DNA of 64,000 bases, taken from contig NC_088301.1 of NCBI RefSeq assembly GCF_032854445.1, forward strand, positions 8,058,281 to 8,122,280. The letters run 5' to 3'. Both the position numbers and the translations under genes were made by a program. The notes beneath the pieces are model-generated. The model did no database searches. It was not told where the DNA came from and worked only from the letters and a program-made list of their open reading frames with translations. This DNA is from Liolophura sinensis. Its lineage: Eukaryota > Mollusca > Polyplacophora > Chitonida > Chitonidae. Of this stretch, positions 1 through 64,000 are shown piece after piece (the stretch's first letter is position 1; each line of letters begins with the position of its first letter).

Positions 1-168
1 GATGCATGTTAAACCATGTTCCAGTTTCAACATAAACGTGAGAGTTCATGCGCCAGTAACTGTATAGTTATGCAGTAATTTTTGTACCCAAGTACATGTA
101 CGTATGTAGCTGGCACAATACTTAACACTCTTATAAACCTGTAGGATATAGACTGTGATGTGTATTTG

Positions 169-434
169 TTTATTTATTTATTTGATTGGTGTTTTACGCC
201 GTACTCAAGAATATTTCACTTATACGACGGCGGCCAGCATTATGGTGGGTGGAAACCGGGGACATCTCGGGGGAAACCCACGACCATCCGCAGGTTGCTG
301 GCAGACCTTCCCACTTACGGCCGGAGAGGAAGCCAGCATAAGCTGGACTTGAACTCACAGCGACCGCATTGGTGAGGGGCTCCTGGGTCATTACGCTGCG
401 CTAGCGCGCTAACCGACTGAGCCACGGAGGCCCC
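169..434 (-). mobile_element. Full-length tRNA-derived SINE, perfect 12-bp target duplication
   Basis: On the - strand it starts ggggcctccgtggctcag (A box TGGCTCAGTCGG), has a B box like GTTCAAGTCC, then the family body, and ends in AATAAATAAA. Flanked by gatgtgtatttg at 157-168 and 435-446. Reference copy for the family. Confidence 0.95.
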
Positions 435-539
435 GATGTGTATTTGACCATAGCATTTCTTATAAACATTTCAGTTTAAATCTTCTAGAAATATTTCCTT
501 TTTCATGCATCGTTTACCAACTATGTCTTCTCGTGGTAT

Positions 540-640
540 ACCTACATTCTTATTATTATTAATAATAATTATTATCAATATTATCAATATTAATGATAAT
601 AATAATAATAACAATCATTATTATTATTATTATTATTGCC
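540..640. repeat. (ATT/AAT)n low-complexity, self-complementary
   Basis: Runs of TTATTATT are followed by AATAATAA and again TTATTATT, so strands can fold back. No gene in 447-1000 otherwise. Confidence 0.85.
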
Positions 641-1002
641 GCCGAGTCTTTTTGTCGCTGACATCTTTTTTATGTTCACTATGACAACTTAACCGAACAA
701 GTTGTACACGATTTTGAATGAAGTTTAAGCACACATTAGCGCTGGACTAGGGATCATTTTTTGACCAGTATCTGGACGCAGGAATTGTCTACAGGATTGT
801 TCAATTGTGAAGCGCGGATAGAGAGGACAAATGGTACAGAGGTTTGCGCTCAAGGTATACCGTCTAGAAAACCAATATGCACCTTATTAAAATAGTTTTT
901 GGTAACATTGTTGCAAAGTAAACGATATTTATTTTACGGTGATGTCTGTTTGATGTTGAAATTATTTTATTTATTCATTTATTGAGTTAGAGAGGGCACC
1001 AT

Positions 1003-1555
1003 ACAGCTGTTCAGTTATTTGAGACATGGGGGGTGCCATCCAGCTTTTAGAGATATTGGAGACAATCATGGCCTTCAGCTCTTATTTATACACTTGAGAC
1101 AGTTAGGGCACCATCCAGTTTTTACACATATTGAAGAAAGTGAGGATGCCATCCAGCTTTTACAGATATTGGAGACAGTGAGGGTGCCATGGCCTTCAGC
1201 TCTTATTTATCCACTTGAGCCAATGAGGGCGCCATCCAGCTTTTATTTATTCACTTATTTGAGAAAGTGAAAGCACCATACAGCTCTCATTTATTCACTT
1301 ATTTGAGAACGTGAAGGCACCATACAGCTTTTATTTATTCACTTACTTGAGGCAGTGAGGGCGTCATACAGCTCTTATTTATTCACTTATCTGAGACAGT
1401 GAGGGCGTCAAACAGCTCTTATTTATTCACTTATCTGAGACAGTGAGGGCGTCATACAGCTCTTATTTATCCACTTATTTGAGGCAGTGAGGGCGTCATG
1501 CAGCTCTTGTTTACTCACTTATTTGAGACAGTGAGGGCGCCATACAGCTCTTTCA
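1003..1555. repeat. Minisatellite, ~44-bp unit, about 12 copies
   Basis: Unit like gagggcgtcatacagctctt followed by atttattcacttatctgaga and cagt. Copies at the left are more diverged and vary in length. Confidence 0.88.
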
Positions 1556-1584
1556 TAAGTGGTTAAGGTGTTTGGCCCACCCGT

Positions 1585-2350
1585 CCTCGTGTTTTCCTCT
1601 ACACACCCTCCTCTTTTCCTCTACACACCCTCCTCTTTTCCTCCTACCCTCCTACCTGTTTTACTCCACCCACCTTCCTGCTTCCCTCCATCCACCTATC
1701 TGCTTCCCTTCGCCCACCTATCTGTTTTCCTCCACCCACCCACTGTTTTCCTATACACAGACACAAATCCACCATTCCTGCTTCCCGCCACCCACCTTCC
1801 TGCTTCCCGCCACCCACCTTCCTGCTTTCCTGCACCCACCTACCCGCTCTCCTCCACCCACCTACTTGTTTTCCCTCACCCACCCTCCTGCTTCTCTCCA
1901 CCCACCTTCCTGCTTTCCTCCACCCACCTACTTGTTTTCCTACCACCCACCCACTCTCCTGCTTCTCTCCACCCACCTTCCTGCTTCTCTCCACCCACCT
2001 TCCTGTTTTCCTCCAATCACCTTCCTGTTTTCCTCCACTCACCTTCCTGTTATTCTCCACCCACCCTCCTGATTTCCTCCAACGACCGACCTGTTTTTCT
2101 CCGGTCACTTTTCTGCTTTCCTCCACCCATTTACGTCTACCTGTTTTGCTCATACCAACCTAATTTTCTCTTCCCACTTATCTGCTTTATCCCTCCCACT
2201 ACCTGGTTTCCTCCACCCATCTGCATGTACCTGTTTTCATCCACCAACCTAACTGCTTTACCTGGTTTCCTCCACCCATCTGCATGTACCTATTTTCTTC
2301 CACCCACCTACCTGTTTTTCTCCACCCACCTACCCCCCTATTTTCCTGCT
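1585..2350. repeat. Polypyrimidine minisatellite, ~20-23-bp unit
   Basis: More than 30 copies of units like cctccacccaccttcctgct. Almost purely C/T on the + strand for about 750 bp, immediately upstream of the first NOX5 exon. The long ORFs in it are an artefact of composition. Confidence 0.92.
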
Positions 2351-2439
2351 TTCCTGCTTTCCCACATGGAAAGGTAATTATCTTGACAACAGCACCAATG
2401 AACTATATTTTTGTGCTGTATACTTCATTGTGTTTTCAG

Positions 2440-2657
2440 CTTTGCAAACTGTCTTCGCTCTGAACAACGGAAAAGTCTATTATCAAGAGATCGGATACAG
2501 CGTAATCTCGCCAGGAAGATGTCTTTGATCAGCAATTACCGAAATTTCATCGTGTTTTGGTGCCTTTTTACTGCAGTAAATGTGACCTTATTCGTGACGG
2601 CTGCTCATCGGTACTGGGACAACCATAACATATTTGTTGTATTGGCTCGTGGGGCTG
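2440..2657 (+). CDS. NOX5: NOX5 exon: first transmembrane helix
   Basis: Acceptor tgttttcag and donor gtgagt. Encodes a basic stretch (RSEQRKSLLSRDRIQRNLARK) and then a hydrophobic helix beginning NFIVFWCLFTAVNVTLFV, ending in LARGAG. It enters in phase 2 and ends in phase 1. The ARG-x-G motif joins directly to the QCLNFN of the next exon as in NOX5. Confidence 0.85.
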
Positions 2658-5600
2658 GTGAGTTCAAATTGTAAGAACAAAGTATACTTCAAGTGAAACA
2701 AGACATGTCGCTCTTATTTTCACTTCCTTTTTGATTTTTTTTTGCCAGAATATAATGCAAATGTTTAGATTCTATGGTGGAATTTTGCTTCTTTCTGAAC
2801 ATCGTAATACTAAATACTAGTAAACGTGCAGGGGTACAAATAGCACTAGTAAACTTTACAAGAATCCATCCCGTAAGTATTATAAAGATACGTGGCATGA
2901 CAAAGTTGTAAGATACAAGGTGCCACCTAAGATCCCCTTGCGGTGGGGTGGCAATCTCAGGCATGGGACAGAACATTTTGTAGATGTCCATGATCTAATA
3001 CATCTGATATAAGTGAAAAATGACAAAAAAATCAAACACATCTTACAAATTTTAATAATAATATAAATAGAAAAGGTTAACTAAACGTCACCGCCAAAAA
3101 CCAAACATAGTTTCAGATATAGTTTTTAATTTTCGTTCTTCTAACGCCGTTTCATCACACCATGTACCTCACGGGCTGAAGATTCAGTGTGTTCGCTATT
3201 GTTAGGAGTAAAGAAAATGAACATTCCCCTTAGAAGTCCATTTTGAGAACTAACAATAATGGTGATAATGATGATGATAATAATACGCTGATACGCTGTT
3301 ATATGACGGCGATTAATGTTATTGTGTGTGAAATGCGATGACAACACAGCATTTTGAATATTTCTAAAGCAGTGGCGTCTAATCAATTGCAGCTGGCATC
3401 ACTGCATTTTTTTAAACCTAATTCTGCTTAAGTCATTTTTGCCAGGGGGCGTGTACTTTGCTACTGTTTATGCATTTACATGAAAAGTTAGAATAAAACC
3501 CTAACTGAGGTAAATTGACACGAGGCCGTTTTTCACCGGTTAATTAAGTGTGGCCATTTGCCAACTACCGCACTGTCGTCGCTGCTCTTGTTTTTCTCTC
3601 CATGCTGTACATCTTAATAATATAGTAACGCATGCCTAAGACAAAATAAATCTAGCAGTTCGCTTATGCACTCGGTTCCAGGGCAGTGTCTGAATTTCAA
3701 CTCGGCCTTCATCGTCGTGTTGATGTATAGAAACATTATCACGTACCTGAAGTCGACGATGATGAGAAAGTACCTGCCTCTGGATCACGCCATCGGTGCT
3801 CACAAAATCTGCGGGGCAGTCATCGTGGTCTTCGGTTTGGTCCACACCGCCATGCACGTGGCTAATGCAGGTGAGAAGTAAAGGACAAAGAAAACACTAT
3901 CATCCAGTATAGGTCAAATGGAAGACCATCAAACACAGACCAGATCGGTAGTACGATTTGCCCCTCCCCCGACCCCTGTTTTAATATGTTCATAAATATC
4001 ATCATAATTTAGGTTAAATGCATTGTCATGTAACAATACATTGTGTGTTTATAGTTGTACATTTCGTAGCGCGGGCTTACTCACGTGACGTGTTCATTTC
4101 AGTCGCAGCTGGGTAGTCTAAATATAGTACATCTAGCCAAACAGTTTCGATTGACCATTGTTTCTGGAAAGTGACCTTGTTTATGTTTTTTCTTCGTTTT
4201 TTTCTCGAAGCTTCGATGACAATATATAATGGGGGCAGATTTGTAGGCTTGGAGAGAATCAGTGACAGTTAAGAAGAGAGATAGACAGTGATACGACAGT
4301 GATATTTGGAGAGCTATAAGATGTTTTTGACGTAACTCAGGTCTGAAGTATTTGTACATACGAGTACGCCGCCGCCGCCATTTATCTTGTGCATTGCTGT
4401 TTGTAGTTTAAATCATTATTTCCCTTTTTGATGTATTAAATTGTTGAACCAAGCATTTGAGTGTTTCAGAGTGTTACTCTGTTTGAACCAGGTTAGGCTC
4501 GTTATCAGGAATCGGTATTATACCGATACCCTAACAGCATATGTCTCAATATATACAACAAATTTACATTCAAACAAATTTATTAGACAAGCATCACATC
4601 ATTATTAAGAACATTATTATGCAACAACGATAAATACCAAACGTTGGTCCCAAATACCCACAATATAAAAATATTTTCAAACACCCTTTTCTCTTGAAAA
4701 AAGAAATAAAAAAAATATTAAAGATCATATTTGGAAATAAGTTTTGACGCCCTTTCATCTGATTTTGGCATCATTTTTTGGTTTTCTTCTCCTTAAACAC
4801 TCTGTCTCCTGAAGAGTTTACCCGAAGTTCATTAAACTTACACTAACCTTACACTTTACCATGAAAAAGAACCTCATAGATTTTCAGCGACCTTGATCTA
4901 TATTTGAAGGTCATAGGGGTCATTTTTGTTTTTTTAAAAGAGGCCTGTTAATCCGATATATCTTGAACAGTTTATCCTAAATTCATTAAATTTACACCAC
5001 ACTTACATGTTAGTTTTAGGAAGAACACCATTCATTTTCACCAACCCTGACGTATTTTTGAAGGTCATTGGGGTTACATTTTATGGAAGGCTTATTAACA
5101 CATATAGCATGTAAACCAGAAGATATGTAAATGACCCCATTTCAGGGCTAATCGTTAGTCCAATCTAGACATCCGTCTGTTCGTCTGTCTCGTCGTTTGT
5201 CGGTAAACTCTCGACTTTGTAAAAGTTGAACTGTTTGCATGTTATTAAATGGCCTCACAGCATGGTTCTGCAGGATGTTGACGATTTCGATATCTGCCAT
5301 AATACAATGTTCATTGAATAAAACACTCGGTCAGCGATTACTAAAATATTCATTCCAATTCATTGTTTGTAGTTCCGAAAGTATCAAGAATAATTTTTTG
5401 CATTCATAAGACTTGCCACAATTTTTGAAATACCGGAAAACATTCATGTATAGAAAGTTAAATGTAAATTATTTAGAAGGAAGACGTCGGATTTATCAGA
5501 ATTATTTTTGTATTTGTCCTTTCATTATGTTACCATACTTTTATTTTGTTTTGTCAGAAATCACGACGAGAGAGACGAATGCTACTTGGGTAGAGGTTAT

Positions 5601-8600
5601 GTTCACCCTGCGCCCCGGGTGGGATGGGTGGGAGGATCCGCCTTTATAACTGGTTGGGTCTTGTCGCAGTACTAGCAGCCATTGTCGGTCCCTCCGTGAT
5701 ATGTCTGCGAAGACGAGGCTATTTCCAGGTAGGTGGTCCCTTATTGGCGCACGTAATCCTAGTCTGTGGCCAGCCTTATTTACTAATTATACATTGGTGC
5801 AAAAGAATTGTACATATGTCCAATTCTTTACAATACACATGTGAAATACACGTGTATTATATAAAAGGAAAATTCTTTTATGCATGTATGGAAGTCTTTC
5901 GTACCTTTGTGCAAAAAGACTTTTATTTTACGTGTGTACAAAGTTTTTGAACATAATTACAAATACTTTTAAAATATGTATAAATGCTTTTATGTATGTA
6001 CAAAGGGCTATCTACATTTGAACAACCGAATCTAAAATTTCTGCCTTATGTATTATGTAAATGCGTGAAAGAATGTATGTTAAATTTTCAATATGTTCAG
6101 GGGCCTCCGTGGCTCAGTTGGGTAGCGCGTTAACTCAGCGTAATGACCCAGGAGCCTACTCACCATTGCAACTCGCTATGAGCTCAAGCCCAGCTCATGC
6201 TGGCTTCTTCTCTGGCCGTACGTGGGAAGGTCTGCCAGCAACCTGTGGATGGTCATGGGTTCCCCCGGACTCTGCCCGGTTTCCTCCCACCATAATGCTG
6301 GCCGCCGTCATATAAGTGAAATATCCCTGAGTACGACGTAAAACACCAATCAAATAAATAAATTAAATATGTTCAAAAGTAGGTTTAGTTAGAGATTAGT
6401 GCTGAAGCTGTTTGCTGTGCTTGTCTCACATGACGTTGCCTCACGTAAACGTTTCTTATAATGAACGTTGCTTATAATGAAAGTTACTTATAATGAACAT
6501 GTTTTTATGACGTGACTGCAAATTAGCATGTGTAGTCGACAATTAATTTCTTGGTGCTTAGTGCCATATTGAAATGGATATAGAAACAACACTGCACGTG
6601 CAGCGGTATGTCCACGCTATATAACGGATGCTTTAATGGCAGACTACTTAAAACGGAATGAATGTCTTCGAGCTTCCCAACTCTGTCTCTTATATTTATA
6701 GACTAAGGTAAAAGAAAATTCTGGATGGATTGATCGTAAATATGATTACAACTCTGGTACATATTTCCAGAATGTGCAATCTATTTACAATGACACTGAA
6801 CTCATAAACACTATTTATTCAGTCAGCTTTCTAGTATGGCTAGTGTGGAAGTTTATTCAGTCAGCTTTCTAGTATGGCTAGTGTGGAAGTTTATTCAGTC
6901 AGCTTTCTAGTATGTCTCGTGTGGAAGTTTATTCAGTCCGCTTTCGTTGAAAACCAAATGTTTTTCACCAGCATGCACTGCATATCTGTAAGTCAAGCGT
7001 GGGAATGTTCGTCAGTTACTCGTCAAAGTCCGTGGTTTATCCCGCGCACTCAATTTCCCTTCACCGGTATAACCGACGGACATCTTCTGGAGTGCAACTG
7101 TAAACACAAGTTAAACAAGTGAAATAAATCATGTCAAATCACTCAGGTTTTCTACTGGAGTCACTGGTTATTCATTGGCTGGTGGGCTGTCCTGGTGATT
7201 CACGCCTCTAACTTCTGGAAATGGTTGATAGGACCCCGGCCTACAGTGTACCTGCTAGAGAAGCTCTGGCGTCATTGCCACAGTCACGACAGGACAGACG
7301 CCTGCATACGCAGTATACAATCGGTAGATTCCAAGGTAAGGCAGACGCGAAGAACAGGCACCTTTTTGCGCCAGATTTAGATAACATTAGCGTTAAGAAT
7401 ATTTGAAAATAGAGCAAAGTCCTAATAAAATAAAAATTAATATAATGTAATATAAATTTAGCCCGCATTCTGTTTTGTAGTTTCAGGGATAAATGAGTGA
7501 ACGAATAAAAAATAAAGTAAATAAAAACTGAAGGAAAGTGTATGTATAATACAGATCCTTCATTGAGCAAATGTTAATTTATAACGTGATTGTGACATGA
7601 ATGCAGTAGCAAGGTAACAAATACCCATACTTGAAACTCACAAAACTGTAACAAACTCTGTGTTATACACTACGAGTTTCTATTCCATTATAGTAACCCT
7701 TAGAACCATGCAAAGAAAATATCTGAAAGATTTGATGCTTTTTCTACAATTAGGTATCCGAAATTATCATTGAACGTCCTCCACGCTTCAAGTTCAATGC
7801 TGGGGAATATATTCTCATCAATATAGAGGCGATTGCGAAATTTGAATGGCATCCCTTCACTATCAGCAGTGCTCCAGAACAAACAGGTATTCTTCTTAAT
7901 CGAGGTTGATAATAGTCACACCTCATGTACAGCTATAAGTTTTATTGATCTTCCATGGCGAATCTATATAGTTGATTAATGTTTAACGTCATGCACATAA
8001 TTTTCATTTAAACAGTATTAGTCAGTTTTGTTAATGGATGAACCCGAATGCTCTGAATAAACCACCGACTTGTGGTAACTTACTGACGAACTCTCCCGCA
8101 AATGGTAGCCAGTATGTTGGCTGATCACAACCTTAGAAACCCTGTGGAGGTCGCAGTTCTAACAAAGCAACATAGCATTTTGAATGAATCTAGTTCATCA
8201 TCTAAAATACTGCATTTAACATCATTGTAATTTTTATGCCGAATTCTCGTCAGACATAGTGTTAGAATAAAACCCTATCTTAGGTGAATTGACAAGAGGG
8301 CGTATTTCACCTATTACGCGCGACCATTTGTCAACCATCACACTGTCGTCACTGCTTTGGTTTTACTCTTTATGCTGTACCCGTTCATATTCACAAAGGC
8401 TCCAAGAGTTAGAATGCCGTTTCAAACCCAGATTGTGCTACCTTTAGATCGGGCACCTGGAGTTCACCATCCAGATATGTTAACTATTCTTGAGCATAGT
8501 CTACATCACCAGTCGAATCACTGTAACAATCATGTCCAACCCCCTGTGTATTTCTTACTCCAGCTAATTTGTGATAAAATACTTTCAACAACTCTGCTGC

Positions 8601-11600
8601 AGACTTTCTCACTTTACACGTAGAAGTCAAGGGCGATTGGACTAGCAGACTGAGATCTTTAGGAGAAACCATGTGTTCAGGCGTTCGTATTGAACAAATT
8701 GAAGACGAACTCGATGTCAGGACATGGCCCCATTGGATGCTCAGTGAAAATAAATTCAGGGGAGACAACCCTTCTCCGTTCGGTTACTCAAACGATGCGT
8801 TCGAACTAGGACAGCAGATGAACCAGGAATCAAAGGAAGAAGAGCATGTGGAAAGCCAGGTGGATTCCCCCCAGCGATGCTCTGCAGTTTACCCCATAGA
8901 GTCTACTATACAAAGGGAGCCTTCTGTGGTCACACAAACCGACGGGGCGGTTCAACACGGATATAACCCCACTTCCATCCACTGTAAAGAGGGATCCACC
9001 TGCATCTCTCCTGCTCTCAAGACTTCACCCCAATAAATACTTCGCTAAACCCCAAGCGTTAAACGACTGCTATCCTGAAAAAAAACTCAAGGTAGGTTCA
9101 GACTTGTAGGATATCACAAAGGTTATTACACTGGCTTTTTCTCCATGAAACGACGCCCCACGTGTGTCATTTATTGACGGGTCTCCTGCTCGCGTTCGGT
9201 ATTCTCCGTTTATTTCAACGTTTTCACCATTCTTTCGGCAGAGGTTTTCTCCGAGTACCCGGTTTTCTCTTCCATATTTTTTGGCAGTGCTGATATTTTC
9301 ATTGACAATGTTTCTTCCTTTTCATTCCATCCTTATTTAGAGTTTTTCCATTTCTTGGCAGTGCTCGATTATGTATTCCACATGGTGTTGATTTCCTCGG
9401 TTTCCTTCGGACAATAACCGGTTTGCTTATCAAATACTTGATTTTCTCATAAAACACTTGAGGCAAGGGGCTGGGGGGGCTCCCTCGCGCTGTTGGTTAG
9501 CGCGTTAGCGCAGCCTAATGGCCAAGGAGCCGCTCACCAATTCGATCGCTGTGAGTTCCAATCCAGCTCCTGCTGACTTCCACTCCGGCCGTAAGTGGGA
9601 AAGTCTGCCAGCAATCTGCGGATGGTCGTGGGTTTCCTTCGGGCTCTGCCTGGTTTCCTTCCACCATAATGGTGACCGCCGTCTTATAAGTGAAATATTC
9701 CTGAGTACGGCGTAAAATACCAATGAAATAAATAAATAAATCATAAAACTCTTGATTTCTTCATAAAATACTTTATTTCCTCATGAACAATAATCGGTTT
9801 CGTAAAGGCCACACTTGGGTTTCTTTCGATAGTGCTTTTTATTGATTTAAATCCTCGATTTCCTCTGAACAACACTCCATATCCTTTTGACAACATTCCG
9901 TATCCTTTGGACGATGGGCAGAGACCGAGGGAAACAACCGACCATCCGAGACATTTCCACTTACGGCCGGAGAGGAAACCTGGACCGCATTAGTGGGAAG
10001 CTCTTCTGGACAATACTCTGTATCCGCCGACAATATTCCGATTCCCCCCAACAATATTCCGTATTCTCCTGGCAACATTCGACATTCGGGCTCATCGATT
10101 AGCACTGAAGACCATCCACCCCATATTTAATATTATTGTATTTTGTATATTTTATATATAGGTAAAAATTGATGGTCCCTTTTGGTGCACCATCTACAGA
10201 GGTGTATGACGTGGATCACGCTATTCTGATTGGAGCCGGCATTGGTGTTACTCATTCGCCAGCATTCTGCAAAGCATGGTATATAGACGGAAGCTCCAGC
10301 GTGCCATATGTTCGAGCTGTAAGCATTGGTGGAGAGTTTCCTGGGCGGACAGTTTCATTAGAACACCTAGGAGAGTAAGTACAAAAGGACAAGTCCAAAA
10401 AGCCTAAGATCGACATATGATGAACTTATAGCGTTATACTACTAATATGGCCTATAAAGTCCAACTCAGTGCTTGGGTTTAATTCGGGAAAAGGCTTTAT
10501 ACACTAATTATCTTGAAAACGCGTAAAACGCCAATCGAATAACTAAATTAGTAAGTAAATACATTTTGATACAGTGTTCATAGATTAACAAAAAGATTAT
10601 TACATGCATTTTAGACTGTCTGAATCTTAAAGGTTTTAACATGTCACCGTCCCCTCTCACACCCCTCACCCCTCCGCATCTAAAAAATGAATTTTGGGAA
10701 TGACAGGTGCTCGTCCGCCCGACACTGAGTATGTACCAGCTCCAACTTTAAGACATAGAAGCTTCTAAAACTAACCAAATTTTTACTAGTCAATCATAAG
10801 GATGTTCCAGGTCAATAATCGCAAGGCCAATTCACAAAATGCGCAATAACAGCAAACCATCAAAGAACATGCAAGGAACATAAAGTATGAAATTAGGCCG
10901 TAATCATGCAGAGAGAAGCGGTCAAAAGTTTTCATAGATGTTTGAAAGACCAAGGGTATGTCCTGTGCGACGAAGTGAAATCAGTATTGAAATCAGTATT
11001 GAAATCGTGTACCATGCTAGTGTATAAGTTGTCGATAATAATATATGTGTCACAGCTGCGCTTTGATAGACAACTGTTCAATGGTCACTTTCAAGTTGTG
11101 CAAAGCATCTTTCAGTTTGCACCTGTACTGACCAAAGCGTATTGTCGTAGCGGTCGGCGTCCGTCCGTTCCACCCGCCGTTCCCAGACTAAGTATATATT
11201 ATGTAATCAACCCCTCCTTCAGGAAATAAGGGAACTATAGAGACGTGTAATAGGCCTACATTGGTGTTTACCACTTTATTCGGTACAATGATCTGTATCC
11301 TCTGGACAACACTCTGTATCCTCCTTTACAATAATTTGTATCCCTTGAACAGCACTCTGTATCCCCTGGACAACACTCCGTATCCTCTGGACAATGATCT
11401 TTATCCTCTGGACAATGATCTGTATCTTCTGGACAATGATCTTTATCCTCTGGACAATGATCTGTACCCTCTGGACAACACTCTGTATCCTCTGGACAAT
11501 GATCTGTATCCTCTGAACAACACCCTGTATCCTCTGGACAATGATCTGTATCTTCTGGACAACACTCCATATCCTCTGGGACAATGATCTGTATCCTCTG

Positions 11601-14087
11601 AACAACACTCCATATCCTCTGGACAATGATCTGTATCTTCTGGACAACACTCCATATCCTCTGGACAATGATCTGTATCCTCTGAACAACACTCCATATC
11701 CTCTGGACAATGATCTGTATCTTCTGGACAACACTCCCATATCCTCTGGACAATGATCTGTATCTTCTGGAAAACACTCCATATCCTCTGGAGAATGATC
11801 TGTATCCTCTGAACAACACTCCATATCCTATGATCTGTATCCTCTGGACAACACCCTGTATCCTCTGGACAATGATCTGTATCTCCTAGACAACACTCCG
11901 TATCCTCTCGACAATTATCTGTATCCTCTGGAAAAAACTCTGTATCCTATGGACAATGATCTGTATCCTCTGGACAATGATCTGTATCCTCTGGGCAACA
12001 CTCCATACCCTCTGGACAAATGATGTGAATCCTCTGGACAACGATCTGTATGATCTGGACAAAGGTGTGTCCTCTGGACAAATGATATTTATCCTCTGGA
12101 CAATGATCTGTATCCCTTGGACAATGATCTGTATCCTCTGGACAACACTTCGTATCCTCTAGACAAAACACCGTATCCTCTAGACAACGATCTGTATCCT
12201 CTGGACAACACTCCTAACACACTTACGTATACGATAAACAATCATAGTTGTTACAGTTTAATAATTTTGGCCTTTCTTGTTGATTTAAAATGAATGAATG
12301 ATTATGGCTTAACGCCAAATCGGCAATTTTCCAGCCATATTCTGTCGAACCTTGTTGATTTAAAAGGCAAGATCTTAACACCACCTAATCAGAATAATAG
12401 AATAATATCTGTGTATGACATGTATTACAGTTGTAATCATCAGTTCTACTGTTTTTGGTTTCTTGAACATATCACATGAATTGAACATTGTGCAAAAAAA
12501 ATCAGGCAAGCTATCGGTATTCTGAGAATGCCTTGTTTGTTGTCTTTCTCATTAACCGATTATTACTGAGATGCTTATCTTGCAGGTTGACTTCATCTGG
12601 GTAACCAGAACGTTTGACGCTTTGAAGTGGTTCCTGGATGCTTTAAGCGAACTCGAGGAAGAAGAAGCTCTTCTAGGAGAGGAGGAAAAATTCCTCAACA
12701 TTTTTTGCATGTTACATCGGCATTGGGACAAAGTGACATCCGGGCGGTGGCCTTGCAGATGGCGCTGGAGTTGTGTCACCAGGAAGAGTTTCGTGACCCA
12801 CTGTGTGGTCTCCGAACGAGAGTACAGCCTGGGAGACCAAACTGGAAGAAGGTACAAGCTGCTTTTCCTATTTATTTATTATTTATTTATTAGACAGTTG
12901 TATAACGTCAACGTTTGTTGAGGTCCATCTGTTTTTTTCACAATGCAATATAGTCTACGTGAAAAGAGGAATTTCGTCAGCAACTTTACTCTCTATTCTC
13001 CATTATGGAGAACGTATTCTCCATACCCAAATTATTCTCCACAGTCAAATTATTCTCCATACCCAAATTATTCTCCACAGCCAAATTATTCTCCATACCC
13101 AAATTATTCTCCACAGCCAAATTATTCTCCACAGCCAAATTATTCTCCATACCCAAATTATTCCCCACAGCCAAATTATTCTCCACAGCCAAATTATTCT
13201 CCATACCAAATTATTCTCCACAGTCAAATTATTCTCCATACCCAAATTATTCTCCACAGCCAAATTATTCTCCATACCCAAATTATTCTCCATACCCAAA
13301 TTATTCTCCACAGCCAAATTATTCTCCATACCCAAAATTATTCTCTACACCCAAATTATTCTTATCTTATCCTATCTACAATTTCTAATTTAATTATGAC
13401 ATCACCAGGGGCAATAATTCTTCATGTCGAAGACAAGCTTATGGAGTGAAGTATTCTTATTGCATTTTCATTGCAATAATATATCGATGTACACAGCTTG
13501 TTGTGTTATGTGTCACTGACGGCAGGCAATTTAGGTAGCGACCGAGTATGACTGAACAGATATCTGAATACAGGCAACAAGTTAAAGAAACAAGCAGTAG
13601 TATGAGGTATGTGCTCCATTTGCAATGTGAAGAGCTGTAGCCTCTGTCAGCTATCTACATGTGACGACATTCGGTTTATACCACACTCGACTGATGACCT
13701 CGGGCATGTTCGGCTCAAATAGAAAAACGCTTTAAAAATGCTTGTACGTGCCACGAAAATAGTTCATAGCCGTTTTTATACATTTCCGTTATGAAAAGTG
13801 TAGTTACGTAATTTTGAATGAGTTTGTCATACATGTGATTTTCACTGAAGCAGCAATTTAAAAAATTCTTAACGTTCCTGATATTGATAAATATGTGTCA
13901 TGGTTGAAATTAAACCTTAAACGGCGGAAATAAAGATCTTTTCGTTGATTTCAGTTTGTTTGACAACATACTGAAGACCTCTGAAGGCAGGAAGTGTGTG
14001 TTTTATTGTGGACCACCTCGGTTAGAGAAAACTCTGAAGAAACTCTGTGGCGAGTATCACTTGGGATTTAAATCGGAAAATTTCTGA
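2440..14087 (+). CDS. NOX5: NADPH oxidase 5-like gene, nine C-terminal exons (EF-hand part upstream of window)
   Basis: Membrane flavocytochrome that passes electrons from NADPH through FAD and two hemes across the membrane to make superoxide. Exons: 2440-2657, 3682-3870, 5558-5728, 7147-7335, 7754-7886, 8603-9091, 10162-10374, 12586-12851, 13955-14087, each bounded by AG/GT. In order they give a first membrane helix, ARGAG-QCLNFN, the heme helices, the FAD motif EWHPFTISSAPE, the NADPH motifs IDGPFGAPS and GAGIGVT, FYCGPP, and a terminal ENF followed by TGA. The order, spacing and wording match human NOX5 better than NOX1-4 or DUOX (recalled family knowledge). The calcium-binding N-terminus is not seen in 1-2439 and is presumably before the window. 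The frame is interrupted near 5617, 5654, between about 8880 and 9000, at 10253, at 12701-12706 and at the last exon junction. These are either sequencing errors or recent decay. Confidence 0.9.
3478..3612 (+). repeat. Dispersed repeat family R1, copy 1
   Basis: gttagaataaaaccctaact then ttgacacgaggccgtttttc, gaccatttgccaacta-like middle and actgtcgtcgctgctc. Second copy at 8260-8378 (+), third on the - strand at about 27095-27205. About 110-135 bp, sharp left edge at gttagaata. Confidence 0.8.
3682..3870 (+). CDS. NOX5: NOX5 exon: heme-binding helices 2-3
   Basis: Acceptor ttccag, donor gtgaga, 189 bp, phase 1 to phase 1. Encodes QCLNFNSAFIVVLMYRN, then LPLDHAIGAHK and FGLVHTAMHVANA. The His of GAH and the His of VHTAMH sit where the two heme ligands of helix 3 are found in NOX proteins. 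Confidence 0.92.
4800..5095. repeat. Two diverged ~150-bp copies of a dispersed repeat
   Basis: Copies at about 4800-4930 and 4965-5090, each with gaa-agttta-cc-aa-ttcatta, then ttttca-c-acc-tga, then atttttgaaggtcat-gggg. In NOX5 intron 2. Confidence 0.65.
5558..5728 (+). CDS. NOX5: NOX5 exon: extracellular loop and helix 4, with two frame breaks
   Basis: Acceptor ttgtcag, donor gtaggt. It reads EITTRETNATWVEVMFTLRPG in one frame, GWVGGSAFITG in the next and LVAVLAAIVGPSVICLRRRG in a third. This order matches the family (TTRPG, GWV-G-A, TG, hydrophobic helix, RR-GHF). Both breaks are explained by one missing base in a short homopolymer: GGG at 5617-5619 and TT at 5654-5655. No single frame spans the exon. 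Confidence 0.85.
6100..6365 (+). mobile_element. Full-length tRNA-derived SINE, 10-bp target duplication
   Basis: Starts ggggcctccgtggctcagtt and ends caaataaataaatt. Flanked by aatatgttca at 6090-6099 and 6366-6375. In a NOX5 intron, same strand as the gene. Confidence 0.94.
6817..6945. repeat. 38-bp tandem repeat, ~3.4 copies
   Basis: Unit attcagtcagctttctagta followed by tggctagtgtggaagttt, nearly identical copies, so recent. Confidence 0.95.
7147..7335 (+). CDS. NOX5: NOX5 exon: heme helix 5 and start of dehydrogenase
   Basis: Acceptor ctcag, donor gtaagg, 189 bp, phase 0 at both ends. Encodes VFYWSHWLFIGWWAVLVIH followed by ASNFWKWLIGP and YLLEKLWR. The His of YWSHW and the His ending VLVIH match the second pair of heme ligands; NFWKWL is a NOX5-type signature. 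Confidence 0.93.
7754..7886 (+). CDS. NOX5: NOX5 exon: FAD-binding domain
   Basis: Acceptor aattag, donor gtattc, starts in phase 0 and ends in phase 1. Encodes IIIERPPRFKFNAGEYILIN and FEWHPFTISSAPEQT. HPFT followed by S-A-P-E is the FAD isoalloxazine-binding motif of the NOX/ferric reductase family. Confidence 0.93.
8260..8378 (+). repeat. Dispersed repeat family R1, copy 2
   Basis: gttagaataaaaccctatct to actgtcgtcactgctttgg and tatgctgtac, close to the copy at 3478-3612. Lies just 5' of a NOX5 exon. Confidence 0.8.
8603..9091 (+). CDS. NOX5: NOX5 exon: FAD/NADPH junction with a long acidic insertion and one frame break
   Basis: Acceptor ctgcag, donor gtaggt, 489 bp. It opens with LTLHVEVKGDWTSRLRSL, matching the family pattern W-H-I-x-x-x-G-x-W-T-x-x-L. 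About 100 residues follow that are rich in Glu, Gln and Ser and have no counterpart I recognise in vertebrate NOX5. The end, LLLSRLHPNKYFAKPQAL and EKKLK, is in a different frame (net +1 or -2), shifted somewhere between about 8880 and 9000. Only that second frame joins in phase to the next exon. Confidence 0.75.
9462..9740 (+). mobile_element. tRNA-derived SINE, 15-bp target duplication with one mismatch
   Basis: Divergent head (ctccctcgcgctgttgg), normal body and AATAAATAAA tail. Flanks tcataaaacacttga (9447-9461) and tcataaaactcttga (9741-9755). In a NOX5 intron. Confidence 0.9.
9855..10085. repeat. Diverged relatives of the 21-bp minisatellite
   Basis: Phrases gaacaacactccatatcc, gacaacattccgtatcc, ggacaatactctgtatcc are spaced irregularly just 5' of the NOX5 exon at 10162. 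Confidence 0.75.
10162..10374 (+). CDS. NOX5: NOX5 exon: NADPH-binding domain, one frame break
   Basis: Acceptor tatatag, donor gtaagt. Encodes VKIDGPFGAPSTEVYDVDHA, then ILIGAGIGVT, then after a break at about 10253 FASILQSMVYRR and CSSCKHWW. One missing C (ACTCA for ACTCCA) would restore the universal GVTPFAS motif. It joins in phase 0 to the next exon (VDFIWVTR). Confidence 0.88.
10799..10990 (+). repeat. Dispersed repeat family R2, copy 1
   Basis: ggatgttccaggtcaataat, cgcaaggcca, then gtaatcatgcagagagaagc and ttgaaagac-caaggg. Matches 30980-31165 over about 185 bp at roughly three quarters identity. No terminal repeats or coding seen. Confidence 0.8.
11283..12215. repeat. 21-bp minisatellite with 42-bp higher order, ~44 copies
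   Basis: Units of type cctctggacaatgatctgta alternate with units of type cctctggacaacactccata. Because 21 is a multiple of three, long open frames appear on both strands; they are not genes. Lies in the NOX5 intron between 10374 and 12586. Related, diverged units occur at about 9855-10085 in the preceding intron. Confidence 0.96.
12586..12851 (+). CDS. NOX5: NOX5 exon: NADPH domain middle, one frame break
   Basis: Acceptor ttgcag, donor gtacaa. Encodes VDFIWVTRTFDALKWFLDAL and a Glu-rich stretch, then shifts frame in the six-T run at 12701-12706 to HVTSALGQSDIRAVALQMAL and RTRVQPGRPNWKK. One extra T would make it continuous. TRVQPGRPNW is a NOX5/NOX2 family motif. Confidence 0.88.
13005..13368. 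repeat. 18-bp minisatellite with 36-bp higher order, ~20 copies
   Basis: Alternating attctccacagccaaatt and attctccatacccaaatt. In the last NOX5 intron. Multiple-of-three unit again gives false ORFs. Confidence 0.96.
13955..14087 (+). CDS. NOX5: NOX5 last exon, terminal ENF and stop
   Basis: Acceptor tgatttcag. Encodes FDNILKTSEGRKCVFYCGPP, then LEKTLKKLCGEY and finally KSENF before TGA at 14085-14087. CGPP is the last NADPH contact and the terminal Phe stacks on FAD in this family. The preceding exon ends in phase 0 but this one needs one leading base, so the junction carries a further one-base discrepancy or an unrecognised splice variant. Confidence 0.87.
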
Positions 14088-14639
14088 GGGGGAGATAACT
14101 CTAGATCTCGTGGAACAAGTTGAATCTGGTTGTTACAGTATATTTGTTTGCAGAGCAGAAATGTAATTAGTGCTAAAGAAATTTCTTCCCAGAATGTTGA
14201 TTTCCAAAGTGCCTCCGAATTTATTGCTTTTTCTTGCATTTTATGATGTATCATCTAAATTATTATGCACGGAAACGTGGTTTCGAAACCGCGCAATGCA
14301 GGAAAATATCATAATTATGAATGTATCAAACCTTCCAGAAATTTTAATGAATTTTATAAGTGTCAGTAGCTTGAGATATAGGTAGTTCTGAGGAAGCGGT
14401 AACTCTGAGATGTAAGCAGCTCTGAGATACTGACAACTCTGAGATGTAGGTATATCTTAAGGCAGTATTCAGCCTGTTGAGCTTGGATAATTTGAATTTT
14501 GAAAAATATTTAATTAACCTACTGTCCTCACGGCTATGGAAATGTTGTTTGTTATGTATGCTTTTGTCTGGTATCTACAAAGCACACAAACCAGTTTGCT
14601 ACAACGAGGTCTCGTTGCCTGTTTTCATACTAAACATTG

Positions 14640-14810
14640 TTGCTGTAGCATTGGATTTACCCAAAACCAATGAGGTTGCAAGCTCGAATCCAGCTCTGGC
14701 AGGCTTGACTGCTGTTTTTAATCAGGTGGTTTGTCAGTTACCTGGTGAATTTTTACTCCAGGCAAGCCTGTTTCTTCAGCACAGTGTTGTAAAATGTAAT
14801 AAATAATTAA
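14640..14810 (+). mobile_element. Second SINE-like family, copy 1
   Basis: Contains gcaagctcgaatccagctct (B-box-like), then ggtttgtcagttacctgg and ttactccaggcaagcc. Similar segments at about 6995-7100, 41150-41275, 53095-53200, 55325-55460 and 56435-56560 share the order B-box-like start, gtttgtca-gttacctgg-caaagg, ggtttactccgggca, cctccaccca. It lies in the probable 3' UTR of NOX5. Confidence 0.55.
14798..14803 (+). terminator. Possible NOX5 polyadenylation signal
   Basis: AATAAA about 710 bases after the NOX5 stop, followed by AT-rich sequence. It is the first canonical hexamer I see downstream. Weak on its own in AT-rich DNA. Confidence 0.3.
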
Positions 14811-15225
14811 ATTAATAATATATGGCGATGACAGTAATAGTAAGTAATGATTTAATCTTAATTCTTCCGAGAAATTCACGATATACCGAATACGCCTTAT
14901 ACTTCACACAAGTATTGAATCAATATTTAGACGTTGTATCGTCGGATATCGATTTTTCATTTTCCTTAAATTGATTTGTCGTAAGTAGATCCCAATCTAA
15001 AATCTATACCGGTCGTGCTTCGCGTCGCTCATTTCAATGGGTTGACTTGATGTCGTCTAACCTGTTCACAAATCATTGTAGAAGTATACGCCTTAATTGA
15101 TTAGGGTCTGTCTTAATAAATACTTAAATTCTCAGAATGTCCAAAACGTTTTCCATGTTTATGGAAAGAGAAAATGCAAAAAAGCAAACAAAACAAGGAC
15201 GAGAAAACTATAGTGTACATATAAA

Positions 15226-15231
15226 TTTTAT
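15226..15231 (-). terminator. Possible gene B polyadenylation signal
   Basis: AATAAA on the - strand about 550 bases past the gene B stop, in AT-rich DNA that also holds AATAAA on the + strand. Position is plausible but not decisive. Confidence 0.3.
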
Positions 15232-15416
15232 TATTTACAGTTTTTAATAAATAAAATTTGAATTATAAAATATGCAATGAACAGGTGATTATGGAGGGCG
15301 TGACTAGATATACTATAGAGGAGACATTCATATCATTGGTAGACACGTATAATAAACGTTATTTACATATAAAAGTCATTTTATAACATTATATATGCCG
15401 CCAGCAACATATATAG

Positions 15417-15508
15417 ATTACGGAATGTCACAGTTTTGACAGTTTGTAACTATGTACATGATAGATTACGGAATGTCACAGTTTGACAGTTTGTAACTAT
15501 GTACATGG
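15417..15508. repeat. 47-bp direct duplication
   Basis: Two copies of gattacggaatgtcacagtt followed by tgacagtttgtaactatgta and catg, one base different. Confidence 0.95.
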
Positions 15509-15777
15509 CCACTGAGATAAAACGTGATACAACGCCACGTGGCACATGATTTAGCTGCTTCATTAGGTGGATTGGTTCTCTTCCCTTGGATGCTAAACTT
15601 GGTGATGATTTAAAGCTTTGCTATTCAGTTATGATGATATTCTATGAATTTTGGAGCGAATATTTCTTCCGCACAATGTTTCTGTCGTTAGATGGAGCAA
15701 ACCGTAAATCATATTACAAAGAATTATGCCTGAAAATGAAACCCCTGCTATTCTGCGAATCTCATTCAAATCAGTCC

Positions 15778-15935
15778 TCAGTGTGACATGTTCAAGTAAT
15801 GCGAATTAGGTTTCTGGTTCATCTCCGACGCGTCAAACGCTGGGTTCTCAAATTCCGGCTCCCTCTGAGAAATGTTCTTTGTCAAATCCGCGAATTTGAT
15901 CCGGGTTCCGCTTCAGTGTCCTAGATTTTCGATTC
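15778..15935 (-). CDS. Gene B last exon: cytoplasmic tail, one base too long
   Basis: Acceptor tttttag. Reads NRKSRTLKRNPDQIRGFDKE then HFSE in phase 2, then after a shift in a GGG run reads EPEFENPAFDASEMNQ and ends NSHYLNMSH followed by TGA (15778-15780). The same words FDKEHFSE and NP-x-FD occur in the tail of gene A, so both halves are real. One surplus G explains the shift. Confidence 0.82.
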
Positions 15936-18900
15936 CTAAAAACAACAAAAAAGAATTAGGATTAACGTGTTCAGTATTCAACGAAAATTATATGTCAATT
16001 AAAGCAGTAACCTTTAATCAAGATTTCAGTGTTATCATTTTTAAACATATTTTGGATGTTATAATCAAAGTCAGTGTTATTTTTTTTATCTTCTTTCTAT
16101 GTTTTTGAATTTTGTACATTTTATTTTCTATACGTCTGTCGTTGTAATTACGCCACTTTTTGTCATTATGCACAGTTCGTGATTTTCGTATTAGCAAAAC
16201 GCTCCAAGTGTAGTTCATCGCCAGAGTTTTATGTTAACATTTTTAACAAGAACATACTGCTGTACCCTCGAAGTACTTTTTTAAGCAAATGTGTACGATT
16301 TTTGTCTTTGTGATTATGTCACTTTTTATTACGCTTACACTTTGTAATTTAGTTTTCACTTTGCTGCAAGAATAAAGCTTCAGGTACAGTGTCACCACCG
16401 GATTTTTTGTATTAACGCGGTTTAATTTTAGCAAAACTATATTTCTGTACTTGACAGNNNNNNNNNNNNNNNNNNNNNNNNNNNNNNNNNNNNNNNNNNN
16501 NNNNNNNNNNNNNNNNNNNNNNNNNNNNNNNNNNNNNNNNNNNNNNNNNNNNNNNNNNNNNNNNNNNNNNNNNNNNNNNNNNNNNNNNNNNNNNNNNNNN
16601 NNNNNNNNNNNNNNNNNNNNNNNNNNNNNNNNNNNNNNNNNNNNNNNNNNNNNNNNNTTACCTTATAAGTTACCTTTGTCAATTTTGTTCTGCAAAAAGA
16701 GAAAGAATAAAAAAAGGTTGACAATAATTGTTTATTCACCGGTACCGACATTTATATTGACCTGCTCGAATCAATATATGTCTTGAATCACCACATGGGG
16801 GTTGGTTTTGTTCATTTCATTCAAAATAATGCAGGTGACAGATTTTAGTATTTCGATAAAAGCTTCAACGGCAGACACCAAAGGTTGGTGTCAAGATGCG
16901 GCTTCACGCCAGGATGGTTTGTCAGAGTGACAACAGCAGACACAATACAATGTCTAGTTTTGGGTGGTTATGCTGCGGTTTGCGTCACAGAACAAGACGT
17001 CACTGTGGGTGTAGAAGGGAGTTGGGGGGGGGGGGGAGAAACTTACCCATTTTCATCCGAACTCTGGTAACCGTTTGTCTTTGAAATTATGGTGGTAGTT
17101 AGTGTTCCGTTGAAATCTTCAAACAAAAATAGAAAAGAATGTTTGTCCATTGAAACGTAATCAAATGCAGATTCAAAATGATGACAGAACTTGCTCTGTC
17201 GCCCTTATCTACTGCTACAGAGTTCAGTAACTCTATATGAAAGGTGTAATAATAGTAGTGCTGACAATCTCCACTTTATATATGGTAAGCCCATAATTTT
17301 GCAAAGTGTTCACATCGCAATTTGCCATGACTGCAGGATTACAAACTGTTGTAGACTTGAGTAAGTCTTAATCTTAACGTCTATACCGTTGAGTCTACTG
17401 AAATTGTGAGCTTTTTTGAGAAATTTGAATTTTATTGCTGAGTGTTCGTGACAAAATTACCGCTTAACTTAAAATTTAAATTCAGCCATAATACCAAACT
17501 ACAAAACTCTTCTCATTATGGTAATGAACCAAAATTTACATAAATTACATTTATAATTTTTGACTTAATTGAAAATTAAGTCAGGACTTCACACCTGAAC
17601 AAAAAGGTCCACTCACCGAATAATGCATTGAGGTACTGTAGAGCAAATGCAAGGTAACATTCACAATACTGTACACGGAATAGCAGTGGAACATGCGCTG
17701 TGCGTTACCCTACAGTTTTCATACTGTATACAGTGCAAATGCTGCGCTACCCTGCAAGGTTACTTGGGGCGTTAAGGTCACGATATTGTTGACATATCTA
17801 GCTTTGGACATAAAGGTTACATGGAAAACTTACCGATTTGACATAGAAGGGCTAGACATTAGCAAAAGGTAATGCTTAAGGCAGAAGTCTTACCTGGGTT
17901 TTCTTTCTTCCAGGCTTTAGCAATGGCGTCTTGTAAAGTCTCATCGTCAGTTCCATCGACTGGACCGGAAATGTAGAACTCGCGTATCTTGTCAGGGATA
18001 CATCCACAGACTGTAAAACCTGCCTTGGCTAACTCAGTGTCGTACACTTCCTGGGAAGGCTCATCAACGTTAGCTATGCTGGAGTCCGCGTCGAGAACGG
18101 AGGCCGTGTAGCGGATCTTTGTTACCGAGGCCCTACGGCATGAGACCAATAATAAACATGAAGATTAATTCGTTAACTTGTAGGATTTGTCACAAAAACA
18201 TATAGTGCGAGAAAATGCGGCAGTGCGAGAAAAACACCCTCATGTAACGATCGCATTTAATGTGGTCTGTCTAGTCGTGAAAATCTGAGGAGGGTACCTT
18301 TCCCGAAGGCAATGGTGACTTGAGTCCAACCCATATTAACTTTTGATCTCGAGTTACACACGTGTACTGTGTTACCATTTCGTCATCTAAAAGGCACCAT
18401 TGAACAGTGGATTGTACCACTTAAGCCGAATCGTTCTGGACGCGACAAGGTTTCCAAGATAGAACAGTATTACATACCCGTCATCACCGCTGGTGTAATC
18501 GCCTTCCTGGCCGAGGATAGTCACAGACATCGCGTCCAGAGCCACCACTGTTGAAACACAAATGCTACACACATTAAACTGGCAAGACGCTTGAAGAACG
18601 CACCATCTTTATATGAAGTAGGTATCACCTAAAATGTCATTTTGTGCCAATTCCAAATATGGTTCTCATGATTGTTTTTTCCACATTTTGCATATACAAA
18701 TAAAGATGGAGGGACTTTTGGGACTATAGAGGTACTATGGGGGACTTTTGGGACTATGGAGGTACTATGGGGACTTTGGGACTATGGAGGCACTATGGGG
18801 GACTTTTGGGACTATGGAGGCACTATGGGGACTTTTGGGACTATGGAGGCACTATGGGGGACTTTTGGGACTATGGAGGCACTATGGGGGACTTTTGGGA

Positions 18901-21900
18901 CTATGGAGGCACTATGGGGGACTTTTGGGACTATGGAGGTACTATGGGGGACTTTTGGGACTATACTGAATATGCTGAAGCCTCTTGATGTTACAGCATT
19001 TTAGCTGCTAAACGGTCTCTTTATTGTTGCTATCTTAATACGAATATACGAATATATATCGTGTCTTGTGTCTTCGACATGATAATTTAGTGAGACAGCA
19101 CTATATGAGCTAAATCTAAGTACTGACACTTGCTTTAAAAACTTAAAACTTAACATTAATGACTTAGTTTTGCTCAAACTCTTCAAGTTAACTTAAACAA
19201 AATTAATTGCTTTTGGGTTTTGCATTGGTGTAGACCTCTTATGGATGCAAACCTTTGTTCGTCGCCAGCCATGATTTCTTCAAGGCTTCTGCCAGATTTT
19301 CTGGTTTGTCGGTGGGCTTGTCCCAGACATAGAGCGAATACACACGGTGTGTGGGCAGTATTGATGGTGTCCATGGCGACAACTGTGACGTCACACTTTC
19401 TGAGGCCGGAAGTTGGGGCAGGAGCTGGATGTGTCACGCTGGGCCACAGATATTGTAAAATAAACTCTTGTGACACCTTGGCTGAAATAATAAAAGATAA
19501 AAAGTGGTATTATATAGATTTCGCTGAATCATTGTGTTATCCTTTTGGTATGTGAGTGTTTTAAGGTTTAAGTCAGTAACATGTTAATATCGTTTGTTTT
19601 TTAAACTTTGAATCTTTAACCTTTCGCTGTTCAATTAACTTCACGACTGAACAACAGACAACATATATGCTTTGATCCAAAGAATACATATATATTGTTT
19701 TTTGCAAGCATGTTGACATTTCATGATTTGATGTAAAACACCTCCTAATTGGTTCTCACCAAGGCGACCGTGTGTATCTTGACAAATGAGGTCGTCTGTT
19801 TCAAAGGTTTTGGGCGAGGGAATTTGACCCATATCTGAAGTAGGGCTGTTATTTTTTGAGGTCTCTCTATATCCCGATCCATAAAACAACCACCCCAATA
19901 AAGTAAAATGTTCTAAGAGAGAACGGCATAAAACAACAAACAAATAAATGTGTTAGATGGATACACTTTGCTCCTTCCTACGTTTCCAATAGATGATAAC
20001 CTGATGAAACTCACCCTTTAACATCTACGAACTCTTCAGTGCTCTTAAAATCTATCATTGCCCCTGTAAAGGAGAATAACATACATTAGAAAAAAAGAGT
20101 CCAGACAGGGGTTACTCATGTACACGCTATTGACGGCTGTACTTTTACACATGGTAAACACAAATGTCAGCAAATGGGCGCGTTTGACAAGATGTTTCTC
20201 TTTTCTATGTAAACGTGTTAGAGATGAAGACACAGTTGTACGACCTTGTACATGTTAGGCGTACACAACAAACTTTCACGATGTTTTTTTGTGTTTTGGG
20301 CAAATTTACATTCTAACAAATGAACATGCATGTACACCTGTTCAGACTTTAAACAATCTGCTGAGAGAACTCTCGTAACAGGATATAACACGAACCCTAC
20401 AGAGAATATGGGACACAACTCTTGATCATGAGGTAAGGTACACGCTCAATACTGGCCATGGACACATAGATCCTATGGCCATTCTCACTGTTTATCGGAG
20501 CGATCAACAACATCCCTGTGGCCATTTACGTATTTGTTTATTTATGTAATCATTGGTGTTTTACGCCATACACAAGAATACTTCAATTATAGGAAGGCAT
20601 TGTGGTAGGCGAAAACCGAGCACAGCTGACAGACCTTCCCATGCACGACTGGAAAGCAATTATATAGACAAATCGTACATAAGGGTGTGTACTTAACAGA
20701 GTTGCGCATTTAAATCTTTAAACATGTCTTAGATTCTTGAAAATCGACAATATATGTTACACAGAGATACGAAATTAACAACAATGTTTAAAGTTTCGAT
20801 AAATTTAGTCGATAAACCCTATGATTGGTAGAATATTACAAATACCTGGATATTTTGCTTTCCACATTTCCTCTATTTTCTTCTGAACTTCAATCGTCTC
20901 TGTATAAGACAAATTGCCTTCGATGTCTACGTGCTTTCGTCGTAAAGCTTGGCAAGCACAGACATCAATGGCATTGGATGCGAAAGACTGGGTAGTAGGT
21001 GGCGCTGTGTCCATGGGGCTTATCAAGTAATCTCCCCAGTTCACGAAGTACACCGCCTTCGACAGTTTTTCCCTGCATAGAGATAGCAAAGGACCTTTTC
21101 TCAATTCAGCTAATCTTTTGCAGTTTGAGGATTGCTCTAAAGTGAGGATAGTTGCACATTTGGTACAGATGTATAAAACTAATATCTAATCTTTATAAAA
21201 TTATACAATAAGAAGTTTATTTTGCAAATGTATTTAGCATGTTAAACTTTAACAGCGAATATCATTCTCGCCATTTTAAAATTAGCTGATTAAATATTGA
21301 AAGCTCCTCAACATACCCACTAGTTGAATAGTACACTTCCGGTTTGGTGATGGTGACCGAAAGAGAACAGCCAGTGCATCCTGGGAAATTCCGGCTGAAA
21401 CAGCATTTTATACACACTTAATTCCTGATGATTGTAAACTGATTTCAAAATTTTGAACATATGTGATTTTCTGGTGTTAATTAAAAATGCAAGACTGTAA
21501 GATCTCCAGCATCAACAGCAAACACGCACTTGTAAAATATTTATTTATTTGATTTGTGTTTAAAGTCGTCATGAAGAACCATTTACTTTTATGATGTGCA
21601 ATAATATAATGAAATATGTACAAATTTCGAGATTTGCCATGGCTTTGTCAGATGTAATTCTAAAATGGTGTTTTTATTTGCCGATTTTAAGAGTATACAA
21701 ACCTGGTATATTATTCTCCCATGTCGTGGTTATACCCCTAGCTAAGGGCATCTGGGCTTCTTTCATCAAAACGCTTTTGAGAATCACCGAATAGTGGAGA
21801 TCGTACGGTCGAGCCTCATTCCTTTTGTATACTGGGTTGAAAACATTCTTCTCCATCAGCTTCGTCTGGAAAACGTTTCCGGTTGGTGGGGCGGATATCT

Positions 21901-24900
21901 CTGGGTAAAGGAACTCACCCTCCTTGGCGATGAAGTATGTTACAGCTGTGAGCTGAATTCTGGAATCAAAATTCAAAATTCACAGGAAGAATATTCATGA
22001 TCTGTGAGAAAAATCAGTTTAATTTTACTAAAACAAGACATAATTCAGTTCAGTAGACAGCAAAAAGGTATTTTTCTGTCCTGTTAATTAAGCACAAAAT
22101 ATCTGTATTATTCTCCACAATGTGGTACCGAGAATCTACTACTATACTAGACAGAAAACAGAATTCGTCTATGCGACGTATATCTTCTTTCGCGGATTGC
22201 CTAACAGGCAATTTCAATAACAAACTATGGTATTAAGCGTACAAAGCATCAAATCATTGCACTTTCAGACTTGTTTCAGTTGCATCAAACGATCCTTAAA
22301 AGATAATCTTAACTGAATGATCAACTGTGACTATGTCCAGAAAGGGAGCGAGGAGGCGTTTTAACATCCCTGAGATTCAATCATATATACATAAATAAAA
22401 TTAAAACAAAATATTTACTTACCCGTAAATTCCAACATGTCTTTGTTTCCGAACAACGTATACCTTCACATAGCAGTTACAATCTTTGATATCTGTAAGG
22501 TAGAAAACAAAACATGTAAACCTAGTAGGTAAAGGTCGTTTGTTTCAAATAATGTATACTTGGGCACTTTTGGAGATCCTATATGGCTGCTGCGAAAGAA
22601 TGGACTGTTCAGAGTTGGGAGTTACCATGCCGCATTACGTTGGGGAGAGTGCTATTAAAGTGCCATAAAACATTGTATAAAAAAAAAGCGAAATGATCGA
22701 ATACAAGAAATGAAAAAAAAATATATACAAATAAATAAATTAAATAAAGAAGTCAAGAAATAAGGTTATTTAAATTATTTGATATATAAATAAATTAAGT
22801 AGGAATTTGAGAATTAACAATGCCGGACACTACCTTCGCTTCCCTCGGCCCAGGCGTTGTAGATGGCTTCTTCCACGTGATTACTAAGATCTCCAATGAG
22901 GTAGAGAGTATAAGAATTTTCTGTGTCAAACAACGTGCTGTTTTCCCTGTACACAGTCAGCTCACCATCACCGTTTTGAGTTAAGATATCGTTCAGGGTG
23001 TTCCACACCTCTGCTGTAGAATTCGTCATATTAAAGCTCATGGAGTCGCAGTTGACTGTGTACATAACCTTTATGACTTCCTTCCTGGAATTTACCAAAA
23101 CATTTAGAAAGTAAGCAAAATTAAATGGAAAACTTAAAAGCAGTGAAATTAAGAAAAAGAAAAAGATATAGACATGGAGATAAAAGATGAAAGATAAAGA
23201 ATACAAACTCACCCATTCTCATCAATCTGGGATTCCTTTCTCACTACATCTACCTCAAGCCTCGAACAGTTTTGTGCAGCTGTGGGTTAGAAAAGAGAAA
23301 AGCGTTCATTTAGTTTAGCTAATTAGGTGGTGCGTATTATATTCACACACCTCCTCTCTGAAACATCCTTTAGATTTGCCAGAAAATGATATATAGTTTG
23401 TCTGCCTCGTATACAACTGTTGCCTGTGCACCGTAAAGTTACAGCGTCGAATTCCTATAACTATCTATTTTTACATGATCATAGTATCTTCATTATAATA
23501 TTTATTGATTTATTTATTTATTTGATTGGTGTTTACGCCATACTCAAGGATATTTCACTTACGCGACGGTGGTCAGAATTATGGTGGCAGGAAACCAGGA
23601 AGAGCCCGTGCAAAACCCACGAACATCCGCAGGTTGTGGCCATTCATCATAATACTATTTGAATTTGTGAATATGCTACCCACTTTTTTGCGAATGGATT
23701 AACTTAACAGAAAATACTGGGACCCATCCACATGGGCCAAATTAATAAGTGGAAATGGTAATTAATAAGACTACATGGCTCACGCAATATATCCTATATT
23801 AAGTTAAAGACTCGAGAGAGAATTGTTTAATTTTTATTTGTGTTTACCCTCAGTACTGTTCCTTATCGCCTCCTCGAGAAATTCTTTAAGGACATCGTTA
23901 TCAATGTAACTATTGTTTCCGGTAAAATAGATCACGTGGTGGTTGTCGTATTCGGTAAGATTTCCGGGGTTGGCCACAGTCACTTCTCCGGAAACATCCG
24001 AGGTGAAGTATCGAGTAAGTTCCGGTAAGCCAGGTCCAGGCTGTACGAACGGGTTGTTCAGTTCGTCGTTCACCAGCACGAAGTAAATGTACCGTGTTAT
24101 TATCGACCTGAATGAAAACAGGAAACCAAAACAGTTAGAAGCGGAGAAATAATAAGTCTTAATCTCGAAAATTCCCGAGTTATCTCGCGCTAAATTAACG
24201 AAACCTTAGAAAAGTATTTTTCTTTTAAAATAAAACTTGAATTACAGCCGTGATAATGACGAATAGTCCAGAGAGGGAATTAGTATGTGTAGTTTTATAT
24301 ATTAACGACAAATTACAGACTGCACTGATTCACATATCTGAGATGAGGGTAAGCCAATGGAAAGACATGAAAGTTAAAAACACAGAATTCAGTGTAACGA
24401 TACAATATTTATTTAAAATATTTATTCACAGAATGAGAAACATATTCATTTTTGCAACATCTCTAACTCGAGCATTGTTTCAAGCCGAACGATTAGAAAA
24501 TGTACAAATAGAACGTCTGCATTGTTGTCGCATAGGCATAAATTGCCCTGTCCTTCTATCTGCTATGCGCTGTGCGCATGTCTGCTGATTATACCTCAAA
24601 ACTGCTATCTGACTTATTATTTCTGTATTTCTCTGGACTTACCCGTCTCTGTCCAAGTAGCGAACTCGTCGTGGAATATGAATAACGAACGTACACTCAC
24701 AGTTTTGGTATTCTGAAACACATCCAGGAATACATTTTCATTAGACAAAAGACAAACAATCACCTTCGGTCCGGACAGAACACAGATTAGAAAATGTAGT
24801 TAATGCACAGTTTGAAACGAATTGGTATTCGAACAAACGTAGGGGTACTGACACACGAAGGATATTCACACACGAAGTAACATTCACGAAGGAAGTAGTA

Positions 24901-27900
24901 TTCACAAAGCAAGTGGGATTCACAGGATTCAATACTGCAATTCAAGCTTTACATATATGTCCAGTTTGTTTGAGCGAAGGCGTGAATAAAATAATACTGA
25001 GCGATTTTGCCAGTTTAAAGCATTTTTAGCCTAAGCTGTGTAGTTTAATATTCATTTCTATAGTTTCAATGACGTCTGGAGGGAAATCTGCTATCGTGTT
25101 ACTCATGTATGGCAAGACATCAATGGTCTGACCAGCTTGGACCTGAGTCATCATTGCGCGGCAAAAAGTAAACGCAAAAGATACTTAAACTTATTATCTA
25201 TTACCTGGATATTTTGCCTGCCAAGCTTGGATGAGTTTTGTTGTCACCGTTCTCACAGTGTCGGTTCTCTTTGCCTTATAATACAAGTCATAATGGTACA
25301 TATATCTCCAGGGCTTTGGGCCTTCATATATTCTGATATTGTAGCCTCGGTTTCTAATGGCTTCTCCAATAGACTCGATGGTCGGAGGCAGAAGGGGCCC
25401 ATCTAGACCCTCAACCAAACTGGCATTGTACACAAGTTCGCCAACATTTCGTCTGTTGAAAGAAGGAAAGCAGATTCATGGTCAGGAAATGTTGACAGAA
25501 TTTATCCCTCAAGAAACACTGATGGCGTGTGGTTAAAATTGGTAAAACACCCCAATGTTTGAAAAGTATACAAAGGATAACATATTGGAAGGTACTTTTG
25601 CAGGAAAGGATTGTTCAAACAGGGTACACCCCAAAAGTATATACCTTTCGACAACAGAGCTTTGTCCACCATATGTATCAATTAACACATAACGTCCCAT
25701 GATAATACAACTAATAAGTACTGATTGCCTGAGCAAATTTATTCACGTAAAGAGATGTATTCCTTTGTATAATTTGCTGGGAACTTAATTTCAACATATA
25801 GTAAGTTGGATATTTTGAACTTTCTTTTTAGTGCGCAATTAGCCTATATACAGCAGCCTGGGAAGGTAGTGATATATGATTATCGCAACGAAATCTAGAA
25901 CTTGCCCTGTCCGTGCCTGTAACGATGGCAGCTATTGTACTAATCGGTATGCAATTTATAAAGTAGGGGATATGCTCATATTCCTAAAAACACGATTGTA
26001 TTTTCAACACAGTAAAACTGTTCACGGCGTGTCATGGTAATCGTTAGGACACTGTTACGGCGTTTTGCCATGACATGCGCATCAATCTAGTCGGGTTCAA
26101 ACTTTGTATTCCAACTTGTCATTTGAAATTTGTGCGTATATCGTTTTATGGATAAGATCTTAACGTGTTATTGCTAAACTGGTTATCTGATTAAACATAA
26201 AAAGCCCATACTTTTTTCATTAGTATATAGGCGAGTTAAACGTGTTTCAACTGGCCCTTTAATTACATAATCCGTACCTTAAACGAGTCAAAATCAGGCC
26301 CAGCAGAAAAAGTTACAAATTGCGATGGATATATCAGAACAAATCGTTTCGTCGAAACAACTCACCCTCTTGGGTCCAAAGTGTCGTATTTTTCCAGGCG
26401 TTGAATTCGTATACTCGTCTGCTGGACACCTATAATTAGAAGAGTGAATGATTATGGCTTAACGCCACATGGATACAATTAGAAGACGACACCGTAATAA
26501 AAAACGCAGTGACTTATTACGTAGTTTGTGACAACAGTTTATGTCCACCTTTCTGTATCCCTCTCCCCCATCCCAACTTTTTATTTCTCTTTTCATGTCC
26601 AGTTTTAAACACCTTCATATTTCAGCTACAATTTCATACTCCTCACAATACAGATAAAACACAAAAAATCGGTAAAAAAAAACGCACCCCACGAAGAAAA
26701 ACAACAAAAGTAAATAAGCGGCTCTATGTAATTGAGCTCCTTGTGTGCAGCATATTCAATCCTGAAGTATCTGGCCTGGTATTTACGAGGCAACGGATCA
26801 TGCAGTTTTTGTAAATTACTATACGCAGTGCCACGCGTGCAGGCATTGGATTAGTTTTAGATTGAACCAAATAGTTAACTATTTGTCATGAAAGTAACTC
26901 AATTACTTTTGTTTACCTGTCAATGGGTTTTGGATTTAGGATTTGTGGGGTAAGATGACCTCGTTTGCAATGTGCATTACGTCATCAATGGAATGCGTAT
27001 GTCAAAAATGAAAATCAGCACCTGGTAACAACGATGGGTACACAAGGTGGAGGAGTACCAAGACTACCAAATGCGAATACAACAGATTAAAGCAAAGAGT
27101 GTAACACTAGGGCCGCTTTATTGATAGTTGGCAAATGTTCACAGGTAACACGTGAAACCCGGCCTATTGGCAGTTTACCTTAGTTAGGGTATTATTCTAA
27201 CCGTGTGTGTAATTGCTGAAAAAACCAGCTAACAAAAATCGAGCAGCATGGCTCAGGCAAAATTAGGTACAAAAAATACAGTATTAACTAGAATATATTT
27301 CACGTTACCAGTATAGAAATATTTCAGTAACAGTGACACGATTATCAACTGGCTCAGAGTATCAAAATTATCAATTGGGGAGTCATTTGTTCAGAATAAT
27401 AAGATTGTCTGAAGTTACTTCCAAAGCATACCAAAATTGTCGAGTCTGGAGTCATTTGTTCATGATAATAAGATTGTCAATTGTGGAGTCATTTGTTCAG
27501 AACAATAAGATTGTCAATTATGAAATGACTTGCTAAGAGTACCAAAATGACCAATTGTGGAGGTTCTTGCCTAGAGAACCAAGACTGCAACTTTGTCACT
27601 ACGAAGTCATATGCTAAAGTTCTTGGTCATTGTTGGTCTCGAACTTATTCCAGCCTTTTTCACATGCAGTGCCTATAAATTGTTTTGTAGTTTTAAGAGG
27701 GCATGCGATTCACAGATGCATTGGATATGTACCAGGGGTTGCTCTACTGATTACTTTTCTTGGTTCTACTAATTGTTTTTACTGTTTAGAAATTGTACTT
27801 AAATAGGTGCTGAAGAATTTTCCATTCATACGACCGCCATGGGTAGAGGAAAACATGCAGAAACTGGTGGAAATCAGTATCGTTAGACCGGCACAAGATC

Positions 27901-30900
27901 TGATAAAGCATAAATAAAGCTGTTATCGAGGGATTTCCTGGAGCTGAGATATTTAGACAAGGTACTCACCTCTTGCTAGGTTTCTCAGATATATGCCATA
28001 ACGCAGGATATCAATAATATGCTCCTCGTCCAAAAACTTCCACCATTTGTAGACATAGATTGTGCTGACGAAACCTGTAACAAACACAATACATAAAACA
28101 ATAGGATAATGGATTAGACAGAAAACCGAACAAATATTTTTGGCCATTTTCATCCCACTAATACTGAACCAATGCAGCAATTTTACAGCTGAAAACAAAT
28201 TTAAAAAATTACCCGTGGTTTAGAATATGATGTATCGGTATTCCCAATCCGCTTTTCATACAAAGAGCTATCGTGCTGTACTGACTCGTATTGCGTTGAA
28301 ACAGAAAAGAAATGTTGGAGACCTATATCAAAGTTTACACAGTTCAAAAAGGAATTTTCGTTCTTTAGTGAATTTACTCACTAGTTGATGGTGGCGTTGT
28401 GACAACAGGCGTTGTTGTTGTTGGCTGTTCTGTTGTCGTTTTGGTTGTTGTTGCTGTGGTTGAAGTTTCAGTTTCCGTCGGTATGGCGGTGGTTTTCGTT
28501 GTTGTAGGCGTACTGTGTTTAACATCAGATGACGTAGGGACTGATGATATCGATGACGTTGTGGAGTTTGAAGACATATTGTCATCAGTTATCATCTGTA
28601 TATTATCCGTGGTAGTTTGAGTAGTCACGGTGGTAGACTCTGTCATGCCAGACGTTACATTCGTTACATTTGCAGAACCTTGCTGCTCAGTGACCACGGG
28701 AGCATTCGGCGTCGTAGAACCAGTGTAGCGTGAAGAAGAATAATTACTTGTTGCTTGGGGGTCAGTGACAATAACTACTGGAGTGAACGAAGAATTTGTT
28801 GGGTCCAGTGTTGGAAACGGAGTAGACGATATCGTTGTACTGTTGTCGGTGACGTTAGTCGTAGGGCTAACTCTCGTGGGAATGACAGCGATTCTTGATT
28901 CGCAAAAATATCCCGTGAATCCAGTGAGGCAAGTACACTCAAAACTAGTCGTTCTTTGTACACAGATTCCATTGTTTTGACAAGAATCGAACCTACAGAC
29001 TTGGGGTTGCGTTGTTTCACTTGCGGCTGTCGTATTGCTCGATGGCATCACCGTTGTTGTGTCATTATATTGGCAAACATTTCCCAAAAATCCGGGTTTG
29101 CAACGGCACTCAACACCATTTTGCAGCTGCACGCATGCGCCATCGTTTAAACATGGCTGGGCAGAACAAAGTAAAGCGCCGGTGGTCAGATTGGTTGTTG
29201 TGCTGTCACTTACTGGAACTGGTGTCGTTGTTGTGCTGTCACTTACTGGAACTGGTGTCGTTGTTGTGCTGTCACTTACTGGAACTGGTGTCGTTGTTGT
29301 GCTGTCACTTACTGGAGCTGGTGTCGTTGTTGTGCTGTCACTTACTGGAACTGGTGTAGTTGTTGTGCTGTCGCTTACTAGAACTGGTGTCGTTGTTGTG
29401 CTGTTGCTTACTGGAACTGGTGTCGTTGTTGTGCTGTCACTTACTGGAGCTGGTGTCGTTGTTGTGCCGTCACTTACTGGAACTGGTGTCGTTGTTGTTC
29501 TGTCACTTACTGGAACTGGTGTCGTTGATATGCTGCTTTCACAGAGGTATCCAGTATATCCATCAGGACAAAAACACTCAAACCCGCTTGGTAAGTGTAC
29601 ACAAACGCCATTATTCAAACATGGGTCAGACCTACACAGATCACCTGAAGTAATCTGCACACCAGATGGCGTCGTACCTCCGGTCACAACAATTGCAGTT
29701 TGGTTAACCTCGCACAGATCCCCGGTGTACCCGTCCGCACAGTCGCATTCAAACCCGCTAATAAGCTCCACACAATTACCATCATTAAGGCATGGACGAG
29801 AACTACATTCGAAAACTTCTTGCTCGCAGTAGTTACCCGTGAATCCTCTTGGGCAGCAACAGGAGCCGTTAAAGCACTGTCCACCGTTGCGACACTCGTT
29901 CTCCGGGCACTCGGGGTCAGTGTTCGGGGAGAGGAATCGCTCTTGACAAGAAACGCCTGCCCAGCCAGCCAGACAGATGCGCTCTCCTGTGCTGTAGTGA
30001 CAATCATAATGTCCCTCGGCGCAGTTGTCAGCCGGGGTGCAAACGACGTCACACCCGGGACCGTACCTGTTCTGAGGGCATACCGTGTTCGTGATAGGGT
30101 TGGTGGCGTTCCGACACGAAGGACCGTTATATCCTTGAGGGCAAAGACAAACTGCACCGACGTTTTCATCAACAATACATGTCCCTCCGTTGTCACAAGC
30201 TAGACTGTCACAGGGGTTCACCGGCGGTGTTGTTGTCGTCTGGACATCATCTATTTCTATAAGCTCGCAGTTCCTGCCTGAGTATCCTGAAGGACAATCA
30301 CACAAAAAGTCACCGATTCTGTCCCTGCATTTTCCACCGTTCACACAAGGGTTGCTGTCACATTCCAGTATCTCAATGTGACACAGTCTTCCCGTGTAAC
30401 CGGCTGCACAGCAACAGGTGGAGTTTTTGCAAAATGCACCATTTCTACAAAAACTATCGGGACACTCGGCGTCCGGCACATAACTAGTGTTTCTCGTGTC
30501 ACAATTCTGGCCCATCCATCCTTCACTACAGAGTTTCTCACCTGTCTTAGGATCACAGGTGAAATATCCTGAGTCGCAACCAGGGTCAGACTTACAATAC
30601 ACCGAACACGAGGGCCCGTAATAGTTTGGCTCGCAGAACGGCCTCGGCGCCGGCGTTGTCGTTGTGGACTGTGTCGGTGTGGTTACTGTGGTGGTGGGTC
30701 GTGTTGGTGGCGTATTTAGAGACTCACAAAATTCACCTGTGAATCCCTCCACGCAGGCACACTGGAAACTGTCCAGGGTTCCTGGGAAACACATGCCGTT
30801 ATTCAGACAGGGGTTATCGGCGCAGGTTTTACGTCTCTCGCATGTGGGCCCGGAGAATCTGAAATCGTTAATTTGCCTTGGGTCAAACCACTTAACACAA

Positions 30901-33900
30901 GATCACAGTTGCATCATGCTTACACTTCGTGGGCTCGCTGTATTTGGATCTATTCGTCGAAACAGACGTCAACCAAGATGGATGTTCCAGGTCAATAATA
31001 GCAAGGCCAGTCCCCAAAACGTTTAACCCAAATTACTAAAGAACTAAGAAAGTATATAAAGTGGGGAATTAGGATGTAATCATGCAGAGAGAAGCAGTCA
31101 ACAGTTTCCAGTAATGTTGGAAAGACGCAAGGTGTTTTCTGGGCAGATAAATGAGATCAGTTCACCAAACTAATGACAAATCAGTTCAGTCCCAATATAC
31201 CTACTCGTAGTATATATGACTTTATTAAAATATTTCTTTACTCATTTTAATGGCGCTTAACGCCGTACTCATAACACTCGACGGGCATATTTATGGATGG
31301 GGAAAACCTGGGTGTACCGAGTACCTGACAAATCTCAAGTTAAAAAAAACGTAGTCGACCTCAGCTTCCAACTGGATTCAAACTTGCAACCTCAATGGGA
31401 AGCACAATGTAAGTGTTATATGCTTCATTCGCAGAATACTTACAGGAGTGGACAGGAGCAGAGGAAGGAATTTGGCTGAGGCTGGGTGCAGGTGCCGCCA
31501 TTGACACACGGGTTCGAGGCACATTCATCCACATCCTGATCACAGAAGTCGCCGGTGTAGCCCGCATCACAGCAGCAGTAGTACTGAGAAGCGTTAGCGC
31601 CTTGGGGTACACACGTACCACTGTTACAGTTCTGATCTGTAAACAGAGAAAGGAAGATTGGTGGGGATTTGGACGAAGGGTACTATGCAATGTTTGTGTT
31701 GTACATGTATACATAGCATAACTAGTAACGATTTGGAGAAAAGGTATACATTGGAAATTTCGAAACATATGTTCATATATATGGTATTATATATCACACT
31801 ATGCCTTTGATTCAGGCCGTTTTACGAAACATTAATGCCTTCATGTGTGGCCTTGATTTAAAAGGCACCAACTTTTTCTTTTATATATAGATCTGAATGT
31901 CTATGAATTCACCAAACTGAAGGATCACATCGCCTTTAACCGTGAACAGAAGTCCTCCAGCGAACAACCATGGCGAATGTTAAACTTCCGGATAGAACAA
32001 ATCACAATATTGACCTCTGGCGAACCACCAAGATAAATGTAAAAATTCTTAACAGAACAAGTCACAATATTGCCCTCCAGCAAACAACCATGATAAAGAC
32101 AAAACTTCCTAACAGAACAAGTGACATTAATGCTCTTCAGCGAACACCCATAATAAAGGTAATCCTTCCAAACAGAACAAGTGACAATATAGCTCTCCAG
32201 CAAACAACTATGATAAAGGTAAAACTTCTCAATAACAAATCACAATAATGTCTTCACTACATTGGTATATTCAGGTGTTTATTTTTAGGTTTTACCTGGA
32301 GAACAATCTTCAAATCCTGGAATCCTTGTGGCGCAGTTGCTTCCGGTCCACCCTGGCAGACAAATATTCTCTCCGGTCGTTTTATTACATTCATAATGTC
32401 CGAGACAGTCATTTTCGGGTACACAGTTGACAGAACAGCTTGGCCCGTAAAAGCTGACGTCGCAGTAAGCCTCCAACGCTACGGTTAACCTATAAGTAAA
32501 TATCAAGTTATAAGGCACATTTTTCATGTACAATCATACCTCGACAATCTTATGACATTTGACGATAAATGTAATAAACGAGGTCAGCGAAAGTAAATTC
32601 ACAATTATACATTGGTTACATTCCGTTACTCTGTGTTTCTAAAAGAATAAAAAAAAACTGCACATACGAGCGTATCTTGATATTACTTGTCAGATATCAT
32701 CAAGCGTAACATGCGATAACCGCCATTTATTTGAGTCTAATTAAGTCTTCACTAACCAGTATTTTATTTATTCGTTGATATAATTCATTGGTGCGTTACT
32801 CAGTATACAACAATATTGACCAGCATTATGGTGGAATGAAACAGCGCCGAGCGTGGGGGAAACACACGACTATCCGTAGCCAGGTGTCAGAGTTTCCAAT
32901 TGAGAACTAAAAGTGACCCCATTTGGTGAGAAACTGATGGGTCAATGTTCTGCGCAAGCTCGCTAACCATTTGTCCTAGATGCAGATTGTATAAAGACCA
33001 TGGTATTTCCTTTGTACCGGGAACTTTGGGGTTTTCACATGTATGAACTTTCGGGTTTTCAGACATATGTTTTTTTCGTGGCACAAACAAATCAACGAAG
33101 GAAGGCAGTAAATCTGTCGGAGCTGTACTTACCCTGATGGTATAGTGGGTCGAAGGCCCACCAGTGTTAGCGGGCTGTTGTAATCGGCTGGACTTGGAGA
33201 CCAGTCAACGGCAGGCTCTGGGTCGGTAAAATCAAATCTGAAGTCGTCTATCAGCTCATCGATTCCCGTGTCTTGATCATAGATCATGATTTTCACCTGA
33301 ACTCCTCCCTGTAATCAACAAAACCAAGCTTCATGGTTCAGAAATTTTATTTTGACTTGATTTTACCAGATTGGTGGTAACAGTCGTCCAAGGTTCGTTC
33401 TAAAAGTTCGTCGCAACGCATGTATAATGTTTACTTATCTCCCCACTATGCGTTGCCATGGAAATTACGCCAGACGTAGGCTGCGTCTGCTTCACAAAAC
33501 AACCCCCTACTGTAGGCTATTATAATATACTCACCTCCCACGTTTGTAGGCTGACAGGGAAAGGATTAGGAAGACCCCCCAGGAATGACGAAGGAAAATC
33601 AAAACTCCCCTGTTCAAAGGCCACGCCTCCTAACTCGTACCTTCCCAGTGGACATGTCTCTATGTCGTCAGTGCTGAAGGGACAGAAACAAACAATGACT
33701 ATGACAACGTGTGGCAAGCATTGAGGTTGAGGGTTTAAATGCTGACTATACTATGGAGCAGCGCTATGGAGGAAGGTGCGGTGAACATTGGGATTGAGGG
33801 ATTTCAATGCTGGCTACACTGTGCAGCATCGCTATTGGTAGGTCGACAATGAGACCTGGTTGCAAAGAGGGGAAATCGTCGTGATAACCCTAGATCTTCC

Positions 33901-36900
33901 TTATGCAATTATTCAAAATGTTACAAACGTAATACTTTGATATTTCGCACACATTATTTAATGGATATTATAGACAGCTTTATTAACCATTTCAGCATCA
34001 CTAATGAAACTGTATATGAACAAATATAAATGTACCACATCCCAGACTCGTGATGCAACTCGCCTCACAGTGTGCATTAAAAATGCAATTATTCCTAATG
34101 TTTCAAACATCAGACTTTGATATTTCACCCACATTGTTTAATGGATATTGAACATCTTTCATGTAAATCTCAGCACCTTAGTGGAAATAGTATTTAACAG
34201 GAACAAATTTAAATGCATGAAATGTACCGCATATCAGACATTTAACGTCACTCTACCTGGCTAAGTAATTCACATGTCTCCTCTCCGATCGTATGTGGGA
34301 AGCTCTGCATAAAACTGCGGATGGTGGTGGGTTTCCACCGGGCTCTGCCCGGTTTCCTCCTACCATAATGCTGGCCGCCGTCATATAAGTGAAATATTCT
34401 TGAGTACGGCGTAAAACACCAATCAAATAAATAAATAAATAAATAAATTCACATGTCAGGCTTGTACTTTACTGTTTTCTGCTGGTTTTATTCTGTTTCA
34501 CCTATGGTGCTGAAATTTTTCATGAAACATATCCAATATGCATTAAATAATGTGTGTGATCAATATCTGACGTTTTAAACATTTTGCATAATTGCGAAGA
34601 GCGTTATTTTCACTGGCCCACACGATATACGTCAGCTTACAGCAAACCAGTGAAAAGCTGTATGTAGATTTCATGGTTTATATCTGTGTGACTATATACG
34701 TTTTCACCTTTCATTTCGTAGATGTTTTAGTGATTAATCATTGGTTTTTAAAGTTTAACTGTAGCTATAGAAGCGGTCCGTTATATGTGACTACCGAAGA
34801 GGTGGCTCAAGCGAATGGAATGTTGCCTGTTACGACACTACACTACGCACCCGTACAGTTCAAACAGTTCATCCGGTATGCCCGTCCACACAGATGAAGG
34901 GCTTTGAACAACAGTGACAGTGAGGTAGAAAAGGCTGCGCGTCACATCCAGACCATTGTTATGTGCCTACGTGAACAAATGTGTACCTTTGCCCTGGTAT
35001 TTTCTCGTGGCTTTTGTATACGAGTTATGGTGTTCGTATACATACTGGTCGTCGCTAGAAGACCAACCTCTGAGAACAATAAGAAATTTAGGGTGTTGCT
35101 CACTTGGTATCCTGTTTGCTCTATATATATGTGTACTGCGGATGATATACTTGAAAGTTCTGACGCGCCGGGAGATATAACAGTAGTTTTGTTTTATGAA
35201 TTAAAAATATAAAAAATATCTAGATGTGTAACTATGTGACTTTAAAAGGCATCTCAGGCCAAAATTTTGACGTAAATAAAAATATTCCAAAACCATGCCT
35301 GTATCAAGTGTGGACATATACACGTTTATTTCGTTCTTTCATGTTCTTTACGTTCTTTCACAAACATGGTATTAATTACAATTGTTAAGCATGTCTGACA
35401 TGTATACCGTGATACTGAGGTGCACATAGAGGTTTGTGTCCCACATCCCTCCCCGTCCCCTGACTCTCTCTCACACACCACGGCTACACCGGGCCTGTTT
35501 GATACCAAATATACACGTGGATACATGACCGAGAAATTTAATTAACGCGTGATTCTGTTACAAGCCTATCCTGGGAGGTGGGTTTAAGTTGAGTCACCCG
35601 AGTATACACCTGAATGCCAATTAAGATTGAGAGGTTAACGCCCTACCATCAGCACCCCAACCAAACTATCAGCCATGCGCTATATACAGATTACTGTTGA
35701 GTTGCACTGCACATCTTACTTAGCAATCTGTTGCTCAACTGCATCTTCTCTGTCATCGTTAACAAAAGTACACTTACGTCACACAACTCTCCCGATGAAG
35801 AAAAAGGTACAAAAATTGAAAAGAAAAAGATGGCCAAAATCAATTCCTGGCTCTGTGATAGATCTGTAGAATCTTGTGACATCTGAATTAACGCGAATAT
35901 TAAACCGCAGAATGGGGTTGTTACAAGTATCTCTATAAAATTAAAGAGGCTGAACCGAAGATTTTTTGCCAAAAATTCCATATTGGCTAATCAAATCAAA
36001 TTTTCTGTGTCCACCACGAATAGCTCAAATCATTGCTTTTCAGTAAATGTTAGATCCGTACCCGTACTATATACGTCTATGCATTGTTTATTTATGTATT
36101 TATTTGATTGGTGTTTTACGCCATACAAAAGACTATTTCACTTATACGACGGCGGCCAGAATTATAGTGGGAGGAAACCGAGTAGAGCCCGGGGAAAACC
36201 CACGACCATCCGCAGGTTGCTGGAGGTCCTTCCCACGTACGGCTGGAGAGGAAACCAGCATGAGCTGAACTTGAATTCACAGCGACCGCATTCGTGAGAG
36301 GCTACTGGGTCATTGCGGTAACCACAGACGAGACTGATACTTTGTGAAAGGTAATTATTTGGGCCATTCTAAAATATTAGGTCAAATTCGATTGAATTCT
36401 TTTTCCAAATATCTCCTCTTTAATATCTTTCCACACTCACCCATCAATCAAGTTTTGCCAGTACCGGGAAGTAATATAATGATCAACGAACTGCAGATGT
36501 AAAACAGGCGATATTCATGCGCGTATATATTTAAGAAATATTGCATGTTTTATTTATGAACGGGCTCTTGTATATGCTCATTCGGATTTATTTATCCGCG
36601 TGATTTCATTTCTTAAACTCTTTTATCAGTGTCATTGGGGAGGAAAAAAATATTCGTAAATATCGGAAGATTTCATGTCATGCGTGGATGCTTGTATAAG
36701 CTTACGTACAACTCCCGCCTGTCTGTTTTATCGCGGCCACTTGGGCAGTTGCTTGTGTGCCGAGGCTTGTCTTGCGATCCGCACGTACGTTTCACGTACA
36801 CCTTTAGCCGTTTAGAACACCTGAGACATACCTGTTCAGATGATCTATGCACACTCGTACTCTGTGATCACAACCTCCCGTACACTGCCCAGAGCGGTAT

Positions 36901-37402
36901 TCTCCGTCACAGCAAAACAGGTTGTACTTGAATTTCAGCGGATTTTCATAGCGTAAGAATTTTATGGATAGTTTGCCATCAGACGATATTTGAACTATCT
37001 GGAAGCAAAACAGAGAGAGAAAAAAAAAACTTTGAAAATTGTATTATACACAACTGCCAAACAAATATATCGCAAAAGATGATCATGGATGAAAAGATTT
37101 ATTTCAATATTTGCTTTCCTTTGAGATACATTCAAAAAGTGTTTTCAGATACACTTTAAAATGTTATAAAAATTACTTAACATTACATGTTACTTCTTAC
37201 GCTTAAGCTATTCAGCTGCTATATGACAAATTATGTCCTTAATATAGATCAGTTTTGAAGAGACCAATTGTTAATTTAATACAATAAGGTGAAAACTGAC
37301 AAACATGAAAAAAAGAATGTCATGCCTTACCTGAGACTGTAGGGAGAGAAGGAATATAAGCGCTGGTAAAAATCCCGGTATAATAGCCTTCATGGTACCC
37401 AT
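15778..37402 (-). CDS. Gene B: Notch-ligand-like (MNNL/DSL/EGF) transmembrane protein with repeated C-terminal modules
   Basis: Type I membrane protein, about 1,970 residues visible in 24 exons. From the N-terminus: signal peptide (37331-37402), MNNL-like domain (36832-36998, 33535-33673, 33133-33308), first DSL (32296-32489), EGFs (31444-31636), and one 2,477-bp exon with two more DSL domains, EGFs and a mucin-like tract (28382-30858). Then come a half module (27970-28074), seven complete two-exon modules, an orphan linker exon (17047-17116) and the tail (15778-15935). MNNL plus DSL is the receptor-binding part of Delta/Jagged ligands, so Notch binding is possible but unproven. The membrane helix is not seen; a 200-N gap lies in its place. 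Splice phases agree throughout except for one body exon (one base short) and the tail (one base long). Its paralogue, gene A, lies upstream in the same orientation. Confidence 0.85.
16458..16657. other. Scaffold gap of exactly 200 N
   Basis: 200 consecutive N. The round length suggests a placeholder, not a measured gap. It lies within gene B between the orphan linker exon and the tail exon, where by comparison with gene A a module body and the transmembrane exon should be. Confidence 0.95.
17047..17116 (-). CDS. Gene B orphan linker exon of module 8
   Basis: 70 bp, acceptor gtttgaag, donor gtaagt, coding DFNGTLTTTIISKTNGYQ and SSDENG. No body exon is found below it before 15935; the body and the membrane exon are probably in or beside the 200-N gap. 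A G13 run at about 17024-17036 lies just outside the donor. Confidence 0.75.
17894..18547 (-). CDS. Gene B module 7 (linker exon + body exon)
   Basis: Linker 18478-18547 (70 bp; MSVTILGQEGDY ... GDDG) and body 17894-18132 (239 bp; VTKIRYTASVLDAD ... FTVCGCIPDK ... FYISGPVDG ... QDAIAKAWKKENPG). A clear, complete copy, useful as a reference for the module. Confidence 0.88.
18708..18966. repeat. 30-bp minisatellite, ~9 copies
   Basis: Unit gactatggaggcactatggg followed by ggacttttgg, very homogeneous. In a gene B intron between modules 6 and 7. Confidence 0.96.
19253..20063 (-). CDS. Gene B module 6 (linker exon + body exon), one base short
   Basis: Linker 20015-20063 (49 bp, shortest; IDFKSTEEFVDVKG) and body 19253-19481 (229 bp). 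The body starts VTRVYFTISVAQRD and ends YSLYVWDKPTDKPENLAEAL and KKSWLATNKG, but these lie in different frames. 229 bp is 1 mod 3 where every other body is 2 mod 3, so one base is missing in the middle, probably in the 40 or so bases around 19390-19430. Confidence 0.8.
20532..20655 (-). mobile_element. Degenerate SINE fragment
   Basis: Same family by gtgttttacgcca and gacagaccttccca on the + strand; tRNA head missing. In a gene B intron. Confidence 0.75.
20846..21380 (-). CDS. Gene B module 5 (linker exon + body exon)
   Basis: Linker 21317-21380 (64 bp; GCTGCSLSVTITKPE) and body 20846-21072 (227 bp, the shortest body; KAVYFVNWGDYL ... DVCACQAL ... DIEGNLSYTET ... EEMWKAKYPG). The linker acceptor chosen is the AG at 21381-21382 on this strand; a second AG about 14 bases upstream of it would give the wrong frame. 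Confidence 0.83.
21703..22492 (-). CDS. Gene B module 4 (linker exon + body exon)
   Basis: Linker 22423-22492 (70 bp; DCNCYVKVYVVRK) and body 21703-21959 (257 bp; LTAVTYFIAKEGEF ... YDLHYSVILKS ... TTTWENNIPG). Phase 1-2-1. Confidence 0.86.
22834..23279 (-). CDS. Gene B module 3 (linker exon + body exon)
   Basis: Linker 23213-23279 (67 bp; NCSRLEVDVVRKE ... IDENG) and body 22834-23084 (251 bp; VIKVMYTVNCDSM ... YTLYLIGDLSNHVEEAIYNA). Intron between them is only about 130 bp. Rich in N-x-S/T sequons. Confidence 0.87.
23495..23640 (-). mobile_element. 5'-truncated SINE
   Basis: Tail and body of the family (tttgattggtgtttacgcc to catccgcaggttg) without the tRNA head. Confidence 0.88.
23848..24712 (-). 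CDS. Gene B module 2 (linker exon + body exon)
   Basis: Linker 24643-24712 (70 bp; NCECTFVIHI ... LDRDG) and body 23848-24107 (260 bp; ITRYIYFVLVNDEL ... VIYFTGNNSYID ... FLEEAIRNSTEG). Several N-glycosylation sequons. The Cys-x-Cys pair in the linker recurs in other linkers. Confidence 0.87.
24835..24930. repeat. Short ~20-bp tandem repeat
   Basis: About four units like attcacgaaggaagtagt with changes. In a gene B intron. Confidence 0.65.
25205..26429 (-). CDS. Gene B module 1 (linker exon + body exon)
   Basis: Linker exon 26366-26429 (64 bp, ends TLDPRG) and body exon 25205-25452 (248 bp). The body has NVGELVYNASLVEG, a helix (TIESIGEAIRNRGYN), strand YHYDLYYKAK and helix TKLIQAWQAKYPG. 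Phase 1-2-1. The ending AW-x-x-x-Y/NPG is typical of the module. Function not recognised. Confidence 0.85.
27095..27205 (-). repeat. Dispersed repeat family R1, copy 3
   Basis: On the - strand reads gttagaataataccctaact, aaggtaaactgccaatagg and catttgccaactatca. In a gene B intron. Confidence 0.7.
27970..28074 (-). CDS. Gene B exon 8: half module
   Basis: 105 bp, acceptor gttacag, donor gtgagt, phase 1 to phase 1. Encodes STIYVYKWWKFLDEEHIIDI and LRYGIYLRNLAR. This resembles only the second half (strand then helix) of the repeated module body, so the first module after the mucin tract is incomplete. Confidence 0.7.
28382..30858 (-). CDS. Gene B exon 7: giant exon with two DSL domains, EGFs and mucin-like tract
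   Basis: 2,477 bp, acceptor tttcag, donor gtgagt, phase 2 to phase 1, fully open. In order: end of an EGF, EGF (KTCADNPCLNNGMC), Thr/Pro spacer, DSL 2 (30501-30638, FCEPNYYGPSCSVYC), CCC-type EGF (NSTCCCAAGYTG), two EGFs, DSL 3 (29946-30083, VCPQNRYGPGCDVVC), CCC-type EGF (GSCCCPRGFTG), two EGFs, an 11-residue tandem repeat (TTTTPVPVSDS), two further EGFs (SAQPCLNDGAC and RFDSCQNNGIC) and a long Thr/Ser-rich end. The Thr-rich parts should be heavily O-glycosylated and extended. Confidence 0.93.
29190..29545 (-). repeat. 33-bp coding minisatellite (mucin-like 11-residue repeat)
   Basis: About ten copies of a 33-base unit inside exon 7 of gene B, each coding TTTTPVPVSDS or a near variant (PAPVSDS, PVPVSNS, PVLVSDS). 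The unit is a multiple of three, so copy number can vary without breaking the frame. Confidence 0.95.
30980..31165 (+). repeat. Dispersed repeat family R2, copy 2
   Basis: ggatgttccaggtcaataat, agcaaggcca, gtaatcatgcagagagaagc and ttggaaagacgcaagg, as in 10799-10990. In a gene B intron. Confidence 0.8.
31444..31636 (-). CDS. Gene B exon 6: CCC-type EGF and start of a calcium-binding-type EGF
   Basis: Phase 1 to phase 2. The first EGF carries a run of three cysteines (YYCCCDAGYTGDFC). The second begins DVDECASNPCVNGGTC, a calcium-binding EGF signature, and is completed in the next exon (LFSGPTC). The CCC-type EGF recurs after each of the other two DSL domains. Confidence 0.88.
31945..32245. 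repeat. 60-bp minisatellite, ~5 copies
   Basis: Unit cagaacaagtcacaatattg followed by ccctccagcaaacaaccatg and ataaagacaaaacttcctaa. Between the DSL 1 exon and the following EGF exon of gene B. Confidence 0.93.
32296..32489 (-). CDS. Gene B exon 5: DSL domain 1
   Basis: Phase 2 to phase 1. Encodes YCDVSFYGPSCSVNCVP, DCLGHYECNKTTGENICLPG and WTGSNC. The six-cysteine layout (C-x5-YG-x2-C-x3-C ... GHY-x-C ... G-x-x-x-C-x-x-GW-x-G-x-x-C) is the DSL domain of Delta, Serrate and LAG-2. Confidence 0.92.
32765..32900 (-). mobile_element. Degenerate SINE fragment
   Basis: Recognised by attcattggtgcgtta and ccagcattatggtgg; strongly diverged. Confidence 0.65.
33133..36998 (-). CDS. Gene B exons 2-4: MNNL-like (Notch-ligand N-terminal, C2-type) domain
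   Basis: Exons 36832-36998 (phase 0 to 2), 33535-33673 (2 to 0) and 33133-33308 (0 to 2). Exon 2 has KLSIKFLRYENP, NLFCCDGEYRSGQC and CDHRVRVCID, matching the MNNL pattern of a double Cys followed by a Cys-rich turn and a V-C-L/I strand. Exon 3 has GGVAFEQGSFDFPSSF and PFPVSLQTWE, like the G-G-x-x-F...FPF-S-F...L-x-x-EAW strands of Jagged. Exon 4 has IYDQDTGIDELIDDFRFDF and ends GLRPTIPSG just before the DSL. Recognition rests on pattern and on position directly before a DSL domain. Confidence 0.78.
33720..33840. repeat. ~66-bp direct duplication
   Basis: Two copies sharing attgaggttgaggg, atgctgactatact and gcagcgctat, about 80 percent alike. Confidence 0.75.
33905..34245. repeat. ~175-bp direct duplication
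   Basis: Copies at about 33905-34080 and 34084-34245 share atgcaattattc-aatgtt-caaac, actttgatatttc-c-cacatt, tttaatggatatt, and end in catatcagac or catcccagac. Confidence 0.8.
34279..34445 (+). mobile_element. 5'-truncated SINE with perfect 12-bp target duplication
   Basis: Begins inside the body (tcctctccgatcgtatg) and runs to the AATAAATAAA tail. Flanked by aattcacatgtc at 34267-34278 and 34446-34457, so truncation happened at insertion. Confidence 0.93.
36089..36320 (-). mobile_element. SINE, tRNA head lost
   Basis: Long copy from the tail (tttatttgattggtgtttt) to the sequence matching the B-box region; the first 40 or so bases of the tRNA head are replaced. In gene B intron 2. Confidence 0.9.
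37331..37402 (-). CDS. Gene B exon 1: signal peptide
   Basis: Begins ATG at 37402 with a second in-frame ATG at 37393. It encodes 24 residues: MGTMK followed by a hydrophobic core (PGFLPALIFLLSL), ending SQ at the donor gtaagg. The exon ends in phase 0. Confidence 0.85.
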
Positions 37403-37458
37403 CTTTCTCTCCGCCTCAAAATTAAAATATATCTGAGCACTTTTTTGTAATGCGATTG

Positions 37459-37466
37459 TATATATA
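37459..37466 (-). promoter_or_regulatory. TATA box of gene B
   Basis: TATATATA in a GC-flanked context (cctatatataca on the - strand), 57-64 bases upstream of the first ATG of gene B. A start near 37430 would give a short leader. The spacing fits a TATA promoter; no other core element is obvious. Confidence 0.5.
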
Positions 37467-38202
37467 GGCACCATTAAAATATCCCGTATGCATTGAATTA
37501 CGCCTACTGAGAGATGCGTCAGTCATCAGGGCTTGCCTTACAAAATAATGGCTTGTGGGCAGGTTACCGCACCACACCACGTCCGGACATGCGTACTAAC
37601 TACCAGGCGTTGTCATATTGTGTGTTTAGAGACACTGACAGGTATTCCCGTCCCGTGTCTCAGCTTGCTGACGTCATGCCTACACGCTGGTGCACGGGTC
37701 AGCGTAAAAAATAACTGCCGTTAAATTCAAACTGGGTAAATCGGAGGATGGGCCTGGAAAAACCTCTACGTCTGTTCCTTTTTTTTCTCTCCTCATCCCG
37801 TAAAAAGTTTAAACGGATTGACAAAAAAGCGGGAGCTAAGAGAAAAAGACCGTTGTTAACCTTTGTCGTTGCTCGACTTATCTAGGATGTAATAAGAGAG
37901 CGTGCCAGGGATAAAGGTGCTTCTAGACACAGATATGTTAAGGAGCTGCAGGCTTTAGGCTGCCTAATACAATAGCTCATTTGATCGGAACTAGAACGCC
38001 CAGCGTTGTCTTCCAGCTGTTCTTTGGTCATGACATTGTAACGATCTGCAAGGAGAACAGGAGAGATTACAGCAGGGTTTAAGGTCGAGTTGGATTTGTT
38101 GAAGAAAGCTGAACAGAGATGGGAACAAGACACAACGCAACATTGGGTCCGATGATAGAGAGCTACTTCCATTCACTTCAATATTTTATATATGTTATTT
38201 TA

Positions 38203-38349
38203 TTTATTTATTTATTTATTTATTTGATTGGTGATTTACGCCATACTCAAGGCTATTTCACTTATACGACGGCGGCCAGCAATATGGTGGGAGGAAACCG
38301 GTTAGAGCCCGGAGAGCATCCACGACCATCCGCAGGTTGCTGGCTGGCC
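38203..38349 (-). mobile_element. 5'-truncated SINE with 12-bp target duplication
   Basis: Ends inside the body at gcaggttgctggctggcc. Flanked by tatgttatttta at 38191-38202 and 38350-38361. Confidence 0.92.
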
Positions 38350-38673
38350 TATGTTATTTTAAAATAAATATTTACACTTCATATGTTTCCCGCGCTCATG
38401 GACATTTATATCGACACGTTATACCATTCTATGAATAAGTTTACTCTGAATGAATTATAACAACAACCGCTAAATACAAGTGTTTCACGTAGTTACAACC
38501 GTATAATGATATGGAAATACCGTTTCCGTAAATAATTACGCACTAATTAGCAGGTAAACAACAGAGTATTCCTCATCCACATATAGAGATAGAAATATAG
38601 ACAAATCTTGTAAATTTACTCGTGCATATTATCATAAGCAGTACAGAGCCTATATGTAGGTGTTTTATACATG

Positions 38674-38830
38674 TATGTTTATTTGATTGGTGTTTTACGC
38701 CGTGTTCGAGAATATTTCACTTATGACGGGGATGATGACTATATGATGGAAGGAAACCCAGCAAAGCCCGGAGGAAACTCACAACCTTCCATGGGTTGCT
38801 GACAGACCTTCCCACTTACGGCCGGAGAAG
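38674..38830 (-). mobile_element. 5'-truncated SINE next to a TA microsatellite
   Basis: Body from gtttatttgattggtgtttt to cttacggccggagaag, then directly a TA-rich tract. Confidence 0.88.
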
Positions 38831-38853
38831 CTGTATATATATGTGTATATATA

Positions 38854-38894
<41 letters not shown>
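38831..38894. repeat. (TA)n microsatellite
   Basis: Imperfect then pure TA dinucleotides with a few GTG interruptions, directly beside the SINE at 38674-38830. Confidence 0.95.
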
Positions 38895-38899
<5 letters not shown>

Positions 38900-39804
38900 A
38901 ACCTCTATAATGTTTTTATTCTCCTGTCTTGATACACTTTTAGATATTATTGCCAGAATTAATTACGCAACTTAGCCAAAATAAAACAATTTTCAAAAAG
39001 TATTTAAAAACATACCACTCAACATGGCTTTATTTATGACGTTGGAGACAAATTTCACTGATGAAAAAGTTATAAATAGCCACACAAGGCGTATTCAGGC
39101 GTGTGCTCTGAATACGGTATAAAAAGACACTCATGTAATAGCAACCACGAAATATGCCCTAATATGTCAGTAGAGGACATTAGTTTCTATAAATACGAAT
39201 TAAAAAGACGGACAAATCATATATACATCCTGTGTAGACGCGCCGATGACTCGCTGCATAATTCTTTTATGTCCTTTCATAGAAAGTTCTAGTGATCTTT
39301 GAATAAAACTGTACGATTTCACAAGAGAAAGACCGGAAGCTATAACGGAAAATTTCTTTGCATTTGCAACATTAGCAGATGACTGTAAAAGTAAGTGATC
39401 ATATACTTTAAAAAAGGCCCCATTCAGGGTATGAATGTAGGTCACCTAAAATGACAAAGCGATTGGGGGATGGGTATTGTGTGTGCGCCTCGGTACACAG
39501 GTAATTCAGTAGTTCTGATTCAGTGAACGGTATCAGTGTTTTCGCTGACGTCCGTCAGACACGGACACTGTGTAAATATTCATCGCGCGGCTGAAGAATG
39601 TTATGTATGTAATCCCCGTGAAAACACGGATATACGCAGAGCTAACGAGACGACGGCAGAGTGCATGACTGGCGATATACAGATCCAACGAGACGACCGC
39701 ACAGTGCATGACTGGCGAGCAAAGTGACGAAAATCTCAGCGAAGCAGCAACATTCTGAGCCAAAAAGAAAAGAAAAAAATGCGACAAATAATTTCGTGTA
39801 TATA

Positions 39805-39920
39805 TGTATTGATTTATGTAGATGTTCTACGCTATATACAAGCATATTTAGCTTACACGACGGCGGCCAGTACTATGGTGGGAGGAAACGTTGGGGAAAA
39901 CCATGACCATCCGAAAGAGT
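39805..39920 (-). mobile_element. Degenerate SINE fragment
   Basis: Retains cacgacggcggccagtac and tatggtgggaggaaac of the body; tail altered. Confidence 0.8.
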
Positions 39921-40104
39921 TAATAATAAAAGATAATTTAGTACAAGAAGTAAAATTTAGATAACTGATTAAGCCGATAATATACATATATATATATAAA
40001 AGTAATAAATTTAGTAAAATTTGGAATACACTTTCTCTATAGTGTCATCAAAGGCCGCACATGCATCACCTTTACAGGAAACTTGTTTAATGCATGGATG
40101 AAGG

Positions 40105-40155
40105 TGGGGGGGGGGGGGTGAGGGGGGGGGGGTGAGGGGGGGTTGTGGTGGTGGA
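40105..40155 (+). repeat. G-run tract with G-quadruplex potential
   Basis: Several runs of 7-13 G separated by TGA or TGT. Placed between genes A and B. Confidence 0.9.
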
Positions 40156-40522
40156 TTTATGTTCGTTTATCAAAGTTTATCCGTTAGGCTGTTATAGCTT
40201 TGACTACTGCTTTCTGCGTCATTATCAATGCCGGTTGTATTCTCAGGCCCGATTTACTCCGCCAACGAACTAAAATAAGATCAGTCATACGATTAATTAT
40301 TTCAGTTTGTTAAATTTTCTAGATTTGAAATTACTTCGAACAGAAGAGCTATCTTAACAATCTATACATATTTTTATTGGTCATATGCGGTTGTATTACG
40401 TTATGCTGGACAGTAATCTTTACAATATATTGGTCACTATTGCTTCATAGAATTCGCCATAACGTCACATTACGTTGTAGAGAACAACAATCTTCACAAA
40501 CTGTGTATTGGTTATTCGCTGT

Positions 40523-40715
40523 ACAGAACAGCGCTAACAACAATCTTCACATCCTATACATTTTTGTATTCTGCATTCGGCCCTAGTATACGCTGTACAG
40601 AACAGCGCTAACAGCAATCTTCACAACCTGCACATTTTTGTATTCTGCATACGGCCCTATTCTCCCTGTATAGAACAGCGCTAACAACAATCTTCACATC
40701 CTGTACATTTTTACT
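40523..40715. repeat. ~74-bp tandem repeat, ~2.6 copies
   Basis: Unit acagaacagcgctaacaaca followed by atcttcacatcctgtacatt and tttgtattctgcat; a diverged extra copy begins at about 40430. Confidence 0.85.
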
Positions 40716-41109
40716 TATAACTGCGTCCTTTCTCCCAACACTTTCCTACTTAAAATATCCGGATGCGGTATTCATTTCAAAGGGCGTTGTACATAGAGGC
40801 AACTCGTGCAACACGACTTCTCTGCAGTATTTCGACATTCACAGTTCATTAAAAAATTAAATAAGTAATTCTATATAAACAGGATACATTTTGTAAGTTC
40901 ATTTTTTTAATGTAATGCGGTGATAGTATTAAAGAAACGGTCTTGTCAAATAAGTAACACTTAACAACATTTGTAGAATTTTATGAGTACGTAACAATTT
41001 TATCAAATTCAGAGCTAGTAATTGCTCCCTATGCTGACATATAATTGCTTATTAGTTTTTCTGAATTAAACTAGTTTATACTGTTCTTGTTTGGCGTCAC
41101 GTTGAGGGA

Positions 41110-41290
41110 CAAGCAGATGTAGCCCGTAGTGATCCAGTGCAAGATGTAAACATTGTGGGCGAGGCTCCAAGTTTGAATCCAGCTCCAGCTCGACTTTTGA
41201 CGACTTTTAGTCAAGAATTTTGTCAGGCACCTCATTAATTTGACAGTCCAGTGAAATATTCCTGCGGATTTTAACACAAGTCAATTAAAA
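41110..41290 (+). mobile_element. Second SINE-like family, diverged copy
   Basis: Contains ccaagtttgaatccagctcc, cttttagtcaagaattttgtca and the phrase gtgaaatattcctg near its end. Confidence 0.45.
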
Positions 41291-41299
41291 AAACCCCAT

Positions 41300-41370
41300 T
41301 ATTTATGTATTTATTTGATTGATGTGGTGCACCATATTCAAGAATATTTCACGTATACGACAGTGGTTAT
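41300..41370 (-). mobile_element. Short SINE 3' fragment
   Basis: Only the tail and first part of the body (tttatttgattgatgtgg to cgtatacgacagtgg). Confidence 0.75.
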
Positions 41371-42384
41371 CGGGGACGGATACATCAACGTTATCGACAT
41401 ATAAAGCTTTACTTGTAAATACAAAACAAACACGCCTCTTTGCACTGTAGCTTGATATAGAAGACAGGTCTCATATAACGCAGTTTTATTAGAAAAATGT
41501 GTAAAGACACGCAGGACTCCAGTACGGGAGATGACATGGCGACTTAAGAGTTAATCACGTCCAGCTATACATGTATATTTGTTTCTCATTAGTTGCGTAT
41601 TATCTCCCTTAAAGGTGTTTGTATGGATAGTAGACACTTAGTCAAACAACTCAGCTATTACAAATTGTTTAACGGAATGTAATATATTCTAGCACTTGGC
41701 AGGTTTGTTTCCAGTTTGTGGTTTAACGGATTATGGAATAATCAATAAAAAATATGAATATAAAATATGAACAATCAAACGTAATGAATAGTGTAACAAC
41801 TGATCACTTTTCAGTTATTTTAAAATTACGTCTTTGTATCAGAGTAATGAATAGTACAAAATGACATTCAGTGTTCAATGTGCAGATATAAAAATATTCA
41901 ACACTGAAAACCAATTTGACGAATGTATAGTTGCTCTGAAATATCGACGGCAACAGAAATTTTAACGGAGCATAGGAAGCCAGTAATAAAACATTATTCA
42001 GCATGTATAAAGTATTTGGCGGTTTTGAAATATTCAGAAGTTATGGAATGTGAAGCAGCAGGCATATGAACACTAATGCTGACCGTATATTCAGCAGTAA
42101 ATTCGTACTGGAAAAAATATAAATATTCAGCAATATTTGGCAATAAATAAAGCGTTCGGATCATTCCCCTTCCTCTCAGTACAGAAGAAAGGGGGAATGA
42201 TCAGTAATACATGGACTCTGACGATATATCAATTCTCAGAAAGACATAACAACAATATTCAGCAATATTTAATGCCATGCATGTCAGCAATCAACAAGTT
42301 TTGCCGGGTATTCATGGAACAGGAAACAATTGAAAGTACTGATCTGTTTAATCGTTTGGCAGCAGCCTCGTTCATTTTCCGCAT

Positions 42385-42595
42385 TTTATTTACTTTTTAT
42401 TTATTTATTGATTTATTTATTTATGCGACCAGCAATATGGTGGGAAGCCCACGACCATCCGGAGGTTGCTCAACGACCTTTCCACGTAGGACCGGAGGAA
42501 GCAAGCACGAGCTGGACTCACAATGATCGCACTGTTGGGGGGCTCCATTGTACTACACTTCATGTAGTCTGCTAACAACTAAGCCTCCGTATTTT
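42385..42595 (-). mobile_element. SINE with internal deletions
   Basis: Tail, part of body (ccagcaatatggtgggaa) and tRNA-like end (aagcctccg) present, with the middle rearranged. Lies 3' of gene A on its strand. Confidence 0.82.
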
Positions 42596-43002
42596 AAACA
42601 ACAGTTGCAATCAATAAAGAGTTATCAGTTCTACAGCACCCGTGATGTACATTTATCAAAAGTTGTTACACAGTTAACTAACTGAAATTTGAAGCTTAAA
42701 TGCGACTTTCAAATAAATATACCCACATAACTTAAGGCTGACTTTACTGCTTTAAAACAAAAATGTAATGCCGGATAATTAACGCTCTGAATATATTTGT
42801 AATAAGAATAAATTTTGCAAATTTACCCGTAGAGGGCAGTAATTACTGCAGATCTATGACTTTCATGCGAACATCTCAAGCACTAAGTACAGATACAAAA
42901 AATTCACTTCCTAATGAGATTAATGCTGTATACTGGTCCAAATCCACTAATAATATTCCGCTAACAACCGAGTGGATATGAAGACAGCATCCCAAGGTTC
43001 TC

Positions 43003-43156
43003 TCAGACTGATCGTGTAGAAAACGGGTCCAGAGGATGCCTATTGTTGTCAAAACTTGGATTGTTGAAATTTACGGGCTCACTAAAATGCTCTTTGTCAA
43101 ACTCATTTTGTCTAATACCGTCCTCTCGTTTCTGCAAGCTTTCAGCTTTCCTTCGT
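43003..43156 (-). CDS. Gene A last exon: cytoplasmic tail
   Basis: 154 bp, acceptor gttgcag. Encodes RRKAESLQKREDGIRQ, FDKEHFSEPVNFNNPSFD and ends STRSV followed by TGA at 43003-43005. Shared with the gene B tail: basic start, FDKEHFSE and NP-x-FD. NPSF resembles NPxY/F sorting or PTB-binding motifs (inference). Confidence 0.9.
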
Positions 43157-46100
43157 CTGCAACATAATGCACAGACATAATTTATTTATTTGTTTATTTA
43201 TTTAGTTCATTGTTATTAAAAGTCGAGGTCATGGAGTTTTCATTTATACAACGGAGGTTATAGATTTATAACTAACCGCCTGAGTCAGCATGGGTTCGCC
43301 ATGTAGAAAGACATGAAGTGTAACCATAAGTTAGCCATAAGTTTTACGAGGACAGGCCATTTAAACGTAATAAGAGTAATCATATTAAAACAGAATGGTA
43401 AAAGTTCTGGAAGCAAATGAACCATAATTCATACTAACGGGAATCAACGATGACGAGATGCCTGTTGACAAAATATATAAGACCCAGGCAGGCTTAATTA
43501 TGTGTTTCCATTCACATATAATTCACAATTGAAATAACACTCCATTTGCTTTCAAACAACAGCATCCAAAATGCTATTTGGTTTCCTTGAATTGTTTTTC
43601 TAGAATGTATGGAAAATTTTGCCTCCTGCGTTCAACCTAGGTGAAATATTCTTAAGTCGGTTAACACTGAAACAAACAGCGTGAGCAAGAAACAGATTCT
43701 TCATTAAAACTCTGTTAGCAACGTCACTTGAAGACTTTAACACTTTCTGTATGCGTACCTTCTTTTAATGTAGATATGTGCTACTGCAGAGCATAGGACC
43801 ACAAAACCAGCTATTCCGACCACAACACCGACGATAATTTTCCAATTATCCTGAAAAAGGGAGGACAGTTAGGTGCATGTCAGTAAATGTGACGTGAGCA
43901 GTTAGCTAAAGCAAAATTATCACACACGGTTTATAAAATGTTCTCAGTGGAATTTATACTGGTACAAGTTGAACAATAAACGACTAAGATCAATTAAATG
44001 TGTAAAATGACTTTCGATTTTCTCAACGAAATTTATAACCACTGAAAATATGAATTTAACAGAAAAACTCACTTTTATCTGTAAATTTAATTTATAAGCA
44101 ATTGTCACGCCTAGAAGTAATTTACTAACTATGGTCAATTTAACAGTAGATGAGTCAATTTCAAACTCTTTCGTCACTAAAGGTACAAAGGCCCTACTTT
44201 ACCATGTGACTTGTCAGAAATGTTAGGCAACTACTCTTTCTTACATTTACTATCACAATGGCGTCTGAAAAAGTTTCGCAAAGTTACACAGAGTGGACAA
44301 ACAAGGGAGAAAACAAGGGAGGAGCTCATCGTTTGTGAACTTAGAAATTTACTGAAGAAAAGAGCTATCATGTGTGCCTCCGGTCAGGTGATGGGTAATT
44401 TTAATCATCAATAAAACTTGCCTCTTATAAACATTTTGACAAATCATATGATACAGCAGAGCTCCCCTACTGAAATTAATTCATTACAGTTTTATTTGGT
44501 GCCATCGCTTACGTTGCTACCAGTTGTTTCCTTCTTGGTTTTGTCTGGAACATTCAATCCGTGTTTCTTCAGAGAGTTTTCCGTTTGTTCCTCCGTAGGA
44601 GACACCAGATCCTCCACCGGATGCCCACCGTTGTGACTCACGGTGTACTCCACATCAGTCACCATGTTCCTGGTTGGAAAAGAGATGCAAATACAATCTT
44701 ACATAAAGCAATGTTAGGCTGATACAACTCGGCAAACGAAAGAGGCATCAAACATGCAAAGCAGCAAAAACTATAAGAATGGCAAGCTCTAAAACCAAAA
44801 TACTTGCCTATGTTTGAATGAAACTTACCCATTTTCATCTTTCTTCGCCTTTGTGTTTGTTATCTGAACATCCAGGTCATCTTTCTTGAGGCCTGGAAAT
44901 ATGTGATACGTCATCGATAAATGAGTACTGAATAATTATAAACTACAGATAGTATGAAGTAGAGTTAGCATAATTGGAATGTTGTTAAAAGCAAATATAT
45001 CCTAGAATTCACACGACCATAAACTACCTATCGTCAAACCCCAAGCATACATATATACATACACACAAAATTTCATGGTAGCTTGTTCTCCGGACGTAGG
45101 TCGCAAGAACTGCTATTAACCTGCAGATGTCCGTGGAGTTCCCACGGGCTCTGCCTGATTTCGTCCAACAATAATGCTGGCCGCCGTCGTATAAGTGAAA
45201 TATTATTGAGCACCACGTAAAAACACCAATCAAATAGATATATAAATAAATACCTACTTTGATTTATGTCACCCTACATAAAACCACTAGTATGGATAAT
45301 AAAAGCAAAAGGGTCAACATGAACTTTTCATAATAATGCCGAACTGACTTGTAAGACACATTTTGAAATACATGATATAGTTCACAATAAATTAAATGTA
45401 AATGAAGTCAAATAAAAAAGTAATTACCAATTATTTACTTATAATTATACTCAAACTCAATAACTGTCTAGAAATGTGAAGACGTCAAAAATTATAATCT
45501 GAAAACTGAAATCTGAAAAAAAAATTCATTATCGCTCTAAATCGATGGTTTAGAAACCAACCATGTGGTAGGTACCAAGGACGGAAAAAGACAGCTAAAT
45601 ATTCCTACATGTATAATATTATCTATTGACAAAAAATTGGAGATATTCTGTATAAATTACCACAGCTATAAAATTTCAATGTATTAGTAATCAGTTCCAT
45701 AAACAGTTTAACAACAACATTGGGACATCTGGTGAAGGAAACGATGTTCGGACGAGTTATAGTGGTAATTTAATCAGTTAAAGACTGTATTGAAACTCAC
45801 TGACAAGTTTGAATGAATACTCCGAAATTCACCTCAACCAAATTCCAGTGCTTGTCATGTAAAATATCTGCGCCGTACCGGTGTGTTCTAAGGATTATCA
45901 CGATATGTCACCCTTATTTATTCCTTATTCATTCACTTTTATACCATGGTGTTTTTGATAAACGTCCCCATGAATCAACTGGAATATCCCTTACTCTTGT
46001 ACTACACAGTATATTTACCTGGATTGGCTGCCACGAAAGCGTCCTTCAGTGCTTCCTCAAGGGCCCCCTTGTCCTTGTCAGATAGGTTACCGGCCACCGT

Positions 46101-49100
46101 CAGGTTGTGAGATAAGCTTGGGGTACAGTTACACAGCCCGGCCCCAGTCTGGTTTTTCAGGTGTGAGTCTATGGTCTCTGGGGCCGGGGCCTCCACAAAC
46201 AGGCCCTGAGGTTCCTCCCCGTTCACCGACACTGTGTACAGGACGGCAGTCACATAGCTACTGCTCAAAAAGGAAATGCATACAATGCGTCTTAGTGAAG
46301 GATCCTTTCCATCCTGAAAGTAATTCGAGTCCAATCTGGGAAGTCTGTTGTTCACTTGCGATGGCGTTTAGTGTTCAAATGATAACTTGTTACTCAGGTA
46401 TTGCGAGTGAACAATTTTTAAATCAGGTTGGACAGGAGTTGTTATTGTGCGGGAAAAGCTAGCAGCTGTCGCATATTGCTCAATAATATGTTTTCAGCTA
46501 TGTTTTGTGGTTGAGTCTAATTGTGGCGGTACTGAGACTACCAAACATATGTGAAAAAATGCTCCAACATACATAACCCCAGGGAAATCCCGATCCCATT
46601 TGAAATGGCTTATGGTAAGTCAAGCGCTGCTATTCACACCGCCGTTGCTTTTGCTATATTTATGCAGTAAGTGTTATTCCCTTTCTCAGTCTGATCAGAC
46701 CCCTTTCTAAGTTCACTGCATAACATGACATATGCTTTAAGTTTAATTGATATCAAGCAATTTTCGCAGAAATGCCTCTTGACGAAAACTTGCAGGCTTA
46801 TTGATCCTCTCACAAATGGTGCCAGCTCGGAAACAACAACACATTTACAGATTGGGAAAGACAAATTATTTCGAACGCAACACATATTTAAATATTAAAA
46901 TAACATAAAATGGTACAAGCAAAATTTTAAACTTACCCATCTTTATCGACTAGTTTTAGAGAATTAGTTGCTGCTCGCTTTTGGCGTTTTGATTCAGGCT
47001 TAATGGCTACACCAAGATCGGTCTTGTTGAGGTCTACAAAGAATCAGCAAAAATAATACTTGATTTACCATACTTTCGGCTTAGTGATTGATGATTTTTT
47101 TCAGTTTGCAAATTTAAAGGCCAAGAAAACCTTAAAATGTTTAAAATCATGTTCAAATCATGTAAATCATGCTTTTAAAACATCGGATTTTACAGCGGTT
47201 TGTTGGGACTCGGTGGCCATCAATAATATCACATCCAGTCGTTTTGAAATAGTTCGTTTCAAGGTGCATGCGGCAAATGTATTCCTACGTCTCTTTGCAT
47301 ATAGTGTGTAACATAGTTTGTATGCAGAAATCTAGTTCCATCAAACACGTGACGTCATTGGTCACAACAGATGTTTCAAATGTATTTTACTAGGTTAAAC
47401 CATTATAAAATATAACTACAATCTTTTTCGTGGAGAGTGGTTCATAGTCATTTCTGTGCCTTAAAAAAATATAAAAATGATTTCGATGTGATTATACAGA
47501 TGCGGAGAATTACCGGAGACAAATAAAACACAAGTTACCAGGGTTGTGTTGAAGCCAGCTTAATACAACAGCCTGGTGTAGTTTATCCTCTGTAAGTTCC
47601 GATCTTTTTCCTTTGACATACATTCTTCGTAGCTTCCTTGACGTGCCCCTGGACATTTGCAATGTCTTTAGCTGAAGTAAAAATCTCAGGTGGGCTGCAG
47701 TGAGCTCAGCAGAGTTGTCGTTCTTTGCAATAGCACTGTCCATGCTAACGGTATAGTCAACTCTAACCAGGCCAACCCTTCAAAGATTAAACCAGACTAT
47801 AAATATCATTTATGAAGTGTGTGGTATAACCCTACCAAGGTTTGATCTCTAGTCTCCCATGTTCGAGGCGTGCGTTCTAACCACTGGGCCACCGAAGCGG
47901 TCATTAGCAGGATGACTGTGTAGTATCAACATATACACCAAAAATAATGAAATTCACTGTCAAATGAAAGTTTATAAACAAGCGATGACACTAGTCATAA
48001 ACATTAGTTGCATGGGAGAATTTTGTCGCCATTATTAGATGGAAGAGACCCGAGCGTATAGGAGCAACGTGGTGGATTCAGTGAAATGATTATTAGATAT
48101 ATCTTTGTAAGTTGATCGGTACATTGCCGTTTGTGTTTACGTTAATTTTCTTTTCTCAGTTTTCATTAGTTTGAATAGAGACAGTCTACTGTTGATAAAT
48201 AACTATTACATTCATCTGGGTGTAGATTTAGTGCAGTCTTACCAGTCTTCGTCCACATAACTTCTGTCCTCTGTTGCATTTATAACCACTGATCCTGAAA
48301 CAGAAGAAACAATGTGACCCAATGTGAAAAACATTACATTTAAGTGTTATATATGCGTTACCCCCAATTGCACTATGTTTCAACCCTGTTACAGTTACAA
48401 AATCGATGCTATTAGTTGCTAAATCGCTGAGACAACCCAATGTTATCAGAAAGTCATCACATTTCAGATCTAAACTTTTCTGCTTATATACGCTGACCTC
48501 AGATTTCAACCCATAAAGTCAAAATTTAAAAATCAATTATAAACCCATAGTTCACGATGTAAAATGCTAACACATACGTCTTTATACGTAAGACACGAAT
48601 CCCTGGTTTCACCTCACAGAATTACAGAGATAACCAGACAAGTTTTTGAAATTTTGACATTTTATATTATTATATTGCTTTAATAATTTTCAATACTTTA
48701 CTTTAAGATACATGAAACATTTGGTTATTAATTCTCAATATGCAGTTTAGAATGTGTCCTAACATATAACACAGCACAAATAGCTTCTTCGCTTTCGTCT
48801 TGGGACGTAAAAATGGATTCAAACTACAGTTTTCTTCAGGCCCTAGCGGTTGATGGAGAAATGAAGAAGTCAGCAATCATGATTGGTTGTATCTATCAAA
48901 CAGCTCTAGGGGAAGTGGGAAGGGGTGTGTTAAGCTGATCCAGCTTTCCCAGTAAGTTTAACGATGACGTCATTTCAGAAAATTTCTGGCCAATGATGGA
49001 AACTATGTGTGGGTATTAATTTTTTGGTATCACTTATCTTCATTTTCTGTATAACTACAACTTTCGTTTTCGAGTTCCTTTTCATGTATCCTTCCTTAAA

Positions 49101-52100
49101 TCTAAACTGGCTTTGTTGGATCTGTCCCAGATTGTCCTTACCATTAAGAACCGACATCCAGGCTAAGCTCAGTATTGGCTTGACCACGTCCAGAGTGGCA
49201 TTCGCAGAAGAGACAATGTACAATGTGTCAACTGGGATAGCGGATGCTGTCCACATTTCAAACCTTCTGTCAGACTGGGTGAGATATTGTTGAAGTACTT
49301 CTTGACTTGGTTGTACATCCCTCCAACTCTGCAGCTCCTCATTGTCCATGCTAACGGTATATGAAATCCGCGTGAGACGGACACTGTACAAAAATATAAA
49401 TAACACCTGAAGATACTATAACGGACAATGAGTACCGAGAATTAACTGATTTACTGGGGCTTAACATGAATGTAATGAAGAGTATTTAACTTCCATGACG
49501 GGGTCCCAATCACAGAGGAGGTCAGGAGAATCTTTGATTGAGCCAGTAGTTTTTATCCCCACCGACTGATTGACAAACATCTTGTGTGAAGAGAATCAAT
49601 AATGAAACATACTGCACTACCATGCCAATTTCTAAAACAGAAGGAAAGTAACTCCGAATACTGAAGACATAGTTATCAATCTATATTTCGGCTATTATGT
49701 TTGTGGTTACATCAGGAAATATAGGCTGTTATCTATGACTTCAGTATTCGGGGTTACTTAGCTATTATTTCATGCAAACTTTATCTGTTGAGCCGCTTCA
49801 ATCAAGTCGAAGCATGAACTTGTTATGACAGCCAAAAGATATCAAAAGTTTCTGGCCGTTGTTACGAGTTCTTAAAAGTTTTGTTGTTTTGAGTAAGCAG
49901 AGTATGATACTGCAACATAGATCAACATCATAAGTAAATCTCCATTAAAATATCAAATCATAGAAAATAGAGCCCTTGAGCTAGGCGCTAAACATACCCA
50001 TTGTCCGTGACATACGCCTGGCCGTGCACGATTGATACCGATGTAACACACGATGAGCATGATGCTGAAAAAGGTGATAAACACCAGTGTGTTTAATATA
50101 CACATAAAAACAGCTATTTTAAATAGTGAACATTAGTTAAAAGACTACATTCTTAAAAAAACCTGCAGAACAAAAACTACATAAGAACAAAACAGGCGGA
50201 ATTTCATAAAAGCTGCAACACCGCTCCTATAGGACTGCTTGTGGTATTGCACTAAGGCTCCTCAATAAATGAATCGCCGGCGTTAAAAAGATAGAAGGCC
50301 CAATCTGAAAAGATAAAAAAGTTAACCTGACCACCGAACTGACCGATATACAGAACCGGAGACTTGAAGATCTGCTTCATGGTCGAAGGTAAAATGTTTC
50401 TATTGTTGTATTATCTTTAAATGCTTTTAAACATTGTTTTGTATAAAAGAAAATTCTTCAAATTTAACTGATAGTTCTTACTAAAATCAATATTATTTAG
50501 ATTACGACAAAGCCCTGGTTATGTGTGCGTGATGGGGAAGTGGAGTTGGAATCACTTTGTCGTTTGAAGTCCTTTCAACCACACCACAAAGAGAAAAAAA
50601 TGAGGAAATTTTTAAATTAATTTTTCAAGTGCCCTGTGTTTTTATTCTAAGATAACACACGAATCAATGTGTTTGCTGCCTCAATAACTGCGACGTTAGG
50701 TCAGAAATGTCTCTATTGGTGGTCGTACATGTTCTGTTGTCCACGAACGCTCTGGCTATCGCGGCCTCAATCATCGTCTTGTCGGTTTTCCTCAGTTCCA
50801 TGGTCACAGTCAGAGAGTAGATGACTTCCAGTCTGTAGACATCTCCAAGGTACATCCGCCACTGTTGTTGTGGTGACTGCGCAGTGATAAGAGAGCCTAA
50901 ACTATTGGTGATCAGCCCAGGATCCAGGATGGTGTCATTCCCGCGAACTGTGTACAAGACTTTCGTCACAGGTACTCTGGAAATATAAGAGGCAACAACT
51001 ATTAGTTTCAGTGCTAATAGTTAAAATTACAAATTAGAAATACAAGGTGCTTTACTGGCCATTACTGTTGGAACACAATGGACATGCTGGGATGGTTCAT
51101 ATGTCATTGTTATAGGTACAGTTTAGAAATACTGGGATGGTCCATGTGTCATTGTTATAGAAATACTGGGATCGTTCATCTGTAATTGTTATAGAAATAC
51201 TGGGATGGTTCATGTGTCATTGTTACAGAAGTACTGGAATGGTGCATCTGTCATTGTTATAGGTACAGTTTAGAAATACTGGGATGGTCCATTTGTCAAT
51301 GTTATAGAAATACTGGGATCGTTCATCTGTCAATGTTATAGAAATACTGGGATCGTTCATCTGTCAATGTTATAGAAATACTGGGATCGTTCATCTGTGA
51401 TTGTTATAGGTACAGTTTAGAAGCACTGGGAGGATTCATATGTGATTGTTATAGAAATACTGGGGCGGTTCACTTGTCATGGTGATAGAAATACTGGGAT
51501 GGTTCATCTGTCATTGTTATAGGTACGTTTTGAAAACAGCAGAGTGGTTCAGCCGCCAGTTTTAGATACACTGTAAAAAAAATCCACTGTGTAAATACAC
51601 ACCCGATGCCCATCAAATATTTTAATAATAGCAAAATCCAATTCAACCTTAATAGCCGGTGTTGAAGTTAAAATACAGAAAAAAAGTATTCTTTACCAAC
51701 CTTAATAGCTTCTAGGTAGAAACAGGTGGCCATGGAAATAAGTCAAATTTTGTCTTTTGGAAGTACTCTTTATTGACATTGATAAAAAAGATAATAAGTC
51801 TTTCATTCTTTGCTCACTAATCTTTGGACTTAATGAAGTCCAGCTGTGAATAAACATGATGCTTACCCGAATGATCCAGAGTATCTTTCCATTTTCAAAA
51901 TATCCACGCTCACGTCAACTGTAAGTCAACAGCAAAACAAAAAAAGAAAAAAACGTTTTTTACTTCTTATTTATTTATTTGATTGGTATTTTACGCCACA
52001 CTCAAGAATATCTCCCTTATAAGGCGGCCATCATTATAGCGGGAGGAAACCGGAGTTGTTGCAGATTAACAACAGACCATAATTGTATTAGTATCAGTGG

Positions 52101-55100
52101 AGATATTGTTTTTTTTCTATCAAATGTATAGGTAACGGTAATCATCAGCTGTAGTACTCAACAATATCAATGTTATATTGATTTAATGTAATGTTTAAAC
52201 TTTTATTTTACGTCTAGTTAAGGGATATACTTTCTTTTATCTGACAGAGTGACATTTTCCCTATACCAAAACTAGGTCGAGAAGGCATTTTTGACAACTC
52301 ATAGTTGTATAGCATGCTCCAGACCAACACTTTCACAAGGTTTCTGCATGTGATGTTTTATTCCGTAATAAATTATATTCCGTAATAATTATTTATGGTA
52401 ATATATTTTCGATCATCAAATTTTGTGTGATTAACAAGGACATCGCTTAAACGCTAACATGCACCATCTTATACATTCACAAAACACTTACCAAAATGTG
52501 CCATTGTGTAAATTTCGGAGAGACTTTTGCTGATTTCGATAGAGTCCAGGTAGATGGGAAGTCCTCTCAAATCCACCGAGAAGAGGAAACTATATTCATG
52601 TATGAGGGAAATGTCGCCAGTATAGGCCTGGGCACCGAGGGTAGAGTTTACATCACGGGCGATGTCCTGGGCCGAGGGAGCGGGGATCGTTAGCGGGTCT
52701 CTGGGTCTCTCCCCGAGGGTCATGAAGTAGGTCACCTGGGTCAAGGTCATCCTGAATCAGCAAATCAATGGGAGTTATTTACATCGTGGCACTGTAGCAG
52801 TCTATGTATGGTTATTGCTGACATGAATGACCAATAACAGGGTCTTGACGTGAAATTTTGTTCTTTTAAATTTGGACCTTCTCGGCTTTTTGCGCACACT
52901 GATGACATGGAAATAACGCTCAGAATTCCGTTTTTATAAATCTACGAAATTCGTTAAATGGTATAAAAAAATCTTCTGATGTTTCGCCAAAATCGTGTGG
53001 TATGCATCATTTAGACATTTGTTTCCGGGGTACCTGCTTAACTCAAAGCGCATTTAGGGCTGCATTAATCCAACCCTCGCAAGTTTGTCTTCAGTTTTCT
53101 CTTCAGTTTGGTCACGAGGTTTGTCAGATACATTGTACCTGGCTAAAGGCCTTCATTTACTTCGGCCACTCCAACTATCTTCACCCATAAACCTGACAGC
53201 CATTTGTAAAAGTTAAAAATCCTGGAGTGCTAATGAGTGCTAACCAATCAGATAAATGAATCAATATTTAAGACAAATCATGTCTTGGGTCCTCAGCCCA
53301 GGAAGTGTATTTTCTGCGACCCGTCCATTGTCTTATCACGGTAGCTTTGTCTCACCCATTCACAGCAACAGCTTCCTTTCGATCAGTCACCTCTGGCTTG
53401 AACAGTTCTTCCGGCCCTGTCAGCATACAAAGTCATCTTGTGTATCTCGTGTACGAGATATATCACCATGATTATAAAGAATACATCATTTCACCGAGAA
53501 ATACTATCTTTATATCTGCAATATATGCAGCTGACATCAACAATGTTCACGAGGCGTCAGCTGTCGTCTGCTCATTGGTGTGATTCCAAGCAAATAAATT
53601 TCAAATCGTGTGCAACGTTCAAACAATGTCCCAGGTTGCATGGACCTCCGATCGGCTCGTTTTGGAATTTTGTTTGTTTGTGAATATACAGTCTCATCAG
53701 GATATTTAACATCAAAACATCAGCCCGTAATTTTGTTCTGCCAAATATTACTCCCAAACCAACGTTAGAACAGGTTCCGTTTAGACATCTTATGCAGTTG
53801 CCGTAGCAGTGTGTCATGACATTCGAGTCACACCTGTTCCTTACCTTTTAATCTGACGATTTATCGTAAGCACAACGCCGGTCGGTTACTTCCAAGGCCA
53901 CGTGGCCCCGAATGCTTTGGTAATGCTCAAGGTGACTGGTTGTACAGCCAGCCTAGATATTTTTGACATCGGCAGGTAGCTGCATCAAGTTTTCCCATTG
54001 AGCGTGCTCTGACGTTGGTTTAGGGCCATTTCTGGTAAATGTTTTGCCAAGCCTAACGTTTAAGCAAGCTCAGGCTGGATAAACATCGGACCTTTACAGT
54101 GTAGTCAAAGATACCACTACAACAATATCGCAACATCGCGCCTTATGGCTGTGTCAAAACTCACAATAAAGACCTAATCAAGACAGCATCTGAAACACGG
54201 TTAAGCGATACATACTGCCTGTTCGCAAAATATGTGCCCAGTTAAATTAACCCATAAACCAGACTGCCATCGTATACGTGAAACATTCTCGAGTATCACG
54301 TCAAACATTGATAAAAAATATGCATAAATCAACCTCAAGGAGTTCAAACCCATTCCAAATTATCTCCATCTTTACAACCAAAGGCACAATCCTCTGCATT
54401 TCTGCAGAAATCTCTTAATAGGAAAGAATCGTTTAAGAAGATTTCCTGATCCGGATCACAGCCAAAATTTAAAGGAAAAGGATCATAAACCAAATATATG
54501 TATGCATCGGTGAAAGTATTCCATATGAAGTTTTAAAAAGCATGCCTCGTAAGCATTCTAGATTAAAAGTTGATTTATAGGGTTAGGAAAGTATGTTACA
54601 GCAAAATGGCTGATTAGCTTGTTTCCATATCTCTTCAGAAAAAAATCAGGTTAAATAATTTGTTGTATTTTCTTTTAATAGATTGCTCCGTAGCCCAGAG
54701 CCAATATGTGCACAATATTTTTCCCAAATCCATATCCCCCCAACAACTAACTGTTTCTGGAAATTTACCGACATACACACAAACAGACAAACTTACAGAC
54801 GAAAAAGCCCCCAACAATGACATAACCTCTTCCGGCGGAGGTACCATTTACCTGCTGTATGGCTGTACTTGCCGATCCATGCCACGAGAAGGGCAGTGGT
54901 TAGCTCACGCAACAGGAGCCGTCCAGGCCGTCCCCGGAAGTACACGCTATACTGTAAACTGTAATCCCTGTAAGAGGATTGGACGACTGTGTCCAGTACA
55001 CGGTACATCGATGTTGATTCGAATGTGGTGTCCAAAGCTTCTTGAACCTCCCTCATGTCCAGCTGTGTGAATTCCGCTGAGTTCACGACCTCTCCATTTA

Positions 55101-58100
55101 CCCGTACAAAGCATACGTGACGCCACACTGAGACTCTGGAAGCATACAGAGAAACATTCAAATTTAATGCGCAGATCTTGAGTCTCGGAGCGGATGACGC
55201 GTAATTTTCTTTTTTTTAGCCTCACATGTCTACAACATTGGTTTTCTGTTATCCTGATTCACATGCTGGCTTTAAAATTCTGTCTCTCTGTGACTCTCAG
55301 ACATTTAGGAAGAGGTAGCATGTTCGAATCCAGTTCTTAATTGCAGCCCTAGGTGCGGCTGGAAGTCGGTTTGTTGGTACTTAACGAAGGCCAGTGATTT
55401 ACTCCGGGCTTTTCGATATCCTCTCCCCATTTACCTTCCATTATATAAGTGGGAAATTTTAAAGTATTAATACATGGAGAATTTCCCGTACTGATCTATA
55501 TCTCAAGAGACATTCACTTATCTCACAGACAAAAATGGTGCACTGTCCTTATTATGTTACTTAATGCAATGCTTTATCGAGATGAAAAATTTGATTGAAG
55601 TAAACTGTCAAGAGGTTGAACAGCTGATGTGTGACTGGATGCCATTTGTCGCACCAGCTGTCGTCTCTAAGTGTCACGAACCCTGTCTTTAAACATCGTT
55701 TTATATTTTTTTTATTTGCCAGTGTCTGACCTACATTTTTCCCACTGTGTATGTTATAGCCTGCACTGTAATTCACTCGAGCGTTCTCGAGTCTTCGGTG
55801 TTTAGTGAGTTTAGTGTCATTGTACATAGGTTATACCTTCTGGAAATATGCATCCTTTTTGTAAACATGATTACCATCAAACCATCCAGAATTTTCTTTT
55901 ATGCTCATAAATATGAGCGACGGAGTTTACTCAAGTCCACTTGTGAGCAGCCATTTACTCATGTCCATTTGACGGCAGTCATATTTACTCTCACTCAATG
56001 TGAAAAATTTGGCTGAATTTGGAGATATCGGCTTTCACGCTATTTGACATTTGTACAACATTTTCTGTATAGAGCACTTTCTGAGCTTGTGTTTCGACAC
56101 TTGATATATTTTGGAGCCTGTATCGCTCATTGTCTCTTGTGCAACATCCCAGTTTATCCTGAAAATGACTTCGTGTATGTATTTCCGAGGAGTGAGATAT
56201 GCATCGACAGCTCGGCATCATGGACGCTACTGTCAACCCATCCACCCTGAAAAGTTACACCTTCTTAAGCGGTTGGGGAATAAACCATCGTCAGCCACTA
56301 CAGCTTGTCACTTGTTTGCCAGTTTTTTTTTCATCTTTACTCTCCGATAGTGGTAACCTTATGCTTTGATTTAGATGACCTCATGCCCCCTCCCCCTACT
56401 CCCACTCGTACTGAAGGCCAGTTGTCTCCCACCAATATTGTCTGCATATCTGTTCGTCACACGTTAGAATGTTCGTCAATAACTTGCCAAAGGTCAGGGG
56501 TTTACATCGGGCATTCCAGTTTCCTCCACCCATAATAATTACCACCACCATGTAAGTTGTTGATGTGAATGGTGTTGCAGAACATTAAGCTAAATAAATT
56601 CCAAATCAGAGATTGCTACTAAAAGTCCCACTGCACCTCGTAACCTGCCAAAAGTGTTGGCATTAACTTACTGTTAACATTAACTTACCGATCACCTGCC
56701 TTGCCATAATCCTGAGACACAAATGACATTCAGTTCCTTAACTTCCTTCATCGTTCGACTGCCTTAGCTAAACTTTTGTGAAACGATTTTCATACCGTCA
56801 TGTAAGAGTAACATGTCTGACACGTCATATGGTACAGTGAGACATTTTTACGTGTAGGAATCAAAGAGTTCACACTCGAAACTCCCCAGTTCATGTACGG
56901 CAAGTTTAGTCAAGATCAGACGTCACTATCATGAAATTATTCTCTTTGTAACAAAAATGAAGAGTGCAATGGTGTAAAATGCACCCCTTGAAGCTATCCA
57001 CATTTACATATATGTGTCATATGATAGAATAAAGACTTACTTGTGTTCATCTAGGAAACGCTCGTACCCTTGAAATTCTATGTCAGTATCTGTTGAAGCA
57101 ATGCCTGCAATGTGAAGTTATAGCCTATATACATACATTCGTTAACCAAAACTTAATGTAGGACATTCGTGTTGCAAATGTCGGTATTATCACTCTCTCA
57201 TCCCCATGATGTCAGAAATCCGGATGTCAGAAATACCATCCCCAACATTTTCCAAAAACAAAAGAAGGAAAACTTAAGAAAACTCTGAAAGAAATGACAG
57301 GATGTCAGGTTGCTTAGTTTGGCTTTGTATAGATTGATTTATGGACAATTAGTGGGCACTGTTAGTACTACTGGTACATCCGCGTGCCAACAGTCACCGC
57401 CCTCATCCACTCGCCTTGTGCCCTGCAGCACGGTGTTCAGACCCTGTAGCCAGGGGCGAATGGGCGAGGCCGGTCGCCGTTCGCGCGCGGATATACCAAT
57501 AGTGCAAGCAATGCCAATAAAAATAGTTAATTATTATTAAGAAAGTGAACATATAGTCAGTCACTTAAGCTGAATTAATTAATAAAGTAGTATTCGAGAA
57601 ATGTTTTAAAATATTAAAAAAATTCTACACCGCTTATCAACAAAATAAATAGCAAACAATCGTCACCTAGCTACTTTGATGATGCCATTTTACCATGTTA
57701 TAGCTATCTAGAGTGACATTACAAAACCTAGGAGCTCTTCTCTACCATCATTATTAAACAATGTGACAATCAAAAATTTCAAACAAAAACGCATGGTATC
57801 CAATCAAAGAGTATCAGTTCTGTTCCATATTCTCGCATTGTGGCGAGAAGGTCCTAATCGTCTAATTGAAGTAATGCACACTTCAGTGTTAGGCCTCTGT
57901 GCTGGTCTCCTCAAAGCCTACCACCAGTGTTACTTACCATGAGTCTTCGTCCAAACAGCCTTCAAAGTGCCGAGAAACATGTCTTGAAAGGTAAGCATGA
58001 TCCTTTTATCCAGGAAGATGCTCAAAGCATAGGACACTCGTCGTTCGTTCGTCACTTTCACCAGTTTATAAGACTGGCCGAATAGACTGGAGATTTTAAG

Positions 58101-61100
58101 GTGTTGTTGGAAGGTCTCGACATCTGGACCTCGAGTGGTATCACTTCGCACAATGTCAGATTCATACGTGACAGAGTAGGAGAGTTTCCACACATAGCGC
58201 CTAAGACACGAAAAGAGGATTTCATACTGTTAAGGAGTAATGTGTTATGACAAAAGAGACATATCTCTCTGGTATTAAGCTAGAACAATTGGAGCGAACA
58301 TATTAAGGAATCTACTTTCTTAAAGGCTTATAAAAACTCACACCAAAATCAGATTCTGCGAGATTCGTCGGCACTGGGAGCTTCCATAAAGGCACACTTA
58401 TTACTGGTAAATAATTATTGAATTTCATAAATTCGTAGGAAACTTTGACCCGGATAATCCGGAAAGGAACTCAAGCACCAGTAATCAGTAACTAAAATTA
58501 TGAAACCAAACGAACCATAAAACGTTTCAGAGTAACATGGATGGGGTCTTTAGGAGGAAGTTCATCCTATGTGTAGTGATGATGCCCCGGTAAAACATAG
58601 TCTTGCAGAAAGAACAGCCAGATATTGAAGTAGAAAATGTCTAGTAATGCCACGATTTTGTGCCAGATGAAATTATTTCACCAGGGCTTTCCGTCAGATT
58701 TCTGATAAATTAAAAACAGCAATTTCCTGGGAAATTTGAAATCCATAACATCTGAACGAAACAGACGTACCCCTGGACAAAAACCTCATGCAACAGTGAT
58801 TATATGATTATTGTAGTTTGGAGACAATAGTAATTACCTGGCTGAATAAATCTTCTCCTGTCCAATAATTTCAACTTCGACAGACTTATTTGTCACATCT
58901 GAAATGAAAAAAAAAAAAAGAAAAAAAAGCTGCAATTAATCAAGTTTCAAGATCAAGTTCGAAAGTGCTGGTATGCAAAAGCTTTTCAATGCTGAATTTG
59001 ATTGTTAGTTGCATAACAACATGATTTTAACCAAACCAATGACTTGGGTGATAGAATTACGGGGAGGTTGAGATCGTTTTTACACGTGTACACATCTTGT
59101 ACTGTTTGTACTTGTGACCTAATGACCCAATGATGGCTCTGTTTTCGCTTTTTGAGGCTTACTCTCCAGCCCGTTGTTCTGTCAAATGTCGACCATTCGT
59201 TTAAGAAACCATTGCTTTAAAGCCATATACGAAAAAAAAAGAAACAGCAGACAGCAGGCTACGCTATAATCACACAGTGTGCAAGAGAATCACATCATAA
59301 CGCATACAACACCGCTAATTTGCAATGGCAGCAAAATCCTGCGTAAGGTTTACGTTGCCTTTCACGCAGGACCCTCGTCAAGTCAACAGTGCCTGTCAAA
59401 AGATGAGATGTCAAACATTTCACCGACCAATCTACCAATGAAGAGACATACCAAGCAACTTTTCTGTTGCAACTAAATCACTTGATATCAAAGGATACTC
59501 TCAGAATTATTACCTTATGATTGTTTACCGCGATTTGTTTAACGAAATCAAAGACTTACTCTTCCAAGCCGACACAATCCCTGATGCAATGCTGTCGTAA
59601 GATTCCACGGCTATTTTCTGTTCACAGTGAACCGCAAACAGGTGTCTGTAGATTGTGTAGGACAAGGTGTCCCCTGTGTACAAGGAGTCCACATACTTCT
59701 CCCTGGTGTCGTTACGCGTGACATTCAAACTTTCGTATAGTGACGAGTTGGTGATGTCTGTCTCCACAACTGCACTGGTTACCTTCCCTTTGTACTTCAC
59801 CAAATACAGAACTCTCCACAAGGACAAGCTGTCCAAATGAAGTTAAGGGAATTTTAGATTACTGCAAGGTGTTCACAGTTACACAGCCAATATCCAGATG
59901 ACCATTACAGATGATTGAGTGTATAGATAATGTTGTTTGGATTCGTGATAAACTGCCAAAAGATGATATTAATATAAGATTAGAGAATATTAATCTTATA
60001 AGCATAGAGTGAAAGAAGTTTGACGTCTCTCATTCGTATGCCTATTTCTGTTTATGACATTTGTGACTTTAGCCATTAAATATTTTGTTTGCAACACCAA
60101 TATTATATTGGTATCTCCATCAAAATATACCTTTTATGATTTTCTACAGCTGTCAATTCCTCTTGGGAAGTTATGGTGACAGAGACGTCACTCCTTGACA
60201 CTGAAATAAAGAACATTGGAGCTTATTTTCTGTTTATTGTTAGACAGGACTATCAATCCTTGATCTTACTTAAAACAACTTTACTGACTCACAAAATACT
60301 ACCCGGATGTACGTTAGTTAACAGTTAAACGGAGGAAAGGCTTATTTAGTCATTTGACACTCGAAAACCACCATCAACTGAAGGCCATTGACGATGCTAA
60401 GTTTGGTTAAATAATTAATTCTGTACCGTTCTTCGACAACATCCATGCTTCTTCTAACTGTGACTGAATGATCATTCTGTCTGCCTGAAGCAAAGGTTGT
60501 GTCAGTGTTAGCTGGAAGTGCTGTTCATATGCTACAAGTGTAGTAACATCGGTCACTACGCTATAGCGGGCTGTTCTCAGGTCAGTCTGGAGTTTCGCCT
60601 GGATGTCAGTGGTGTTTAGCTGTGGAAGACGAGTCGATGACTGTATGGTTCCATTGCTTTTCAGTATGTACACCAACTTGGCCACATCACCACTGCAGGG
60701 GAGGAAAAGTTTTGAAGAAGAATTACAGCATGCAAAATTCGACATGTCTTTAAACTGAATTTACATGTATTACATCATCACCCGAAAAGCGTAACACAAA
60801 AAGAAAAAGGTTGGGGGATTGTATGGAATACAAAAACAAAACATTGTTTTACTTCTAGAATATATGCTCACAACAAATCGGGTCCAGAAAAGATTTGTAT
60901 CATTCTCCGTTTTTTTTAAGGCAAGATCGGTGTTAAGTTAGTTGAGCATTAATATGTCTGGTCGTTTCTCAGTTTACGTCTAGATCTCTTCACAGATCAT
61001 AGATTACTGTGATATTGTACCTTACGAACCCGTTTAATTCAATATTATTCTGAAATATCAGACTAGTTTAAAGATTTATATAAGGAAATTTATGAATGAA

Positions 61101-64000
61101 TAGTAAACATGTCTTTCATGTAAGTATGAGAAATGTGGGTTTATACAGATATGGAATATTTTAATGTGCTTTATCTGTTGGTATCCCCTAATGTGTACTG
61201 TGTATTGGTACACCTTGAAGAGTTTATATGATACAGCATATGACATTCCGATCAGCAAAAGCTCACCCTTTAACACTGATGAAATCCTCTTGGCGTATTA
61301 TCTCAACATCTAAGACAAAGTCTTTGTAAAATTCTGAAAAGTCAAAACATATGCTCATATACATGTCAAAACATATATCAGCTGTATTTTATAACTAACG
61401 AAAACGTTTTATTTTTAGTCTTACTAAACGCTATATTCAAGAGTTGTTCACCTATCACACGGCAGCCATAATATTACAGATGGCGGAAACCGGAGTGCAG
61501 AGATCACACGAACGACTTTTGGTAACAAACAGAAAGGGCTGTTTGCCCCTCGAGTTTTGATATACCAATATTATGGTCATGTACATGGCGAATACATTCA
61601 TTATATGTTGTGAATTTCGTCATTATCTTAATTTAGCAATTCATATCCTAGTTCCTCAAGGATATTCCACTATGTATTTGTATTTGAAACTGTTTTCAAA
61701 TAACGGAAACAGCATATCAATTTTATTCACACCTATGAATAGAACACTCCAAATTTCTGTTTTTCTGGTGCAAAGACAGAATGGCCTTTGTCGAACAACT
61801 ATCCAATTTGCACAGCTTAATAAAGTAGAAACTAAATTGGCACCCAAGTTTTTCTTTTATTTTTTATTAGTTGTAGACGAACTTTGCCTTGTATGAACAT
61901 TTTTGTCTGAACTTTTTTCTATTCAGATTTTAACAATTGCATTTTTCGGATATACTTCAAAATATTCTCACAGAGTAGTGCACCGTCGAAATTATTTAGG
62001 AAGTCACTTCTTAGTCAGGTTATTCTATGACAAAATCAGAACTATTCAGGAAGATCTTGATCCAACAACATATCGCTAAATGCAACAACATTGCAATGGA
62101 AGATCTTTACCTTGATATACTAATTCCCATGTAGCTACGAGAACACGGCGAATGCGTACAATGTCCTCGGTGTAAACATGTATATTCAGGAACACTGGAA
62201 TCATGACATCATAGCGATGGAGAACTACTGATCTGTCCACACTGATGACGTCATACGATCCCCTAGCTCCTGTGACATTCATCTCAGCTAGTTTCGCTAC
62301 AACTTTTGTGGCATTTATTGGGCTACAAACTGAGCTGTCCAAGTACGTAGTGTCGTTCCTTATGAACACTACCAACTTCCAGAGAGATTTCCTGAAAAAA
62401 AATGACAGCGCCATTTTGTAAAAAATTATCAGTTTTTGTGTATGGTTAGCACTTTCTTTATCAGCAACCGTGGACGAAGAAGGTAGAATGGTTTTGCAAA
62501 AATGAAACCAAGTTTCAAGAAACATCACACGGACATGCATGTACCCCTCATCCAATCACAACATTTGTGCAACGGCCACGTGGAACAAAGTTACACGAAA
62601 ATGACGTCCAACCCATAATGCACGTAGGCAAACCTGATGGGTAACTCGTGAAACTGCTTCCCGTCTGTATCAAAGCCGTGATTTCATTTGTTCTTTCCTT
62701 TATTACATCACAATTACCGGTGTATCTGTGCTCACAGAACATATATGAAGTACACACGCAATGCAAAGTCACAGAAGAAAACGATGCCTTCTACTCTCAT
62801 TTGGACCTTCTTTGTAGATCGTCCTCGAGTCTCCCCTTGGGGTAAATGACGTATACAACAAGAACATATATCACAGCACATCGTGTGTTGTTTTCGGTGA
62901 CATCACTCTGGTAATATGGAGAAATATATATACATACCCATGCTTGTCAACAAATTCCTCTTGATTTGTTATTGTCACACTGTGTTCCTCTGCAAATATA
63001 ATTGTTATCAATAATTTGCATTATACATTCAACTAAAGCAGCAGTGAGAGTGTCTCTTATCACATTTAAGTCATATCTAATGAGGCATTTTCAGGATACT
63101 TAGTTTTCACGAGATTATTTGTTAGATTGATAGTTCGTCAACGTAATACGGAGGAATTTTTCACTGAGGCCTGAAGATGTTATGTTGATTATGATTCCTG
63201 TTAAAAAGGCCATGAAAATAAAGGCATTTTTTTCTAAACACACACCTATATAAATAGACGATGACCATACGGCTTCGACTGCTTCCTCAAAGTGTATGAA
63301 ATCAGTGACTTTGACCTCTCGTGACACGTAAAGTGGAAAGTGCCACCTGTACTCCACCAGCACGTCTGACGTCACTTCCTCCGCTTGATAGACGTCACCA
63401 GAGATTGACGTCATAGCACTAAATATCTGTTGCAGCATAGTATCATTGATAACATGGATGGTCTCGCGGTCAACTAACGTCTGGTCAACCAAAATGACAT
63501 ATTCTAGGCGCCAAACTGTAATCCTGTTTAGTATAGAAAATATTTAGCAAATATACATCTTGGTAAAGTACACTTCTCACAATGTACCAAATAATGCACA
63601 GTATTAAGATCTATTCTTCAATATATCGGCTATCTGCGGAGTCGAAAATGGGAGACCTATTCAAGCGCAATGGCGACTCAAGTCCAAGCAGAAGTGACAG
63701 GTGTTCTCTTATAATCGGCTACGTAAGTACTATGCCACCAATTTGCTAACAAATCGTAGCTGGCTTCCTCTGGCTGAGAAAGTCTGCCAGCAACCTGATG
63801 ACGACAGCGTGATTCCCCCGAGCTCTAGCGGGTTTCTTTTCACCATAATATTCTTGAGCACAGCGTAAAACACCAGTCAAATAAATAACTAGGAAATAAT
63901 TGTAAACAAATATGTCAGTGAATACATACCATAGTTGCACATGTATTATGTGTTTACCTACATGTACGTTCCATTTATGCAGATGTGCTTACCATTTCTC
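43003..64000 (-). CDS. Gene A: paralogous transmembrane protein with twelve tandem modules (N-terminus outside window)
   Basis: Twenty-six exons, about 1,330 residues visible, every junction in phase and no frame break. From the N-terminal side: eleven complete two-exon modules, a truncated twelfth (linker 44829-44892, body 44513-44669), one membrane-helix exon (43759-43850) and a tail exon (43003-43156) ending TGA. Module order and tail match gene B, so it is a tandem paralogue in the same orientation. By analogy its missing N-terminus may carry DSL/EGF domains; that cannot be seen here. The extracellular part has many N-glycosylation sequons and few cysteines. No known family is recognised for the module. 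Confidence 0.88.
43759..43850 (-). CDS. Gene A membrane-helix exon
   Basis: 92 bp, phase 0 to phase 2. Encodes DNWKIIVGVVVGIAGFVVLC followed by SAVAHIYIKRR: a single hydrophobic helix with a G-x-x-x-G-like small-residue face and a basic stop-transfer. Gives a type I orientation with the modules outside. Confidence 0.92.
44513..44892 (-). CDS. Gene A module 12, truncated, leading to the membrane
   Basis: Linker 44829-44892 (64 bp; DDLDVQITNTKAKKDENG) and a shortened body 44513-44669 (157 bp; MVTDVEYTVSHNGGHPVEDL ... LKKHGLNVPDK ... TTGSN). The second strand-helix half is absent. Donor gtaagc, ending in phase 0 to meet the membrane exon; this boundary breaks the body rule as expected for a terminal unit. 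Confidence 0.85.
45090..45256 (+). mobile_element. 5'-truncated SINE
   Basis: Body from ttctccggacgtaggtcgc to aatcaaatagatatataaat. In a gene A intron, antisense to the gene. Confidence 0.85.
46019..47033 (-). CDS. Gene A module 11 (long linker with RQKR + body exon)
   Basis: Linker 46937-47033 (97 bp, the longest linker) contains KRQKRAATNSLKLVDKDG; R-Q-K-R fits the furin consensus R-x-K/R-R. Body 46019-46260 (242 bp; VTAVLYTVSVNGEE ... LCNCTPSLSHNLTVAGNLSD ... ALKDAFVAANPG). The C-x-C pair also occurs in gene B modules 5 and 7. Confidence 0.87.
47539..48294 (-). CDS. Gene A module 10 (linker exon + body exon)
   Basis: Linker 48243-48294 (52 bp; SVVINATEDRSYVDEDW) and body 47539-47777 (239 bp; LVRVDYTVSMDSAIAK ... 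HLRFLLQLKTL ... RRMYVKGKRSELTEDKLHQ ... SWLQHNPG). More basic in its middle than its neighbours. Confidence 0.86.
49142..50064 (-). CDS. Gene A module 9 (linker exon + body exon)
   Basis: Linker 49998-50064 (67 bp; SCSSCVTSVSIVHGQAYV ending TDNG) and body 49142-49383 (242 bp; LTRISYTVSMDNEELQ ... SQEVLQQYLTQSDRRFEMWT ... TLYIVSSANATLD ... ILSLAWMSVLNG). One of the clearest copies. Confidence 0.88.
49646..49759. repeat. Hairpin: 43-bp inverted repeat with 28-bp loop
   Basis: Arm 1 (49646-49688) starts aagtaactccgaatactgaa; arm 2 (49717-49759) ends ttcagtattcggggttactt and is its reverse complement with about 7 mismatches. In a gene A intron. Could be a small MITE-like element or a structured RNA. 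Confidence 0.85.
50729..51918 (-). CDS. Gene A module 8 (linker exon + body exon)
   Basis: Linker 51867-51918 (52 bp; VDVSVDILKMERYSGSFG) and body 50729-50976 (248 bp; VTKVLYTVRGNDTIL ... YLGDVYRLEVIYSLTVTMEL ... MIEAAIARAFVDNRT). The donor taken is a weak gtacga, the only nearby GT that keeps the 2 mod 3 length rule; reading on would reach a stop. Confidence 0.82.
51095..51535. repeat. ~34-bp minisatellite, ~12 copies
   Basis: Unit aatactgggatggttcatct followed by gtcattgttatag, with occasional longer units containing ggtacagttt. In the gene A intron between the module 8 linker and body. Confidence 0.93.
51966..52072 (-). mobile_element. Short SINE fragment
   Basis: Tail and first third of body (tttatttgattggtatttt to gggaggaaaccgg). 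In a gene A intron. Confidence 0.85.
52492..53416 (-). CDS. Gene A module 7 (linker exon + body exon)
   Basis: Linker 53356-53416 (61 bp; PEELFKPEVTDRKEAVAVNG) and body 52492-52751 (260 bp; LTQVTYFMTLGERP ... DIARDVNSTLGAQAYTGDIS ... YSFLFSVDLRG ... ISKSLSEIYTMAHFG). The linker was found by its length, splice sites and phase. Confidence 0.82.
54852..57104 (-). CDS. Gene A module 6 (linker exon + body exon)
   Basis: Linker 57041-57104 (64 bp; TDTDIEFQGYERFLDEH) and body 54852-55135 (284 bp, the longest; VWRHVCFVRVNGEVV ... VQEALDTTFESTSMYRVLDT ... YSLQYSVYFRGRPG ... TALLVAWIGKYSHTAG). Separated by an intron of about 1.9 kb. Confidence 0.84.
55325..55460 (+). mobile_element. Second SINE-like family, copy
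   Basis: Contains atgttcgaatccagtt, cggtttgttggtactta, gatttactccgggc and ends tatataagtggg. The last motif is shared with the first SINE family, suggesting a common 3' part. Confidence 0.55.
56435..56560 (+). mobile_element. Second SINE-like family, copy
   Basis: Contains ataacttgccaaaggtcag, tttacatcgggcattcca and cctccacccataataa. Closely parallels 6995-7100 in a NOX5 intron and 53095-53200. Confidence 0.6.
57938..58898 (-). CDS. Gene A module 5 (linker exon + body exon)
   Basis: Linker 58838-58898 (61 bp; KSVEVEIIGQEKIYSA) and body 57938-58200 (263 bp; VWKLSYSVTYESDIV ... TFQQHLKISSLFGQSYKL ... VSYALSIFLDKR ... TLKAVWTKTHG). Phase 1-2-1. Confidence 0.86.
59560..60200 (-). CDS. Gene A module 4 (linker exon + body exon)
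   Basis: Linker 60131-60200 (70 bp; SDVSVTITSQEELTAVE) and body 59560-59828 (269 bp; LWRVLYLVKYKGKVTS ... LSYTIYRHLFAVHCEQ ... ASGIVSAWKS). Body ends in phase 1 at donor gtaagt. Confidence 0.85.
60427..61333 (-). CDS. Gene A module 3 (linker exon + body exon)
   Basis: Linker 61267-61333 (67 bp; FVLDVEIIRQEDFISVKG) and body 60427-60692 (266 bp; VAKLVYILKSNGTIQS ... TDIQAKLQTDLRTARYSVVT ... LEEAWMLSKNG). Phase 1-2-1. Confidence 0.87.
61415..61530 (-). mobile_element. Very degenerate SINE fragment
   Basis: Recognised by ctatattcaagagttgttca and cacggcagccataat. Confidence 0.6.
62111..62989 (-). CDS. Gene A module 2 (linker exon + body exon)
   Basis: Linker 62938-62989 (52 bp; EEHSVTITNQEEFVDKHG) and body 62111-62391 (281 bp; LWKLVVFIRNDTTYLD ... 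KVVAKLAEMNVTGARGSYDV ... FLNIHVYTEDIVRI). N-glycosylation sequons NDT and NVT. Confidence 0.87.
63246..64000 (-). CDS. Gene A module 1 (partial linker + body)
   Basis: The last 8 bases of the window (63993-64000) are the end of a linker exon with donor gtaagc. The body exon 63246-63523 (278 bp) encodes ITVWRLEYVILVDQTLV, LQQIFSAMTSISGDVYQAEE, YRWHFPLYVSREV and FEEAVEAVWSSSIYIG. Confidence 0.82.
63755..63887 (+). mobile_element. SINE fragment with internal deletion
   Basis: Has tctgccagcaacctg, then the body, but lacks the segment between the cataat motif and attcttgagca. Ends caaataaataac. Confidence 0.82.

Follow-up and report, generated by a model that had tools for sequence, protein, structure and literature searches.

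Tandem Notch-ligand-like genes of the chiton Liolophura sinensis carry long arrays of a divergent two-exon module

We analysed a 64,000-nt stretch of the Liolophura sinensis genome (C7:8058281-8122280; hereafter the window), in which two genes on the minus strand, A and B, join a Notch-ligand-like front end to a long array of one divergent module, with a copy number of about 27 in A and about 8 in B. We lean towards reading A and B as tandem paralogous Notch-ligand-like surface glycoproteins, in which a ferredoxin-like array would serve as an extensible stalk and the head would probably not bind Notch.

Material and scope

The assembly was first published under the name Liolophura japonica, which has since been corrected (available text of PMC11068029; PMC12441733). 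The genome searches covered 609,464,459 bases in 632 contigs. The window was extended by 50 kb upstream, giving 114 kb in total, and the added part was numbered on from the window, so that positions above 64000 lie outside it. All exon joins in the models of A and B were predicted from genomic DNA.

Several other features were observed along the way. Two plus-strand frames have a NADPH-oxidase-type look: 3621-3881, with a Ferric_reduct match (E 7e-4) below its cut-off, and 10166-10378, by eye and with no Pfam match. Long repetitive frames (PLDNDLY..., GTFGTME...) arise from repetitive DNA at 11200-12250 and 18670-19000. Several places on both strands carry a dispersed element whose repeated reading resembles LFDWCFTPYSRIFHLYDGGQ, e.g., 145-375, 34248-34448, 45024-45263 and 51837-52022. 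Contig C99 contains seven cox1 matches about 15.5 kb apart and seems to be a mitochondrial concatemer left in the assembly; an eighth match is on C632.

Detection and copy number of the module

The earlier note, made from the sequence alone, had described long strings of one module in both genes. A profile of the 17 body exons in the window recovered 14 further, held-out frames at E ≤ 6e-5, which confirmed the claim and showed the array to be larger than noted. These frames are without exception on the minus strand, within 40 kb past the window end. A fifteenth body outside the window, at extended position 88091, had E = 0.07 with the same window-only profile. The best plus-strand frame of the extended region reached E 5.3, and the chance level for the body profile, taken from 20 dinucleotide shuffles of the 114 kb, was a best E of 0.13.

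The array of gene A consists of 26 full bodies (11 in the window and 15 in the next 24 kb) and a weak partial body at each end. The earlier count of eleven complete copies and one truncated copy thus holds inside the window but not for the gene, 15 more bodies lying past the window end. In gene B, six bodies are intact (starts 25452, 24107, 23084, 21959, 21072 and 18132), to which a frame-changed body at about 19.4 kb and an eighth body (start 16689) cut by an assembly gap are added. The seven complete copies counted before are therefore six; the half copy is the frame-changed body, and the orphan linker is probably linker 6 (20015..20063), which we assigned before that body. The frame 61076-61297 was rejected as a body copy: linker 61333-61267 lies there in another frame, and the frame never obtained a profile score.

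The mean pairwise identity of the bodies was 17.5% within A and 16.8% within B, and this low identity bears out the earlier view that the array is old.

The exon cassette and its splice phases

Splice sites were scored around both ends of the 32 intact bodies, and the best ones were taken without a frame filter. All 30 unique best acceptor sites were in phase 2, with one base before the first codon, as were the two ties. All 28 unique best donor sites were in phase 1, and in the four ties a phase-1 site was among the best; a count of 32/32 for both phases arises if ties are settled towards the assigned site. Such uniform phases support the two-exon module proposed in the earlier note.

In the search for linker exons, a phase-1 acceptor and a phase-2 donor were required and glycine was favoured at the junction. 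In this way, 34 of the 35 expected linkers were assigned (26/27 in A and 8/8 in B), several of them on weak evidence, e.g., 88500-88440 and 26429-26366 (profile E about 1). The linker between A bodies 55135 and 52751 was sought with the same phases and was not found. Glycine is encoded by the codon that spans the linker/body junction in 23/33 cases, a number that includes the preference of the linker search for this residue. Together, a linker and its body form a symmetrical 1-1 cassette, and copies can therefore be added without breaking the reading frame.

Many linkers have a C-x-C pair just before the strand, e.g., 24712-24643, 22492-22423 and, beyond the window, 65238-65172. In bodies 46260, 21072 and 18132, which have a short mid-segment, C-x-C is present within the body instead, a possible disulphide swap.

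Anatomy of gene B

The features assigned to gene B are as follows.

36807..37043, minus strand: frame with the MNNL (Notch-ligand N-terminal C2-like) domain; Pfam PF07657, 30.5 bits (cut-off 22.5), first third of the profile
33132..33314, minus strand: putative second half of the C2-like domain (VQVKIMIYDQDTG...), by eye; no Pfam match
32288..32533, minus strand: frame with DSL domain 1; Pfam PF01414, 52.3 bits (cut-off 24.2)
31443..31682, minus strand: EGF-like frame; PF00008, 29.9 bits (cut-off 21.5); JAG1-like EGF2 PF21795, 20.9 bits, below its cut-off of 27
28382..30902, minus strand: long open frame of 842 residues with DSL domains at 30495-30635 and 29940-30080, EGF repeats and two Ser/Thr-rich stretches; candidate donor 28382, phase 1
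26366..26429, minus strand: possible linker 1; acceptor in phase 1 (score 13), donor in phase 2 (score 6); profile E 1.3
25205..25452, minus strand: body 1
24643..24712, minus strand: linker 2
23848..24107, minus strand: body 2
23213..23279, minus strand: linker 3
22834..23084, minus strand: body 3
22423..22492, minus strand: linker 4
21703..21959, minus strand: body 4
21317..21380, minus strand: linker 5
20846..21072, minus strand: body 5
20015..20063, minus strand: linker 6
19253..19481, minus strand: body 6 with a mid-exon frame change; start QGVTRVYFTISV in one frame, VYSLYVWDKP...KKSWLATNKG in another
18478..18547, minus strand: linker 7
17894..18132, minus strand: body 7 (the sixth intact one)
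17047..17116, minus strand: linker 8
16658..16689, minus strand: start of body 8, TKLTKVTYKV (by eye), followed by the 200-N assembly gap 16458-16657
15778..15935, minus strand: cytoplasmic-tail exon, similar to the tail of A; the similarity continues in a second frame (by eye)

MNNL, DSL and EGF matches above the Pfam cut-offs support the Notch-ligand-like front end proposed for B, and an MNNL and DSL front is present in A too. In the genome search for MNNL, the sole match other than that of B lies about 60 kb from it, upstream of the array of A. The second and third DSL domains of B, in the long frame, scored 38.4 and 36.8 bits. By Pfam, seven EGF stretches are found in this frame and two more upstream of it. 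Its Ser/Thr-rich stretches contain 53% and 47% Ser+Thr, and one of them is built of a 33-base tandem repeat. In 28382-32533, an EGF that contains a Cys-Cys-Cys run comes after each of the three DSL domains, as read by eye. The DSL-EGF cassette of B itself seems duplicated, which is unusual in a Notch ligand.

A transmembrane exon was sought in B and was not found; it is presumed to lie inside the 200-N gap at 16458-16657. Since two frame changes (body 19253-19481 and tail 15778-15935) come together with this gap, B may be damaged or misassembled, the frame changes being either damage in this individual or an assembly error. These same defects would also fit a decaying locus or exons that are not joined at all. 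Against this, no stop interrupts the 55 exons joined for A, in which one linker is missing, and the splice phases are uniform throughout; we therefore regard decay or unjoined exons as very improbable.

Anatomy of gene A

The front of gene A lies outside the window. Its MNNL open frame (96521-96697) scored 37.1 bits in Pfam against a cut-off of 22.5, over the first third of the profile only, and its DSL open frame (92551-92907) scored 54.3 bits against 24.2. One EGF, split across two exons, was recognized by eye, with no Pfam match. A Ser/Thr-rich stretch of 257 residues (45% Ser+Thr) precedes the array, after which the order is half body, 26 full bodies and half body, with linkers, then the transmembrane exon and the tail exon. 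The features of A within the window are as follows.

63246..63523, minus strand: body; 15 more follow past the window end
62938..62989, minus strand: linker
62111..62391, minus strand: body
61267..61333, minus strand: linker
60427..60692, minus strand: body, used for structure model 1
60131..60200, minus strand: linker
59560..59828, minus strand: body
58838..58898, minus strand: linker
57938..58200, minus strand: body
57041..57104, minus strand: linker
54852..55135, minus strand: body; following linker not found
52492..52751, minus strand: body
51867..51918, minus strand: linker
50729..50976, minus strand: body
49998..50064, minus strand: linker
49142..49383, minus strand: body
48243..48294, minus strand: linker
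47539..47777, minus strand: body
46937..47033, minus strand: linker
46019..46260, minus strand: last full body
44829..44892, minus strand: last linker
44513..44669, minus strand: terminal half body (NMVTDVEYTVSHNGG...); phase-0 donor; profile E 3.4 and 7.1; tblastn to body 46260, E 0.01 within the region
43759..43850, minus strand: transmembrane exon DNWKIIVGVVVGIAGFVVLCSAVAHIYIKR; acceptor in phase 0, donor in phase 2; hydropathy 2.8 (19 residues)
43003..43156, minus strand: cytoplasmic-tail exon, FNNPSFD then stop; phase-2 acceptor; similarity to the B tail, tblastn E 1.8e-4 within the region

Splicing the predicted exons of A together, with the Ser/Thr exon first and the transmembrane exon last, gives 55 exons that encode 3,057 residues without a stop, the one missing linker being padded; no frame change was met in these exons. 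The phases were required by construction here, and the evidence consists of the absence of stops and of the separate frame-free phase count. The array apparently opens with a second-half body, encoded in the last part of the Ser/Thr exon ahead of its phase-1 donor, and closes with a first-half body. These two half bodies had profile E values of 6.5 and 7.1, which are not significant; their assignment rests on place and splice phases and, for the terminal one, on the weak similarity to body 46260. The Ser/Thr frame of B also has a phase-1 donor and could join directly to the weak linker, without the half body of A.

Paralogy and history of the arrays

The MNNL/DSL front, the array and the similar tail (tblastn E 1.8e-4 within the region) are present in both genes, which supports the earlier description of A and B as tandem paralogues. 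A tree of the 32 intact bodies (6 from B and 26 from A) was split in two (support 86/95), the six B bodies being placed with A bodies 88091, 84197, 82752, 52751, 49383, 47777 and 46260, opposite the remaining 19 A bodies. The seven A bodies that group with B come mostly from the two ends of the array, and A bodies 86150 and 50976, which are also near the array ends, are on the other side with the 19-body group. Support in the tree is weak, with 1/29 inner branches starred, and two A/B pairings were flagged as long branches meeting. The B bodies do not form a clade (4 changes, with 367/500 shuffles as low). With caution, the tree may point to a shorter ancestral array whose middle was expanded in A.

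The low identity of the copies, the unequal copy numbers of the two genes and the cassette structure would also suit immune-type or gamete-type recognition proteins, with head and array diversifying by cassette gain under selection. However, the divergence appears old and not recent, and we see only a small chance that the genes are of this type.

Search for a known family

The earlier note could not assign the module to a known family, and no strong Pfam match was found for any copy tested. Neither the 17 bodies nor the joined units searched (22/30) gave a significant match (best E 0.012), and the weak candidates, CIA30, DUF2341, YqbF, FDX-ACB and others, were rejected, as each was hit by a single member. 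Four long joined pieces, which cover most copies but not all, gave nothing better than E 0.07 against Pfam. Profile matches to PDB sequences were rejected as well (E 0.89 or worse). Searched against the genome, a consensus sequence yielded 21 matches at E ≤ 1 and another query two, every one of them at the A/B locus. Since the consensus found 21 places against 32 known intact bodies, rare relatives may exist elsewhere in the genome.

Predicted fold and the question of SEA domains

Single modules were modelled as the earlier note had proposed, which gave one moderate and one poor model. For body 60427..60692 with 17 aligned sequences, AlphaFold predicted the order strand-helix-strand-strand-helix (pLDDT 75, pTM 0.66); for another body with 10 sequences, the order was similar with extra strands (pLDDT 58, pTM 0.41). 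Foldseek found no match at E ≤ 0.001 in the PDB and viral libraries. The PDB matches of ferredoxin-like, ribosomal S6, MscS and subtilisin-prodomain type (E 0.16 and above) and the best viral one, a parvovirus nonstructural protein (E 0.018, probability 0.96), were rejected. A ferredoxin-like fold, one of the two suggested before, is thus reasonable with respect to the strand/helix order in the better model, but no significant fold match backs it. The linker strand would complete the ferredoxin-like order in either of two registers.

The other suggestion, a SEA fold, was not supported by the sequence comparisons. Some SEA domains have a Gly-Ser autoproteolysis site between strands 2 and 3, and divergent SEA domains were reportedly the subject of work by Pei and Grishin in 2017. 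The SEA model PF01390 matched 0/17 bodies, 0/22 joined units (of 30 made) and 0/4 long joined pieces. A genome-wide search with PF01390 found nothing either and is uninformative, since no control was matched. In comparison with the MUC1 SEA domain, whose letters were checked against the PDB, the units scored 9.7 (27/60 shuffles as high) and the bodies 11.7 (11/60). Gly-Ser was present at 2/33 linker/body junctions.

Nevertheless, the array could be a true, very divergent SEA array like that of MUC16, in which the unit would be a second half-body, the linker and the next first half, and some units would autoproteolyse or be shed. With the apparent half bodies at both ends of A, whole units fit only in this half-body register, and the register implied by the earlier note may accordingly be off. 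The sole strongly length-variable stretch of the body (12 to 32 residues) falls between its halves, which fits a domain border there, and a mucin-like neighbour and a membrane-proximal place are, in general, what would suit SEA domains. The array ends of A thus favour the SEA-like register, but the start of the B array does not, as the Ser/Thr exon of B ends without a half body. The end halves of A are not significant alone, and neither a SEA match nor a MUC1 SEA signal was obtained in the comparisons described above, with Gly-Ser as rare as stated. We consider a true SEA array possible, though rather unlikely.

The Notch-ligand head and its Notch contact

The features of Notch ligands that were found are MNNL and DSL in A and B, an EGF after the DSL (in B by Pfam and in A by eye) and, in A, a single transmembrane segment. 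When compared with the solved Serrate, Jagged and Delta-like chains, the DSL domains of A and B had best E values of 4.3e-13 and 2e-9. We take the DSL phenylalanine that precedes Gly-His-Tyr to be F207 of Jagged-1. In the printed alignments, A has Arg where Serrate and Jagged-2 have this phenylalanine, and DSL 1 of B has Leu where Serrate and a Delta-like chain have it; the other two DSL domains of B have no phenylalanine there (by eye). In addition, the Arg directly before Asp-Asp is Glu in both A and B. According to the available part of PMC3888931, the F207A exchange in Jagged-1 reduces Notch-1 binding to background.

Eight other chiton DSL domains were fetched, of which seven were readable; phenylalanine is kept in two of these and missing in five, one of which, the third-best DSL domain in the genome, has Ile at this place. 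A and B thus share the loss of the phenylalanine with other chiton DSL domains. Activation of Notch by either protein is therefore doubtful, though conceivable.

These data bear on whether A and B could be ordinary Notch ligands with an unusual stalk, whose head activates chiton Notch. The MNNL, DSL and EGF front would agree with it, as would the single-pass anchor of A and its tail with a possible internalisation motif; the tail F-x-N-P-x-F motif of A and B resembles such motifs. Since other chiton DSL genes also lack the phenylalanine, its loss may be compatible with Notch binding. On the other hand, the residue required for the Jagged-1/Notch-1 interaction is replaced in A and in DSL 1 of B and absent from the other two B domains, Glu replaces the Arg in both proteins, and A has a single EGF (by eye). 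We give the ordinary-ligand explanation little weight; A and B are probably not canonical Notch ligands.

Proposed architecture and its meaning

If expressed as modelled, the surface glycoproteins that we favour would carry a Notch-ligand head (MNNL/C2-like, DSL, EGF) on a Ser/Thr-rich, presumably O-glycosylated stretch, which would lead into the long array of about 27 divergent domains in A and about 8 in B. In A, one transmembrane segment would anchor the protein, followed by a short tail that bears the F-x-N-P-x-F motif, and the middle block of its array appears to have been expanded by the addition of linker-body cassettes. The folded unit would most likely be a ferredoxin-like beta-alpha-beta-beta-alpha-beta domain, with the linker strand as its sixth element and a topology comparable to that of membrane-proximal SEA-type domains. 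By analogy, the array could act as an extensible stalk that holds the head away from the membrane. Since the DSL face is without a known Notch contact, the head would probably bind a partner other than Notch, in adhesion, recognition or as a decoy. What the data show is the anatomy, the phases of the exons, the front-end homology and the paralogy; the full fold, the glycosylation, the expression and the function are inferences.

More tentatively, A and B might represent a new type of cell-surface tether, with a head that derives from a Notch ligand but is uncoupled from Notch and a stalk lengthened by a phase-symmetrical exon pair that is out of register with the ferredoxin-like unit; we hold this to be possible, short of probable. 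A domain that no 2025 Pfam model matched in the copies tested has here been added to a well-studied ligand type, and duplication of an exon pair would be a route to very long surface proteins. The paralogues differ mainly in how they use their length, B having invested in DSL/EGF units and A in stalk units. Whether the expansion of DSL proteins in molluscs left Notch signalling behind becomes a directly testable question.

Comparison with known systems

MUC1 and MUC16 are SEA-domain membrane mucins, and the alpha/beta domain is repeated in MUC16. A and B share with them a mucin-like stretch, a predicted alpha/beta domain and its membrane-proximal place, but differ in having no SEA sequence match, in not keeping the Gly-Ser junction and in bearing a Notch-ligand head. 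A literature search for joint mention of a DSL and a SEA domain returned a single paper, on the cubilin receptor, in the text available; the search was limited and leaves absence unproven.

Common to A, B and the Delta/Serrate/Jagged ligands is the order MNNL-DSL-EGF, together with the single transmembrane segment in the case of A. In contrast to these ligands, A and B add a Ser/Thr stretch and a long array of an unclassified domain, the phenylalanine of the Notch contact is absent, B has three DSL domains, and A has one EGF (by eye). Among the expanded DSL genes of lophotrochozoans, the available part of PMC8166818 likewise reports expansion and reshuffling of DSL genes in molluscs. There, mollusc Delta2 is described as being without a transmembrane segment and absent in the chiton Acanthopleura granulata, tandem-DSL genes are reported in bivalves only and without EGF, and that part of the paper describes no comparable array in mollusc DSL genes. 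In JAG1, exons are out of register with the EGF repeats (available part of PMC2725086); this mismatch between exon and domain concerns the EGF repeats in JAG1, whereas in A and B it possibly concerns the domain of the array.
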